Shown here: positions 1 to 64,000 of the stretch, piece by piece
How the letters are laid out: each line of letters starts with the position of its first letter
How positions within the stretch are numbered: position 1 is the stretch's first letter
Assembly (NCBI GenBank): GCA_001600615.1
Contig: BCKK01000005.1
Location: forward strand, 992,001 to 1,056,000
Length of the DNA stretch: 64,000 nucleotides
From: Dioszegia crocea
Lineage: Eukaryota > Basidiomycota > Tremellomycetes > Tremellales > Bulleribasidiaceae
Direction of reading: 5' to 3'
Made by a program: the position numbers and the translations under genes
Notes under the pieces: model-generated
The model's input: the letters and a program-made list of their open reading frames with translations, nothing else
The model's database searches: none
What the model was told of the DNA's origin: nothing

Positions 1-351
1 TGGTGGAGGGACGGCGAGATCAGGGACACCCAAAAGCTTCACCACTATTGGCAGCAAGTTTGGCCTTGATGCATATTCATATGTCATATTGAGTTGGCAA
101 AACCTATCACGCTAATCGGACATAACTCCAATAACAAAGCTAGCTGAGATGCTTGCGACGAAGGGCTAGCGTCACGGCGGAGTGGGGGAGTGGGGGAGTG
201 CCGGCATCATGACGCTGAGGCAGTTCCCAGCTTTTCGAGATTTCATCGATTTCACGATACATAACTACCGTCTCTAGTACTGAGCTATCTACTGTTGTCA
301 AAGCACTCCTTGATCCACTATACCCATCTTCCAATTCTAAAACGAGCGAAA
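1..351. other. 5' flank of the SDR gene
   Basis: No gene is supported here. The stretch is A/T-mixed and ends in a pyrimidine-rich leader just before the reductase ATG. It presumably holds the promoter and 5' leader of that gene. The short G-rich run near 180-200 (gtgggggagt units) is simple sequence. No RNA gene or TATA element that I would defend is visible. Confidence 0.5.
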
Positions 352-1471
352 ATGGTTTGGCAAATCGACCTCACGGGCAAGTGCATGATCGTCTCGGGCG
401 GAAACAGGGTCCGTCCTCCATTCTCGATCTTCCTCTGACCGAGCTCATCGAGTAGGGAATCGGATTAGCGATCTCACATCAGATAGCTCAAGCTGGAGCT
501 CACGTTGCGATCATCTATAAATCCTCACCCGACGCTCCCGAGCGCGCAAAGGAGATTTCAGAGAAGTACGGCGTGCACTGCGAGGCGTTCCAGTGCGATG
601 TGAGCGACCAGGCTGCTGTCCAGGAGTTGGTTGGGCGGATATACAAGGACGTCGGTCCTGTTGGGGGTGTCATCTGCAATGCCGGTGAGTAGATGTCTGC
701 TTTAAAGGGGATTTGGAAGCTGACACGTCAGGTGTGGCCGTTTCTAAGCCTGCGACCGAGATGTCCAAGGAGGATTTCGAGAATCAGATGAACCCCAATG
801 TCTGGGGTTGCTTCACTGTTGCTCAGGCTGCTGTACAGTGAGTTATCACTTGACGGAATGTGTCAGAGACTGATTTCGGTAGCCTATGGAAGGAGCACGG
901 TTACCAGAATGGCCGGGTCGTTTTCGTCTCTTGTGAGTCCATCTGAATCAGACCAATGTCCCCGGATCAAGGCCTGACGGAACAGCCATATCAGCCAGCA
1001 TCGCAAACAGAAACACCACACAGTGCTTCTACAATGCTTCCAAGGTGAGCAATTCTGTTCTATACTTTAGCAACCTTTGCTAATCCACCTAGGGAGCCCT
1101 GAACTCGCTCGCTAAGTCGCTGGCGATGGAGTGGGCAGACATGGGAGTACTGGTGAGTTTCCCGCCCTTCACGTAGTCATCTTCGGATCGAGCTGAACAC
1201 TTGACAGGTGAACTGTCTCTCACCCGGATTTGTCGACACAGACATGAACCAGGGTTTGCGAGACGACGAGAAGTTCCTCAAGGCTACCGAGGATGTCGTC
1301 ATCGTCCAGCGGATCAGCAAGCCCGACGAGCAGGCTGGAGCCGTTGTCTTCTTCTTGTCAGACTTTGCAACCTGTGAGTATCAATGATTAGCGACCCAAG
1401 TCAGTAGACTGACAGTGGCAGATGTCACCGGAACCGAGCTTCGGGTCGACGGAGGAAAGACCGCCTGGTAA
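352..1471 (+). CDS. SDR-family NADP-dependent polyol dehydrogenase / ketose reductase
   Basis: A classical short-chain dehydrogenase/reductase of about 260 residues, interrupted by several short introns. The spliced N-terminus reads SGGNRGIGLAIS, the Rossmann nucleotide-binding glycine motif, formed across the first intron (donor after AGG, acceptor before GGAATCGG). Further along are CNAG (the NAG motif), a catalytic Ser in VFVSS and the YNASK form of YxxxK. The C-terminus has SPGFVDTDM and ends TELRVDGGKTAW, where the G-G-x motif closes the fold. Among fungal relatives the sequence looks most like NADP-dependent mannitol dehydrogenase, L-xylulose reductase and sorbose reductase (Sou1-type) enzymes. 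It would reduce fructose, sorbose or xylulose to polyols in the cytosol; substrate is inferred from family only. It converges with the methionine-salvage gene on the other strand, only about 30 bases away. Confidence 0.9.
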
Positions 1472-1502
1472 TCCTAGATACATAGATTGCATGTAGCCAT
1501 AT

Positions 1503-2496
1503 TTACTCATCGCCGACAAGGGGTAGACCAGCTTGCAGCATCTTGCAGCCCATTTCAAATAGGTAGTCGAGGCACTCTGCCTGCGTTTTGGCTTGTTCCC
1601 AAGTATTGCCTTGTGGGTTAGCTTCACTTGACTGGGCTCCAGCTAATAACGCTCACCCCAGATATACACCCCGTGTCTCCTGACCAAGATCGCCGCCGCA
1701 TTGGGATACTCTTCCATCGCCTTCGCCATACCCTCTGTCAGATCCTCTTCATCCGCCGTATTCTCAATAATGGGCACTTCGAGGGTATCGAAGAATCGCA
1801 ATGTCTTGCCGCTCCCTCCGATCCGGACACCCTTGATCATCTCCTGGTGGCTTATCCGGAATGATTTGGCGGATTTTCCAAGGAGAAGGGTGAGAAGAAC
1901 AGCGTTTTGGGAGTGGGTGTGAATACAGGCACCGGCTGAGCGGAGAGTGAAGGCGTTCCAGAAAAGAGGGGTACAGGCAGACTCTTTCAAGCCCTATCAA
2001 TGGGTCAGCTTTGATGCTCTCGATGAGGTGCTCAGAGGGCACATGAAGCTTACAGTTCTGGTGGGTATTCTTAGGAAGTCCCGCTGAGATCCGGGCTTGG
2101 GAACCGACGATTGGGCGAAAGGCAGAACAAAGATATGCTCAGGCTTGATTCGCTCCTTCTGCACGCCCGACGGAGCGAGGTAGACGTGCTCGCCGTGTCG
2201 AATGGAGATACCACCGCCAGTTCCAGTCACCCAGCCGAGCGCTGACAGTCAGCAAAAGCTCCATTAGAGCCCACAGAGTGGATCCCAAACTCACTGTAGA
2301 AATCTCGACAGAGCTCGCAGATGAGATTGGCGGGCTACTTTGAGTCAGCTTTCAAGCCTCGTACATTTCACAGGAGCTATCTGACATGTTCTGGGTCGGT
2401 ACTGGTGATCAGAGCGTCGGCTTCTGCGCCTTGCAGTTGCGCTTTGGCCGCGCCGGGGACGGAAGTCGAATGAACGTGCGCTTGAGGAGCTGTCAT
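1503..2496 (-). CDS. MDE1: methylthioribulose-1-phosphate dehydratase (methionine salvage)
   Basis: A class II aldolase-fold protein matching fungal Mde1. Reading the minus strand, exons give [23 protein letters not shown], then [12 protein letters not shown], whose HTH histidines bind the zinc, and later [16 protein letters not shown] and RRHGVYIWG with the third metal-binding His. The last exon continues from the conserved Gly with [10 protein letters not shown] and ends GLPLVGDE before TAA. The enzyme dehydrates 5-methylthioribulose-1-phosphate to the diketone intermediate that is recycled to methionine in the cytosol. The ATG at 2494-2496 gives a start [10 protein letters not shown]; an ordinary short N-terminus for this family. 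Four or more short introns are present. The promoter is shared with the divergent thioredoxin gene. Confidence 0.93.
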
Positions 2497-2851
2497 TGTT
2501 GGCTGCTGATGTCACTTGATAGGCTCTGAGTTTCTGTGCTCGTCAAGCGGGTCCGTAAGGAGCCTTTCTGCTTCTGATGAAGAGCCGGAGGGTAGGTATG
2601 GCGAGAGCTTGAGAAGATGTATGGAGCGTGCGCGTGAAGCTTGGGAGATTCATCAGAGGGGGCAACCTTGGAAATATTGACGTCGTTTAAATCGCCAATC
2701 CATGCCAAATGGGGCCTCCACCTACCATTTACCATTTCCCTATGCCCAGCGCTGCGATCTCTCATTCGCATTCATCTATCGCTCGCACTAGCCTTACTGC
2801 TACTCCTAAGCCTCGAAGCACTCTTCGCAGACAATTCATAACAGAGCCCAA
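2497..2851. promoter_or_regulatory. divergent promoter between MDE1 and thioredoxin
   Basis: About 355 bases separate the two divergent ATGs. Short ORFs on both strands are present but their composition and lack of conserved residues make them shadows. No clear TATA element is visible, so I call it only a shared promoter region by position. Confidence 0.5.
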
Positions 2852-3477
2852 ATGCAGAGCATCCGTACGATACCGCGCTCGATCACCCGATCCAGCTTGA
2901 TGAGTCATCGAGCTGCTGGTTTCCACACCACTCGTATCGCTCGCGATCACTTCTTAGACACTGATGTGGCTGTGAGTCTGCGAGGGCTTTCGCAGTTGCG
3001 GTAGATGCTGATGCACATGCAGGAGTTTCAAATACGGGCAATTGACGGGTCATCTTCCAAACCTGTCCTAGTCGACTTCTACGCCGAGTGAGCTTCTCCC
3101 GTCCCGTTCGACAAATAGCTCGACACATCACTGACCTATGTCAGGTGGTGCCAACCCTGTCGAGTCCTTACACCTCTGCTCAAGTCGGTGACTGGCCCAG
3201 AAAGCGGGTACGATTTAGTCACAGTGAACGTCGACGACAGACCCGAGCTGGCGGCGGAGTACAAAGTGAGCTAACTCATCGGCGCAGGGACATGGCATGA
3301 GCGTTTGCTGACAGAAGCAGATCAGCTCATTGCCCACTGTCATAGCTTTCAAAGATGGCAAGGTGAAGAACAAGTTTGGTGCGTCTGTGCCCTCAGATAT
3401 CAGTTATGTCTCAGCTAACGCCTTCAGTTGGGTTCCGACCGGAGGGCGAGCTCAAGAAGTTCTTAGCGTTGCTGTGA
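2852..3477 (+). CDS. mitochondrial thioredoxin
   Basis: Spliced exons give about 140 residues. The N-terminus MQSIRTIPRSITRSS is Arg/Ser-rich without acids, a typical mitochondrial presequence. The mature part contains VLVDFYAE followed across an intron by WCQPCR, the redox-active pair, then VNVDDRPELAAEYK and SSLPTVIAFKDGK with the cis-Pro loop. It ends GFRPEGELKKFLALL before TGA at 3475-3477. Four introns of about 50 nt interrupt it. The active site is WCQPC rather than the commonest WCGPC; Gln at that position occurs in some thioredoxins and may shift the redox potential. The gene would keep mitochondrial peroxiredoxins reduced; that role is from family knowledge. Confidence 0.92.
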
Positions 3478-3737
3478 TGCATCCGTGCGGCAATTCCACA
3501 GTCCCCTTCACAGATGCCCGGGAGTCCGAGCGCTCATTGGAGCATCAACTTCTCTCGCTGACACATCAGGTCGAGAATTCCTCGCCACTGATCGAGAGAT
3601 ACATCAACATTGAGCTGACCTCTTGACAGCCACAATCCCGACATCTTGGCTCTACTCCCCTTTGACTCTACTCCCCTTCGAAGCCTCCCCCCTTCCAGCT
3701 TGGTTCTTGCCAAAATACACCTACGACTCAGCACCCC

Positions 3738-4952
3738 ATGTCCGGACCCAAACTCAGACGTGCAGCCGCCACACGCGCCACCGAAAGCATATCCCAGCAA
3801 TTCCTGGATCCCTTCCCTTTGACCTCCGGCAAGATGAAGGAAAGGCGTCCGAGACAGGCGATAGGAGTCGCGTCTGAGTCAAAGGCTACATCAGCTGCGA
3901 GAGGCGGGACCTTGAAGAAGGGAAAGAAGCGCGAATTGTCGGCGGCGTCTTCAACCCTCCCAAATGCGCGTCTTCTGCACCTTCCAGACCTCAGTTGGGG
4001 GTCGATTCCGTCTACAGCTGGCTCCACGCCATACCCCAGGCGGAAGGAAATGGCGAGGAATGATTCAGCCGTGCCAAGCTCTGTTACTATCGCAGACCCT
4101 GCCCCACCCCTCGACTACCAGAAGCGGAAGTCCCCCGCAGTCGCGCCGCCCAATTCAGCAGCTGGTCCCTCTGCCTTGCCACTCCCGCCGCCTCGAAAGA
4201 AAGCTCGAACCGGATGGGTGACGACCTCTCCTCTCACCCCCCAATCATCCGATCGGAGCGATCCGAACATTCCCGATACAGATGTCTTCCTATCGGCCCC
4301 CGGATCTCCCATCGTCTTTCCGGCGTCATCAATGCTTGCTCCTGCTCTACCCCGAGCCGCACATTCCCACATCCCGCTCGCCACGCCCAGCTCTCAGAGC
4401 TGGTGGGCCGAATTATCCCCCCGGCCCTTGTCTTCTCCCCTAAGCGATACCCGATCCCTTCCCGACCCCTACCCTCCGCTGGACAATCTCCCCGCGGAAA
4501 CCCGGATAAGATCCAGCGCTTCTTCGGACTCTCTCAGCTCCATGCGGTGGTCCCCTCGGTCGATCGTCTCGCCTAATGCAACAGACGATGGACCCGGTCC
4601 CAGCAACAGGCCAAGCAGCATACCCCACACACCCGGCCTTTCCCCTTCGCCAGAGTCCCAGTCACCCGAGAGATCTGAGATCAAGCCAAATGTCCCGATC
4701 CCCATCTCGGGTTCCGATATCCCACACGTGACTCAATTCAAACCTCGTTCTCAGGCTTTTCATCGTTTCATCCCTATCCCCGACAGCTCAAATGATCAAA
4801 CTTTGGCTGGGGCGGATGCTATAGATGTCAAACCAAAGGAGGTGGACAAAGAGGAGATGTTAGGGGAGATCCGAGAGCACTGGGAGGATCTGAGATTGGC
4901 ATTTGGGCGGATGGAGCGAGTGATGGCGAAATTTCAAGCCAACTCGGGATAG
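3738..4952 (+). CDS. Ser/Pro-rich disordered protein, unrecognised
   Basis: An uninterrupted 404-codon ORF starting at an ATG in a C-rich leader. Most of the chain is low-complexity: rich in Ser, Pro and Arg, with many S-P and P-P steps (for example SPLTPQSSDRSD and LSPSPESQSPERSE), which suggests a phosphorylated, intrinsically disordered protein. Basic patches such as KKGKKRE near residue 65 and PPRKKARTG near residue 150 look like nuclear localisation signals. Only the last 40 residues seem ordered: an acidic amphipathic helix around EEMLGEIREHWEDLRLAFGRM. No domain is recognised. Its long intronless frame in an intron-dense genome and the coherent C-terminal helix argue that it is real. 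A nuclear regulatory or adaptor role is only a guess. Confidence 0.75.
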   Translation: MSGPKLRRAAATRATESISQQFLDPFPLTSGKMKERRPRQAIGVASESKATSAARGGTLKKGKKRELSAASSTLPNARLLHLPDLSWGSIPSTAGSTPYPRRKEMARNDSAVPSSVTIADPAPPLDYQKRKSPAVAPPNSAAGPSALPLPPPRKKARTGWVTTSPLTPQSSDRSDPNIPDTDVFLSAPGSPIVFPASSMLAPALPRAAHSHIPLATPSSQSWWAELSPRPLSSPLSDTRSLPDPYPPLDNLPAETRIRSSASSDSLSSMRWSPRSIVSPNATDDGPGPSNRPSSIPHTPGLSPSPESQSPERSEIKPNVPIPISGSDIPHVTQFKPRSQAFHRFIPIPDSSNDQTLAGADAIDVKPKEVDKEEMLGEIREHWEDLRLAFGRMERVMAKFQANSG

Positions 4953-5393
4953 TTAGGACAACGCGGCGACACAATGGGGTCACGGGGTAGACGGGGTCTC
5001 AGTTGAGTCAACCTTTTAGGTCCGTATGTCCCCCCCTTATTTGACTACAGCACGGGATGAGCGTAAAGGATCGCCGATTCTCAGGGATGAGGGCATCTGC
5101 TCACGGGGTTGTCGATATCCTTTCGCTCTTGGCTCCTTGGCTCCTTGGCTCACGCAAAATGACAAGTTTGGGCTGTACTGATCACGACGTCATTGACCCA
5201 ACTGACTCATTACCCGCCGTTTCCACCGTCTCGAGAAGTGTCAGGATAGCAGTACAGTATGTGAACGAGATTGAGGAACCATGCCGAAAGATTAGACTGA
5301 CTGTTTAGTATCAAAAAATCCGTCAGCTGTAAAGACATTGCGAACCAGCCAGCTTTGGCCCTGGCCCGTGTCTTTCATTAACGTCTGATTCCG
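4953..5393. other. intergenic region
   Basis: No supported gene. Around 5128-5151 a short unit (CTCCTTGG) is repeated in tandem about three times. The rest looks like 3' flank of the disordered-protein gene and promoter of the next gene. Two weak ORFs are shadows without recognisable features. Confidence 0.5.
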
Positions 5394-6650
5394 ATGGCTC
5401 CCCTATTCTTACCGCAAATTCGAGATGGTTTTGGCAGCATAGGTGACGGTGTCAAAGGCGCGGCGGGGAAAGTGGCGGATACGGGAGGAGATGTGGTGGG
5501 TAAAACTGCAGATGTCGCGAAGACAGGGGCGGAGGGCGCAGGCGCAGTGGTCGACACAAGCAAAGATCTTGTTGAGGTGAGTCCACATCCGAAACTTCCA
5601 GTCATTACTAGGATGCTTATCGCTTCAGACAGCCGGTAAAGTGAAAGAGTTGATGGGCACCTTTGAGGACCTCAAGGCTCAGATGATGGAGGTAAGTCTT
5701 TGCTATTGCGTGAGAGTTTCTGTACCACTAGACGACTTTAGTCGGCTCTCTTCGAAGCTTTCGATGTACACTGCTACTGCACTGCCCGCAGCTGATCTGA
5801 AATAGTACTACCCCACGTTCCTCAAGTGGCAAGCGCGCTGGAACAAATACAAGTGGGCATTCAAATTAGGTGCGTGCGGCCCGTTTTGCATTTGGCTCGG
5901 GAGACTTCCGCAAGCATTAGGGCAAAGGCTGATACCTGCGCAGCCCTCGTCATACTCGGTATCATGATCGTGATGTGCGTTCTCCAGTGCGTCCTGGGGT
6001 ACCTGAAGTGCTTCTGTAATACCTGCAAAGGGATTCAAGCTTGCGCAACCAGCTGCATCTGGTGCGGATCGGCGCTAGGCAAGTGCGGCGGCTGCGTATT
6101 CGACAAGTGCGGCGATGCCATCCTTGGATCACACCAGTGTATAATCGGCGAAGAAGCAGCGAGACTGGCCGCAAAGAGGCCGGAAGGCGGAACGTTCGAC
6201 GCCCAATACATCACCAACTGCGGTAATCCTCCAGGCAAAAAGGACAGATTGAAAAAGACGGATGGTGACACATTGAATGAGAAGGCATCACTCAAAGAAA
6301 GTGAAGACCAACGGCTGGGAACTTGGTTGAGCAAGCATACGTGTCTTTACGTCCCACGATACTGGAAAGAGCCGTTGACGCCAGAAAAGAAGGGGGAGAG
6401 AATCCAGAAGAAGTTGGAAAAGTACACCAACTTATACAATAACAAGAAGGAAGGGCGTGGGAAGGAGATGTTGTTTGTGCTCGGGGCAGGCGGAGTCAGA
6501 TCCCTCGCCAAGCTAATCTCTAGTTTTCCGGTGAGAGGCGGGGAGAATGAGCAACAACGGTTGAGAGATGTGAAACGCGGGCTGCAAAAAGCTTTAGATG
6601 CGGCACAGGACACATTTGACGTCAAAATCAAACGGAAGTATAGGTATTAG
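5394..6650 (+). CDS. LEA-like / transmembrane / Cys-rich protein, unrecognised
   Basis: Five coding exons, including a 24-nt micro-exon at 5742-5765. Exon 1 (5394-5576) encodes an Ala/Gly/Lys/Asp-rich stretch with repeats such as GKVADTGGDVVGKTADVAK that resemble late-embryogenesis-abundant or apolipoprotein-like amphipathic helices. After an aromatic segment (YYPTFLKWQARWNKYKW) comes one strongly hydrophobic segment, LALVILGIMIVMCVLQCVL, and then a cluster of about ten Cys within 45 residues (CFCNTC, CATSCIWC, CGGCVFDKC). The remaining 150 residues are basic and hydrophilic and end KIKRKYRY. The order suggests an amphipathic, membrane-inserted protein with a metal- or lipid-linked Cys patch beside the membrane. 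I recognise no family. Splice junctions keep one frame throughout, so the gene model is good; function is unknown. Confidence 0.8.
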
Positions 6651-6841
6651 CCCATTACCACAGCTGTGGACCAGGATGAAACCAAGCGAGCGCTTCGTTC
6701 GTAGTAGGAAGCATTGTAGCCGGGGCCTTGTAGTCTTTGTGAGATTGAGCAGGTTCGATGTCTAAGTCGCAACTTGGTAGGTGCAGAAATTGCTCGGTGC
6801 ATTCTCTCAACCCGTCTATACAAATCTTCCACATGTCATCA

Positions 6842-7929
6842 TCACTGCAAACATCAGCCATTGTGACACAGTGAATTCGAGATTACTCACCGTAGCCTTA
6901 TCCTTCCCAAACAGAGCACTCCTCAGTTCGGGCAGCATCTTTAAAGTCAACACCGCTCATTCATCTACCCAAATCCATCCACACTAAACTCAGAGTCGGG
7001 CACAAGCGGACATACCTTCTCGCGCAGGATCTTGAGCCTCTCGTCCAAAGTGTTATCAACCTTAATCTTCCCTCCCAGCGTACTACCGACCACACCTCCC
7101 GCCGAGTCGTCCGGCAGACTGTCGTCGAATTGGACTTTGCACTCCCGACCCGACATATCTTTGTATGAGCTGCTGGCGGACTCGGTTGCCTTTTTGATGA
7201 GGTCGGTGTCTTTTGGTCGGTGGGCAAGGGTGACTTCTGGGGCTAGAAGGAGGAGTAGGACCTTGAGAATCAGTGCTGTGCCCGTATACGCCCCAAAGAT
7301 GCAACTCCACGACTAACCTCGAGAATGAACGACTCGAGCGCCTTGGCGTACTTATCCCCCGACCCAAGATCCTTCACTCCCTTTCCAGCATCCTCAAAGA
7401 GCTGCTCCAAGTGGTCATTCCGCGCCTGAAGGACCTTTAATCGAGAGCTGTTGAGGGCTGTCGACTGAGAGCTGTGAACGTGTCAGCTGTCTTCCCACAA
7501 TCTCCATCATCGGAAGGTCAACGCACATCTTCCATCCGGTCTCGGCCTGCTTGCGCTTCTTCTCGTATTGCTGATCTATAGCGAGCGATTCCTGGCGCAC
7601 AATCTTCGCCTGTAGACATCAGCGAGCCGAGCAGCATTCCCTTGAGCGCTAAGCCGAAAGGCTCAACGTACCTTTTCAATAGCGAATTCCTCGTCGGCCT
7701 TCACCTGAATCTCACGCGCCTTCTCCCTCGCCTCCTGCGAGATGAACGCAACCTAGTGGGGGTCAGCAGCAGCTCATATTCGATGGAGCGGTGGCTGCCA
7801 AACCGCAGGTTGGAGTGCTCGGCCATGTGCGGGGCCGGCCAGCTCCCCCTGTGCAGCTTGTGTTAGACGTACCATCTTGTTCATCTCGCTTTGGATCTCA
7901 TTGTCTGATAGTGCTCCTGGCCTGGACAT
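6842..7929 (-). CDS. VMA4: V-type proton ATPase subunit E
   Basis: The exons on the minus strand read MSRPGALSDNEIQSEMNKM, VAFISQEAREKAREIQVKADEEFAIEK, an exon opening AKIVRQESLAIDQQYEKK, and later LPDDSAGGVVGS, VDNTLDERLKILREK and MLPELRSALFGKDKAT. This is the full course of Vma4: the N-terminal long helix of the peripheral stalk and the C-terminal globular part that contacts the A3B3 head. The V-ATPase acidifies the vacuole and Golgi. The C-terminus is the uncertain part. If the intron after KAT is spliced (donor GTGAGT, acceptor TTGCAG) the next codon is TGA at 6842-6844, giving an end two residues shorter than the yeast type; without splicing a short unrelated tail follows. Several introns are present. 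Confidence 0.92.
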
Positions 7930-8218
7930 GGTGGCTATAGCTTGATAAGGGTGTAGGTGGTTGTTAGCAGGTCAAGATAGGCTGAAGCGAGCTCGGATGA
8001 TGCGTTGAATGAAGCTGGAATTTTGCTTCCGTCCAGCCTACAGCTGATATCGGTATGACTTGTCCTTGCTCTGCGATCTGAGTGATGATTGTCATGCAAG
8101 GTATTGATACAAGCCTAAGCTAGCGCCACGTCTCTCTCAAGAGCCCACTAAGCGCTCCCCGAAGCAAGCGAAGGTTAAATCCGCCTGTCCCGCCCAACCC
8201 GCTCTTTCGTCCTAACGC

Positions 8219-9324
8219 TCAGAGTGGCACCCCGGCCATGGCATTACCCCCTGCCTTTTGCCACTTCTCCATCGCCTGCTTGACCTTCCCAGCTACTTCA
8301 TCTGATGTCGTGTTCTTGCCGAAGGCATCGACGAATTGTCCTAGGGGATCCATGAGATAGAAGAAAATACTGCGAATGTCAGTGATGGGTTTTGGAACAT
8401 CTCCCGGTTGTGCAGACTCCTGCTCACCTGTGATCCACCAAGTAATCATCGGTCGCTTTGGCATCTGGAGGTGTGGAGAAGTAGACTCGATAAGACTTGC
8501 AAGCGCGCTTGACGGAGTCGAAGTCTCCCGTCAGGCCGATCATGCGAGGGTGAAAGTCTACCAGTCAGCCTCGCCTAATCAATTGCCTTGATCCGACCAG
8601 TCCTCAAGAACACAATGACTCACCTGCCACATATTTCTTCACTTGCTCCACCGTGTCCCGGGCCGGATCGACCGAGACGAACAACGGTAATATCCGCTCC
8701 GGTCGCTCCTTATCCACCATCTCGACCGCCTCGCCCATCTTATCCAGCTCCTCGGGGCAGATATCAGGACAGTGGGTGAATCCAAAGTAGATCAATGTCC
8801 ATTTGCCCAGCAAATCCTTCTCGGTAAAAGGTTGGTTGTCTTGGTTCGTCAAGAGGAATGGTCCGCCTATTTGAGGCTTGCCTATGGATTTGGTCTCTGA
8901 CTCCGCGCCTGCCCGATCAGTGACTGGTCAGTGAACATAGTTGGAAGCAGGATCTCTCCCAACAGAGCTCCGATAATCGACTTACGTCTTCGAGCTTGGA
9001 CCTTGGCCTTCTCCGATTCAAAGTAGAAGTAGAGTCCGACACCGGTGACAAGGAACACAGTTGCAGCTTTCCATGTGAAGGGCTTTTCCAATCAACGTCT
9101 CACCTTACCTATACCAGCAAGACTGTAACGGTAGCACTCACCCCGACTGCAGCTGCATCTCTTGCTCGGCCTCTATCGTCGGCCTGACCGGCATACCCTC
9201 TTCGGAAGATTGGCGCGGATCGAGAGATGCTGGTCGAAGCCGTCGGGGCCTGCCGGAGTGGCACAAAAGTCGTTCTTCTAGATAGCTGCGAGAGCGCTCG
9301 AGCTGATGATCGGATAGCGGACAT
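8219..9324 (-). CDS. SCO1: SCO1 copper chaperone of cytochrome c oxidase assembly
   Basis: Spliced minus-strand exons give an Arg/Ser-rich presequence (MSAIRSSARALSQLSRR), one transmembrane segment (WKAATVFLVTGVGLYFYF) and a thioredoxin-fold domain facing the intermembrane space. The copper site is complete: FTHCPDICPEEL carries the CxxxC pair and DDYLVDHS, spliced across an intron, carries the partner His. Downstream are IFFYLMDPLGQFVDAFG and the C-terminal helix ending MAGVPL. Sco1 passes copper to the CuA site of Cox2. The start is the ATG at 9324, giving a normal family length. About 290 bases separate its stop from the VMA4 start on the same strand, and it diverges from SPB4 across 227 bases. 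Confidence 0.95.
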
Positions 9325-9551
9325 TATGATTGGTTTGACTGTGATGTATCGTTGGTGACGAGTATTAAATTAGCTTGCGCTTCGATGATCTTTTGGCTGA
9401 GCCATCGACTTACGTTACCCTTACGTTAACAGCGAAATTTCATGTCGCCACCACCAACAGCCATAGATCCATCCGCATCACATCCCTCATCTTCAAACCG
9501 CGAGCCAACGCTATCTGATAAGACACAGTCTAGCTACACAGGTGGCACAAG
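9325..9551. promoter_or_regulatory. divergent promoter between SCO1 and SPB4
   Basis: A 227-base gap between two divergent ATGs. It contains a direct repetition ttacgttaccc / ttacgttaac at about 9411-9430, which may be chance. No TATA element is obvious. Confidence 0.45.
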
Positions 9552-11956
9552 ATGAACCGCAATCATACAGCTGCCCCCGCAATCGGCGGGTCATGGGAAA
9601 AGCTCAGTCCGCCACTAAGTCCCTGGATGTGAGTTCGCATCCAACATCAGTCGCCTGGCGTAGCTAACAGTATCAGTATGGACGTAGTCAGGTCCTCTGG
9701 TTTCACGAATATGACACCTGTACAAGCTGGTACCATTCCAAGAGCCATCAAGAACCAAGACTGCGTTGTCGAGGTGAGTTACCTAACAACCTAACAACCT
9801 TTCCGAAGGGGGGATTTGCTGAAGTGCGTTAGGCGGTGACTGGCTCGGGCAAAACGCTGGCTTTTGTCTTGCCCATCCTCGAGAGAATGGCGCGAAATGA
9901 TAAAGTATACAAGAAGGGAGAAGTGGCAGCCATGGTCATTGCGCCTACAAGGTACGACCAAGCTGAAGCTTTGCGGCCAGGGCTGGCATTGACATGTCAG
10001 AGAACTTGCTTCCCAGATCCACGACGTGTTTCACACCTTCTTATCCTCTCTCATTCCTCCTGCTGCCGCTTCGCCCGTAGCGTCTTCCTCTCGGTCCCCA
10101 TCGCCAATCCCAGAAGTTGTCGACGCACCATACTCGCTTCCCTGCCTCATAACGTCAGGTACGCCTACACCATACGAGACTTTCCTCGCGCTGTCCTCCA
10201 ATATCATCATTGGCACACCGGGTCGACTCGCCGCCTTTCTACTGTCGCCAAGAGGACAATCTGTCGTTCGCGTATCAGACCTAGATTGTCTCGTGCTTGA
10301 CGAGGCGGACAGGCTTTTGTCTAGCCCAGACCATAGGCGAGACGTTGAGCGGATCATGCGACATCTACCTAAACAGCGAAGAACGCATTTGTTCTCGGCG
10401 ACAATGACGGATGCAGTCGAGGAGATGATTGGGCTAGGGTTGAGGAATCCGGTGCGGATCGTGGTGAATCTCAAGGACAAGCGGACGGGAGAAGAGGCAA
10501 AAGAGAGGAGGACGCCGATGAGGTGAGCTATAGACGGCTCATCGATTAGCGCTGAACTCACACTACAGCTTACAAAACACCTATCTGATCTGTCGACATG
10601 CCGAAAAGACCCTGCAGCTGGTCCGTCTGCTGCAGTCAGAATCGAGCAGATATGAAGCGGCCAAATACATTGTGTATTTCTCGACCTGCGCAGCTGTCGA
10701 CTATTTCTACCGAGTGAGTGCTAGTCCCTGCTATAGGAGTTTCGCTCATACCCTAGATTCTCTCCGCAATGCCAGCACTATCCACATTCCACCTTACCTC
10801 CCTACACGGCGACCTCCCGCCTCGTGTCCGCGAAACAGCGCTGAAAAGCTTCACCACCCATCCCTCATCCCACCTCCATCCTGCCGTACTCCTCTGTACC
10901 GATGTCGCAGCACGTGGTGTCGATTTCGCTGACGTCGACGTCGTGATCCAGTATGACCCACCAACCGATCCCAAAACATTCAGTCATCGAGCCGGAAGGA
11001 CAGCACGAGCCGGACGTCAAGGCAAGGGAATCGTCCTCCTTGCCCAAGGCAGAGAAGAGGAGTATGTAGATTTCCTCATGGCGCGCAAAATCCCCATCGC
11101 CCGAAAATCATACCTCGATGCCAAACTTGAGGATGCGGAGTTACCGGAAACTGTCGATCCGGCAGCATTGGCAATGAGGGACTTGATCAGGAAACAGGCA
11201 CTGAAAGATCGGGAGTTGTATGATCGTGCGGCCAAATCCTTCGTATCTGCCCTCAGGGCTTATACGAAGCATGAGGCATCCTTCATCTTCCGATTGACGG
11301 ATCTGGATTTCCATAATCTCGCTACGGGGTATGGGTTGCTACGTTTGCCTACGATGCCGGAAATTAAGGATTGGCGGAAACGGAAGGAGGCGCTGAAGGT
11401 ATTGGCCGAGAAGAAGAGAGAAGCAGGGGAGGTGGTGGATGAGGTCCCAGATTTCCCATGGGAAGATGCAGACGTAAATGTGAGTCAAATCGGGACCCGA
11501 GGCCTGTGTTTCCCTTTGTTCTGGGATTAGCTGCTGACAATGCAGTGGGACACCTATGCATACGCTAATAAACCTCGCGAAGTAGCTCGTCTAGCCGCCC
11601 TGGAGACTAAACGTTCGGCGCCCGTATCGGAGGACGTACAGAAGAAACGCAAGATTCGAGCCGAGATGCGCGAGTCGTGGTCTGAGCAAAACGACAAGCG
11701 GGCCAAGAAGGAGGTCAAGAAGGATAAGCGAGAGAAGCGGAAGGATGAGCTATGGGCCAAGAAGCTCGAAGAGGAAGGTGGGAATGGGGAAGTGGGCATG
11801 GTGGAGAAGTTCAAGAAGGAAAAAGCGGCCGGTCAGGTGGAGCGGGAAGAGCAAGAGAGGGAGTATAAATTGTTGAAGCGGGAAGTCAAGGTTGAGCGGG
11901 GTGGAGGGAGGGTCAAGGCTGCTGTGGCTGGAGGCATGTTTGATGGGTTGGACTAG
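9552..11956 (+). CDS. SPB4: DEAD-box ATP-dependent rRNA helicase SPB4
   Basis: A complete DEAD-box helicase with the motifs in order: Q motif ([14 protein letters not shown]), I (AVTGSGKT), Ia (APTRELASQI, spliced), Ib (TPGR), II (DEAD), III (SAT), IV ([13 protein letters not shown]), V ([10 protein letters not shown]) and VI ([13 protein letters not shown]). After the helicase core come the Spb4-type C-terminal domain ([28 protein letters not shown]) and a strongly basic coiled tail ([15 protein letters not shown]). Spb4 acts in the nucleolus in 60S ribosome assembly. An insert of about 30 Ser/Pro-rich residues lies after motif Ia ([11 protein letters not shown]). At least five short introns split the gene. 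Start is the first ATG of the leader, [16 protein letters not shown]. Confidence 0.95.
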
Positions 11957-12018
11957 GTAGTCTAGGGCCGATCTGCATAGTCGACTCTGTCTTGTATCTA
12001 TAATGCCATACTCAACGT

Positions 12019-13749
12019 CTATCTCCTACTTATCACTTCCAGCTCCAGCTCCATATCCTGAGTGACCTCGGCCAGTATTCCTGCCTCCCATCGGCCCCAC
12101 ACGAACCCGAGGTAGAAGAATGTAGCTGTCGCTGCGCCCAGGAGGCCCGCCACTATCGTGAACACTGGCTGAATGTATGACTTGGGTTGCCACGCCGACC
12201 CTACCGCCAAACCGACAAGGGCAATCAGACACGCAAGTGATATGCGATTATGCAGCCTTGCGGATGCTTGCGAGAGGAGGGCGTAGGATGACAAGGTGAT
12301 CTTGGCGCGCCGAATGTAGTCGGTCTGGGAAGCGGAGGATGGGGGAGATGTGGATGTGGTTGAGACGGATGAGGTTTGAGCGAGGTGGGAGAGGGCAGGT
12401 GTGAACATTGTGGGCAAGTCGCCTTTGTTCGTTCTCCTACCTGGGGAGGTAAAGGGGTTGGAGGGGGAGTCGGTACCGCCAATTTCGAATGTCGCAAGGA
12501 GGCCGAAATGGTCCGAGTATGAAAATGCCTTCCCAGGGACCATCTCAGTCAAGACCAACTCGCACTTGACGCATCGTAGACTTGGCCTCCCCTCGCCTGA
12601 CTGTCCTTGACCGCCAACTATCCCCGTATCCTCGCTCTGGAGCGATACCGGTCTGTCCCCGGCACCAGTCTTCGTTGACGGATCACCCCCGCCTGGCTGT
12701 CGATAGAAGATATAGTCCAGCCTCTTCCCTCCTTGATTCCGGATATTGAGCGGGATGTTCTTCGCTGCTGACCAGGTGTTCAGAGGGGAGTCACACGACA
12801 TGCCATTGGCATTCATAGCGATTTCGGGAGATAGGGGTAGGGGGTCAAGCTGATCGGCGTGCGGATGGGTCTCGAGGAAGCTGTCCGTCATACCCGCGTG
12901 CGTGCGCATGAGGCCTATAGGGACCGAGAATGGCTGAGCATTGAAGTCACCCATCTGTTCTGGGTCAGCGAATGACCATACGACAAAGAACAGGAGGAAG
13001 AGAACGTACTGCCATTACATATCTCCCCTTGGCTGCGCCTGAGAGTACAGCATTTGCGAGCTGCCAGCCCTCGCCTATCCTGTGTGCTTGTCTTGTGTCC
13101 GGCGCGTGCTCGCCACCGGCATGCATCTGTACCTCGTCAGCATGCTCCCAAGAAATGACCAGCTCACGTAGACTGTTTCCGGTGGACACAAATCTGCTAA
13201 CTCACATGTGTCGTCCAAATCTCCACCTCGCCCAAGACTGGATGGGCAATAACCACATTCCCCGCCGCCTTGTTCACAAAGAAATCACCAGCAAATGCCT
13301 GCTGAGGAGTTCCCGACAGGTCAAAGGGCATAACATGAGCAGAAACGAGTGGGTACCGCGTAAAGATGGCAAGTCCAGATCCTAGGGCGCCTCTGTCATC
13401 AAATGAGCTTCAATCCCCGTCAGACTGAAATGGGACTTACGAGTTGAAGAACCTAGAATAGGGCAGACTGGAGACCACTTCATCCCTTATCAATTCGTAA
13501 TCCTTGTACACCCAGCATTCCTGCAGACAGACAATATCATAGCTTGACGAAGCGAGATATTGGGATATGGCGCGTATTCGCGTGTTGCGCTCTTTGGCGA
13601 TTATGGCGAGACCCCTATCCTATTGCTCAGCCATGTCTTGAGGCACCTGAGATTTGGTAGTGTTGGGCTTACCAGACGTTGAAGGATAGCACTTTGAGGG
13701 TTCGGTCAAATGCGGTCGAGGCTAGAGAGCCTCTGGATGGACCGGCCAT
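12019..13749 (-). CDS. ISC1: inositol phosphosphingolipid phospholipase C (neutral sphingomyelinase type)
   Basis: The exons encode an endonuclease/exonuclease/phosphatase-fold phosphodiesterase with LKVLSFNVW, IVCLQECWVY, EVEIWTTHM, MGDFNAQPFSVP (the GDFN motif), the family-specific P-loop-like GGKRLDYIFYR and the catalytic YSDHFGLLATF. The C-terminus has two hydrophobic segments (ISLACLIALVGLAVG and VFTIVAGLLGAATATFFYLGFVW), the membrane anchor typical of Isc1. It hydrolyses inositol phosphosphingolipids to ceramides at endomembranes and mitochondria. I take the ATG at 13747-13749 (MAGPSRGS) as start. An in-frame ATG at 13920 would add 57 residues with a hydrophobic, Arg-containing stretch that could be a targeting signal, but it would leave under 200 bases to the velvet gene upstream. 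Convergent with SPB4, 62 bases apart. Confidence 0.92.
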
Positions 13750-14113
13750 AGCTAGAGGCTGCTGCTTTGAGTTCGAGACGATACTGAGGCTGAGAGCTAG
13801 ACGCGGAGTAGATAGTCTGCGAAGAGATTGTAAGTAAAGGGTGACAAGGAGGTAAGGTAGATTTGATCCAAATGTCGGCAATGTCATGGGCGTCGTCGCC
13901 ACCTGCGTCCGGCGCTCCATTGCTTTTGGCTTCTACAACTTCGCGAGGGATATGCTCAGAGTTACAGCTCAGGACATTTGAGTCTGTACTCGCATGAACT
14001 TAGACTTCATCACTACAAATTTATCAACTAACATATACTTTATCGTGCTCTCGCTGCGAGACATCTCTCCCAGCCATGATCTCGACAGACCGCGCCAAGA
14101 CATGTCCTTGTCC
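13750..14113. other. intergenic region with possible ISC1 N-terminal extension
   Basis: Between the ISC1 ATG and the velvet stop. The minus frame stays open up to an ATG at 13918-13920 and could extend ISC1. The rest is A/T-rich flank near 14000-14050 (3' end of the velvet gene). Confidence 0.5.
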
Positions 14114-16392
14114 TCATCCGGCATCTTCTTCGTCGACCTCGCCCTCTTGGCCCGCCCCTCCCCCACCCGCTCTCTTCTGTCTCGTCGGTAGCCTGACGTT
14201 CTGGCTAGCAAACAGACTGGTCAACTTTGTAGTAGCGACGACGCCCGGGAACTTCTTTGCTGAGCTGCAACCATCAGTCTCGGCGTAATCTCAATAGGAG
14301 TAGAAGACCCACTATACCGTGAATGTATCACTGTAGGCTTCTGCAAGTACCACTCCGCCGTCGCCCGTAATTCTTGTTCCATGTAACAGTCTGTCATAGT
14401 CAGCGTCGGGGTCGAAAGGTTCAGGTCAAAACTCACGGTTCCAAGTTCGATAGTGCGAACTTGAGTCGGAAGACCCCTTCTGTCCGAACAGCCAGATCAT
14501 GCGTGAAGAAGAAGAGCCCCTCGTCACCATCCTCGTCCGTCAAGCGCTGGCACATGGCGCATACCGAGCCGACTAGCACCCGAGAGAAGCTTGAACCGGA
14601 ACGGGCATCCGACTCATCCTCGCCGTCTGAATCTGGTATTGGTGCTGTGTGCGGCGATGGGCGAGAGATCGGATCAAGCGGCGCAGGGAGAGGAAGGGGC
14701 ATTGAGGAAGGAACAGATTGCCCGGACGAATATGGCCGTGGTAACTTCGTATCGTTGAGCACCCTAGCGCCCCAGGGATGTGACGACGTCGATGCGCGCA
14801 AAGGCATGGCATCAGAGACTGAGCTTGGACCAGTAGAGTAGCTGTTCCACGATTGGCCTGAAGTGGAGGGACGGGGAGCCGGCGGCCAGCCTGTGACATG
14901 AGGTGGGTGGTCTCGCTCGTGCCCATCAGACGAGAAGGATGAGGTATACCACGTCGACGTGGAAGATCGGCCAAATGAGTAATCGGTTGCTGGCCGGCTA
15001 GACTCAGCAGACGACGAAGGCCGATAACTCGATCGGGTCCAATCCGACGCCGGAGTTGACGCGCTGGCGCTTGGACGTCCTGAACCTGACGTGCTCGCAG
15101 TTATCGGTCGAGCGAAATCACGGAGTGGATTGAGCGGGCTATAGAGTGGAGGTATGGGAGGCAGGCTTTCGGTGATACTGGCGAGGGGAGGGAGGTTGAA
15201 TGTGCCCCGGCTTGGGGTGTGGCCGTCGGCATGTAAAGGCCTGAGTGTCTGAGATGGGGCAGTGTAGGGTCTTTGGGATGCGACCAAGTCGTGGGGTAGG
15301 AAGGGCGGATTGGCGTGTCTCGGATTCGGGCTCGAAGCAGGTCTCGGAGCCGGAAAATTAGGCGAGGTGGGAACGGGTAGATGATCTTGGACGAGGCCTG
15401 GCATAGATGACCTGGTATGTGGAGATGGACCAGACGATTTGCCAGTCGTCACTCGGGGAGTATACTGATCTGCAGTAATCAGAATCCAGACGCGAGATTG
15501 AGGCCAAAAATAAACATTGCGACTCACCAGACCATCCCCAGCCTGCTGCGGGATAATGTGACGTCGGCGGTCTGCTCTCTGCAGTTGTCGGTCTCTCCGC
15601 CGTGGCAGGCCTCGAGTCTGGGTGGTAGACTGGCTGCGCCGGGAGATTTGTAGGCGGAGGAGCAGGGATGGGTATGGGTGAATGTTGCCGAGTGCTACTT
15701 CCGGGATGCATCACCACGTTGCGTTCTTGTCTCGAGTCGGCGGACCATAGGTCGACCATGACTAATAAAAATTGTATGGCCACTTTACTGCTTGGTATCA
15801 GCTTCTTGCACATGCAGGAATCGACTAGCAAAGATTTGCTGACCTGGGGTCTACAAGCACTCCTGCTGCTGTACGAATGTACAGTCGAAGAATAGGTGGT
15901 GGAGATAATGGTCGTCTGTCCTAAGAACGTCAGATCTGGGGTTTCACAACCAGCAATAACGATCTCACCTTGTCTCCAAAGCCACACGCTCTAGCTCGTT
16001 GAGGATGTTGCACAACCACAAGCTCATATGTCCTGAGCATCAGCTCCATATTAGGGCAGAACGGTGCAAAGATGGACTCACCAATCACTTGCAGATGTGA
16101 TGCTAGACCCCTCCTCTGTATCTCCCGAGGTTGATTCACCTGTCTCGCTCCCCCTGCTAGCTCTCTCTCCCTCCTCGCCACTCCCTGATTGATGACCATC
16201 AGACGGTGAGTCTGACGGTATACGACGAGGAGCCAGGCGCCGCCGTGATGGTCCCGCCTCTGCCTCTCCTCCGGTGCCCAAGAGTAATTGCTCCTCCAGT
16301 CGACGCCTCTTGCCTCTTCTGACCTCGGAACCCTCCTTGCTGCCGCCCGGCGATCCCGGGGACGAGTCTCGGTGGTAGTTGGAGCCTAGCAT
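14114..16392 (-). CDS. velB: velvet-domain transcriptional regulator, VelB type
   Basis: Minus-strand exons assemble a velvet domain in two halves. The first half has WTYELVVVQHPQRARACG, FGDKDRRPLSPPPILRL, IRTAAGVLVDPS and KVAIQFLLVMVDLWSAD. The second has VLVGSVCAMCQ, LFFFTHDLAVRTEGVFRL, then LHGTRITGDGGVVLAEAY, SDTFTVYSAKKFPGVVA and TKLTSLF. The join TVY|SAKK uses donor GTGGGT and places the stop TGA at 14114-14116. Between the halves lies a Ser/Pro-rich insert of roughly 350 residues; VelB proteins are known for a disordered insert here, so this points to VelB rather than VosA. Velvet dimers bind DNA and couple light, development and secondary metabolism. The N-terminus is acidic and Ser-rich with KRRRLEE. 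No ATG precedes 16390-16392 in frame, so the start could lie in an unseen upstream exon. Confidence 0.9.
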
Positions 16393-17043
16393 AGCTCTTG
16401 CGAGGTCATTCGCTCGAGCTTGAGCTACTGATGCCGAAGACAAGGGTTGGCGTTTGCTGGTCCTTCAAGCTTTGAATGCCGCTGAAGGAGGGTAAAGGGG
16501 AAAAGGCAGGGGAGAGGGTCGGTATGTGCTATCACGGGGTCAGCGGGACTTCACTTTTATCTCTACGGACACCCCCTGATCCCTCGTCTTGCCAACGGCG
16601 CAGCACCGGTGTGTCCGGAGGTGGCCAGACAAACTTACGGGAGCTTGACGACGAGGATCCGAGCGCGCGGCCGAAGACGGAGCACAATGGTCGATTAGGC
16701 GCAGGCACGGGCGGGGCTTCTGTACCGCAACCCAGAGCCAATATCTGCTTTGGCTCAACCTGTCCCCTTCCTTTGTGATCGGTTTCAGAAATTAGATCCC
16801 CAGATCTGGACTCGATTGCCCAAAGGGTGGTCTGTTGTATCAGCAGGTCCTTCAAAGTATATATAGATACAACCAAACAACGCATCGGCCGACATGCCAG
16901 CTTGCCCGAAATTATTCGGAACCCTCTCCTGCGACCCTCCTTTCTCTCCCACGCATGGTCTTTGGCGCTTGCCTTGCCCTTCAGGCCGAGAGGAAGGAGT
17001 CGCAGCGCCGACCGACAGCACCGGATTCGAACTTACAGATCAA
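16393..17043. other. intergenic region upstream of the velvet gene
   Basis: Holds the 5' flank of the velvet gene. A TATA-rich run (tatatatag) lies near 16858-16866 and could serve either strand. Short ORFs on both strands look like shadows. A tRNA-like GGATTCGAAC string near 17021 was checked and does not fold. Confidence 0.45.
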
Positions 17044-17297
17044 TGATTACGGGTCGGCTGTTCCTGCTGTCCTCAACAGCATGGCCTGGCGGTTCGACTG
17101 ATAGAGCAAGCACGCAGAAGGAGCCGAAATTTGTGACGAATGTTCAACTCGCTTTGCGCCAGCTCACTGAGCGAATTGTAATCGCTGGTGAGCTGGTTGC
17201 CGAGTTGGAGAACGTCTGCCGCCGCCTGAATGAGTCAGCCCTGACTGATGCAGATGCTCCACTGGTGTCTGACCCTTATACGTACCTGAGCCCGTAA
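17044..17297 (+). CDS. possible small protein, unrecognised
   Basis: An 84-codon ORF from an ATG to TAA. The second half reads LTERIVIAGELVAELENVC and ends SDPYTYLSP, a plausible amphipathic helix with a heptad-like Leu/Val pattern. The frame is open further upstream but without an obvious better start. There is no recognised domain. A TATA-like run lies about 180 bases upstream. It may be a real small gene, an exon of a larger one or chance; I rate chance as likely. Confidence 0.22.
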
Positions 17298-18359
17298 ACC
17301 GCATGCACGATATACAGCAACGTGAATCGCAGGGGAGCAAAAACGCAAGCACTCACTTTATAGTTTGAACAACAACGTACACCGCGTAGGCTAAGATCTT
17401 CAGGGCCGCACTAGTGCGGATGCAAATGATGGAGTTGATCAAGCAGCGCTTGAGATCTGCGATACTCGCATAGATACCGCTAGATACCGTCGACCTGAGG
17501 ACGATAAGTTGCGTAGTCGGGGTACCGGTCCCGGCTCCGGGGTCGTTCCGTGTCGCCTGCGCACTAGGGGTTTGCTGTGGATATGTTCGGAGTAGGCTCC
17601 GCCTTCGCCGAGATGCTGAGGGAAGGGTGAAAGTCGTAGGCGAAATGCGAAAGATCCAAGTCGCGTCGCGTCTTGAAGTCGGAAGAGGAGATCGTTCCTT
17701 TAGTCAGTCGAGTGGAGCATTCCTCCAGTCCAGATCTTGATACCATCATCATTGCGTCTGTCCGTAGCATCGTCCCATAGTCCTTCGATCATCATCAAGA
17801 GCAGAGCCCACCCGCAGCGAATACATGCCTGGGCCCGTGACAGGGTTTTGTATTTATGGTGCGCTAGCGCGGTGCCTGCGTGCCTGTGCCTGTGTCGTTA
17901 TATCTCCCGACGTCAACCGACCGTCGATCAGGCGCGCAAAGAAGGCAGAAGCTCGACATGAGCAGTATTCGGGGTATGGAGTGTTCGACGTCCGGAGCTA
18001 GCAGATGAGATTGCAGTTGAGAAGGTCGTATGATCAAGAAATGAAATGCAGGTTGGGGCCCAGGCCTGGTCCGTCAACGCGTCAACGCGGATCTTGCGAT
18101 CGAGGAGACCCGTGACAATGAAGTCCGGGACGCGTTAGGGGCCGAGAGTGAAGGGCTGAGATAGGGTCGGGGAATGTGGGGAATGCTGAGGGGATGACGA
18201 TTTGATCAGGGAACACTGCGAAACACCCGCAACGCCACTGAACGCCACCAAACCTGTATTACGCCAGTGGCGTTTCACTTACCCCGGTTTGAAACACCTG
18301 GGCAAAGTCCGGGGAAGTTGCTGAGATCTGGTGGCAATGATCAATCCGCTACGGCGCGT
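17298..18359. other. gene-poor stretch
   Basis: More than 1 kb without a supportable gene on either strand. Short frames occur (for example minus 17564-17770) but show no conserved features. Near 18222-18270 the string aacgccac is repeated and is then met by its inverted form (gtggcgtt) at about 18266, giving a short imperfect hairpin just upstream of the orphan ORF. Confidence 0.4.
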
Positions 18360-19058
18360 ATGAGCGCATACATGTGTAATTCGGGCTCGATAGACGCTGG
18401 TCTGTCGCCCATGGAGATAGACGTATCAGTCACCACCCTGCTCGGTACCAGAGCCCTCACCCGCCCCCTCCCATCCGACGAGAGCCCGGTCAATGCAGCA
18501 GCTCGGCACGCCGAGAACACACTAGCCGACCTCGCTAGTCGTAAGTGGAAAAATCTACCCACAATGATCATACCGGGTTCCGCCTTCTACCCCTTCATCC
18601 TCTCATCTGGAGGTCTCCTACACTCCGAATCTCAGAAATTATGGTCCCGAATCTCCCGGAAACTTCCACCAGGTGCTGCCTCCATTGCAACAGACACAAT
18701 CAGCATCGGATTGATTAGACGGCGAGTCAAGGCAATCCTAGCCACCGAGGGACCGAGAGCATATCTACAGGCGGGCACTAGGAATAACCGTGCGGTACTA
18801 TCCGACGACGGCCATACTGGGAGAGGATATGGACTGGGTCCGACAGGAGCACTGGCTTCTGCGGATGGCGCGTTGGGTGGTCTTCATGATGAAGGAAGAA
18901 TGGCCATGGACGAGGAGGATGGCTCTGGGAGTGGAATTGAGGCCATGGACTGGACTGCCAGCCTGGAGGAGAGAACGATTAATGAAGGAGATGTTACTGT
19001 TACGGGGGAAGTAGGAGACGGTGTCAGTGGCCTGATTAGCGGGCTGCTAGTAGTATAG
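18360..19058 (+). CDS. orphan ORF, possibly the 3' end of a decayed retroelement
   Basis: A 232-codon frame from the first in-frame ATG (MSAYMCNSGS) to TAG; the open frame extends about 30 codons upstream without an ATG. The middle contains TMIIPGSAFYPFILSSGG followed by a basic region (SRISRKLPPG, LIRRRVKAIL). The PFILSSGG-like string is reminiscent of the C-terminal end of some LINE-type reverse transcriptases, but no catalytic motif is present. The tail is Gly/Asp/Glu-rich. No introns are needed. It lies in a gene-poor stretch, which fits a truncated element or a young lineage-specific gene. Identity is uncertain and I assign no function. Confidence 0.35.
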   Translation: MSAYMCNSGSIDAGLSPMEIDVSVTTLLGTRALTRPLPSDESPVNAAARHAENTLADLASRKWKNLPTMIIPGSAFYPFILSSGGLLHSESQKLWSRISRKLPPGAASIATDTISIGLIRRRVKAILATEGPRAYLQAGTRNNRAVLSDDGHTGRGYGLGPTGALASADGALGGLHDEGRMAMDEEDGSGSGIEAMDWTASLEERTINEGDVTVTGEVGDGVSGLISGLLVV

Positions 19059-19944
19059 CTTTATCGTTAGTTTTCCACAGTGCCCCAAATAGCACTTCAT
19101 ACCTTCTTCAGACTATGTATTTAACTCTGTCTCAATCATGATTTCACGATTAGACGAGTCTAGGAGATGGGAGGGTCGTCTAGGAGTTGTGCTACCCCGA
19201 TGTGATAAAGCAGAAAGTAGTTTCTTTGCCGCAATACAAGGTACCGCCACCGAGGCGGGTCAGACTGCGCCTCGTCACATTCCCCTCACAGATCTCACAG
19301 ACCGTCAGCAAGTTATTATACAACTCCAACAGAGAGAGGCACCTCAGGCAGAACACCTTTCGCTGGTCTATTCCATTCCATGCACACACTGGGCCTGCCG
19401 TAACACATGACTTTGTGCACGGACCTTCCCCGCATTCGTCCGGGGTAACCTTGTGTGACTAATGCCACGTCACCTGGCTCAGAATTACCTGATCCGGCAT
19501 GTCTCAGTTAGTTTAACGGGAGGTCCCGTCCCTTCCCTTGTCCTCCCGTCTCTCTAGCAATAGATCCCAACCATTCAACCATTCACTATAAACCGATCAG
19601 GACACAGTTGAGTCCCGAACGACCGGGACCGGCAAAGAACTGCATGGCCCTTTGGCGCGTGTAGGCGGGAAGAGAATGGGTATGGATCGCTATAGTCGAC
19701 TATAGTTCAAGGGCAGCCACCATCTCAGGCGGGGAGAAATGGGTACTTTAACCATCAAGCCAACGGGCTAATGTATGTCTTAGTTGACCGAAAGCGTGTA
19801 CCTTGAGTATTGGGACCGATGACTATATAGGTTGACTGAGTTGAGATCTTTACTCCCCCTCATCCATCTCTCCCAAACTTCTACCTTCTCACCTAAACAC
19901 CTCATCTACTTACACTCCCCACCTACGCACTAGATCAACTCAAC
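19059..19944. other. intergenic region, promoter of the lipase-like gene
   Basis: About 890 bases without a supportable gene. Two overlapping + frames near 19138-19462 show no recognisable protein. The right end is a promoter with a TATA element at 19824 and a long C/T-rich leader up to the ATG. Confidence 0.5.
19824..19830 (+). promoter_or_regulatory. TATA element of the lipase-like gene
   Basis: TATATAG, about 120 bases before the ATG at 19945, followed by a pyrimidine-rich leader. Confidence 0.5.
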
Positions 19945-21247
19945 ATGCGCCTCTCTCAAGCCATCCCCGCTCTGTCCCTGGTGGTCAGTGTCCTCGCTCG
20001 CCCGACCGGTAACTACGTCTCGGTCCTCACTGGTGGTCCCGAAGCCATCCATGAATTGCCCACTGGTAAAACCCCCATCTCTCGGGCGGACATGGAGGAA
20101 TTGGCGCGTCTAGCTATTGCAGTCAAGTGAGTCGAAATTTACATATCGTGATTCGGAGCCATAAGCTGACGACTAGCACCGCATACTGCCCTATGGACCG
20201 CATGCTCCAGCCCCACCCCTCCACCGCCGCGTCCGAGACCGGCCGACACAAGCGCAGTGAGACCCCTCTTCGCCGCGCATCGAGCATCGTCATCTCCAGC
20301 CAAGATCCCGAATTTGCCTCGCAGGCCGAGGAAGTGGACATGAGCTGTAAGCCTCTTCTCCGATGTGACCTCTGAGTACAAAGGCTAATGGACCAGGGTA
20401 CATCTCGCACACACCCTCTACCCAAACCCTCACCCTCGCCTTCTCTTCCCTCCAATCCACAGACGACCTCATTGATCTCCTCGCGTCATCTCCTTTCCCC
20501 AACGCCACCGCGGCCGACAACTTCATTGAGCTCCCTTCTTACCTCTTCCCTGAGGATTCCCTCCCCTACGACCCCGCGCCTCTCATCCACCACTCTTACC
20601 TCCCCGCTCTCGAGACCCACGGTACTTCGGCTCTCTTGGCCGTTCTTGACCTCCTCGAAACTCCCCCAATCCCCAGCCGCACCAGACGCAATGTTCTCCA
20701 GAACTTCATCAAATCTCTCTCTCGTACATCCGAGCCCGTCGAGATCCAGCCTATCAAGCACGTCGAGATTGTCGGACACGGTCTCGGAGCTACCATGGCC
20801 CTCCTCGTCTCCATTGCGCTTCACCTCGAAGTCTCTGGTCCCGCTGCGGAATCGTACGGCTCCCCTCTCCCCGAAGTCGGGATCTCTGCCACCCTCTTTG
20901 GCGCACCCCGAGTAGGCGAGGAAGTCTTTGCTGCTTGGGTGGATGAGCTGCAGATCGACTCCCCCGAACTCCGCATCAACCGAGTCACTTCCTACGCCGA
21001 CACCATTGCCCACCTCCCTGCCCGTCACCTCGACCTCGTCCACCCCTCCATTGGCGAGATCTGGGTTGGCGCCGACCCCCGAGTGGCGTACGCTTGCCGG
21101 TCCGAGACGGAGGGAGAGGAGAGCGAGGAGTGCGGAGCGAGCATCCCATTACCCAAGACCAGCTTGCTGGATCACGCTGGGCCTTTCGGTGGGATCTGGA
21201 TCGGGCAGAGCAAGTGCAGGAGGCCACAGGTACACGCTGGTCTGTAG
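19945..21247 (+). CDS. secreted class-3 lipase-like protein lacking the nucleophile Ser
   Basis: Three exons. The protein opens with a signal peptide (MRLSQAIPALSLVVSVLA) and shows the fungal lipase class 3 layout: VNTAYCPMDRML after the first intron, a dibasic KRSE site that could be processed, then VEIVGHGLGATMALL, ATLFGAPRVGEEVFAAW, VTSYADTIAHLPA and LLDHAGPFGGIW. The GxSxG elbow is GHGLG (GGA CAC GGT CTC GGA), so the catalytic Ser is Gly. The family Asp (in YADTIAHLP) and His (in LLDHAG) remain. As read it should not hydrolyse lipids by the usual mechanism. It may be a secreted pseudoenzyme that binds lipid or wall material. Six Cys could form disulphides. A TATA element and a C-rich leader precede it, suggesting strong regulated expression. 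Confidence 0.88.
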
Positions 21248-21466
21248 AATTTAGATCATAATTGTAGAACGTAACATTTTGGGCTTCAGGACAATGCAAT
21301 CAAGTTATCATTTTACATTACCGGCTAGAGATGATCTACACGCGACTGACTCCTGGCCCATGCTCAGCTTGAACGTCGGTCTACCGCTTTGCGCTCCAAT
21401 TGACGTCCGTCGGCCCTACCTCATCAGCTCGATCCACTAAGTAATGCAGACGAAGCTCTTGACAAC

Positions 21467-23009
21467 TCACCTGCCCTTACCCTTCTCTTCCCTCTTCCTC
21501 TCCTTAGTCTGCTGAGACTCATTTGAACTCTGACTATTCTCCAAGCCCCCTTTGTTACCCAGTACCCTCCTCTGCATCGACTGATCTTCCTCAGTCTCTC
21601 CAGTATCGTCCGCGGACTGCTGCGTTTTGGACCGCTTCGAGAGGACTTCATCTCCACCTTCCCTGCCCTTTCCTCCAGACGTACTACGCCCAACATCTTC
21701 CCCATTCACTCGCTGCCGTTTCAGAGCTTTAGCATCGAACGGCTTCAGCTGCGCTTTCGGGACATTTGCGGCCATCTGCGCTATGGGGCGCGTATAGTCC
21801 GGCGGAGGAGGGAGAGGTTTGGAGACGCGGCGTGCTTGGGTTTTGACCGTTTTGGGGGGGAGTCTCTGTATGATTTGAGGCGAAGATGATGATGCTGAGA
21901 AGGCTCGTGATGATTTTGGGGGGTACGCATCGTTATTGCGGTCATCATTGTCGAATGCGGGTGATTGCTGGCGGATAGGAGAGGCTGGACGGTCGATGGC
22001 AGATACCGAACCCCGGGGTATCCTCGAGGATGGAAGTATAGCTCGGGCAAGGGCAGAAGCGTCCGTTTGTGGGTACAACTGGTCAATACAGGAGAGCTGC
22101 AGCACATCAGCGTCCATTTCACAAGCTTCACTCACACCTCTCTCAAGTGGCGCATCTTCCATCTTAACACCCGCCGACCCTTGCGCCTCATAGCCTATAT
22201 TTCCCGCAAACATGGCCTCAAACTCCTCTGCATCCTTAACGACGCTCTCCGCTTCCCTAAGGATATTGGCCCCGGCGACCGATAATGGATCTCTCCCGCT
22301 CGTGCTCGACAAAGTGGGCGGTAAGCTGGGTGCTCGACCCGCACTGCGACGGTCAGTCACTGGGAAGTTTCTCAGTCGACGTGCCGAGATATGGCTTACG
22401 CGTGATCCCTCTTGAAGTCCTCATATATATCCAAGATCTCCTGCCTGTACACTTGCAACGTACGCCGCTGAGCCATCGTCATCATTCGGATGTAAAGGTG
22501 TGGTAACTCCTCCTCGTTGACGTCCGTATCCGCCTCGGCAACAGAGGCGGGGAAGTACAGCTCAACCAGCATATATACTTTCTCCGGGGTGACTTTCGGC
22601 AACGCCATAGCCCTCAAGACGTGCTATGGAATCAGCACTACATCTCGTATCGGGCGCTGAGGTTTGCGTAGGCGGAACATACCTGTTTTCTCAAAGCGAC
22701 AGAAAATGCAAACATACTATCCACACCCTTTGCTCTCCCAGCCCACCTCTTCACTGCCCGCGCATCTTTCCGACTCAAAGCACCCCTCGCTGTCCATTCT
22801 TCAGGCCCCACCTCCTTCTCCGTCAACTCATCAAGCAACTTTTGTTGCTCGTCCAATACACGCCCGGACTCGGAGATGATTCGGGCGGAGAGCAGCTGGA
22901 GGTGCACGAAGATCTGGAGAGCTGTGGGGATCCGGGGGATGAGGATGTCGGGGGATAGGTAGATCTGGAGTGCCTCCAGTAGGGTTCGAGGGCTTATTGA
23001 GGCTGTCAT
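21467..23009 (-). CDS. conserved-looking protein, unrecognised
   Basis: Three exons on the minus strand. The N-terminal part is helical and ordered (TASISPRTLLEALQIYLS, TALQIFVHLQLLSARII, DEQQKLLDELTEKE, then HVLRAMALPKVTPEKVYMLV and MMTMAQRRTLQVYRQEIL). The second half is disordered and rich in Ser, Pro and basic residues, ending with ERKREEKGKGR. Introns at about 22628-22681 and 22343-22398 keep the frame. The helical N-terminal 170 residues suggest a scaffold or complex subunit, while the basic tail suggests nucleus or nucleolus. I do not recognise the family. The frame may extend into a further tiny exon past the stop at 21467 (a GTGAGT donor overlaps the stop), but the implied intron is unusually short. 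Start is the ATG at 23007-23009. Confidence 0.75.
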
Positions 23010-23630
23010 TGCTCTCTTTGCGTAGGGGTCGGGCTGAGTAGGTAGGTAACTAATTGATAGCTTTTGGCGCGCAACAAGATCGAGTACGCGATTGTAAACA
23101 AATGCCACGTGTCATACCTTACCCTTACCCTAGGGCCTACATGTAAGATCGGAGAGATGTATTATATACATTCCCCACGATGAGGGTATAGCACTACTAT
23201 GGCTCTGACTGACGCTCTCACAAGATGTCAGAAAGCCCTGGATCTACTTTGGCGAAAGACACCAATGCTGGCCGCAGATGAACCGATAAGGCGTGAACAA
23301 GAATGGTGGACCTCGGCGATCGGTGGACCCACTCGCCCATCGCAGACACTCTCAGGCAGACGCATGTAAGCTCAATATGTCAGAGACCCGAGGCAACTGC
23401 CAAAGAGGACAGCAAAGGATCTCCAGGGACTGAACTCCCAAACTGCTGACATCTGACGTGTTCAGGATGTCTACTTTGAAGGGGTGTGAAAGGATCTAAA
23501 CAGGACAGGGGTAAGAGGCTCGCCCTCACGCCTGGAGCTTGCTGGATCATCGCCCGGACCTATCGATCCTTACCCCTCTAATCGCCCATCAACCTCAAAT
23601 CCACAACTTCTTTATTCCTAAAGCAAAGCC
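23010..23630. other. intergenic region before the tandem family pair
   Basis: About 620 bases. Left part is the 5' flank of the minus-strand gene; the right part is the presumed promoter of the next + gene. It contains AAGGGGTGTGA at 23479-23489, also found before the family member at 54517. Confidence 0.45.
23479..23489 (+). promoter_or_regulatory. candidate shared upstream element (copy 1)
   Basis: AAGGGGTGTGA, about 150 bases before the ATG at 23631. The identical 11-mer occurs at 54189-54199 before a related gene. The core GGGGTGTG alone is seen in three further places in the window, so significance is modest. Confidence 0.25.
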
Positions 23631-24654
23631 ATGTCCTCCAACTCAGCTTCATTCCCAGCCCCCTTCCCATCAACCTTACCTCATTCCGCCCAGGCAACTC
23701 TCGCCTCCCTCCAGAATGGTCGCACTGCCCGCTGGTCACTCAGACACCCTGATAACTCGTACCAAGCCGGCCACCGGCTGGCGCTACCGCTGGCAAAAGG
23801 CTACGACTCCATCAAGTACGGAAAAGCCTACGAGAACGCGCGACCTGCTCGTCAACACGGGCACGTTCAATACTGCTCTCACTGAAGCTCAAGTGGGTCC
23901 GCTTTGGCGGGCATTCCTCGACAGGACAGGCTACTGCCCTCATCAGCGCGGTACGGGTCATCCCATCATCAACTGCCCCGTCGGCCTTACTCAAAATGCA
24001 GAACATTACAGGCGCGATGGTCCCAGTATGGCATTGACAACTTTGGCCAATACCGTCACTCGCCAGAATATCGGTTGGACGAATGATACTCAACTTCTCG
24101 ACGCTGTAGCTAAGGCTAGTGGCGTCTCCACTGACCTCGCCACGACTAAGCCCCCAACTACCACTGCTATCCCCACGACGATCCCCCAACCCAAACCCAA
24201 ACCTGCTCGAGCGACAAATGCTGAAATTTGCCGTTTATTGGCGACGAGGTGGAAGATGACGGACCCAGCAGATCGCATATCCGCGCTCAAGGCCTACAGC
24301 AAGGTGAAGAAACCTCTCGATCGGCGCACGATCGCACCCACCGTCACGGCCCTAGTATCAGCAACCAACAACTCCATCATCCCCCCAACAGCCAATCCGG
24401 GTCTGAGAGCTGCCAAGCGACCGACCCCGCGTTGCGAATGTTACGAGGACGAGTATTGTGACATCTGTGACCCGAGTCTCGACGATAATGGGAATCCCAA
24501 GGTCAAAAGGGCCCCACTCATCCCATGGCTCACTACTGAAGATACCTACCTCGCCGCCGGGGTCAGTGTGGTCAGTCTTTTGGCCGCTGGCTGTTGGCTC
24601 TACTCCAAATCACTCGCCTCGTCCCGTTCTCAAGGAAGGATGTACAACTACTGA
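23631..24654 (+). CDS. family member 1: tail-anchored protein with Cys cluster
   Basis: The main frame runs to TGA at 24654 and encodes DLLVNTGTFNTALTEAQV, PLWRAFLDRTGYCPHQRG, SMALTTLANTVTRQNIGW, EICRLLATRWKMTDPADR, a Cys-rich patch CECYEDEYCDIC, and a C-terminal transmembrane segment (YLAAGVSVVSLLAAGCWLY) followed by a short tail ending MYNY. The 5' end has two models. Starting at the leader-proximal ATG 23631 needs a 58-nt intron (23759-23816, GTACCA...CAAG) that enters the main frame; starting at ATG 23716 needs no intron. Without splicing, the 23631 ATG drives an overlapping 84-codon frame. It resembles the protein at 25360 (PLYDALLGGTGC; IKALTTFYTNTGYTN) and lies in tandem with it. Function unknown; likely anchored to an internal membrane with its bulk in the cytosol. 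Confidence 0.68.
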
Positions 24655-25359
24655 GGTCTTATCACCAATCTCGGATCGTCCGATCCTGTCGACTTCGTCT
24701 CAATCCCCTGCTCTCTCCATTTCTCGAAGACCCATATCCCATCCGCGGCTGTCTAGTGCGCTGCCTACCTCATACCCGGCGCTGTATCAATGTGTCCCCT
24801 TCTGGCGACCTCGAAACACTATCGCCGCCACCCAAGTTCCATATCCGACTTCATCCCAAACTCCTCAAAGTGCACATTCATGTATTTGCCCGCTGCCGGT
24901 CAATCGTATGTATATCTATACCTACTTTGCGCTGCATTATACAAATAGTCTTGTGAGTGCACAGCGAGCCCACGTATGGGTCATGGAGCCTGCAGCCGTG
25001 AGAGGACCCTCACACTCCACTTGAAGTCGATCCTGAGTGCGCCTTGGGCAGGGTCTAACGAAACACGTCTGGACCACATTCAAGGGATAGTCAGCTACCC
25101 CTGTTCTGCATATGGTGTCAGCCCTGTCTGTGATGTTCGGGTGAAAGGAGATCAGCCGTCCAAATCCCTCGCGTTGGTTCAGCTTTTGACCCGTGCATAG
25201 TCTCCCCCGCTTTGTACCCCAATCTATCGATACGATACAGCCTTCCACCGATCAGACAGTCACATCAAGGTCATTCAAAACTTACTGAAATCTGCTATAC
25301 CCACGCCCAAATCCCAGCACCCAAATTTTGATCAAAGCTCCCTTCTTACTCGACTCGCC
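24655..25359. other. intergenic region between tandem family members
   Basis: About 700 bases with overlapping open frames that show no protein-like conservation. Promoter and leader of the next gene at the right end. Confidence 0.5.
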
Positions 25360-26292
25360 ATGTCCACTGGCACGCCTACTTCCCGGCGTATGCCCCGCTC
25401 CCAGACCCACGAGATACTCACTTTCGGTCCAATCACAGACCTGGCCTTCGCTGGCGACGAGGCGAGGTCAAGCCAAGAAGTGAACATCCTGCCTCTGTAC
25501 GACGCGCTCCTTGGTGGTACAGGCTGCGAATTGTCATTCGAAGCGCCTCCTGGTACGTCATTCAATACCGACAGCCAGTCAGACCGAGACCGCGTCAGAC
25601 CCCTTGTATCGGACGCAATGTTGACCTTTGTTGTGAATGCTGTCTTTGACAAGAACTTCCGATACCGGAATCAAAGACATGCCATCAAGGCGCTGACGAC
25701 CTTCTACACCAACACGGGGTATACCAATACGATATCGCCATCAGCGAATGTCGCCGTCGCTGACATGGCTGACTGGATTCGTGGAATGAGTGTGGCGACC
25801 CGTCGCGGGTGGATTGAGACGTACTTTGCGAGGAGGGCCCATGCGGAGCCGGAGGCAGGCAGCGATGATCATGGTCAAGAGTGGCAGCAGGATTGGGTGG
25901 ATCCGGTGCCGGACCCCAGTGTGGTGGAAGCGCAAGGCTGGGAGAGGGATTGGATGGACCCGGTGCTGGATCCCAGTACTGTGGAACAGCGAGGCTGGGA
26001 GAAGGATTGGGAAGACGCAGATTCGGAACGTGGGTCGGTGGCAAGGTCCGAGTGGGAAGAGTATAGGGAGGAGGGCTTTGCCAAGATCGGCAACGGACTG
26101 AATGTCCATGAAGAACAGACCCGCCAAGCTAGACTGAATGTCGAGAGGAGGAGAGCGGGAAGGAAGGCGGAGACGAGCAAGAGTCGGTCTGACAAGTTGG
26201 CGTTGGGGGCAATCACTCTTCTCACTGCCCTGGGTTTAGGCGCTGCAGCATACCACTTCTGCTCCCGGTCCGGCGACACGTACACCGATTAG
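25360..26292 (+). CDS. family member 2: tail-anchored protein with 19-residue repeats
   Basis: A single 310-codon exon. Residues 27-60 (DLAFAGDEARSS, LPLYDALLGGTGCE) align with family member 1. Residues 85-126 (DAMLTFVVNAVFDKNFRY, IKALTTFYTNTGYTNT) and the motif DMADWIRGMSVATRR at 135-149 align with the protein at 54517 (DLEDWVGKMSVDTRR). Residues 174-230 are three 19-residue acidic, Trp-rich repeats. After a basic coiled stretch (QARLNVERRRAGRKAE) a transmembrane segment at about 279-298 (KLALGAITLLTALGLGAAAY) and a 12-residue tail close the chain, so it looks tail-anchored. There is no signal peptide. No family is recognised. An intronless gene is unusual among its neighbours. Confidence 0.8.
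   Translation: MSTGTPTSRRMPRSQTHEILTFGPITDLAFAGDEARSSQEVNILPLYDALLGGTGCELSFEAPPGTSFNTDSQSDRDRVRPLVSDAMLTFVVNAVFDKNFRYRNQRHAIKALTTFYTNTGYTNTISPSANVAVADMADWIRGMSVATRRGWIETYFARRAHAEPEAGSDDHGQEWQQDWVDPVPDPSVVEAQGWERDWMDPVLDPSTVEQRGWEKDWEDADSERGSVARSEWEEYREEGFAKIGNGLNVHEEQTRQARLNVERRRAGRKAETSKSRSDKLALGAITLLTALGLGAAAYHFCSRSGDTYTD
25879..26049 (+). repeat. three 57-bp coding repeats
   Basis: Three tandem units of 19 codons inside family member 2. The units begin EWQQDWVDP, GWERDWMDP and GWEKDWEDA; the first two share DPSVVE/DPSTVE, the third is diverged in its second half. Confidence 0.8.
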
Positions 26293-26555
26293 CAGTTTGA
26301 AGATTCCCCCTTCCAGATACCAGAACTCTCAGCTAGAAACCATTTATCGCTTTGTTAATACTATCGTTAGCTCTTGTAGATTCAGATGTTGTGCCATCCA
26401 TGTGCTCACTCGCATCCACCAGTCAGCGTGGACGCCAGTGAAGAGTCACCATATCCATATTGCGTCGTAGTCAAAACCTCGACATCAGACTCTTTGCCAC
26501 CGAATCGCACAATTAGCCAGCAGAGAACTCACAGAACGCCAATTACATGCCGCAT

Positions 26556-27698
26556 CTAGAGATCGACCAATCCCCCCTGTTCAGCCGCCCTCCCTTTCCC
26601 ATTCCCCAACCCACCCGCTCCGCCTTGTCCAGCCACTGGAGATCGCCACGCATCCGCCTCTCCACCCAGCGCATTCTCCCTGACGACCGTTTCGGTCAAA
26701 TCTCTCGGTTCATCCAAATCATCATCGTCCTCCAGACTGAACCGTCCCGCAAACCCATCCTCCTCATCTTCCTCTGCAGCACGTATATGGCTGTATCCTC
26801 CACTTCGCTGAGACCGCCGCCAACCGAATCCTTGTCCGCCTGTCGGCCGGCTAGCCGCGTGGCCATTTGACGCTCCGCCTGAGCCGAATTTGGGCAGAGA
26901 GACCGAGGGGAGTTTGAAGGGAAGGGAAGAGGGGATGGGGAATTGTTCGATGCCTCGTCGGCCGAGATAGAGGCGGTTGTAGAATGTGTGTCCGAGGAAC
27001 CAGGTTAGAACTGCTATCAGAAGACTGATTGGGTTAGCTTTGACCTGCCCCAGAGGAGACTGGGAACTTACAACGACCCAAAAGCGGTATAGTGGCCTGA
27101 CTCTAATGAAGTCTTGGATGTTGTGGGACATGCGACGTGGGTATGCCACTCAAAGAAGAATTGACAGTGGTTTGCTGGATCTCCAGGTGGAAGAGCGGCG
27201 ACGAGGACAGGTTTGCCAGCTGAGAATTCGTTTGGGTTGCAGACGAACTTTCAGTTCAGCTATAGAGTACGACACAGTCTTTGCAGCTGACGACAAGTCT
27301 ACTCACTCTGATAGCTGAAGATGCGGCTGTGAGTGGGTTCACAGGACATGCCGAGCCTAGCTTCATGTACATCATCGGTTCTTTGGTACTTTCAGACAGA
27401 AGCAGTGTCGAGTTGAACTGACTGTTCTGGTCAGCTTCTTTGAATGACACTTCGAGGCTATCGGCCAGAAAGCTTACCCAAGCGAGAAGTCCCCGCGCTC
27501 TCTAGTCGTATACCCTCCAACCAGTTCTGGGTCATCGACCTTGTACAGCTCTCCAACGACACTTCGACACACGTTCAATTTGTACTCCCTGTCCCCGACT
27601 GTTGCCGTATAATCCGAAGCGGCTGAAGAAAGCGAGGAGAGATCGTAGTGGGTCCCATCGTCCAGCGTGAGGGTACAGGGGTGGTGACAGGTAGCCAT
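26556..27698 (-). CDS. MRH-domain membrane protein (Atg27 / Mrl1-like)
   Basis: Minus-strand exons give CTLTLDDGTHYDLSSLSS, YKLNVCRSVVGELYKVDD, GGYTTRERGDFSLG, GSACPVNPLTAAS, SFVCNPNEFSAGKPVLV, and NHCQFFFEWHTHVACPT, followed by a transmembrane segment (FLLIAVLTWFLGHTFYNRLY) and a cytosolic tail with acidic clusters (EEDEEDG, EDDDDLDEPRD). The Cys spacing and the final C-x-FxFEWHTxxAC match the mannose-6-phosphate-receptor homology fold used by Atg27 and Mrl1 for sorting between Golgi, endosome and vacuole. The first visible Met is MATCHHPC, directly at the domain, so the expected signal peptide is not visible. An acceptor-like cctttcag just upstream hints at an unseen 5' exon. Divergent from the gene at 27876. 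Confidence 0.82.
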
Positions 27699-27875
27699 AG
27701 TGTCTCTGCGAGCTAGCTGAAAGGACAATGTATAGTGGCCAAATTGGCCGAATCTTGAGCTCGAAAGCAGACCGAGGTCCTTACGTCATCGCTGTGCCGA
27801 TACAAGATTTGGTGGCCGGGACTCACAACCTTGTTGTCTTATCACCTCTTTTTCTCCTCCTCCCAGCAATACACA
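27699..27875. promoter_or_regulatory. short divergent promoter
   Basis: Only 177 bases separate the MRH-protein ATG and the ATG of the small mitochondrial protein, so one compact region serves both. No TATA element is seen. Confidence 0.5.
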
Positions 27876-28461
27876 ATGCCTACCTTCAGAGCCCCAACCG
27901 ATATCCTACGGCTGGTGAGGCGCCTGCCCTCATCTAACCCACTTGCAGCATGTCAAGGGGCAGCCCCACTCCTCTCGGCTCGACCAATACATTCCACCCC
28001 TCTCCGCCAGGCTTCTGAAGTCCCGAAGGACCCTATGGCCCCACCCGACATTCAGGCATTTTACGACAAGCTCGTTAGTCATCCTGGTGCCATGGACGCT
28101 TTGATCACCGCTAGGAAATTGATGCAAGATAAGGGTACGTCTTGATAGGCAGTCGGTCGCGTGAGGGGTTTTAGCTGATAGTTGTAGGGTACGACGTCAC
28201 TCGACCGCCTAGCACGTTGGAGATTATGAAGCTTGGGATGGATAAGGATATGCGCGAAGCGGGCTCGAAGGTGTGTCATACGCCGTCAGGGTAGGTTTGG
28301 GCAGAGGCTGATATTCGATTAGTTGATGTCGGAACTAAGAGATGCTGGAGTGGAGGTGAAGCCCGAGGTGAGTCAGGCCATGCTGAGGACGAGCGTCAAG
28401 TGCTAATGATTCTCAGGTATTGAAGGCTCTGTTTGAGAGGATGAAACCATCGTCAAAGTAG
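27876..28461 (+). CDS. small mitochondrial protein, unrecognised
   Basis: Four exons encode about 145 residues. The N-terminus (MPTFRAPTDILRLVRRLP, SARPIHSTPLRQAS) is rich in Arg and hydroxylated residues and lacks acids, with an RxIHST-type cleavage context, so import into mitochondria is likely. The mature part is helical: IQAFYDKLVSHPGAMDAL, LGMDKDMREAGSKLMSEL, EVLKALFERMK. No family is recognised. Size and helix content would fit an accessory subunit of a respiratory complex or ribosome, but that is a guess. A short TCC-rich leader precedes the ATG. Confidence 0.75.
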
Positions 28462-28740
28462 AGGTGATCGAAGTGCGAGGAGCGGGGGTTCTATAGATGC
28501 GTTAGTTGGCGGTTGTACCTGTGTAGCTTCCTGTATATGTTATTATCCTTCTCCGACTCTTGGTTGTCTTGCAGCGCTTAGCATCAAAGATCATCGATAT
28601 CCTAGCATGCCCCGCCGATGACCAATGTCGCCAAAATTCTGCGAGACCAGGCCCACGGCGCACGCAGGGTCCGGGTTCTCGATGAATTCCGTTTGTTCAT
28701 CCTCTTGCCTCTTGACTTTGATCCGGTTCATGGCTTTCAT

Positions 28741-30045
28741 ATGCCTGCCGCTCTGGTCAGCTATGACTCCTCCTCATCCGACACAGACGATAGCTCTCCT
28801 GGACCTGCATCTGGGCAGAAGCGATCCGCGCCCTCGGCTCAGATAGCCACAGCCACAACCACCTCAATCTCACCTCCAGCTAAAAAGTACGTTCCCTAAA
28901 TTCGTCTGCCTGGTCTTCCTGACGTTGTTCTTACCTGGGCAGAAAGCGTGGACTACCAAAGCTTCCAATATCGTTTGACACGGCCAGTACGCCCCCTCTA
29001 GATACACTCGCCAAGTCCCATATGCGACAATGCTGATATTGTCAAAGATCCCAAAGATGATCCATCGCAACATCAAGGTCGAAAGCGCTCACGCCCTTTC
29101 GTCCAGGGCGATTACAATGCCCATATCTACATCTCCCGTATGTTCACCTTCGGTCCAATGAGAGCGGCTCGATGCTGATTTCGTATAGTCGCTATACCCA
29201 CCGCGCTCCGACGGACGATTGAAGAAATAACTACCCTCGCTGGGGATCTTTGTCCGGGACATACGATCCAGTCTTTAGTCTCCACACCATCGCTTCCTGT
29301 ATCGAGAGCAATAAAATCTGACCTAAGTGGAGGTCAAGCTCGAAAGCCGACAATAGATCTTCCGCTTCATATATCCCTCACTCACCCACTCCCGCTCCGC
29401 CAATCCCAGCTCGTTGCGTTCCGGGATGACTTGCGTGCAGCTCTACGCCAGACGGTGACAGCGGACGGGAAAGGGCTCATAAGGCTGAGTCTGGCTGGGG
29501 ATGTGGTGGGTTTCGTCAATGGGAGGCGGTATGGTGGGGAGGGAGCGGGCGGGCGAGCGTTTTTGGCTCTTAGGGTGACGGCTGGATCAAAAGAGGTAAG
29601 TCTGTTCTTTTCTACTCCCAGTCTGTCCAAGGTAGATGGTATTGGACCATCCCTTATCCTCCCTGCACGACTCTGGCTGATAAACGATCAGATCGAAAGG
29701 CTCGTCACCGATACCATCCACCCCATACTCGCCAAACTCCATTTACCACTATACCATTCCAACCCTCAATTCCACACTTCGTTCGCTTGGACACTGACAG
29801 ATCCTTCATCTAATCTTCCAACTGGAAACACGGTCGAAGACGGCGATGATCTGGAAGACCAAGTTCCTGCTACTTCACAATCGAAAACGGGCGAACATGG
29901 TAATACCCCCTTTACGCCGGAGGCTCTCGCCGCGATTTCGGAGCGGTTCGGGAAGGCTTTGATTGATGCGCAGCCTAGGGGTGGATGGGAGATAGGAGAG
30001 CTGGAATTGAAGATAGGCAAAGAGGTACATAAGTTGCCACTATGA
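28741..30045 (+). CDS. USB1: U6 snRNA phosphodiesterase Usb1 (Mpn1)
   Basis: A 2H-phosphoesterase. The N-terminus opens MPAALVSYDSSSSDTDD, the acidic/Ser start usual for Usb1, followed by a KKRGLP basic patch. Both catalytic H-x-S motifs are present: LPLHISLTHPLPL and PQFHTSFAWTL. Between them are GFVNGRRYGG and RAFLALRVTAGSKEI. It ends GELELKIGKEVHKLPL, the family's C-terminal strand. Usb1 trims the oligo(U) tail of U6 snRNA in the nucleus and protects it from decay. Four introns are inferred. The frame is open upstream to an ATG at 28618; I prefer 28741 because of its match to the family start. A Gly-rich insert (YGGEGAGGR) sits in the loop before the second strand. Confidence 0.9.
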
Positions 30046-30138
30046 CAGGGAGATGCAGCTGTGCAATCCTACACGTTTGACACACCGTCGCTTACACAAT
30101 ATCCTGCGTGACAAGGTAAACCCACTACATATGCCATG

Positions 30139-31695
30139 CTATCTATATCTATAAGTCCCGCCTGATCCTCCAATAGGCACTGGAACACTTTGGAACCTTT
30201 TCAACAACTCAATCTCCCACTCCCTGTACTCCCTGTCCCGCCTACGAGCCATGACGGCCTCATCCGAGAACATCTTCCTATACTCGCTATCCGCCATCCC
30301 ATTCGCCCTCGCCTCCTCCTGCTCTTCCCTCTCCGCATCAAGCAACGCCTTCCGCTCGACCAATGCACGCTCCCATACCGCCCATGGTATACTACCACCT
30401 GCCGGTCCCGATGGTGAGGGGTTGACATACTCCTGCGGAGGCGCCGCTGGGGTACTTTCCAGATTCATCATCGCCTCTTCGTCATTCTCCGCCACAGGCT
30501 CCGGTTCAGCCGGCACCTCGACCTCCGCCTCCTCCTCCTTCGCATTCCCATCTAGCACTTCCTCATCCCCATGTAAAGGGAACTCCCCCTGCCTCGTCCG
30601 TGTCAGAGTAACAACGTGGGCACCGCATCCCAACGCCAATCCGATATCATGTACGATACTCCGGACGTACGTCCCGCTCGACACAGTCATCCGGACTTTG
30701 AAACTCGCCGGTCGTAAACCCGTGGCTGGCGAAGTTTCGGGCACCTCCTCAGCGTTGAGATCGGGAACAGCCGGGTCGGCTTTGGAGTCATGTGCCGATT
30801 CCGAGGCCTTGTGAACAATATCCGTCAGGCGCTTGAAAACTGTCTTTTCCTCGGATGATAGACGTTCTTTGGGCCAGACCCAAGAGTGGCCGCCGTCTCC
30901 TGACGTAACGGAGGCAGGGCGGAAGTCTAGGAGGTCGATCGAGACTGTGCATTCTCGGACGGGGATGGGTCGGGGTAGGGGCTTAGACTCGCGCGCGTAT
31001 TCATATAGCGGCTTACCGTCCATCTTTAGTGCGGAGAAGCTGGGCAAGTCAGCTCAGGTACGTAGTCAGATGAGTCGAGACGTACATTGGTGGTGTCTGG
31101 TTGATTTTGCCTCGGAACTGATCCAGGACTCGCTCAACATCCTCGCGCGTGATTCCGTCGAAGGAGTGGGTTGACATTACGGGCCCTTCAGAGTCGTACG
31201 TTGTAGTTGCAGCGCCGAGAAGACCATCGCTTTCGTATTCCTACGGAACGTCAAATTGTATACAGATGACCATATCTTGGTATTTCGTAGCTCACCTTGG
31301 AGCACTCCAAGAACTTGTTCAAATGCTTGGTACCCCTGTTCACGCCAATCACTGTCGGCAATCAGCTTAATGTCGAGCGTCGTCCGATGATTTTCAGCTC
31401 ACCAAGCACACCATCCGCCAACGGATCCAACGTTCCCCCTTGTCCAATCTTCAACCCTTTATGCGTCAGGTTCTGCTTCCTCTTGTGCTTCTCCTGCGGT
31501 TTGACCTGGTCAGGGTTGTAGAAGAGCTTAGAGTCGAGTAAGAGCGGCGTAATATCGTCAATAACTCTCATCCTGGCCTGTCAGTCCGTTCTCATATTAG
31601 CCAGTGGGGAAGACGTACGAGCTTGGACCTGATGGTTTGGCAATAGGGAACAACCCATTGAGGGGAAGCGGAGGGGTAGTGGGTGCTTTCGGCAT
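30139..31695 (-). CDS. PUS4: tRNA pseudouridine-55 synthase (TruB family)
   Basis: Minus-strand exons read [33 protein letters not shown], the catalytic [15 protein letters not shown] (Asp of GTLDP is the nucleophile), [33 protein letters not shown] and [20 protein letters not shown]. Later come [19 protein letters not shown] and [18 protein letters not shown]. This is the complete TruB core. Pus4 makes pseudouridine 55 in the T-loop of nuclear and mitochondrial tRNAs. Eukaryote-type insertions are large: about 60 residues between the PUA-proximal strands ([10 protein letters not shown] to ETSPATGL) and an acidic C-terminal extension ([15 protein letters not shown]) ending in a basic segment. 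Introns are confined to the 5' half. It diverges from SAD1. Confidence 0.93.
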
Positions 31696-32230
31696 CCTGA
31701 GGGATGATATTTTGGGCAAGGCAAATGCGATTTTGGCGCAGTGAGAAAAGCTTCGGGATAGCAGCTTGACGTTGGGCTCCTATGTGAGCTCTGGTGAGTG
31801 GTGCTTTAGGAAGTCCGAGTGTAGTGTGAGATGAGGCAACAGCATCGCATGTCTGCAGCGAAATCTTTGGCAGTCAACTTTCTGGTTGCTTTACGTAAAA
31901 GTCCAGTCAGGGAAGGAATGGGGCGCCCAAACTCTATTAACTGAGCTCTCCATCCTTCTTCCTCTTGAGACTGCACCATAGTCACGTCCTACACAGAGGT
32001 TGTCGACGCACAGATCAGAGCGCTCAGATTCAGCTATATCATAGCCAACTTTCAGCATCAAAATCGAATCAACCGCTGGAGTTATCGCGGTGCTCGAAGC
32101 CTGATAAAAGGTCCGCTCCCCCGCCACTTCAGTTTCTACCTTTGATACCTCGACCCCAAGCATAAGCGTGAGTACGATTCAGCTTTGCAACTATCACCTG
32201 ATAGAAGCTTACACCACAGCTTGGCAAGTA
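31696..32230. promoter_or_regulatory. divergent promoter between PUS4 and SAD1
   Basis: About 535 bases. On the SAD1 side a GTGAGT donor at 32168 and an AG shortly before the ATG suggest a 5'-leader intron. No TATA element is clear. Short frames on both strands are shadows. Confidence 0.45.
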
Positions 32231-34194
32231 ATGTCACCCTCGCCACTTTCCTCGCCGCCCGCGGCGAAGCGTCAGCGATTGGAGCCGACGAACGGGTCTG
32301 CTCATGCCGAGTCATCCGCCTCGAGCTCTAGCACAACGGCCCCAAACGGTACAGTTCCAGCCACGAATGGGAATGGTGACTCGCATCCAGCGACATCCTC
32401 TGCCCCAGTCATTGCTGCTGCTCAACCGGAGATACCGGCCGAAGATGAGGAGCCAGAAGAGGTGATTGCTCCGGAAGAAGAGGACTTGGGCCACAGGGAT
32501 ATGTATCTCGACACCGTGAGTTGAGACGCTGATTTTCGATCTAATAGCTCATAGCTGACATACCAGGTCAACAGGGTCAACCTTGATTTCGATTTCGAAC
32601 GGCTCTGCTCGAAGAGCCTGAGCAACATCAACGTTTACGCGTGTCTCGTCTGTGGAAAGTACTTCCAAGGACGAGGGAGAGGGAGTTGGGCATATCGTCA
32701 TGCTGTAGGCGACAACCACCGTGTCTGGCTCAACTTATCGACTGAGAAGGTACGCCAATCATCGTTATCTTCCCTTTGTTGAATGCTGACTGTCAGTTCT
32801 ACGTCCTCCCAGAAGGATACCAAGTGACCGACCCATCATTGAACGACATCATCGCCGTCCTAAACCCCCGATTCAAAAGCTCGGCCCTCCCTGTGCTGAC
32901 CCACCTCCCCTCGTCCCCCTCATACACACTCTCCAACACCCCCTTTGTCCCTGGCTACATCGGAATCAATAACGTGAAGAAGAATGATTATCTGACCGTC
33001 ATCATTCACCTCCTCCTACACATCCCGCCTATCCGGACATTCCTCTTGGACCCCAATACACCTGCCTTACAACCCTCCGCAAAGCCCACAGAGCTCGTCT
33101 CTCGCCTCGCAACCCTCACGCGCCGATTATGGAATCCGAAGCTGTTCAAAGCCCAGATCAGCCCGCACGAGTTCTTACAGGAAGTGACTACGCGCTCGAA
33201 TGGGAAGTTTAAGATGACGGAGCAAGGAGATCCGGTCGAGTTTTTGGGATGGCTGGTCAATACTTTGCATAGGGATATGGGGGGAACGAAGAAGAGAGGG
33301 AGTAGTGTCATTTACAATGCGCTCCAGGGGATGGTTCGGATACAGAATCAGCAGATCATCATACATAAGGAGTATGCCCGGCCGATGTTTGAGGAATCAA
33401 GAGGTGAGCTAGCATTTTCATGAGCGCCTTACAAGACAAAGCTGACGTCATCCAGATATCCAATCAATATCTTCACCATTCCTCTTCCTTGCGCTCGACC
33501 TGCCCGCCACGCCTCTGTTCCAGGACCAGAACGAGAAGAAGATCATTCCACAAGTCCCGCTATCTGCAATCCTTGCCAAGTTTGACGGAAAGACTACACA
33601 GGTAAGTTCAAAAGTTCGGGAAGTATGGTTGCAGCCCGACCGATTTCAAAGCTGACAATTTAGGAATTTGGTCCAACTCTCAAACGTCACCACCTCAATG
33701 CTCTTCCACCATATCTCATCCTTCATATCAAGCGATTCACAAAGAACAACTTTGTTGAAGAGCGGAATCCTACAATTGTCAACTTCCCACTTCGCGGAGT
33801 TGACCTGAATGACTGTACGTTTTACACTGTCCCCTACTTGCATCCTTTGTCCGCTTCTCCATTCTTTGCTGACGCCACAGATGTCGACCCCAAACCCTCA
33901 TCACCCATTTCAACAGTATACGACCTCCTCTCCAACATTTCTCTCGACACTACCGCCGCATCCACCTCATCCAGCGGAACTGGGCCCGGTGTCACTGCGA
34001 AATCAATGAAGAAGGCACACGATGATGAAGCGGGAATGACGTGGAAGATTCATGTCCGGGCAGGACGGGGTGGCGGGGATGAGGAGAAATGGTTTGAGAT
34101 GCAGGATTTGCGCGTTGAGGAGGTACGGAAAGAGATGGTCTTCCTTGGGGAGACGGTGGTGCAGGTTTGGGAGAGGAGGGATGTGGGACAATGA
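32231..34194 (+). CDS. SAD1: U4/U6.U5 tri-snRNP factor, inactive ubiquitin-hydrolase fold
   Basis: Sad1/USP39. After a Ser-rich start and an acidic stretch (EDEEPEEVIAPEEEDL) comes HRDMYLDTVNRVNLDFD and a UBP-type zinc finger (NVYACLVCGKYFQGRGRG, AYRHAVGDNHRVWLNL), then the UCH fold: GYIGINNVKKNDYLTVII, QGDPVEFLGWLVNTLHRD, LPPYLILHIKRFTKNNF, and a C-terminal strand EEKWFEMQDLRVEEV. The catalytic Cys expected in the GINN-x-x-N-Cys region is not present, as in other Sad1 proteins. It is needed for spliceosome assembly and so links to the intron-rich style of this genome. About six introns. The stop is TGA at 34192-34194. Confidence 0.93.
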
Positions 34195-34762
34195 GGATTG
34201 GGCTGAAGAGGGAGTTACGGGTGTGAAGTTTGAAGGAAGAGTTGCATCTTGCGAGAGGATGCAAACCATACATTTTCACACTTATGCCATCAGGTATGAT
34301 CCATGTTCATCTTCCAGACGGTCTACTTACGGCCCGTCATCGATATCTAAGCGGCGCTTAGCGAGATGTACTAGCGGAGCAGCTAAGCCATGATCTGCAG
34401 ATCACCGCTAGATGTATTGTGATACTGGCTAACTTACCTGGTCTATATCAAAGCAACCCAAGAGGCCATATGGCTGGGTCATCGAATTTACTAGAACAAA
34501 CTTGCGCTTTTGGGCGTTTTGAGTGAAGAAGGGGTCAATCAAAGGAAGATGTGACCAGGATCCGAAAGCTGTAAGGAGCGACACCGCTATAAAGCAGGGC
34601 CCTACCGATGGAGCACAAAGCTCGACGAATCCCCTCACAGTCTCTTCGTATCCCCCATCATCTTCAACTTCAAGTTCCCCGTTGCACCTCCATCGTCCAC
34701 ATCCTCACACCCACCACCCACCACGCTTGACTACAATCTACGTCTTCCCATATTCCAAGATC
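34195..34762. other. intergenic region with core promoter
   Basis: About 570 bases. The left half is SAD1 3' flank. The right half has a TATA element at 34588 and a long pyrimidine-rich leader before the ATG at 34763. Confidence 0.5.
34588..34594 (+). promoter_or_regulatory. TATA element before family member 3
   Basis: TATAAAG, 175 bases before the ATG at 34763, followed by a C/T-rich leader. Confidence 0.5.
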
Positions 34763-35293
34763 ATGGCTGAAATCACCGATATCACCGGCTCCCTCGAGTG
34801 CGACCTACCATGGGTCACTTTGCGGATTCTGCTCGCGGGCATTGCCACGAAGGCAAATCCTCCCCTCGACCCCAAGTTCTGGGACAAGTCATGGGACGAC
34901 GCGCTCGACGCGGCCTCACTGCAACAAGCGACTTTCGACAGCAAAGGGACGGGCACTCCACTCAGCACACTGCAGAAAGGCGCCTGGTTGGCATCAGGTG
35001 CAAGCATCTGCTCGCAACCATGGCGACCCCGGGCTGATTTCAAATCAGTCGAAGAATGTCTACAGGTGATCGGAAAGCGCTACAACACTGACTTCACTCG
35101 CTACGAAGGCAACTCCCTTGACGCTGCCGCCTGCGACATGGCCCTGGACATACAGCAGACTGCTCCCCAGGTCCGAGCGCAAGCCCTCATGCGTTTTTCA
35201 ACGGACAAGGCAAACACCGACTCGGCGAGCTTCTGGACGGACGAGATGAAGGCGAGGCTGGCGGCTTTGAGCCAATTCGGAGTGCGGAACTAG
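34763..35293 (+). CDS. family member 3: soluble short form
   Basis: A single 176-codon exon starting MAEITDITGSLECDLPW. Residues 73-104 (GAWLASGASICSQPWRPR, FKSVEECLQVIG) align in order with residues 84-112 of the protein at 54517 (EAMFLAGVFDPSYGETF, IGSVSTAIS). The DM-x-x-[WI] motif appears as CDMALDIQQTAPQVRA at 124-139. Unlike members 1, 2 and 5 it has no C-terminal membrane segment and ends LAALSQFGVRN. The similarity is weak and I infer membership from the order and spacing of aromatic, hydrophobic and charged positions rather than from identity. A strong-looking promoter (TATA, long leader) precedes it. Function unknown. Confidence 0.65.
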   Translation: MAEITDITGSLECDLPWVTLRILLAGIATKANPPLDPKFWDKSWDDALDAASLQQATFDSKGTGTPLSTLQKGAWLASGASICSQPWRPRADFKSVEECLQVIGKRYNTDFTRYEGNSLDAAACDMALDIQQTAPQVRAQALMRFSTDKANTDSASFWTDEMKARLAALSQFGVRN

Positions 35294-35965
35294 GGCGCAC
35301 AAAGGCGGTCGTTCAAAGGAAGCGGGCCGCTATTTGAGGCTCGAAATACTTCCTCGCTGTGCATATTCATTTTCCCCGTACCACAGTATATGCATGCTTC
35401 TTTCTGATGCTATCTCATGCTATCTGGCCTCGTGCTCGTAAGATCAGAGTGTAGGTATCGCCTGACATTGTCGCGTCTTACTGCGGCACGCAAATCGAGG
35501 GTGCCCACATAGATCTGATAATTGGATGCAATTATCGAGACACAGGCGATTGTCACCGCGATCTACAGAAGTCTACGACGAGTGCATGACGATGTGATGT
35601 TTCGATATTTCGAATTTCGATGACTTCCTAATGACTGCAAGATTATCACAAACAGCAGGTGGCTTGTGAGATCAGTCTCGCAGAGCAGTATTCGCGTGGC
35701 CGATATCTTCATACGCGTCAGTGTAAGCCCGCGCCGGTGCCGCTTTATAAGCAAGTATCACTTTGATCATACCCAAGTGATCTCTTGCTATTCCATGTGA
35801 GTATCCAAAGCCATATCGATAGGCTACAATTGGCTCCCGACCGATCTGCTCATCCCCTGCCCCCAACACAACGTACTTCCTTCCACCCTCTTCACGCTTA
35901 CAAGAATCAAACCACGGCGATGTGTTATGCTTTTACTTTCACTATGTCATTGACTAGTATCTAAC
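35294..35965. other. intergenic region between convergent genes
   Basis: About 670 bases. 3' flanks of family member 3 and ABD1. It is A/T-rich with no supportable gene. Confidence 0.5.
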
Positions 35966-38698
35966 TCAGAATTTCTCAAATGCAAATGCCATGTATAGAT
36001 CTGGATCATCAGCAAAACATCCCGTAATGATCATCTCGGAATGTCGAGAAAGCCAAAACTTACTAGCTGCCTCCCACTGATCAGCATCCATCGCGCTCTC
36101 CCCAGCGTCATTCACCACCCCCATCTTCTTCAATAATCCAGCATAATCCCGACTGTGCTGCTCTTCGTTCAACACCTCACTGAAGGTCTTTTTGTAGATC
36201 AGGCGAAGACGATATTCCTGCGCCAGACTATTGTATCAGCTCGCGCCCATTATAACTCTGTACAATCAAGGATGGTGGACCTTGGACTCACTTGACAAAA
36301 TTCTCCCAATGTACAATATACTCCGGAACATCATCCACCGCATCTTGCAAGAAGAATCGATAAGCATGGCCGTACATGCCCTTATGATGCCGTTCTGTAA
36401 ATTCGATAAAATAGCATGAGTTACCAAATCTCAATTCTGGGGCATCTTCGGGTACATGTCCGAGATTCTCACTGAGATACATCAGCATTCATACCTATCG
36501 ACATCTCGGATCCGAGATTAACGTACAGCAATGTCTCGGCATTGGGGATTGTACCGATGAATATCCCGCCTACTCGGAGATATCGCGATACGTTCTCCAT
36601 CATCATCCGGGCTTTATTAGGCGATTCGAAGGCGTAGTGCATACAAAACTGCATCGTGACGTTGTCGTATAGGTCTCGAACTTGTAATTGGGCCGGAAGG
36701 ATATCAGAGAGTGGTTGCTGGGATTATCAGCTGAGATCCCGTCATCGACCGCGGGTTGTAGCTCACGGAGAAACAATCGTGAGCAAAGAAATGACCTTCG
36801 AAGGGTCGATTCTTTTGAGAATTGAATCTCCCCCTCGCTTGATCTATGGAGATATCGGCGATATCTATGCTGGTCAGCTGGACCACTCTTAAAGACGAGA
36901 TGAAAGAAGATGAACTCACCCAAAGCGACGTATAGCTTTATACCCGCCACGCGCCATTTATTGAGATCACCTCCCTTCCCACATCCGATATCCAACACAG
37001 AAGCTCCCCTTCCATTTGACCCACGATGGGTGAATTTCCCAATAAGGACAGATTTTATCCAGTTGTTGAACTTCTTCAAGCCAATGATGGGTGAGAATTC
37101 TCGATGTTGGACGCCTACGTCTGGTCGAGAGTTGTCTGCTATCAACATCCGCTCACCTCACGCACGAGAAAGCTGAACTCACAATGACTCGCCACAGCGC
37201 TATTTCCAACGTAGTGGCCATCGCTGACTTTCCGTCTTTGCTCATCATGCCCACTCTCCCCATCTGCAGCTGCCCTCTTCACACCCGCGGCAACCTTCCG
37301 CTTCGTTCCGCCAGATCCACGAGCCTCTTCCTCTGACGGTGTCATCGCATAACCACCCGGGGTCAGAGCCACCGCAGTTGACGGCACCGAACCCTCCCTA
37401 CGTCCGACCTGAGAAGATTTCCGGCTCGGTCCAGGTTCTGGAGTCTGGTGTGATGATGGGAAGTATGAGGCGTCCGACTCGGCCGGTAGATCCCTATTGC
37501 GCGAAGCACCAGGTGATGGACCAGACCAAGACGGAGCGGGCTTCTTGCGCTGGCGCCGAAGAGGGTTGTGACCCAATCCAGCTGAACGTAATCGTTCAAT
37601 CTCATCTGGTAATATCGGACGGAGGACGGATTGGGGCTGAGATATTCGATTGGGCTGATATGGCGTCCGAGCGGGGATAGGGGATTGGAGAGGTGTGCGG
37701 GAGGAAATACTCGTTCCTCTTGATCTGCGAGGCGCAGATGATGCTTGCCTTGAGCGGGGTTCGGAGGGGGACCGAGAGTGGTGCTGAGGTAGTGGTTGTT
37801 GTAAGAGCGTAGGCGAGTCCAGCTGCACTGGCGGAGGATAGGAAAATGGCTGACTATTGGATTTGGATGAGGTGGGGCGTGATGAGTAGCCGGGGAGAGC
37901 TTGGCTATTCGACCGCGGGGAGACCGAGACCGACGGTGAGCGAAGGGGTAAGGGATAGACTTGTGCACCAGGAGTCACTCGGGAAGAGTCATAGTACTCT
38001 TGCCGAGGTATAGTGTCGGGCGGTAACATCGGTCGGGGACCATTACCGCTCACTCGACGCCCACTGGGTCCGGCATGGGCTTCCGGCTGCGGACTGTATT
38101 CGTGTGTGCTATGTGGGTCGAGGGGGAGGTACGAAGGATGCTGTGCCGGCGACAGAGAATTTGTATGGATGGGATGTGGGGATCTGCTGCGTGCGGACGT
38201 AGATGCCGGGGTGAGAAAATCGAGGTGCTCGAGATGCCTACTAGACATATCTGGGGAGCTCGAGACGAGTGACGATCTCGAAGTGGATTTCACCATACTT
38301 CCACTGGCGGGCCTATCATCATTGAGCATCCGAGAGATGGATGGTCGATGATCCTCTTCTCCGCCGCCTGTCGATATCCCACTCCCGCTCTGCCCACTGC
38401 TCCGCCTCGACGAGGGCTCATCGTCATTCAACAGCCCCCTCAGTCCACCCGACACAGACCGCTTCATCCCCAATGTAGATGAAGGCGATTGCCCAGCTCC
38501 ATTCGAGTGGAAAGCGGGCGGCCGACCATCATATACACCCCCTCGGCCATCACTGGGGGAAATACCATAGTCGCCCTCTCGGGCCGGATCGAGATATGCT
38601 CCAGAGCCCGGTGTGAGATTATGGCGCCATGGCTGATCACCTGCGTGCGAGCTAGCAGGGGATGGCACGTCGATATCTCGAATAGGATCGTATACCAT
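35966..38698 (-). CDS. ABD1: mRNA cap guanine-N7 methyltransferase
   Basis: A long disordered N-terminal region of over 450 residues (Ser/Pro-rich; RTPLQSPIPARTPYQP, SGGTKRKVAAGVKRAA) is followed by GHYVGNSAVASHCEFS, the SAM-binding VLDIGCGKGGDLNKW, then IADISIDQARGRFN and FEGHFFAHDCFS, VTMQFCMHYAFESP (the cap-binding floor), GGIFIGTIPNAETLL, LPE-type acidic strand SCYFIEFTERHHKG, PEYIVHWENFVKLAQEY and a C-terminal YMAFAFEKF. This is a complete Abd1 domain. It adds the N7 methyl group to the mRNA cap in the nucleus. The N-terminal extension is far longer than in yeast Abd1 and probably scaffolds or is phosphorylated. The 5' exon is over 1.5 kb, the catalytic part is split by several introns. 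Confidence 0.93.
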
Positions 38699-39100
38699 TT
38701 CGACTAGATGAAGGAGTATAGGCCAGGCTGGAAGGATGGGGGTGGGAGGGATTTGTTATTGCTGTTATCGGGTCTGTCCGACGGGGATATCGTTTGTTTT
38801 GGTCCTTTATGCCCTATTTTTTCGCTGGCTGCTTGCGTTTTTCGCCTGGGTATATGGCATGATTGTGTGTAGTGGTGGACGCTATGCTGCGTCGATGTGT
38901 CTATGGGGGAGAAAGAGGAAGATACGTGGAGGCAGAGGAGAGCGTCCGCGCTAGAGGAATTTCGCAGCATGACGCACGGACATCTGTTTGGTCCCGCGCC
39001 GCTGCAAGCTGGCCTATATATGGGCCAGCAACGACGTATCCGATAGCTTTATACACTGAGAAGGATAGCTGGGAGCCTGAATCACATACACAACGACCAT
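38699..39100. other. intergenic region, 5' flank of ABD1
   Basis: About 400 bases; holds the ABD1 promoter. A TATATATGG-like run lies near 39011. No gene. Confidence 0.5.
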
Positions 39101-40693
39101 CTAAGCCTTGTCGTCAAGTAGAGCCAAAAAACGATCAATCCGATCCGCCTCTCTCTGTCCGCTGACCACCGCACCCGCCACACTTCCTCGGTGATCCATC
39201 TCGGTGTGCTCGCCGGCAAAGCCCAAACGGCCAGACCATTCCGGCCTGCCGAGCTGCTTAAAGTCCAGAGGGCTTCGCTCGCCGTCACTGACGATACTGG
39301 GCGTTGTTGTGGCGCCGTATGAGTACTCGTCAGTGAGCCAGTTGGTGAGGTTGGTAGCGGAGGGTGCGGGAGGAGTGGTCGAGGGGTTGAAGCGGGACAC
39401 GAGGAATTGATGGTAGGCCTCAGCTACCTCTTTTGGGTCATGCTTTAGCAGCAGAGTAGCTGGAGTTTCCGAGAGGTAAGATAGGAGGGTTGGCGTGGGA
39501 CCGGGGAGGGACGGTGCGGCAAAGTTTGCACACATCAATGTGGATCCTTCGAAGACCTCTTTTAGGCTAGAGTTCTCGTTTGGGTCCGGGCCGGTAGGTA
39601 GGAAGGTGTACGACCCGATGGTTTCCGCATCTGGCCACCATGCCGACGGGTATTGCAAGAGGAGCTTCTCAAGAATACCGACGTGGACACCCTTGATAGT
39701 CTCCTGTAGGGCAGGTGGGAGGGGGGGCGAGAAGAAAGTGTCGGGGAGGCGCTTGAGGACACCGAGAGGGATAGTAGATAGTACACTCCGACCAGTGTAC
39801 GTCGTCCCGTTCGCAGAGACTGAGACGGTGTCTGACCCATTCTCCACCTTGTCGACTTTGGCACTGAGTTTCACCTCGGCCCCTTTTGACTTGGCGTCAT
39901 CAAGCACCTTCCCTACCAGCCCCTCGTATCCCCCTTCAGGTGCAGCGTCTGACCCAGCAAAGTTGGCGGAAGTCTCCCAGCCTGCCCATTTCAAAGACGC
40001 CTTCTCGAGCTTGACGCCAAGGGGGACTTCGAGCATTCGCGCAAAGTCCTCCGCTAGCTTCTTGTCAGCGGGCGACCCCTTGCTAGTGGTATCTTCAGCA
40101 GTGGTGGGGTCGGCGGGGTGAGTGGAAGTGACATTTGTAGATTCGGGAGTCTGCGCAGGCTTGCCGCCTTTGAAGAGGGGAGAGCTGGAGGCGAAGAGCC
40201 CCGAAGCGAGGGAGGCGGTGGGTGGGGGGGCGGGATGTGGGGTTTTGAGCGATGCCTGTGCGGCGGAGAGGTTGGCTCGAAGAGCTGCAGTCTCCGAGTC
40301 GGAAAGCTGTCCTGATCAGTCAGTAAAAGCCGGCAGGCTCGATGAAGACGCGCACCGTTTGGCCCATAGATGACTCCGGCAGCAGGTTTTGGCATGTGAG
40401 CATCCTGGCCATATTAGCTGTGCGCCCGACCAGCAGTTCGAACCACTTACCACACCGACAGCCTTGGCGATACCCCTCGTAGGGTTTCCCTGCTTGTACC
40501 CATGGATCCAGCTACATCCCACATCAATCTTCGCTCCGCCTCCAACCCAAGTTTGAGCCCGTCCTCCAACTCTATCTCGAGCTTCCAGGATCAGAACTTT
40601 GTGTCCTTTTGACGCCAGACTCTGAGCCGCAACAGCGCCCGACCAGCCTGCACCGAGGATGATTGTATCGTATATCTGGGTCATCTTTCGCAT
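39101..40693 (-). CDS. FAD-dependent polyamine oxidase / amine oxidase
   Basis: Minus-strand exons open MRKMTQIYDTIILGAGWS with the FAD-binding GAGWSG, followed by EARDRVGGRAQTW and CSWIHGYKQGNP. The middle has WAGWETSANFAGSD, YEGLVGKVLDDAKSKG, VLSTIPLGVLKRLPDTFF, EKLLLQYPSAWW and the C-terminal FAD contact GRLGFAGEHTEMDHRGSV. These are the marks of the Fms1/polyamine oxidase family of flavin amine oxidases, which oxidise spermine and relatives for spermidine or beta-alanine supply. The ATG at 40693 or that at 40684 could be used. A loop rich in Pro/Ala/Ser (PHPAPPPTASLASGLF) inserted before the substrate domain is extra. No targeting signal is clear. Divergent from the MFS gene. Confidence 0.92.
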
Positions 40694-41022
40694 GTGATTG
40701 ATGGAGAGACGATGAAGGCAAGGAACGAAAGCTTTGGTCAGGCTCGGGCTTTCGGGACGATACCGGGCCGATCAAAGGCGGGTAAGTCCGAAGGTCCCGG
40801 GGCACTTTGTCGCTCAATTGTTGGAGCCAAATCGCCGAACATCGGAATTCGTCCTAGGTCGTCCGACCATCTACCACCATCAAGCAGTCTTCGCAGTTGT
40901 GCTTCCTACAGCGACGTGCTCCGAGACGTGTTTGCCCCCGACGTGCTCCGAGAATCAGTTTAACTCGAAAGCCTTCATAAGAGCCAGGGGCTTGGGAATG
41001 CGCTCATCACCCATATCTCACG
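40694..41022. promoter_or_regulatory. divergent promoter of amine oxidase and MFS genes
   Basis: A 329-base gap between divergent ATGs. It carries a 15-bp direct repeat at 40912-40926 and 40939-40953. Confidence 0.55.
40912..40953. repeat. 15-bp direct repeat in a divergent promoter
   Basis: CGACGTGCTCCGAGA occurs twice, 27 bases start to start. Each unit contains ACGTG. It lies close to the MFS gene start and looks like a paired binding site. Confidence 0.6.
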
Positions 41023-43238
41023 ATGTCTGGCAGACGAGATCAACCCTCGTATCGCGTATCAGAAGATGACGATCCAATACTCGGAGATATGACGGCGATA
41101 CCGGACGAGAATGAGAAGGGATTGAAGTCCTCGAGGCTTGAGACTCCCACCTCGGAGGCACCGCTCAAGCTGTCAACAACCCGACAATCTTCCTCAGCCG
41201 TTGAAGCAGCCCAGATCCTAGCCAACTTCGTTACGCACCCTGCCCACCCTCGGAACTGGCCACGGAAGGCCAAGTGGAAAGTGACCATTACGGTTGGGGT
41301 GACGGGGTTCATTGCGACTTGCGGGTCGTCAATTGGTGTACCGGGTGTACATGCCGTGACGGGTGATTTTGGCGTAGAGAATCCAAAGATTGGCGTTCTT
41401 ATCACAACCTTCTATGTGTTGGGTCTTGGGTACGTCTAGATCTGACAGGCTGGTGAAAACCATACATCAGCTGATCCAGCTAGAGCAGGACCTTTCCTAT
41501 TCGCACCGATATCCGAGTTGTACGGCCGTCAAGTTGCCTACCTGACCAGTCAAACCATGTTCTTCTTCTTTTGCATTGGAACAGCACTATCGCAAAAGTG
41601 AGTCTACTACCTATCGGTGTATAATGAGACTAACATTGACAGTATGGCGAGTGTCCTTGTCTTCCGATTCCTGTGCGGTGTCTTTGCCTCCTCCGGTCCT
41701 GCTCTAGGCGTGGCCACTTGCGCCGATGTAAGCCGGCTCCTGATCAAGATTCCAATCGGCTTAGCTGACGAATAAAGGTATGGGCTCCAGAAGAACGAGG
41801 CAGACCGCTATCACTATACGCTATCGGACCGATGGTACGCCATCATCTTCCGCTTGAAACATCCCTTGAGCTGATTGCCAGGCTGGCCCCGTACTAGGTA
41901 GTATGCTAGGATATTGGATCTTAAGGGCAGGCTGGCGCTGGTTGTTCTGGACCCTCACCATCCTCGCCTCAGCCAATACCCTACTCTTCATCCTGAGCGC
42001 TTCCGAGACCAACGCAGAGTGAGCCGGATCCCCGAACTACGACAGTCACAAAGCTTACACAAGCAGGGTCATTGAGAAGAAGCTCAAATACCGGATTCAT
42101 CACCCCATCTCACCAATCCTCTCCTTTCAAGACCGCATATCCCCCTCGCGCTGGATCCACGATCTGGGCTGGATGTCAGCCATGGTTTCGCGCCGGGACG
42201 CCAGGGCTGTATTTGGCCGGACATTCTCTCGACCATTCAGGTTACTACTGTTCAATCCCGTCTGCGCCATATTCTGCATCTACTATGCGTACATTTACGG
42301 TAGGTCCGCATCATTTACCAGCCGTTTCTTCATTTGCTGATTGAATACAGCTTGTATCTACCTCTTCTTAGTCACAATACCTCTTCTCTTCGGCTCGCCA
42401 CCGTACTCTCGTCCAGGTCTGTTCACATATGGCTGGCCCATGTCCACTGTCTCCCTGGCATATCTCGGCCTAGGTGCGTCAACTCCTCCGGCGTTCCAAT
42501 AATTGTAGGTTACTGATATGATCAGCTGTTGGTTTCGGGACTGCCGCCACCATTGCCTCATCCATGCAAGACAGGATATACCGGTATCTGAAGAAAAAGA
42601 ACGGGGGGCAAGGTCAGCCAGAATACCGAGTGAGCACATTTTTCGTCCTTCGGCCTAATCGACAGCGACAGTGCACTGACGTCTTTGTAGCTAGTAATGA
42701 CGCAAAGCGGAATGATCATTATGCCGATCGGATTACTCATCTTCGGTTGGACAGCGCACTATCAGACACACTGGATTGGGCCTCAAATCGGGCAGGTTCT
42801 AGTAGCCCTGGGTCTCATGCTGGCATTCAATAGTATCCAAAACTTGTACGTTCATGCTGCAACCATGATCCGAATCTGGAGGGCGCTCATGATCCAGTCT
42901 CGTAGACGCCTTCTTCCCCTACTCCGCCGCTGCTATCGCCTCAGCTACAGCTGTGAGTTCTGTCCGCGGCGCCTGGTGTTCATGGGATGAGCTGACGTTC
43001 GTAGTGTCGATCAGCGCTTACTGCTGTCCTGCCTGTATTTGCAGCAGACATGTATGCAGATCTGGGTTGGGGATGGGGCGGGACGCTTCTGGCAGGCATC
43101 GCTCTGGTTGCCATACCGGCCCCTCTGATCGTGAGTGACCATCATTGCGTCGACCAGTCCTTTTATGGGGCGTGGCTGATGGGGTAGATGTTCCGATGTG
43201 GGAAGCAGTTGAGGGAGAGGTATAAATTTGAGGGGTGA
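41023..43238 (+). CDS. MFS transporter, DHA1 drug:proton antiporter type
   Basis: A 12-TM major facilitator split by nine or more short introns. After an acidic cytosolic N-terminus comes ANFVTHPAHPRNWPRKAKW, the usual Asn-Trp-x-x-x-x-K/R start of fungal DHA1 proteins, then TM1 (VTITVGVTGFIATCG), GVLITTFYVLGLG, PLFAPISELYGRQ as the motif-A loop (here FLFAPISELYGRQVAY), FRFLCGVFASSGPALGVA, WAPEERGRPLSLYA, AGPVLGSMLGYWILRAGW (motif C) and RWLFWTLTILASANTLLF. Later segments include PIGLLIFGWTAHYQTHWI and FAADMYADLGWGWGGTLL. It probably exports toxic compounds, or polyamines like TPO-type members. The neighbour is a polyamine oxidase with a shared promoter, which makes a polyamine link attractive but unproven. 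Confidence 0.92.
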
Positions 43239-43419
43239 GATATCTGGGTCGGATCTAGGGGCCGAATCTTCTACTGTAACCAACTGTTCTGAGTATCTTG
43301 GGACTTGTAGCGTATATGTGTGTTGTTTCGCATGAACATGTCGGAAGCGTCCATATTAGAGATTACAAGTACAAAGGGTGATGCCTCTCCGCGAAATACT
43401 GAGCACAGGATCCAGAGAC

Positions 43420-45582
43420 TTATATCCTACTAAGACCTCTTGCGGAAGAAGAATGAGTCAAGCCCAGTCGAGGTATACTACCCGTCGTCCCAGGCTTCAT
43501 GGGCGAGAATGTAGATGGAATAACTCCACTACCGCTCTGCCAATATCAGCACAGCTCACACCACAGCCACACGAAGACTCACCTCGAGTATAGGATCCCA
43601 CTTGAAAGCAGCCTTTGTCCCCAACAATTTCCGCTTCTTCTTCTTCTCCCCCTGAACCTTCTCAGACACCGTATCTCCACCACCACCGCCAACCGCCGAT
43701 CCCTCATCATCGGCAGGAGTAACCATGATCGTTGGCGCGTCAGGTTTCCGCTTTGATGCCAGTGCGGACGTCGTAGTTGATTTGACTAGCCGATTGAGGA
43801 TGCTCGATTCGCCCAATGGTGGGTTCATGCTGATTTTTCTGGGCTGGGTGAGGGAGGATTTCCGAGCTTTGGGTGGTGAGGGGGCATCGGAACCGTCGCT
43901 TTCGTCGGCGATTTCCTGAGACAGCTTGCTGAGTTTCTTGGTGATGACTTTGGCGGGCTGACAGGTCAGCGAACAGGTTCGACATCCTCATAGAGATGGA
44001 TACGTACAGATTCATGGACCCGCTTTGTCTTCTTGGGTATCATCTCCGCTTCAGACTCTGGCTCGACCGAGGCGGCCTGGGACAGTCAGCCCGATTCGAT
44101 TGTTCAGACCGGCATCGACTTACCTTGCGGACCTTCTCCTTGACGACCTTTGCCACCTTGGCCGGACTTGCCTTCTTCCGCGCAGCAGCACTTTGCTCTG
44201 ATGGCAATACAGCGCCACCTGCCGCTTTGAGCGCAACTTTTGCCCGCTCAGCCTCCGCCATCGCCTTCTTGGTCGATAATTTGAGCTCATCAATCTGTTC
44301 CTGGACATGGTCAGCTATCTTTCGTCAGGCGCGGGTACTAGTAATGTAGCAGACTTACCTGTAATGAGACTGCCTGCTCAGATTGCTCATTCGCCAATTT
44401 GAGCTTGGCTTTCAAATCCCTCTCCTTCTCTTTGCTCTTCTCCTTGAGACTAGCCAGCTCCTCTTGCAGATCCACATATTCACCATCCTTCGTATCGAGA
44501 TCGGCCTTGACGGATCTTAGCTGGGCTTTAAGATTACGGACCTCTTTATCGGACTGTTTGGATCAGCTACATCTTCCCACAAAACTCACACTGCTGTCCT
44601 TCTCATTGGCTGCTAATGCTTCCAGCTGATCCCGGACCTCCTTTTCCTTCCCTTTCCACATCTCGACACTGGCTTCGAGACCCTCCACCTCCGCGACCAG
44701 CTTCGTCTTCTCGCTCAAAGCCTTGGTCAATTCCTTCTCTTTGGCTTTCAGGGTGATAGCTGAAGATTCGAGCTTCTCCACTTGAGCCGTCAAGCCAGCA
44801 TTTGCCTTGAGCGCCTTGGCGAGCTCGGCGGCTGAAGTCCGAGCGGAAGAGGCGAGATCTTCCTTGTCAAAAGTATTAGTCTGGTTGAAAGACTACAGTG
44901 TCAGCTCGGGGCGACATTGGTCACCGCAAAGACGAAAAAGATGACTCACCTCTAATTCTGCGATCCGCTGATCCCGCTCTTCCACCTCCGCCAACAGCTC
45001 GGTCTCCCTAGTATAGAATAGCGCGATCCTATGATCACGCATGACTGATTCATCAGCATCTCGTTCCCAGTCCGTGGTAATCCAAACCCACCTCGTTGTT
45101 GTTCAGACTGAACCAACCGATGCTCCAACTCCACCACTTGCAGCTGTTCTTGAGCCAGTGCAAGCAGAGCCTTTTGCTGAGCTACCAATGCAAACATGTC
45201 CAGCTATTTCCATGAGCGATTCTCTCCTTCCTTGGTGCGAGACAACTCACCTCTTCCCTCATACTCTCTCCTTCAGCTTTACACCTCTCGAGCTCTTTCT
45301 GCGTCTTGAGCAACAACACCCGCATCTCCTCCGATTCCGTCATTTTAAGCTTCAGGGTGGATTCGAATCGCTTGGTCTCTGCATCCAGCTTCCGCTGTCC
45401 CAATTAGCTAACGATCGCCCCATATAACGCTCCTGTCAACTAACCACTAAAGACCCCTTCTCCCGACACAACAACTCTCCTCTTCGCTCCAATTCCTCGA
45501 TGCGTCGTCGACGGGGCTCAGGCGTCTTACCGAATCCTACATCCTCGTCATCTAGGAAAGCTTTGGGCGGTGTCTGATCCAT
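43420..45582 (-). CDS. coiled-coil protein with conserved-looking C-terminus
   Basis: Starts MDQTPPKAFLDDEDVGFG, then long coiled coils over several exons (RKLDAETKRFESTLKLK, VQEQLQVV-type heptads, LTAQVEKLESSAITLKAK, LVAEVEGLEASVEMWKG, LDTKDGEYVDLQEELA). After a Lys-rich region (RKKASPAKVAKVVKEK; VITKKLSKLSQEI) comes NPPLGESSILNRLVKS, then KKKKRKLLGTKAAFKWDP. A last exon, entered after ILE at a GTGAGT donor, gives SGSGVIPSTFSPMKPG and RLGLTHSSSARGLSRI before TAA at 43420-43422. The C-terminal FKWDP-to-LSRI part looks ordered and basic and may bind DNA or microtubules. A nuclear or spindle role is inferred. I cannot name the family. Confidence 0.8.
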
Positions 45583-46160
45583 AGGCCTGTCTCTGGTTGT
45601 AGGGGTGTGTGTACGGAGATGGTGATGAATGTGGAGCCTTCCTGGGTGGCAAGGAAGAAAGACAGGCGCCTTGTTTACGGGTGGCAAAATTTGATTCCGT
45701 TAGTGGCGCCAACGTGAATGTGGCGGTTGCGGATTGCGTTTGTAGGTGGCCATCGGTGTGATGCGCAGGACGGTAGCGCTCCACTTGACATCCGCTCCGA
45801 GATATAACTCCTATGATTTGATTGGATCAGCCATGCACCAAACGCATCACACCATGCTGGTCTCAAAGGTCAAACGGTCTCCTGGATGAAGGGAATAGGA
45901 TTGTTCCGCGTCGCGATGTTGCTGAGCAGCACAATCCATCCATTGTGCTCTATCTCCGCGACGAAATGGTACTCCGTACTCCCGAGGTCGACAGACGGAA
46001 ATAGAGGCACATCAGTCTTTCTCAAGCATCATTCGTCCGTCAAGACAGCCTGCTCTCCCTCAGCGCGGAAATCTTCAATCCTCAAGTACTCTTACCCCCT
46101 TGCCTACTCCCACCCAGGTCCGGACCGCACAAGAATCTCACACTTTACATCCCGCCCATC
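45583..46160. other. intergenic region
   Basis: About 580 bases: promoter of the coiled-coil gene on the left, leader of family member 4 on the right. An open frame from 45886 has no protein-like features. Confidence 0.45.
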
Positions 46161-46738
46161 ATGTCCAGCAAGACAGATTCTCACACTTCGTCCAAAGGCT
46201 ACTATTCACAATTAAATCCCGGCATCGTTGATGCACTGTGCAACGCGCGTTACCGTTCAACTCAGCGGAGGAAGCTACTGTTGAAGAAGCGGGAACCGAG
46301 GCCTGGCGGACAGGCCAGAAGTTCATGGGGATGGCGAGCAAAGCGCGGTCTGCTCGGCTGGGCGGAATCATGACTGACAAGAAATACAAGTCATTCAAGG
46401 GTAAGATTATCGACAGGATCGCGGGCTGGATGGCTGAGGACAGAGGCGAGAGCGCCGATGCGCCGGCAGAGGGCGAGATCACTGACGACATGATGGCCTG
46501 GCATGCCTTTACAGGAAAAGATGCGGGTGATGGGATGCCTTCCAGCTGGGCAGAGAGCACGGATATGGAGAAGATCGAGAGCATGAACTTCCGACTGAAG
46601 GAGATGCTCGAGATGACTGTCGGGATCAGGGGGTCAGACGATGACAGTGCGGATGCGTCCTGGATCAGTCCGTCAGCATGGGCGCAACTTTCATCAATGG
46701 GAATCATCGGCTTGAGCTGTGTGGCAGCGGCTTTGTAG
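46161..46738 (+). CDS. family member 4: divergent, reading frame interrupted or spliced
   Basis: The leader-proximal ATG opens MSSKTDSHTSSKGYYSQLNP and, unspliced, stops after 70 codons. A second frame overlaps it and runs to TAG with GTEAWRTGQKFMGMASKA, KSFKGKIIDRIAGWMAED, EITDDMMAWHAFTGKD and a hydrophobic C-terminus (AQLSSMGIIGLSCVAAAL). The frames join if 44 bases are removed after GGCATC (GTTGAT...GCGGAG), a poor donor, so either a weak intron or a frameshift separates them. GTEAWRTG matches GTEAWKAG of the protein at 54517, and DDMMAWHAF sits where members 2 and 5 have DMADWIRG and DLEDWVGK. The hydrophobic end lacks a charged tail. It may be a decaying copy. Confidence 0.55.
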
Positions 46739-47150
46739 TCGGGATAGCCTGGGTTTACTCGCACCTCACATGCGTCACTGAGGACCGTACATAGAGGTAC
46801 GTAGCTGGAGTCTAGGGTATCTTTAGATCTGTATTCTGTCCTCTCATGCCCTGTACTACACTCTACATCGGTCGAAGGAGGTATATGATATACTCATATA
46901 CCCAAACAGTCGCAAATAATCGTATATACTGCTCTGGCTAATTTACGTTTGTCTACAGAGATCGATCCGAAACTTGGAAACCCGAACTAAACAAAGAAAC
47001 CGATGGGAATGAAATCGTCAATGCAAAGAAAGAGAGAAGGAAAAGGGAACAGAAAGAGTGAAAGACCGAAAATCAAGGCGATGTTGATTTGGAAAATAAC
47101 AGAGATTTAAGGCGGCGAATACCAAATGAAGGTCTAGATGATCCGAAGTT
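46739..47150. other. intergenic region between convergent genes
   Basis: About 410 bases of 3' flank, A/T-rich near 46880-46940 (atatgatatactcatatac). No gene. Confidence 0.5.
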
Positions 47151-50124
47151 TCACTGATTGGGGTTTGGTCCAGCGCTGGTAATTGGGTTGGGATTGGGAT
47201 TAGGGTTGACGGGTGATTGTCCCTGTTGGTGTTGAAGGATTTTATTGGGTGATGATTCCGGTGCGCCGGGGGAAGTTGCTGATCCGTGAGTGTTGGGGCT
47301 AAAGACGCCATTGGCTTCGAGGCTTTTGTGTGCCTGTAGGATATTAGCTGTGTCTCCTGATTATCCAAGGCAAGTGAACTTGGTAGCTCACCTGTAAATC
47401 CCTCATCACTGCTGGGTCCATTGGCAATGTCGATTTCCGCCTAACATGTGGGTTGGCAGGACTGCCCGATGGTGGGGACGCAGCTCCATTATTGCTATTC
47501 TGATGTATCCCCAACCCAACCGGTCCGCCAAGCTGTGGTGGCCCGCCTAGCGTTGGTGGTCCAGGTGGTGTTGTAGACTAAAGGGTTCAGCTGAGATTCT
47601 CACGAAGCGTGGAACTACAGCTGTGAAGAGGGACATACCGTTCTAGCCTCAATCCCAGGATCGGCAACAGGGACCATCTCATCCGCCTGACTCTTCTCCA
47701 TGGTGAAACTCTCTGAAATATCAAAGCCATTCGCCATCATGTCTACTGAAACATCACATGCGCCTTCGTCGACATATGATTCGGGCCGGGGTGGAGGCTC
47801 GGTCGTTAAGGATTTAGGTAGTGGTGCTGATGTTCCCGAAGCGTGATGGTTGGCAATTGCTTGTTCTCGCAGCATCATCCATTCTTCGTGTCGCGCGATG
47901 GCTCGATCGCAATCACTGGAGAAATCAGCATAGGTACGAGGCCAGATTGACCGGGGAACTGACGCTTTTCTCTGATCCTTGTAGCCATTCTGACATTGCT
48001 CGAAAAGGTGTGGGTTGATCTCCATGAATAGCTTGAGGGCATTGTAGACCATTCCGTGTATTGTCCTAGATTCATCAGCTGCTGTGCATTGGCTGGAGAA
48101 GGCACGCTAACTCACCGATTCCAATGCGTCTTGGAGTTGATGTACAATGGCGGGAAGACGATCGGAAGGATAGTGGCGATATTCTCAGACATGAGATTGA
48201 CGATATATTCATTGTTCCAGTAATACAGCGCGCGTTCAGCAACCTGAAAATCAGCTTAGTCTACCCTCTGGAGTCGACAGCTACTCACCTGGAAATGCTG
48301 ACTATTGATACACCTCGATAATTGCGTAAAGAGTTGAACCATAATCTTCTGAAACTCATTCGCCTCAATCACATCCAAAATCTCCTCAACCTCATTTAGG
48401 AACATGACTTCCTTTGGCGAATTAACTTTCGGCCAGTATCTCAATAGACCCAACAACACCTCTTCCGTCAACCCGGCATCCTTCTCCAAGAACTGTACGA
48501 CACAGTACGCCAATTGTGGGTGATACAATGCGAGACTCTTTGCTTTGTGCAAAGGGATAAGCACGCGCGTGAGGAAGGATTTATGCTCATCCTTCAATGG
48601 TAAAGCGAAACCGTTGATGATTGAACCGAGAATTTCGAGTAGTTCCGCAATTCCATTATGACGTTCAGTCTCGTAGATGAATTGGAAAAAGACGTTGTTG
48701 ATTGATCGTCGAATAAAGGCGCGGAGGTTGAGGAATTTACCGTAAATTCGATGAAGAGTGGTTTTTAGGAAATCTCGCTCGCGGGGATCTTCACTGTCGA
48801 ATAGTTCAAGTAACTGGGAGTCAGTAATTGACATGGTCTTATCGCGGTCATTTCGACTCACTGAAAGTACAAAGTTCTGATCAATGTAGCGTTTGCCTAG
48901 ATTTGTGTTGAAGTCCGCAGATTCCACGAAGCGGAGGAAGAATTCGTAGACAATCTGAAGATGTGGCCAGGCGAGTTCAAGCACCGGCTCGTCCTCTTCG
49001 GGATCATACGCATCGCCAGTGGGGTTGACCTGTGGCGGGATGGATCTGAAAAGATTGGTGGCAAACTAGAACATCAGCTCCGGCCTATCCTATCGGGAGC
49101 GGCGAACTGACCATGCCAACAACCTCTGGGTATATCGCCTCTGTGATGACTCCCCTCGACGTCGTGATATACTCCAACATCTCATGCAACGTTTGCGCCT
49201 TGACCTGCTTCCCATTCATATCCGCACTGGCATCGTTGAAGTCAAAGACCACTCGGCATTGTTGGAGTTTCTGAATGAACAAATCTGTCCGTTCTTCTGG
49301 TCGAACCTCTGCATTATCAGCTCGACCTCAATCCACCGCCAGAAAACCCCTATACGCACCGTTGAACGCTGGTAACTTCTCAATATCCACCTTCTCTGAA
49401 ACGTAGAACCTGCTACTCCTTTGCTTTCTCGGCGTCTTGCCTACGATAGGTATCGTATCCTTCGGTGTCCCCCGCAGCCTGTTCAGCGGTCCAGCCTTGG
49501 GCGGTGTGGGCTGCCCATCCGGTCCCAGCAATCTCTCCGGACTTCCAAATCCTCTCCCGTGAGGCGAGTGCGGCATGGGATCGGCAGGCATCTCGCTGGG
49601 TCCCATAGTCCCAGCTGGTGCACCCGATATGACCACGAGTGGCGGCGCAGGCGATGTCTTCTCGCCCACTGGCGATCGGCGGGGAGTGATGGGTTGTTGT
49701 TGTTGCTGAGGGGCAAGGGATGAGGGCTCGCCATTTGGAGCACCGGGAGCGAATGGGGATGCTGAAGTACGTGTGATAGGGGATGACATGGGGGACGATG
49801 GGCCAGGTGAGGAGTTGGAGGGGAGTGCAGGGGTGGGTTTAGATGTCGATGGGGAGGGTGTCTTATTCTTTTGATCGCTGGATTTCGTCCTCGACAGGTT
49901 CTGCAGAATCAGCTTTGGCCCGATTTATCCCGACAGATCCTGGCAGAGCTCAAAGTCATCCACAGTCCCCGCTCGTCTGACCGATCCTTTAACCTCGAGC
50001 TCTTGGCCCGCTCCGTCGCCGACTGAACGATCCCTGCCACCGATGCCGCTCGCATGTGGGTGTCCAGCAGTCTCAAAGCTAGCAGTGCCGATAAACCTAC
50101 CATGGCTTTCTTGAGTCCCTTCAT
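47151..50124 (-). CDS. RTS1: PP2A regulatory subunit B56 (B')
   Basis: The first exon is MKGLKKAM, spliced to [19 protein letters not shown] disordered Ser/Pro/Gln-rich region follows, then the B56 HEAT-like domain: [19 protein letters not shown] edge, [104 protein letters not shown] and [18 protein letters not shown]. The C-terminal region is unusual: [17 protein letters not shown], a Ser-rich stretch and NPNPNPNP before TGA at 47151-47153. The subunit directs PP2A to substrates in stress response and septin and cohesin control. Many introns of about 50 nt. Complete and apparently functional. Confidence 0.94.
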
Positions 50125-50757
50125 ACTGGGCAAGATCTCCACCTCCTTCTTTCCTCAATTCAGGCGAATGTTGACGTTGACGCGCGCGACTACGGTAAAC
50201 AAATCGAGCGGTTGCGTCCGTTGACTAGCTCCGATACGTGTCTGATGCACTTCCGCTGATAATTATGTCCCGACTGTAAGTCAGAGGTGTATGACGTCGT
50301 GATGTGTCGTGTCGTGTCGATGTTGACGTTTATGAGCGGGATGTGGGGCCTTTGGTTTGGGTCCAAACACGGAGCCCGGGGCGTGATTGTTGATAGTTCC
50401 GTTGTGTGATTCTTCTAATCTAGGCGGAATTGCGACAGATGCCGATGGAGGCGAGCGAGCGTGTAGGATGATTGGGTGAGGGGTGTGGTAGTGGAGCGGG
50501 TATGTACCTGAGTAGGACAGAGTAAGATGTGGCTGTCTCTCTGTAGGAGGGGGTTAGGTTGAGTGTGGCACTTTGACCCTGAACCTAGAAAGCCCTTACG
50601 TACTCGCCACTTTGTTTGGTCCCTCCCACAAAGCCTGTCTCCGCGGCCGTTTGTCCGACTTTCCATTGGATCTTTACATCAAAACCTTGTCTGCTATAGC
50701 TATCAACCCAAACACAACTTCAGAAACAGGCCAGGCCGAGAGGATACATAGCCCACA
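50125..50757. promoter_or_regulatory. divergent promoter of RTS1 and QCR9
   Basis: About 630 bases between divergent ATGs. Repeats of gtgtcgtgtcg occur at about 50300-50320. No gene is supported. Confidence 0.45.
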
Positions 50758-51265
50758 ATGGCTGCCGTGAGTTTCCCTCTTTGAATTCCATCTGGGCAAT
50801 CGCTGACGCTGTTTTTCCTCCTATTTCCGCCTTGCTCCGATACCTCGAATCCGCATTTCCTATAACCACATCTACACTCCTTGCCTTCTCCGTCCTTCTC
50901 TATCTTGCCTCAATCCGTCGCTTTAACGTATTTCGACTCCTCGCATCCTTCCAATACACTCTCGTCCGAACACTGCACTCCTACCGCAATTCCACCACAC
51001 AGCCCATCTACAACACCCTTTTCAAGCGTAACTCCGCCTTTGTCGGCGCCATCTTCGCCGGCGCATTCACATTCTCCATCGGCTTCGATGTCCTAACATC
51101 AGCCTTCTGGGACATGCACAACCGCGGAGTGAGTTTAGGTCTATTGTTTGGCAGCGGTATCACCCATTTGGGGTTCTAGTCAATCAGAATGCAATCCTCG
51201 GACTGTAGCTGATTATACAGAAACAATGGAAGGACATCCGAGGGCGGTACATCGAGAAGGAATAG
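50758..51265 (+). CDS. QCR9: cytochrome bc1 complex subunit 9
   Basis: Three exons: 50758-50766 (ATGGCTGCC only), 51003-51128 and 51221-51265. The protein is MAA + PIYNTLFKRNSAFVGAIF, AGAFTFSIGFDVLTSAFWD, MHNRG + KQWKDIRGRYIEKE, about 60 residues, matching Qcr9 with its single transmembrane helix and the HNxGKxWKD end. It sits in the inner mitochondrial membrane near the Rieske protein of complex III. The first intron is 236 nt, four times the local norm, and stays open in the QCR9 frame from 50781 on. Apart from the donor it has no AG until the acceptor. A longer isoform would need another start. Confidence 0.92.
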
Positions 51266-52229
51266 ACGGGTTCAGGAAGTTTGGCGGTCGATCAGGGGAG
51301 TGGAGGGTTTGGGGATGAGGAGGAATGCAGCGATGGTTTGATGTCAGCGGGGATCTATGCGGCAAGAAACGGTGCGCTGGGCGATCCTATGCTGACACTG
51401 TGGCGGGCCGTTGGTGACTGCCTCGGCCGATGTCCCTGGTTTTCCCTTTCGACTTTCCAGGGGCCTACTTGGACGAATCTAAGTTCACTCACCTCCTCAC
51501 GTCAAAACACACAGCAAAGTACACCTTGAGGATCATCCTTTGTTCGAGATCTGTCAGCTTGCAGCGTCATCGGCTCACGCTACAGTACGACCTGACCAGA
51601 GTCCGACGTAGCTGAGAGCGAGGCATCACAGATCTTCGAGCTGCAAATCCCGTAAAATCGCTCGACACGTGCGCACTTCGAAAAGGCCCACTGCTTCACA
51701 AACTCAGGAAACTTCTGGTGAGCGTTACGCCGACACAGGGCCGCGCTCTCCTACCACTGTCGCCTCAGGAGTATAACCCACTGTCCGTAGCGTCTGGGCC
51801 CAGGACGTGTATAGCAGCGTCAGGGCCAATGATTTGGAATTCCGCCGGGCCCATATGCCTCACCCTTTATCTAGCACCACACCCCACTCTTCTCTTAGTA
51901 CTGCTACTGAGATTTCTCTCAATAGCGACCGTGTAGCCTCTGAGGTCTGAGGAGGTCGGGATGATTGCCCAAGTCACACATCTGCCAAGAAAACAAGAGG
52001 TTCCGGGGTACTTTCTCCTCTGCACCAAGAACGCGAGAACTGAGAACTCGGAGCATGAAGCACCTCCAACTTGCCTACAACCCACCGCGATCCGCATCTC
52101 ACCCACCGTGCTCCTTACCCACGTACAGCGCGGTCCATAGTCAGACCAGAAGTCTGAGAGATACCCGGCTATTCTTCCGAGCCTCCCGACCTGACCGCTA
52201 GTGCTCAAAACCCCCGGGCGACCAAAACC
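51266..52229. other. intergenic region
   Basis: About 960 bases. Weak frames on both strands (51281-51615, 51867-52208) do not look like proteins. No RNA gene recognised. Confidence 0.45.
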
Positions 52230-53853
52230 ATGCTCGTCCTATCCTCACCCTACCTCATCTTCCCATACATCCTCCATCTCGCCTCTCTGCTCCCTTTCAC
52301 TTCGGCCCGCCAGTCTATATTCGAAGAGCGGGAGATCCAAACTCTATCCACGGAACATCTGACGCAGCTCGTACATGCAGATCCGCCAGATTGGGAGGGG
52401 ACGACGGAGGGTCATCTAGGAAAGCTGTTGATACCTAGACCAGGTACGTGTGTTCTTTGTATTCTGTTAAGGGTAGGAAGAGCTGACGGATATAGTTGGC
52501 TCGAAGAATAAGTAGGCTATTTCATCTTCAGTCCGCCTGGAAATGATAAAGAGTGGAGCTGATATACACAGCACACTGGTACAACATTACATATCGTCCG
52601 TTTTCAAACGGCTAGGATGGCATGAAGAGCAGGTACCTCACTCTTTCTAGTAAGATATCATCTGCTGATCCGCTAGGACCCCTTCAAGTCACAAACACCA
52701 ATAGGAGAGCTAGACTTTACAAATTTAATCTTCACATTCGACCCCGATGCTCCTCGGAAGATCATCATTGCAGCTCACTTTGATTCCAAGTACTTCCCCG
52801 ACTTCCCAACGAACCAAGTGAGCTTCACGCCCTTGTGGTTCTGTACTCCAGCTGACACCCCAGTTCATCGGCGCGACAGACTCAGCGGCGCCATGCGCAT
52901 TCATGCTGGATCTTGCAGAGGCTATGACGCCCTTACTACAATCTCGACAAGCGAGAATACGGAATGGGACGAGTATCCTCCGAGAGGGTTTCAACGAGGA
53001 AGATGCGGGAGATACGACATTGCAACTGTTGTTCCTTGATGGTGAAGAGGCATTCAAGGATTGGACAAATACCGACAGTATCTACGGGGCGAGGTATGTT
53101 TCTGCCGAATTTTCTCTTGATTGGACGGTTGGAGCCGGGTACTGATATACTAGACATCTAGCACAAGAATGGTCTGAAAATTTCCTCCCTCCCACTCATC
53201 CCCTGGCAATGTCCGCACGGCGATACGATCCCACCCCATCCATCCTTGAGACAATAGATGTCTTTGTCCTGCTGGACCTGCTCGGCCATCGCTCGCCAAG
53301 GATACATTCATACTACCGCGAGACGGACTGGTTGCATGGTTTAATGTCAGATGCGGATAAGCGCCTGAGAGAGGCGGGATTGGTCGATGTGGAAAGTGGG
53401 GAAGAAGGGTGGTTTAGCGCTAATAGGATGGGACCGGGTATGATTGGGGATGACCATGTTCCTGTGAGTCCAACCCAGGATTAGAGATTCCGGCCTGATG
53501 CTGAGGCTACAGTTTAACCAAAGAGGCGTTAGCGTCCTACACGTCATATCAAATCCATTCCCGAATGTCTGGCATTCTCTAGGCGTAAGTCTTATGCCCT
53601 TTGATGGAAAGGACTCTTATGCTGACCTACAGGATGACGCATCGGCACTCTCCGTCCCAGCGATGAACCGATGGAACAAGATATTAAGGGTGTTCACATC
53701 GGAGTATCTGGGTCTGACACCTGACGCAACGAAACGAGACGACGAGGCGGATGACGAAATGAGAAGAAGAAGAGACGAATTTGTACGTTCTGTCAACTCA
53801 TTCCCTTGACAATGGCATGTTGAGCTTTCAAGCTGGAGGAGAAAATGAGCTGA
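52230..53853 (+). CDS. glutaminyl-peptide cyclotransferase (M28-like)
   Basis: A signal peptide (MLVLSSPYLIFPYILHLASLL) opens an M28-type zinc fold. Spliced exons give LVQHYISSVFKRLGWHEE, IIIAAHFDSKYFPDFP, GATDSAAPCAFMLDLAEA (metal Asp), LLFLDGEEAFKDW (metal/catalytic Glu), SIYGARHLAQEW, IDVFVLLDLLGHRSPRI, DDHVPFNQRGVSVLHVI, NPFPNVWHSLGDDA (metal His) and a helical C-terminus. The enzyme turns N-terminal Gln into pyroglutamate in the secretory pathway. The 3' end has two models: read-through to TGA at 53809 (VRSVNSFP), or a 50-nt intron (GTACGT...TTTCAAG) leading to LEEKMS and TGA at 53853. I prefer the second because the intron is typical in size and signals. Confidence 0.9.
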
Positions 53854-54516
53854 CGAATCAAGTAGTCATGATAGCTTTTGGGCGACTTGCAAGTCGGATA
53901 TCTGGACGTGTGTTCAGGACGAGAATCTAGAGATGTCACGAGCCTTCATTGGTGAATGCTTAGCGGGCGGCGTGATCGATCGAGACTCGTCAAATCTTCC
54001 GTCTGGCTGATGCGGGCTGTGTCTGAAGCTGGTCGATCACTCTAATCACGCGCGGGTAAGAGGACTCTGATACCATGCTCATGCGGCTGACTGTTCCGCG
54101 TAGGTGATGGCGAAACCCAAAACTGACCAAGCTCTCAAAGGATCTCGTGGCGAGAGGTATGAAGCATGTCTGGACGCCCCAGGGGTTAAAGGGGTGTGAT
54201 TGTATGGGCGTTTCGACCTAGACATGGAGATACATGAGTCTGACCTCTCTGCAATCGCCCAACATCTTCATCTCACTCGCCTCAGCTTCTCACTATTCAG
54301 CCGCAGACACTACACTCCCTGGTATAGCATTCACACCATCCGATATCAGGTAAGCTCAGGGTCAATTCCAAAAATCTCGAGTCAAAGCTCATACCCAGAG
54401 TCCAGACAGTTCTCATATCGAAAGATACCGCTACTAGCCCGGCGCCGCCTCTCCTCACACCTCACGTCTCAACACTCCGACCACATCCCAGATTCCCATC
54501 TCACCCATTATTCACA
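53854..54516. other. intergenic region upstream of family member 5
   Basis: About 660 bases. Contains AAGGGGTGTGA at 54189-54199. A frame from 54200 onward is the shadow of the leader. No gene. Confidence 0.45.
54189..54199 (+). promoter_or_regulatory. candidate shared upstream element (copy 2)
   Basis: AAGGGGTGTGA, identical to 23479-23489 before family member 1. About 320 bases before the ATG at 54517. Confidence 0.25.
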
Positions 54517-55176
54517 ATGTTCAAGAATCGCCTCACCAGTCACTTCCGATCCGGATCGAAAAGTACTGCGCGGTCTGATCCAACACGCCAGCTATATTTC
54601 AACACCGCTACTTGCGGAACCATCAATACGCATACCGACTTCTACACCTCCGTCTTCAACAATCTCACCAAAGACACCAACATCGAGCCCTTGCAAAGCG
54701 ACGGTAATCCCGTTAGTACGCGCGCAGACGGGACGGACAAAGACGACCCAGATCGAACGGGGAGAGAAGCAATGTTCCTCGCGGGCGTCTTTGATCCCAG
54801 TTACGGCGAAACTTTCCATAAAGACAACATTGGGAGCGTAAGCACTGCCATTTCGACTGGTATACTTAGTGCTACCCCAGGTACCGAGGCATGGAAGGCC
54901 GGGGCGTTACATAATTACACCATTGGGGACCTGGAGGATTGGGTGGGGAAGATGTCGGTTGATACTCGTAGAGATTTGATACTGAGGTATCATGAGAAGC
55001 TTGGTGTGGGGGTTTCAGAGGAGGCGAAGGGTGTGTGGGAGGGATATTCTCGGAGTCTGGCGGAGACGAGCAACGTCACCAAGGCCGCCCTAGGAACTAG
55101 CGCCATCGCGCTCGCTGTGACCGCCTCCTACTTGTACTTTAGCTCTCAAGACAGTTCCACAGGGACAGAGTATTGA
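54517..55176 (+). CDS. family member 5: tail-anchored protein
   Basis: One exon of 219 codons. A basic Ser-rich N-terminus (MFKNRLTSHFRSGSKS) is followed by YFNTATCGTINTHTDFY, EAMFLAGVFDPSYGETF at 84-100, GTEAWKAGALHNYTIGD at 122-138 and the motif DLEDWVGKMSVDTRRDLI at 138-155. A transmembrane segment at about 188-208 (KAALGTSAIALAVTASYLYF) and an 11-residue tail ending STGTEY complete it. The motif region matches the protein at 25360 (DMADWIRGMSVATRR) closely enough for common origin. No signal peptide is seen, so a tail-anchored topology with the bulk in the cytosol is the simplest reading. Function unknown. Confidence 0.8.
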   Translation: MFKNRLTSHFRSGSKSTARSDPTRQLYFNTATCGTINTHTDFYTSVFNNLTKDTNIEPLQSDGNPVSTRADGTDKDDPDRTGREAMFLAGVFDPSYGETFHKDNIGSVSTAISTGILSATPGTEAWKAGALHNYTIGDLEDWVGKMSVDTRRDLILRYHEKLGVGVSEEAKGVWEGYSRSLAETSNVTKAALGTSAIALAVTASYLYFSSQDSSTGTEY

Positions 55177-55663
55177 ATATCATTGACAGCATTTTCCCCA
55201 TAGCTCAAAGCCCCGCCCGGCCGTGCTCAGCCAACCTACTGGTCTGCTTACTTAGATCAACACCGGCTTACATGCACTCATTGTGACGACTCACCACAGA
55301 TGAGTGACTGACGTACAGTCATCACTTGCGCCCGGCCTGTTCCCTATCTCTCTCGCTTCAGCCGATCAGGCCGAATACCCTGGGCTTGAGACGCGCGCTT
55401 GGGCGCAGAAGGGGCTGAGGGGCCAATGATCCAGGTCTGACGTAGTATGCAGTCATATGACACGAAAGAATATCGAGCCCTTTCCTATGGAGCTATAGTT
55501 CAACGATAGGCTTATGGGGACACAACTGAGGTGTGACGCGTTTGGACGTACAAGGGTTGGAAGTAAATTGTTGCTAGGAAATTGCCTGCATCAGTGGCGC
55601 ATTAAAACAGCACACATTCGTACTGCCTATAATACAATAGTCCCCCTCTCCTCCCAGTCCCGC
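55177..55663. other. intergenic region between convergent genes
   Basis: About 490 bases of 3' flanks. No supportable gene. Confidence 0.5.
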
Positions 55664-57434
55664 CTATCGGTCAACCTCCCCAAACACCAAGTCCATAGTC
55701 CCGATAATCGCCACAGCATCAGGCAAGAAGTGGTGCCTCATCATAAAGTCGGATCCGGCCAAGTGGGCGAAACCGGGAGCGCGGATCTTGCACTTGTATG
55801 GTCGTTGAGTTCCGTCAGAAACGAGGTAGACACCCATTTCTCCCTTGGGGGCTTCGATAGCTGTGTAGGTCTCTCCTGGTGGGACTGAATAACCCTCAGA
55901 GAAGATCTGCAATGTCAGCTGTTGGTCTATAAACAGGCGATTGGAAGAAAGAGAACTCGCCTTGAAGTGGTGGATCAAACTCTCCATAGATTCCTTCATG
56001 CTGGCTCTTGGGGGAGGGACAATCTTGTGGTCGTCTACCTTAATGGCACCGGTGGGCATTTTGTTGAGACACTGGTCGATGATGCGGAGAGATTCTCGGA
56101 ATTCCTGCACTCGGCAGAGATATCGGTCGTCTAAACATGTCAGCTACTGGTCTGATCCATATCCGACGTGACCCTAACTCACAGCAATCACCGTTCTTCC
56201 CTACTGGTACATCAAACTCCACCTGGTCATACGCGTCATACGGCGCCACCTTCCTGATATCCCATGGCACCCCACTTCCTCGAAGCATGACACCAGAGAA
56301 CGAGTAGTCTAGCGCCTCTTGCGCAGTCACCACTCCGACGCCGACAGTCCGCCCCTTCCAGATTCGGTTCCCAGTGACGACCTCCTCAATCTCGTCTATC
56401 CTGCTGCTAAACTGGGTGGCCCACTTGAAGATATCATCGAGCAGACCGTGGGGTAGATCGAACGCGACTCCTCCCGGTCGGACGTAGGCTGCGTGCATTC
56501 GCGCACCAGACACCCGCTCGTAGAACTCCATAAGCTTCTCACGCTCTTCGAAACCCCACAGGAAGGGAGTCAAGGCTCCGACATCTATTGATCAGTCAAG
56601 GCCCGATCCAGTGGGGAATTCAACATACCCATAGCGTGTGTCAAAACAGCCATCAAGTGGTTCAACACTCGTGTAATTTCTCCAAATAGCGTTCGAATCC
56701 ACTTCGCTCGTTCTGGTACCTCAATGTTCAATAGCTTCTCGACCGCCATAGAGTAGACCAGCTCGTTCGTCACTGGATGATCAGCCTTGCAATTTCAAGA
56801 TTCTCCGGAATCGACGTACTCATAGAGACGTAATCCAATCGGTCGAAGTATGGTAATGCCTGGGTGTAATTTTTGTACTCGATCAACTTCTCGGTTCCAC
56901 GGTGTAGTAGTCCGATATGTGGATCGGCTCGCAGGATTTCCTGGAAGCTATCAGCAGCGGTTCTGTACAGTGTTGTGTCCCGCGCGCTCAAGAGCGACAT
57001 ACCTCTCCGTTCAACTCCAGAATTAGACGCAAGACACCGTGAGCGGCGGGATGCTGTGGTCCAAAGTTGACTGGCTAAGTCAGCTCCAAGCATTCTATAA
57101 ACTGGCCACACATCCCCGACAGACTTAACAGCGGACATACCTGTGAAATGTCTCATGCTAGCGTCTTTCCGGCTTGTACCTTCCTTCAAAATCTCCTCAG
57201 CGCTCAAGCCGTGCAGCCTGTCAAATATCAGCTTCGGACCCAGCACCTCCAAGTGTGAACGTAGACGCACTCCTCTACTGAGTGAGCGCGCAATGGGCTA
57301 GATCGACCCTCGATAGCGGGTGTGGCAAGGGAGCGGATCGAGCTGACTGCGGCCGCTGCTCTGATCGGGATGGACGACGAGGCAGCATGCCTGGACGATA
57401 GCCGCGAGGCCAAGGGGCGCAGATTGCGGATCAT
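55664..57434 (-). CDS. nuo49: NADH:ubiquinone oxidoreductase 49-kDa subunit (complex I)
   Basis: The N-terminus [18 protein letters not shown] is a mitochondrial presequence. Later exons give [126 protein letters not shown], and the end [12 protein letters not shown]. This is the complete NDUFS2/49-kDa family, which forms the quinone pocket with its PSST partner. The His (HPAAH) and Tyr (YFDRLDY) involved in quinone binding are present. Six or more introns. The join between the presequence exon and the next is the least certain, because the acceptor and donor near 57230-57300 are not ideal. Confidence 0.94.
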
Positions 57435-57964
57435 GGCTCTGAAATGAGTGGTGAGATGTGGTGTATAGAGCTCCGAGATCGATCGTCTTTTGGAGTGAGG
57501 CGTCAAGCTCAGACGGAACCAATCAGGTCAAGCCGGTTGGCGCGGTCGGGCGGCGAACGCCGAGGGGGTTTGCCGTAAGTTGGGTGGCACTGGGTGGCGA
57601 GGGCCAAGGGGTGGCGAATGCAATGCTTCCCATGGTCTACAGAGACCGTACAGTCTTTACTGGCTGTCTTTGGTAGACAAGATTAAGCAGGTTTAGTCAG
57701 GAACATATGAACGCAACGGCCAAGACAACTATCCAGTCATCAATCTGTGAAGCGGAGCACGAACAAGCAACAAAAAGATAGTACCGAGGTATTTGGGTTG
57801 TTCTATAACGGTGAGGTGAGGTACTTCGAGCTCATAACCTCTACCTTGCTATTGCAAGCAAGGCACGCCGAGGTCATCTCCGATAGTGAGGGACCAATTC
57901 GCATCTCAAACGCGAACCCGGGCGACCCGTTCAGAAGGGGTATATACACATTTCGCTATATATC

Positions 57965-57994
57965 AGTCCGGACTCATGGCTCGGTAGTCCGGAC
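57965..57994. promoter_or_regulatory. paired AGTCCGGAC boxes
   Basis: AGTCCGGACT (57965-57974) is a perfect 10-bp palindrome; AGTCCGGAC recurs at 57986-57994. Start-to-start distance is 21 bases, two helical turns. TCCGGA-type half sites are of the kind bound by fungal Zn2Cys6 dimers (inference). Confidence 0.5.
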
Positions 57995-58078
57995 CCGGAT
58001 ACAGCGAATGACGATGACGGATCACCCACTGTACCCACCCCGGTGTATAATTGGACAATTTAGGATATCCACATATGA

Positions 58079-58099
58079 CCGGGTGAGGATATCACCCGG
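58079..58099. promoter_or_regulatory. 8-bp inverted repeat
   Basis: CCGGGTGA, spacer GGATA, TCACCCGG: perfect 8-bp arms. It lies 85 bases after the paired boxes and about 550 before the glycosyltransferase ATG. Confidence 0.5.
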
Positions 58100-58645
58100 C
58101 CGGATTTATTACATTTAGGAGGGGGTTTCTAATCTACTCGCCAATTTGTCGAATGGGGTAATACAGCGTTGATGGTTGGCGGGAAAACCTGCTGCACTAC
58201 CCCGGATGAAAGTTGAAGCCAGGTAGCACCATGGGACGATATCCGCCTGCGCGACCCTCGGCAATAGCGGATTGCAAAAATGTGGCGGCGATCTTTGATT
58301 TTACAAATTGGCCACCGGCGCGTCGTGCTTCGTGCCTAGCCGAACGCCTCAAGCTCCGATATACAAATTCTCAGATATCAGGCTTCTGTGTCAGGGCACC
58401 AGACCGGCGGGATTGCCACCAGCTTGATCTCTGCGCAAGGACAACAGAGCCCCGAGCGAAGGCAGTTTGCCACCTGTTGCCACCCAAAGCGGCCACGTGC
58501 AGAGCTGTTTCAGATCGTTACGGCATCTCCGCTTTTGAACTTTCCAAGAGCTTGTTCGGGTGAGAGCCAGAGTACGCTCTCTCTCATTCACATCTCAACT
58601 CATAAGTACCAATATCGTCGCACGTCGCACCATCTTGGACCCGAG

Positions 58646-60748
58646 ATGTCGTCGCCGGGCCTCACCAGTCCCTTGGACCGTGGCAGCCCATCTCGACTGG
58701 GTAGTCCGATGGTGGACCGCAGAGGCCGAGCGCGATCTGGCAGTCCGGTCCCTGGCCGTCGGGCCTTGGCTCGACTTCGCGGCAGGCCGACCTGGATTGC
58801 GGGCTTCGTTATCCTTCTAGCTGGTATCACTCTCTGGAGTGGTGGATCCGCACGGAGCAGTCTGCTACCTATATTTGGGGGTCTGGTACGTCCATTTCAG
58901 ACCATTGCAGTCGGCTCGAACTGAGGATTTAGCGTGCGAAGGGACCTGCAAGTCGGCACACTGAACCAATCAGTATCGTCCTCATGTCCGGTCCCAATGA
59001 CAGGTCGATACTAGATGTCACCAGGGCGATCCTCGCTACAGCTGTAGGACCCTACGAGCTCATTGGTGAGTTCCAACGGCGCGCGGGAGGTCACATCGCT
59101 AATCTCTAGGCGTCTTCACTGGCGATAACGACGCAAGTGAGCTCATAGTGAGCAACGTCATCGAGCACCACCAAGCGGCCAAAGTCGACCGTCCCAATCG
59201 GGGATTGCAAGCCTACACTGTCTTTTCAACCTACCCTCCCCCCTCATCCCCACCGGCCGAGCTACACCTCTCAGCACTCCGCTCAGCCAAACATCACTAC
59301 GTCGCAATCATAAACGCCAATGACCTAATGGAAGAGTACGGCTGGGATCGGATCCTTCTGACAGGGATCAAATCTTCGTCGGAATTGCTAGCGGTATCAG
59401 GCAGAGCGGCGGCGAATTTGGAGTATGAGAATGGACGACGGGCGAAATTGGTCGATGGGGTTGGGGAACCTTTACCTGAGTCTCATGCGGAGGATGCCAG
59501 TGGGCCACTGTTGCATGTGAGACAGGTAGCGATGCGGAGTCCGATATTGTATGATGCGAGAAAGATGAGGGAGGTGGGGTATATGACGCCGGAATTGGAA
59601 GATGCTGGAATGGGCGATTTGGACGTGAGTTGAGCTCTTTTTGGATAGGCGGTCTGAAGCTGACTTCCAGATGTGTCTCCGAGCGAGGAGAGATCACGGA
59701 TGGAAGTGTGCCTACTATCCCGTATCGGTCCACACGAAGGATAATTGGAAACTCGTCACTGGGACCGCTGGATTTGGGTTAGAATTGGAACTCTCACCGA
59801 AGGATATCAAGATGTTGGACCTGGGGTCGCATACTTTCGAAGGTGCAGAGTTGGAGACTATCCGGGCGATAAAGCGAGAAGTACCGGATATCCCAGTGTG
59901 CGTCTGCCCTCTTGCTTCTTGTCCGACACTAGGCTGACAGCCCAGGACGATCGTTACAGCGATTACAGCACCCCATCTCCCATACTTCCAACACCTCTAC
60001 ACCACACTCGATTGGTCCGCTCATACCCGCTACATCCTATACCTCCTCCCCACCTCTATCCCAATCTGTCTATCCGAATTGGCCGATTTGCAAGGTATCG
60101 AGATCCGGAAATTTGGCTCCAAACACCGTCCGGCATGGATGCACGCAGATGAAGGTATGGGGCAGTACGCGTGGAAAATGGAAATGATCAGGGAAGTGAT
60201 GGATGATTATGGCGGTTTGGTATTCTGGCTTGATCCTCAAAAGAGGCTATTGAGCCAGATGCACAAGACTTGGACAGAGGTGGCAATGTTGGGTGTTTGG
60301 TCGACTGATACAGGCGGGCCGTTGAGCTTGTGAGTCGGACTCTTTCAGCTCAGGTTGAGACATGCGCTGATGGTTATAGGTGGACACATCCGGGCATGAT
60401 TGCACACTTTGACCTCCCGGCTTCGGCATTATCAGGCTCGAACTGCAATTCGGGAAGTATGGGTTTCAACTCGCATAACGCAGCAGCCATGACGAAGATC
60501 ACCCGTCCGGTAAGTATTTGTGCAGTAGGCCTGACCAGCGCTGACTGATTTAGCTGTTCGACTGCGCGTTGAACAAAGACTGCATTGCCCCTCCTGGATC
60601 ATCTCGCGCAAACCACCGACAAGATCAAGCAGCGCTTACTGCCCTCATACATCTCAATGGGTACAGCTGCGATATGAGGGGTCCGATGGAGGATCAGCGT
60701 GAGAAGGAGAAGATGAACTTGGGCAAGTGTGAAGGTGAGGTGTATTAG
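58646..60748 (+). CDS. type II membrane glycosyltransferase-like protein
   Basis: A Ser/Arg/Pro-rich cytosolic start (MSSPGLTSPLDRGSPSRL) leads to a signal anchor (TWIAGFVILLAGITLW). The lumenal part first gives SIVLMSGPNDRSILDV, GVFTGDNDASELIVSN and MCLRARRDHGWKCAYYPV, an N-terminal domain resembling nucleotide-sugar folds. The second module has IVTAITAPHLPYFQHLY, GQYAWKMEMIREVMDDYG, VFWLDPQKRLLSQ (D-x-x-x-R where transferases hold metal), NCNSGSMGFN and CALNKDCIAPPGSSRANH-RQDQ. The second module recalls the DUF1647-type family. It probably acts in the Golgi on wall or capsule glycans (inferred). Six introns. Ends GKCEGEVY. Confidence 0.75.
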
Positions 60749-61204
60749 TGTATCTTGGTATTGGATTTCGGCATGTATACTATAGATGATTATATATGCT
60801 TGAGATATATATGCTTGAGAGGCGTGATGTAACCTGCAGATACTCTCAACCGTACAGACCTCACACTGCGATCAGAGGTATTCAAACTATGAACGACGGC
60901 GTACGACGTCTGCACCTTTAGACATCTTCAGACATGCCTTGTCTTCCAGCCTGCTGCAACCGGCGATGCAGGGAGGTATGAGACAACGAACCAAGCGATA
61001 GAACTGTCATGGATCGTGGATCTGAGAGCACTGAGCCAAAAAGCAGAAGGCACAGGTGTAGCATCGGCACTCTACCCGGCGAAAATAGCACACTACAAAA
61101 GGAACCTAAGCTCGACCCTTGCGGGGAGACCGGCAGAATACGAAACGAACATCCCCAACACCCCCAGCCGATGACAACCCCCTTCCCTAACAGCTGCGAA
61201 GCGC
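60749..61204. other. intergenic region between convergent genes
   Basis: About 455 bases of 3' flanks. Contains a short repeat atatatgcttgaga twice near 60795-60825. No gene. Confidence 0.5.
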
Positions 61205-61609
<405 letters not shown>

Positions 61610-61928
61610 TGTATGTGTTTGTTGTTTGGGGGTGGGGTGGGGGTGAAGAGAAGGTTGTGTGTTGGTGGAATGTGGGAAGAAAGGTGGGTATGAGAGGGTT
61701 GACTGTGCTTATATAACTACCAGAGATAAACAACGCGGGGGGCGGTGGCAAATGGGAATCGGGATTCAGCGGCGTTATAATATGATGGAGTCACGTGAGT
61801 GACACGTATACTTGTAATTATGCGGAAGCACAGATGGGTGTGGCAGTGGCGGTATGGCCCAGTGTGGCACCAGAGACCATCCATTCCACAGCTGTATCTC
61901 TTGCAGCGTTGCATACACTGCTCAGACA
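61610..61928. other. histone H4 promoter and 3' flank of the neighbour
   Basis: About 320 bases between H4 and the neighbour's stop. Contains the H4 TATA box at 61708-61715 and G/T-rich leader on the + strand. Confidence 0.55.
61708..61715 (-). promoter_or_regulatory. TATA box of histone H4
   Basis: TATATAAG on the minus strand, 98 bases before the H4 ATG. Confidence 0.65.
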
Positions 61929-63453
61929 CTACGCCCATGCACCCTCCAAAGCCTCAATCTCCACATCCCGCTGAGTCATGCCCAGTTCTTTCAGCGCGCC
62001 TTCAATGTCCGTCTTGTCCTTCTCGGCCGCCTTGTCCATATCTGCCTCGACACGCTCGCCATCCTTACCCAGCATATCCTCCAAATCATGCTGAGACGAC
62101 ATGAGCAGCAGCTCCGTCCCCTGATAGTCTAAAAACGACACGGGATTCGGTGCGATCCAACGTCGATTCCCAAATAGGTCGTGTAAAAGTTTCGGATACT
62201 GACTCGTCAGCTTAATCATACTGATAATTGCCCAATACTCACATGTGCCTTCTTCTCACGAGGCATATTGGCCGCTCGCGGGTTCGCAGTGGCGTTATCG
62301 GCCGAATCGGGGTCTTTGATAGTGAGCATCACAGCACCCTTCTGTTCCAGCCCCAACTCCTCTTGCACCCGCCCGAAATCCTCTGGAGGCGGAGTCGTGA
62401 TTTCATACGCCAGCAAGACCTTATAGTCCCGCTGTTTATTGTGGTCTGGCGAATCTGCGACTTCGTCTCGGGGAGAATGGAGGATGTAGTGACCTCGAGC
62501 AGCTGGTCGTGCGGCGCCTTGATGTCTGGTGCCTGTATTCGGGTTAGCTTTTTCCGACAATATTGACGCAGATGTAGCTCACCCCTCGTTTTGGTCTCGT
62601 AGGAGTACTCCCCGAACGCAGTCTTCAGAGCTGATCGATCGGTATCGGTACTGCCTACCAACCCCCAGATATTCTGCCGCTTCGCGCCTGGATCAGGCAA
62701 CTTCTTCTTGCCCACTTCGATAATGCGGTGATAGTGGCCAGACGAATGCTTGCCGCTTTTCGGAAGAAGTAGGATGTGAAATCTGAGAATCAGCTTGATA
62801 CATAACGAGGACTGACTTGGAAACATCATCCAGCGAGTTGACATCGTCCGTTTCGATTTTTGGCCGGTACAGGAAATAGATGTGACCCGATTCAAGTGTC
62901 CCTAATCATTAGTAAGATGATCGACATTCATGCTCACCATGCGATGGCTCTTCGTTACCACCACTAGGCGGTGTATCCTGGCGAGTAGTGTCGCCTTTTG
63001 ATGTGTCCTTGCTGTCATCCCCCTATACAGGTGTCAGCCTCGCATGTGCAACCGAAAGTAAACGCCGAAGCTTACCTCTTTTTGCTCCTTCACGCCCTCT
63101 TCCCCCTTCTGCTCGCCCTCGCCCTCCACAAGAGCCTTCAGAGACTTATCCTCCGGCTCAGCCTTCTCATCCGTGTACCCCTTAGTCTCATCCTCTCCGC
63201 GCTCATTCGTCAACTTAGCATCGCCCACTCCATCCTCACCGATACCATCTGCTTTGGTATCTGCCTTCTCATCCTCACCCTCCTCATCCTTACTTGCTAG
63301 GCCCACCTGTCCATCATCCCCAACTTCCAACTTCCCATAAGCCTCCTTCTTTGCCTTCTTCGCAGGTGGCTTTTTGGCGGCTGACGGGGCTGCAGCCCGT
63401 TTGTCTCCCGTCTTGTCGTCGGCTTTAGCTCCTCCTGATCGTGTAGATACCAT
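61929..63453 (-). CDS. conserved nuclear-looking protein ('BTB transcription factor'-labelled fungal family)
   Basis: The start MVSTRSGGAKADDKTG is followed by a Lys/Ala-rich segment (AAKKPPAKKAKKEAYG, likely nuclear signal) and a long Glu/Asp/Lys-rich stretch. The ordered core begins TLESGHIYFLYRPKIETD and continues DDVSKFHILLLPKSG, HYHRIIEVGKKKLPDP, NIWGLVGSTDTDRSALK and YSYETKTRG. Later come GHYILHSPRDE, DYKVLLAYEITTPPPEDF and YPKLLHDLFGNRRW. I recall fungal and bacterial proteins with the same GxIYFxYRPK...RxIxVGKKxLP core, often labelled as BTB transcription factors without proof. Function is unknown; a nuclear role is suggested by the basic stretch. The C-terminal ELGMTQRDVEIEALEGAWA is acidic and helical. 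Five introns. Start ATG is 63451-63453. Confidence 0.75.
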
Positions 63454-63756
63454 GCTTGCGATGAATGTAGAGTATACAGCGGCTGGGAATGCTGCGATTG
63501 AGGGTGAAGAGACAGGCAGGTGTCCGCATGACGACACTGGTGGAGGCGGGGATCTGTGGGGTAACCCTTCGGCCATCGCCGTCTGACGTAAAGATCCGCC
63601 ACAAGCGGCAACCCTCGGCAACGCGCAATCTCGCTGGCTGGTGTCGGAGACCATTCTGCCTGTGTTCTCTATCCCATCCACTCACTCTACATCAGACACA
63701 TAGCGACAACGCAAGGCCATACAGCGCTCCACGCGCGGGCAGAAACAACATCGAAA
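63454..63756. promoter_or_regulatory. divergent promoter at the right edge
   Basis: About 300 bases between the ATGs of the neighbour and the partial gene. The minus frame is open upstream to 63681 but lacks protein-like features. No TATA element. Confidence 0.45.
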
Positions 63757-64000
63757 ATGCACATCCCACTCATCACCCAGCTCGCATCAAACTTACTCCC
63801 CTTCTTCCATTCCCCACCCGCCGCCTCCCTATCCTCCTCTCTCACTTTCCGGCCCATCCACGCTCACTCTCAATCAACAGCCCACAATCCCCATCTGCTT
63901 TTACATGATGTCTCTCATCATTCTTCGGATTACCGAGCATCCGGCTCTGGCGAAGACGCTGAATTCGCCGATGACTTTCTCAACATCCGAACTCGACCCA
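63757..64000 (+). CDS. partial protein, 5' end only
   Basis: A frame from an ATG in an A-rich context runs to the window edge: MHIPLITQLASNLLPFFH, then PAASLSSSLTFRPIHAHS and HDVSHHSSDYRASGSGED, ending NIRTRP. The first 20 residues are hydrophobic and could be a signal peptide or anchor. There are about 81 codons and no stop. No family recognised from this much. Confidence 0.5.
   Translation, partial: MHIPLITQLASNLLPFFHSPPAASLSSSLTFRPIHAHSQSTAHNPHLLLHDVSHHSSDYRASGSGEDAEFADDFLNIRTRP

Follow-up and report, generated by a model that had tools for sequence, protein, structure and literature searches.

On balance, we consider that about 66 kb (C5:981288-1047176) of the genome of Dioszegia crocea, a non-pathogenic leaf yeast, hold a local family of co-oriented and probably co-regulated genes for orphan proteins with a C-terminal anchor, in which regulation has been kept while the protein diverges. 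The window, i.e. the whole stretch of 64,000 nucleotides that was analyzed (C5:992001-1056000), lies in the middle of a 1.92-Mb contig and contains the five genes of a preliminary description (m1 to m5). Two further genes, m6 and m7, were newly found outside the window, 8-11 kb farther upstream and likewise on the + strand; judged by sequence, these two tie the family set together. Copies m1, m2, m5, m6 and m7 are supported, m4 is probably a decayed copy, and m3 is a possible but unproven member.

Genes and genomic context

The genes and gene parts located within the window are as follows.

23716..24654, + strand: m1, single exon, 312 aa, C-terminal hydrophobic segment, 17-aa tail ending NY
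25360..26292, + strand: m2, single exon, 310 aa, C-terminal hydrophobic segment, 12-aa tail
25882..26010, + strand: m2 linker repeat, 57-bp in-frame tandem repeat, 2.3 copies
34763..35293, + strand: m3, single-exon ORF, 176 aa, without C-terminal anchor
46161..46280, + strand: m4 N-terminal frame, GYYSQLNPGIVDALCNA, 17-residue ungapped match to m7
46238..46738, + strand: m4 body, 166 aa, frame differing from that of ATG 46161
54517..55176, + strand: m5, single exon, 219 aa, C-terminal hydrophobic segment, 11-aa tail ending EY

The five open frames described earlier on the + strand all exist, and all seven genes (7/7) are on this strand. The starts proposed for m2, m3 and m5 are correct, each gene being one uninterrupted frame from ATG to stop, whereas those of m1 and m4 are doubtful. 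ATG 23631 opens a different frame of 84 codons, and the motifs quoted for m1 fall in the frame of ATG 23716; ATG 46161 is not in frame with the m4 body. A 44-nt intron joining the two parts of m4 would delete VDALCNA, which belongs to the m7-like stretch. The m4 body carries EKIESMNFRLKEMLEMTVGIR, resembling m6/m7, and its hydrophobic segment is cut at the stop codon and has no tail. Codon scores of m1 to m7 were gene-like in frame (0.046-0.121 vs a training mean of 0.069) and negative in the other two forward frames. Every intact gene appears to consist of one exon; for D. crocea as a whole, a mean of 5.80 exons per gene has been published (PMC9713403).

Housekeeping genes, carried by both strands, lie between the family copies. 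These neighbors encode an SPB4-like helicase, velvet, TruB, a ubiquitin hydrolase, a cap methyltransferase, B56 and the complex I 49 kDa subunit; the genes flanking the locus comprise a WD40 gene and those for TruB, the cap methyltransferase and B56. The locus is located mid-contig and therefore is not subtelomeric, a placement that had been considered.

Protein similarity

The proposed relatedness of m2 and m5 was confirmed: pairwise comparison yielded z-scores of 5.4 and 6.0, none of 1000 shuffles was as good with either matrix, and both proteins were mutual best matches among 2938 ORFs (E 0.027 and 0.044). Comparison of m6 with m7 (z 13.7) and of m7 with the m4 N-terminal frame (z 8.1) gave no equally good score in 2000 shuffles each. 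Similarity was weak for m1-m5 (70 and 216 of 1000 shuffles as good) and m4-m5 (112 and 191 of 1000). The m1-m2 pair, linked previously by shared motifs, did not exceed shuffled controls (516 and 139 of 1000 as good). The DM-x-x-W position thought to connect m3 and m4 to the family found no support; for m2-m3, 11 and 63 of 1000 shuffles were as good, and the signal came from a W/D-rich stretch instead of the quoted motif. Scores of m3 against m6 and m7 were at background level. Pairs across the two groups (m1, m2, m5 vs m6, m7, m4) scored at shuffle level, and the m5 and m7 proteins could not be aligned (1262 of 2000 shuffles as good).

A block profile built from m6 and m7 was ranked over 897 ORFs of at least 100 aa, or over 3496 once short ORFs were added. 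Block 1 placed the m4 N-terminal frame, m1 and m2 at ranks 1, 2 and 3 of 897 (1, 4 and 5 of 3496); m5 was missed (308th of 897). The stretch LDPKFWDKSWDDAL of m3 resembles the same block and ranked 20th of 897. Conversely, the m1/m2 12-mer of the preliminary description, which predates the discovery of m6 and m7, ranked m7 3rd and m6 7th of 897 (3rd and 10th of 3496). A second block joins m6, m7 and m4 only. Full-length HMM hold-outs never reached E <1; among ORFs outside the training set, m6 ranked 1st, m1 3rd, m7 4th, m2 10th and m5 910th. An MSxxTRR block was rejected as a cross-group link: its best place beyond m2 and m5 lay in an ORF from outside the family (C5:838864-839199, score 30.0), and m1, m6 and m7 came only 254th, 358th and 509th among 6996 places. 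Two predicted structures were both all-helical, with a mean pLDDT of 32.

Similarity above controls, from pairwise shuffles within groups and held-out block and module models across groups, points to common descent of m1, m2, m5, m6, m7 and m4. The divergent, mostly anchored and lineage-restricted family described before is upheld for m1, m2 and m5, and for m4 via m7, but only once m6 and m7, found outside the window, are taken into account; m3 remains unproven.

A conserved upstream module

A three-box module is common to the upstream regions of m2, m5, m6 and m7; m1, m3 and m4 are without the full module.

23414..23496, + strand: m1 partial upstream module, AAAGGATCTC (23414), AAGGGGTGTGAAAGGATC (23479)
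25056..25151, + strand: m2 upstream module, box A TAACGAAACACGTC, box B AAGGGATA, box C TGAAAGGAGA
54108..54196, + strand: m5 upstream module, box A TGGCGAAACCCAAA, box B AAAGGATC, box C TAAAGGGGTG

Boxes B and C are spaced by 50 nt in m5, m6 and m7. In hold-outs that were not fully blind because the boxes had been drawn after viewing all four upstream stretches, a model trained on m6 and m7 scored m5 with 33.5 and m2 with 31.8 bits (next best 24.0 in 314 kb), and a model trained on m2 and m5 scored m7 with 37.5 and m6 with 32.0 bits (next best 23.8 in 314 kb). Training on m5, m6 and m7 placed m2 (28.9) barely above an exonic place (28.3). The composite pattern occurred at four places in 314 kb, each preceding m2, m5, m6 or m7, and nowhere in the reversed-string control. 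Furthermore, the upstream regions of m5 and m7 aligned with a score of 23, the maximum across 499 random pairs being 19. Within 20.57 Mb, box A occurred with zero mismatches only at m5, m6 and m7; allowing up to two mismatches gave 8 places vs 8 in the control, and the five non-family ones all had two. The partial m1 module was not picked out by the full model (ranks 17-121 over seven runs).

Shared upstream k-mers were not above random draws, and an unsupervised block search gave modest results: the 12-mer box A was matched by 1 of 50 random sets, and at other widths 3-5 of 50 were as good (five genes). A module-like place at C5:829956 was discarded, as it overlaps or adjoins the exons of a different gene. 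Upstream occurrences of GCTTTTGG were read as coincidence; in m1 it falls inside the neighboring gene. AGGGG, a stress-element core in budding yeast, is present within 700 nt upstream of m1, m3, m4, m5 and m6 and is common, with 384 occurrences on the + strand of 314 kb.

C-terminal anchor and ending

Hydropathy analysis revealed one C-terminal hydrophobic segment followed by a tail of 8-17 residues in m1, m2, m5 and m6, and none in m3 and m7. For m1, m2 and m5 (tails of 17, 12 and 11 aa) this agrees with the anchor and short tail reported before. In m1, the Cys-rich stretch CECYEDEYCDIC precedes the anchor. A C-terminal [DEN][YW], noticed after the fact, ends 6 of 400 ORFs, four of them being m1, m5, m6 and m7 (P 7e-8 for five genes, 5e-7 for seven); m7 has it at a plain C-terminus with no anchor, and m2, m3 and m4 are without it. 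No signal peptide was apparent: the most hydrophobic 19-residue stretch is C-terminal in m1, m2, m4 and m5, the one in m3 (residues 11-29; 1.18) is weak, and m6 and m7 were judged by reading the sequence only. The N-terminal 30 residues of m5 (+5), m6 (+3) and m1 (+4) are basic and Ser/Arg-rich. The ending, the upstream module, m6 and m7 had been missed by the preliminary description.

Relatives and further copies

No significant match was obtained for the family proteins in Pfam, NCBIfam or PHROGs, PHROGs matches occurring solely at E above 0.05. Protein-database searches with m5 and m2, the two proteins queried, returned 396 and 3991 candidates, none at E <=10; the database contains Dioszegia hungarica, and an 86% identical control was found. 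A solved-structure search with m6 only gave a best E of 0.23. Our literature search returned no paper on Dioszegia tail-anchored proteins, and none of the titles listed described such a family.

The family had been called dispersed; genome searches revealed no convincing copy outside C5:981-1047 kb, the protein search being too insensitive to lead from m2 to m5. The pattern D..DW...M occurs at 8 places genome-wide vs 1 in the control, namely m2, m5 and six others; of these six, just one falls within a long open frame, whose protein is unlike the family beyond the motif. AFxxGTG showed no excess (21 places vs 24 in the control). Candidate members at C5:837-839 kb and C5:877.6-878.8 kb were ruled out on reading, the latter being antisense to a presumably dynamin-like gene. 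Searched against its own genome, m5 gave a weak match at C1:1941106 (E 0.03) that on reading belongs to another gene, which we take to be lumazine-synthase-like; a likewise weak match of m7 at C2:1187349 had E 0.275 and contained one stop.

Discussion

The family probably originated and spread locally by tandem and short-range duplication in one orientation between housekeeping genes. Its genes would be switched on through the three-box module, conservation of which upstream of m2, m5, m6 and m7 suggests promoter use. The proteins would comprise a helix-rich soluble part, suggested by sequence and by models of unusable confidence, a variable linker, and then a single membrane segment at the C-terminus followed by a short tail (m1, m2, m5, m6); four of the proteins (m1, m5, m6, m7) end in an acidic or amide residue followed by Tyr or Trp. 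From this C-terminal layout, the working part would be expected to lie on the cytosolic side of an internal membrane to which it is tethered. As a rule, regulatory DNA is lost sooner than the protein that depends on it; for m5 and m7 this order is reversed. Since their upstream DNA aligns and their proteins no longer do, the timing of expression seems constrained, and the protein sequence would either be relaxed or experience diversifying pressure, as genes for recognition or conflict do.

A non-conflict role with the same anatomy is a tentative but serious alternative: weakly constrained proteins of organelle membranes, induced by stress or at particular stages, would drift fast because little of their sequence matters. 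The basic Ser/Arg-rich N-termini of m5, m6 and m1, of a kind occurring in some mitochondrial proteins, speak for it, as does AGGGG upstream of five genes, common as it is; the present measurements, however, do not separate drift from diversifying selection. It is unlikely that a duplicated module was captured by separate, perhaps de novo, coding sequences, with m2, m5 and perhaps m1 forming one protein group and m6, m7 and m4 another, unrelated one. Such promoter capture would account for strong pairwise similarity within groups only, with cross-group scores at background, and for upstream DNA being better conserved than coding DNA, but the cross-group ranks of block 1, the anchor common to m1, m2, m5 and m6 and the cross-group [DEN][YW] would demand a second coincidence.

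That seven unrelated orphan genes share motifs by chance is very improbable. Most cross-group scores are indeed at shuffle level, and low-complexity, helix-rich proteins yield spurious motifs; however, m2-m5, m6-m7 and m7-m4 lie beyond all shuffles, which largely refutes chance for these pairs, and neither the module hold-out nor the C-terminus depends on the protein blocks. An origin as mobile-element cargo or remnants, although the genes are intronless, locally multiplied and lacking found relatives, is hardly credible with copies interspersed among housekeeping genes on both strands, no element domain in the 30 neighboring ORFs scanned and PHROGs hits this weak.

Under the favored reading of a co-regulated, diverging family, a conflict or recognition role (antiviral, anti-element or self/non-self) is a guess that we would sooner expect to be wrong than right. 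Rather doubtful is the more specific proposal of an undescribed recognition or conflict locus of Dioszegia yeasts, with one kept module and anchored proteins diverging past recognition. If selection is at work, the proteins would be made together yet keep changing, a signature sought in such genes. The module is a handle for finding sister-species orthologues where protein searches fail.

Fungal orphan or taxonomically restricted genes, the subject of a review (PMC12684174), represent a kind of gene, not a family. The D. crocea genes resemble them in lacking significant matches in Pfam, NCBIfam and PHROGs and, for m2 and m5, database relatives; unlike a lone orphan, they form a multi-copy local family with a common upstream module and C-terminal motif. 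Like tail-anchored proteins, m1, m2, m5 and m6 have, by hydropathy only, one C-terminal segment and no obvious hydrophobic N-terminus, whereas m3 and m7 are without the segment and that of m4 is cut. Effectors of smut fungi form clustered, fast-evolving families and are secreted with signal peptides; small local sets of co-oriented, highly diverged and plausibly co-regulated paralogues are a common trait, but no signal peptide is apparent in the D. crocea family. The wtf-type spore killers of fission yeast are fast-evolving, multi-exon and multi-span; by description, they are similar as fast-evolving membrane proteins with local copies in one lineage, and the D. crocea genes differ in being single-exon, with no more than one span.

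Results

The window occupies C5:992001-1056000 of a 1,923,346-base Dioszegia crocea contig (C5), with 51-57% GC across its 2-kb blocks. For D. crocea JCM 2961, the figures listed in PMC9713403 include an assembly of 20.60 Mbp with longest scaffold and N50 of 3.59 and 1.95 Mbp, 53.2% GC, and a mean of 5.80 exons per gene. Against this listed mean, the single-exon genes of the family stand out. Genes adjoining the family copies are housekeeping genes. A velvet-domain protein is encoded at window 14436-15710 (-) (PF11754, E 8.6e-16); its domain frame contains a long additional stretch, probably read-through exons.

The preliminary description had proposed five + strand genes (m1-m5) as one divergent family. 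The open frames of m2, m3, and m5 were as described. A frame was present for m1, but its body begins at ATG 23716 and not at the start first assigned; the open frame of m4 was found, but split across two frames. The similarity claimed for all five was upheld for m2-m5, which clearly exceeded shuffled controls (z 5.4 and 6.0, 0/1000 shuffles as good), but six of the ten pairs were at background level (at least 139/1000 in both matrices). Intermediate values were obtained with the two matrices for m2-m3 (11/1000 and 63/1000), m1-m5 (70/1000 and 216/1000), and m4-m5 (112/1000 and 191/1000). The weak m2-m3 score is produced by an in-frame 57-bp tandem repeat in the m2 linker (window 25882-26010; 2.3 copies, 80% matches), which encodes W/D-rich repeats. 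Among 2938 ORFs in 264 kb, m2 and m5 were reciprocal best matches (E 0.027 and 0.044).

ORFs of at least 110 aa in 264 kb were screened for a C-terminal hydrophobic segment (anchor). It was present in 9/267, four of them being m1, m2, m5, and a further gene, m6. Both m6 and its neighbor m7 share the strand of m1-m5 and precede the window by 8-11 kb.

Additional probable family genes upstream of the window
C5:981288-981992, +, m6: 234 aa, C-terminal hydrophobic segment, 8-residue tail
C5:982719-983672, +, m7: 317 aa, without C-terminal hydrophobic segment

Among 3498 ORFs, m6 retrieved m7 with E 1e-4 and m7 retrieved m6 with E 5e-5; in the whole-genome search (20,574,253 bases, 17 contigs), E was 0.003 in both directions. 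Their aligned cores gave z 13.7 (0/2000 shuffles). Codon scores of m1-m7 resembled those of long genes in frame, and both other forward frames were negative in all seven. Between m7 and m1 (L023:5000-8698; window 3666-6647), several + strand frames of 206-428 codons had no Pfam match.

An ungapped 17-residue match links m7 to the N-terminal frame of m4 (GYVSRLDPVVVNDLCDA / GYYSQLNPGIVDALCNA; z 8.1, 0/2000 shuffles). A block built from m6 and m7 placed a stretch in the m4 body first among 3496 ORFs (18.0 vs 17.5 for the runner-up). Pairwise, m6-m4 was equaled by 9/1000 shuffles at full length and 45/2000 for the core, and m7 was at background level against the m4 body. The intron needed to connect the frames of m4 would remove part of the conserved stretch; m4 is therefore probably a decayed copy. 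Beyond its stop, another frame runs on at window 46700-46800 with hydrophobic VVGIAWVYSHL. The m4 anchor looks as if severed by a second frame break.

Block 1 (LDPxxVDxLxxAFxxGTG), taken from m6 and m7, ranked the m4 N-terminal frame 1st, m1 2nd, m2 3rd, m3 20th, the m4 body 224th, and m5 308th among 897 ORFs of at least 100 aa. When short ORFs were admitted (3496), the ranks were 1 (m4 N-terminal frame), 4 (m1), 5 (m2), and 35 (m3). Conversely, the m1/m2 12-mer of the preliminary description, set before m6 and m7 were discovered, recovered m7 as 3rd and m6 as 7th of 897. Versions of 21 residues, lengthened with m6 and m7 already in view, ranked m7 1st and m6 6th; the reverse search ranked m1 1st (tied), m2 4th, the m4 N-terminal frame 6th, and m3 20th of 6996 places. 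Other results spoke against a link between the groups. Full-length HMM hold-outs placed m6 1st, m1 3rd, m7 4th, m2 10th, and m5 910th among ORFs outside training, all with E >1. Cross-group pairwise alignments (m2, m5, and perhaps m1 vs m6, m7, and m4) were at background level. The unsupervised protein block search was modest (1-9/60 shuffled sets as good in six settings).

The proteins end in NY (m1), EY (m5), DW (m6), and DY (m7). Such a [DEN][YW] ending, spotted post hoc and absent from m2, m3, and m4, occurs in 6/400 ATG frames of at least 100 aa in 314 kb, including these four (P 7e-8 for a draw of five genes and 5e-7 for one of all seven). Immediately ahead of the anchor, m1 carries a Cys-rich CECYEDEYCDICD stretch (window 24400-24480). 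Predicted models of m5 and m6 were all-helical, with a pLDDT of 32, too low for fold search.

A module of three boxes precedes m2, m5, m6, and m7, no more than 410 nt from their starts. Box A reads TGGCGAAAC[ACG]C (TAACGAAACAC in m2). Box B, which is AAAGGA[TC] (AAGGGAT in m2), follows box A after 26-32 nt. Box C, TGAAAGGAG (TAAAGGGGTGTGA in m5), follows box B after 60 nt in m2 and after 50 nt in the other three genes. When both strands of 314 kb were searched, the composite pattern matched at four places, all of them ahead of these genes, and its reversed string at none. A looser A-to-C pattern matched four places in 314 kb, three of them family genes (control, 2). The boxes were defined while viewing all four stretches, so that the hold-outs are partly non-blind: the m6+m7 model scored m5 at 33.5 and m2 at 31.8 bits (best elsewhere 24.0), and the m2+m5 model m7 at 37.5 and m6 at 32.0 bits (best elsewhere 23.8). 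After training on three genes the fourth was always 1st, m2 narrowly (28.9 vs 28.3). Module models ranked m1 17th-121st, with m3 and m4 below.

The best unsupervised 12-mer was box A in m1, m2, m5, m6, and m7 (1/50 random sets as good); 18-mers and 24-mers in these five genes chose other stretches (5/50 and 3/50), and seven-gene sets gave 6/50, 0/50, and 1/50. K-mers common to the upstream stretches showed no excess over random draws. Among 21 upstream pairs, m5-m7 exceeded 499/499 random pairs and four others fell below 0.05; downstream, only m2-m5 did (0.022). Genome-wide, the strict A-B pattern occurred twice, at m5 and m7 (control, 1). When at most two mismatches were allowed, box A occurred at 8 places (control, 8), and without mismatch only at m5, m6, and m7.

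Own-genome protein searches, of low sensitivity in that m2 failed to recover m5, gave no convincing match besides m6-m7. Protein-database searches were run for m2, m5, and a control, a polyamine-oxidase-like exon 86% identical to Dioszegia hungarica; none of 396 candidates for m5 and 3991 for m2 reached E <=10. Pfam, NCBIfam, and PHROGs gave no match above cut-off or at E <0.05.

Discussion

Common descent of m1, m2, m5, m6, m7, and m4 most simply accounts for a set of independent signs: pairs, blocks, anchor, C-terminus, orientation, and module. The module would drive co-expression of the family genes, and a cytosolic helical part would be tethered through the C-terminal anchor. Between m5 and m7, the upstream sequences align whereas the proteins do not, which suggests that expression timing is kept while protein sequence changes. 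Such a pattern fits a possible role in recognition or conflict, and it also fits drift under weak constraint.
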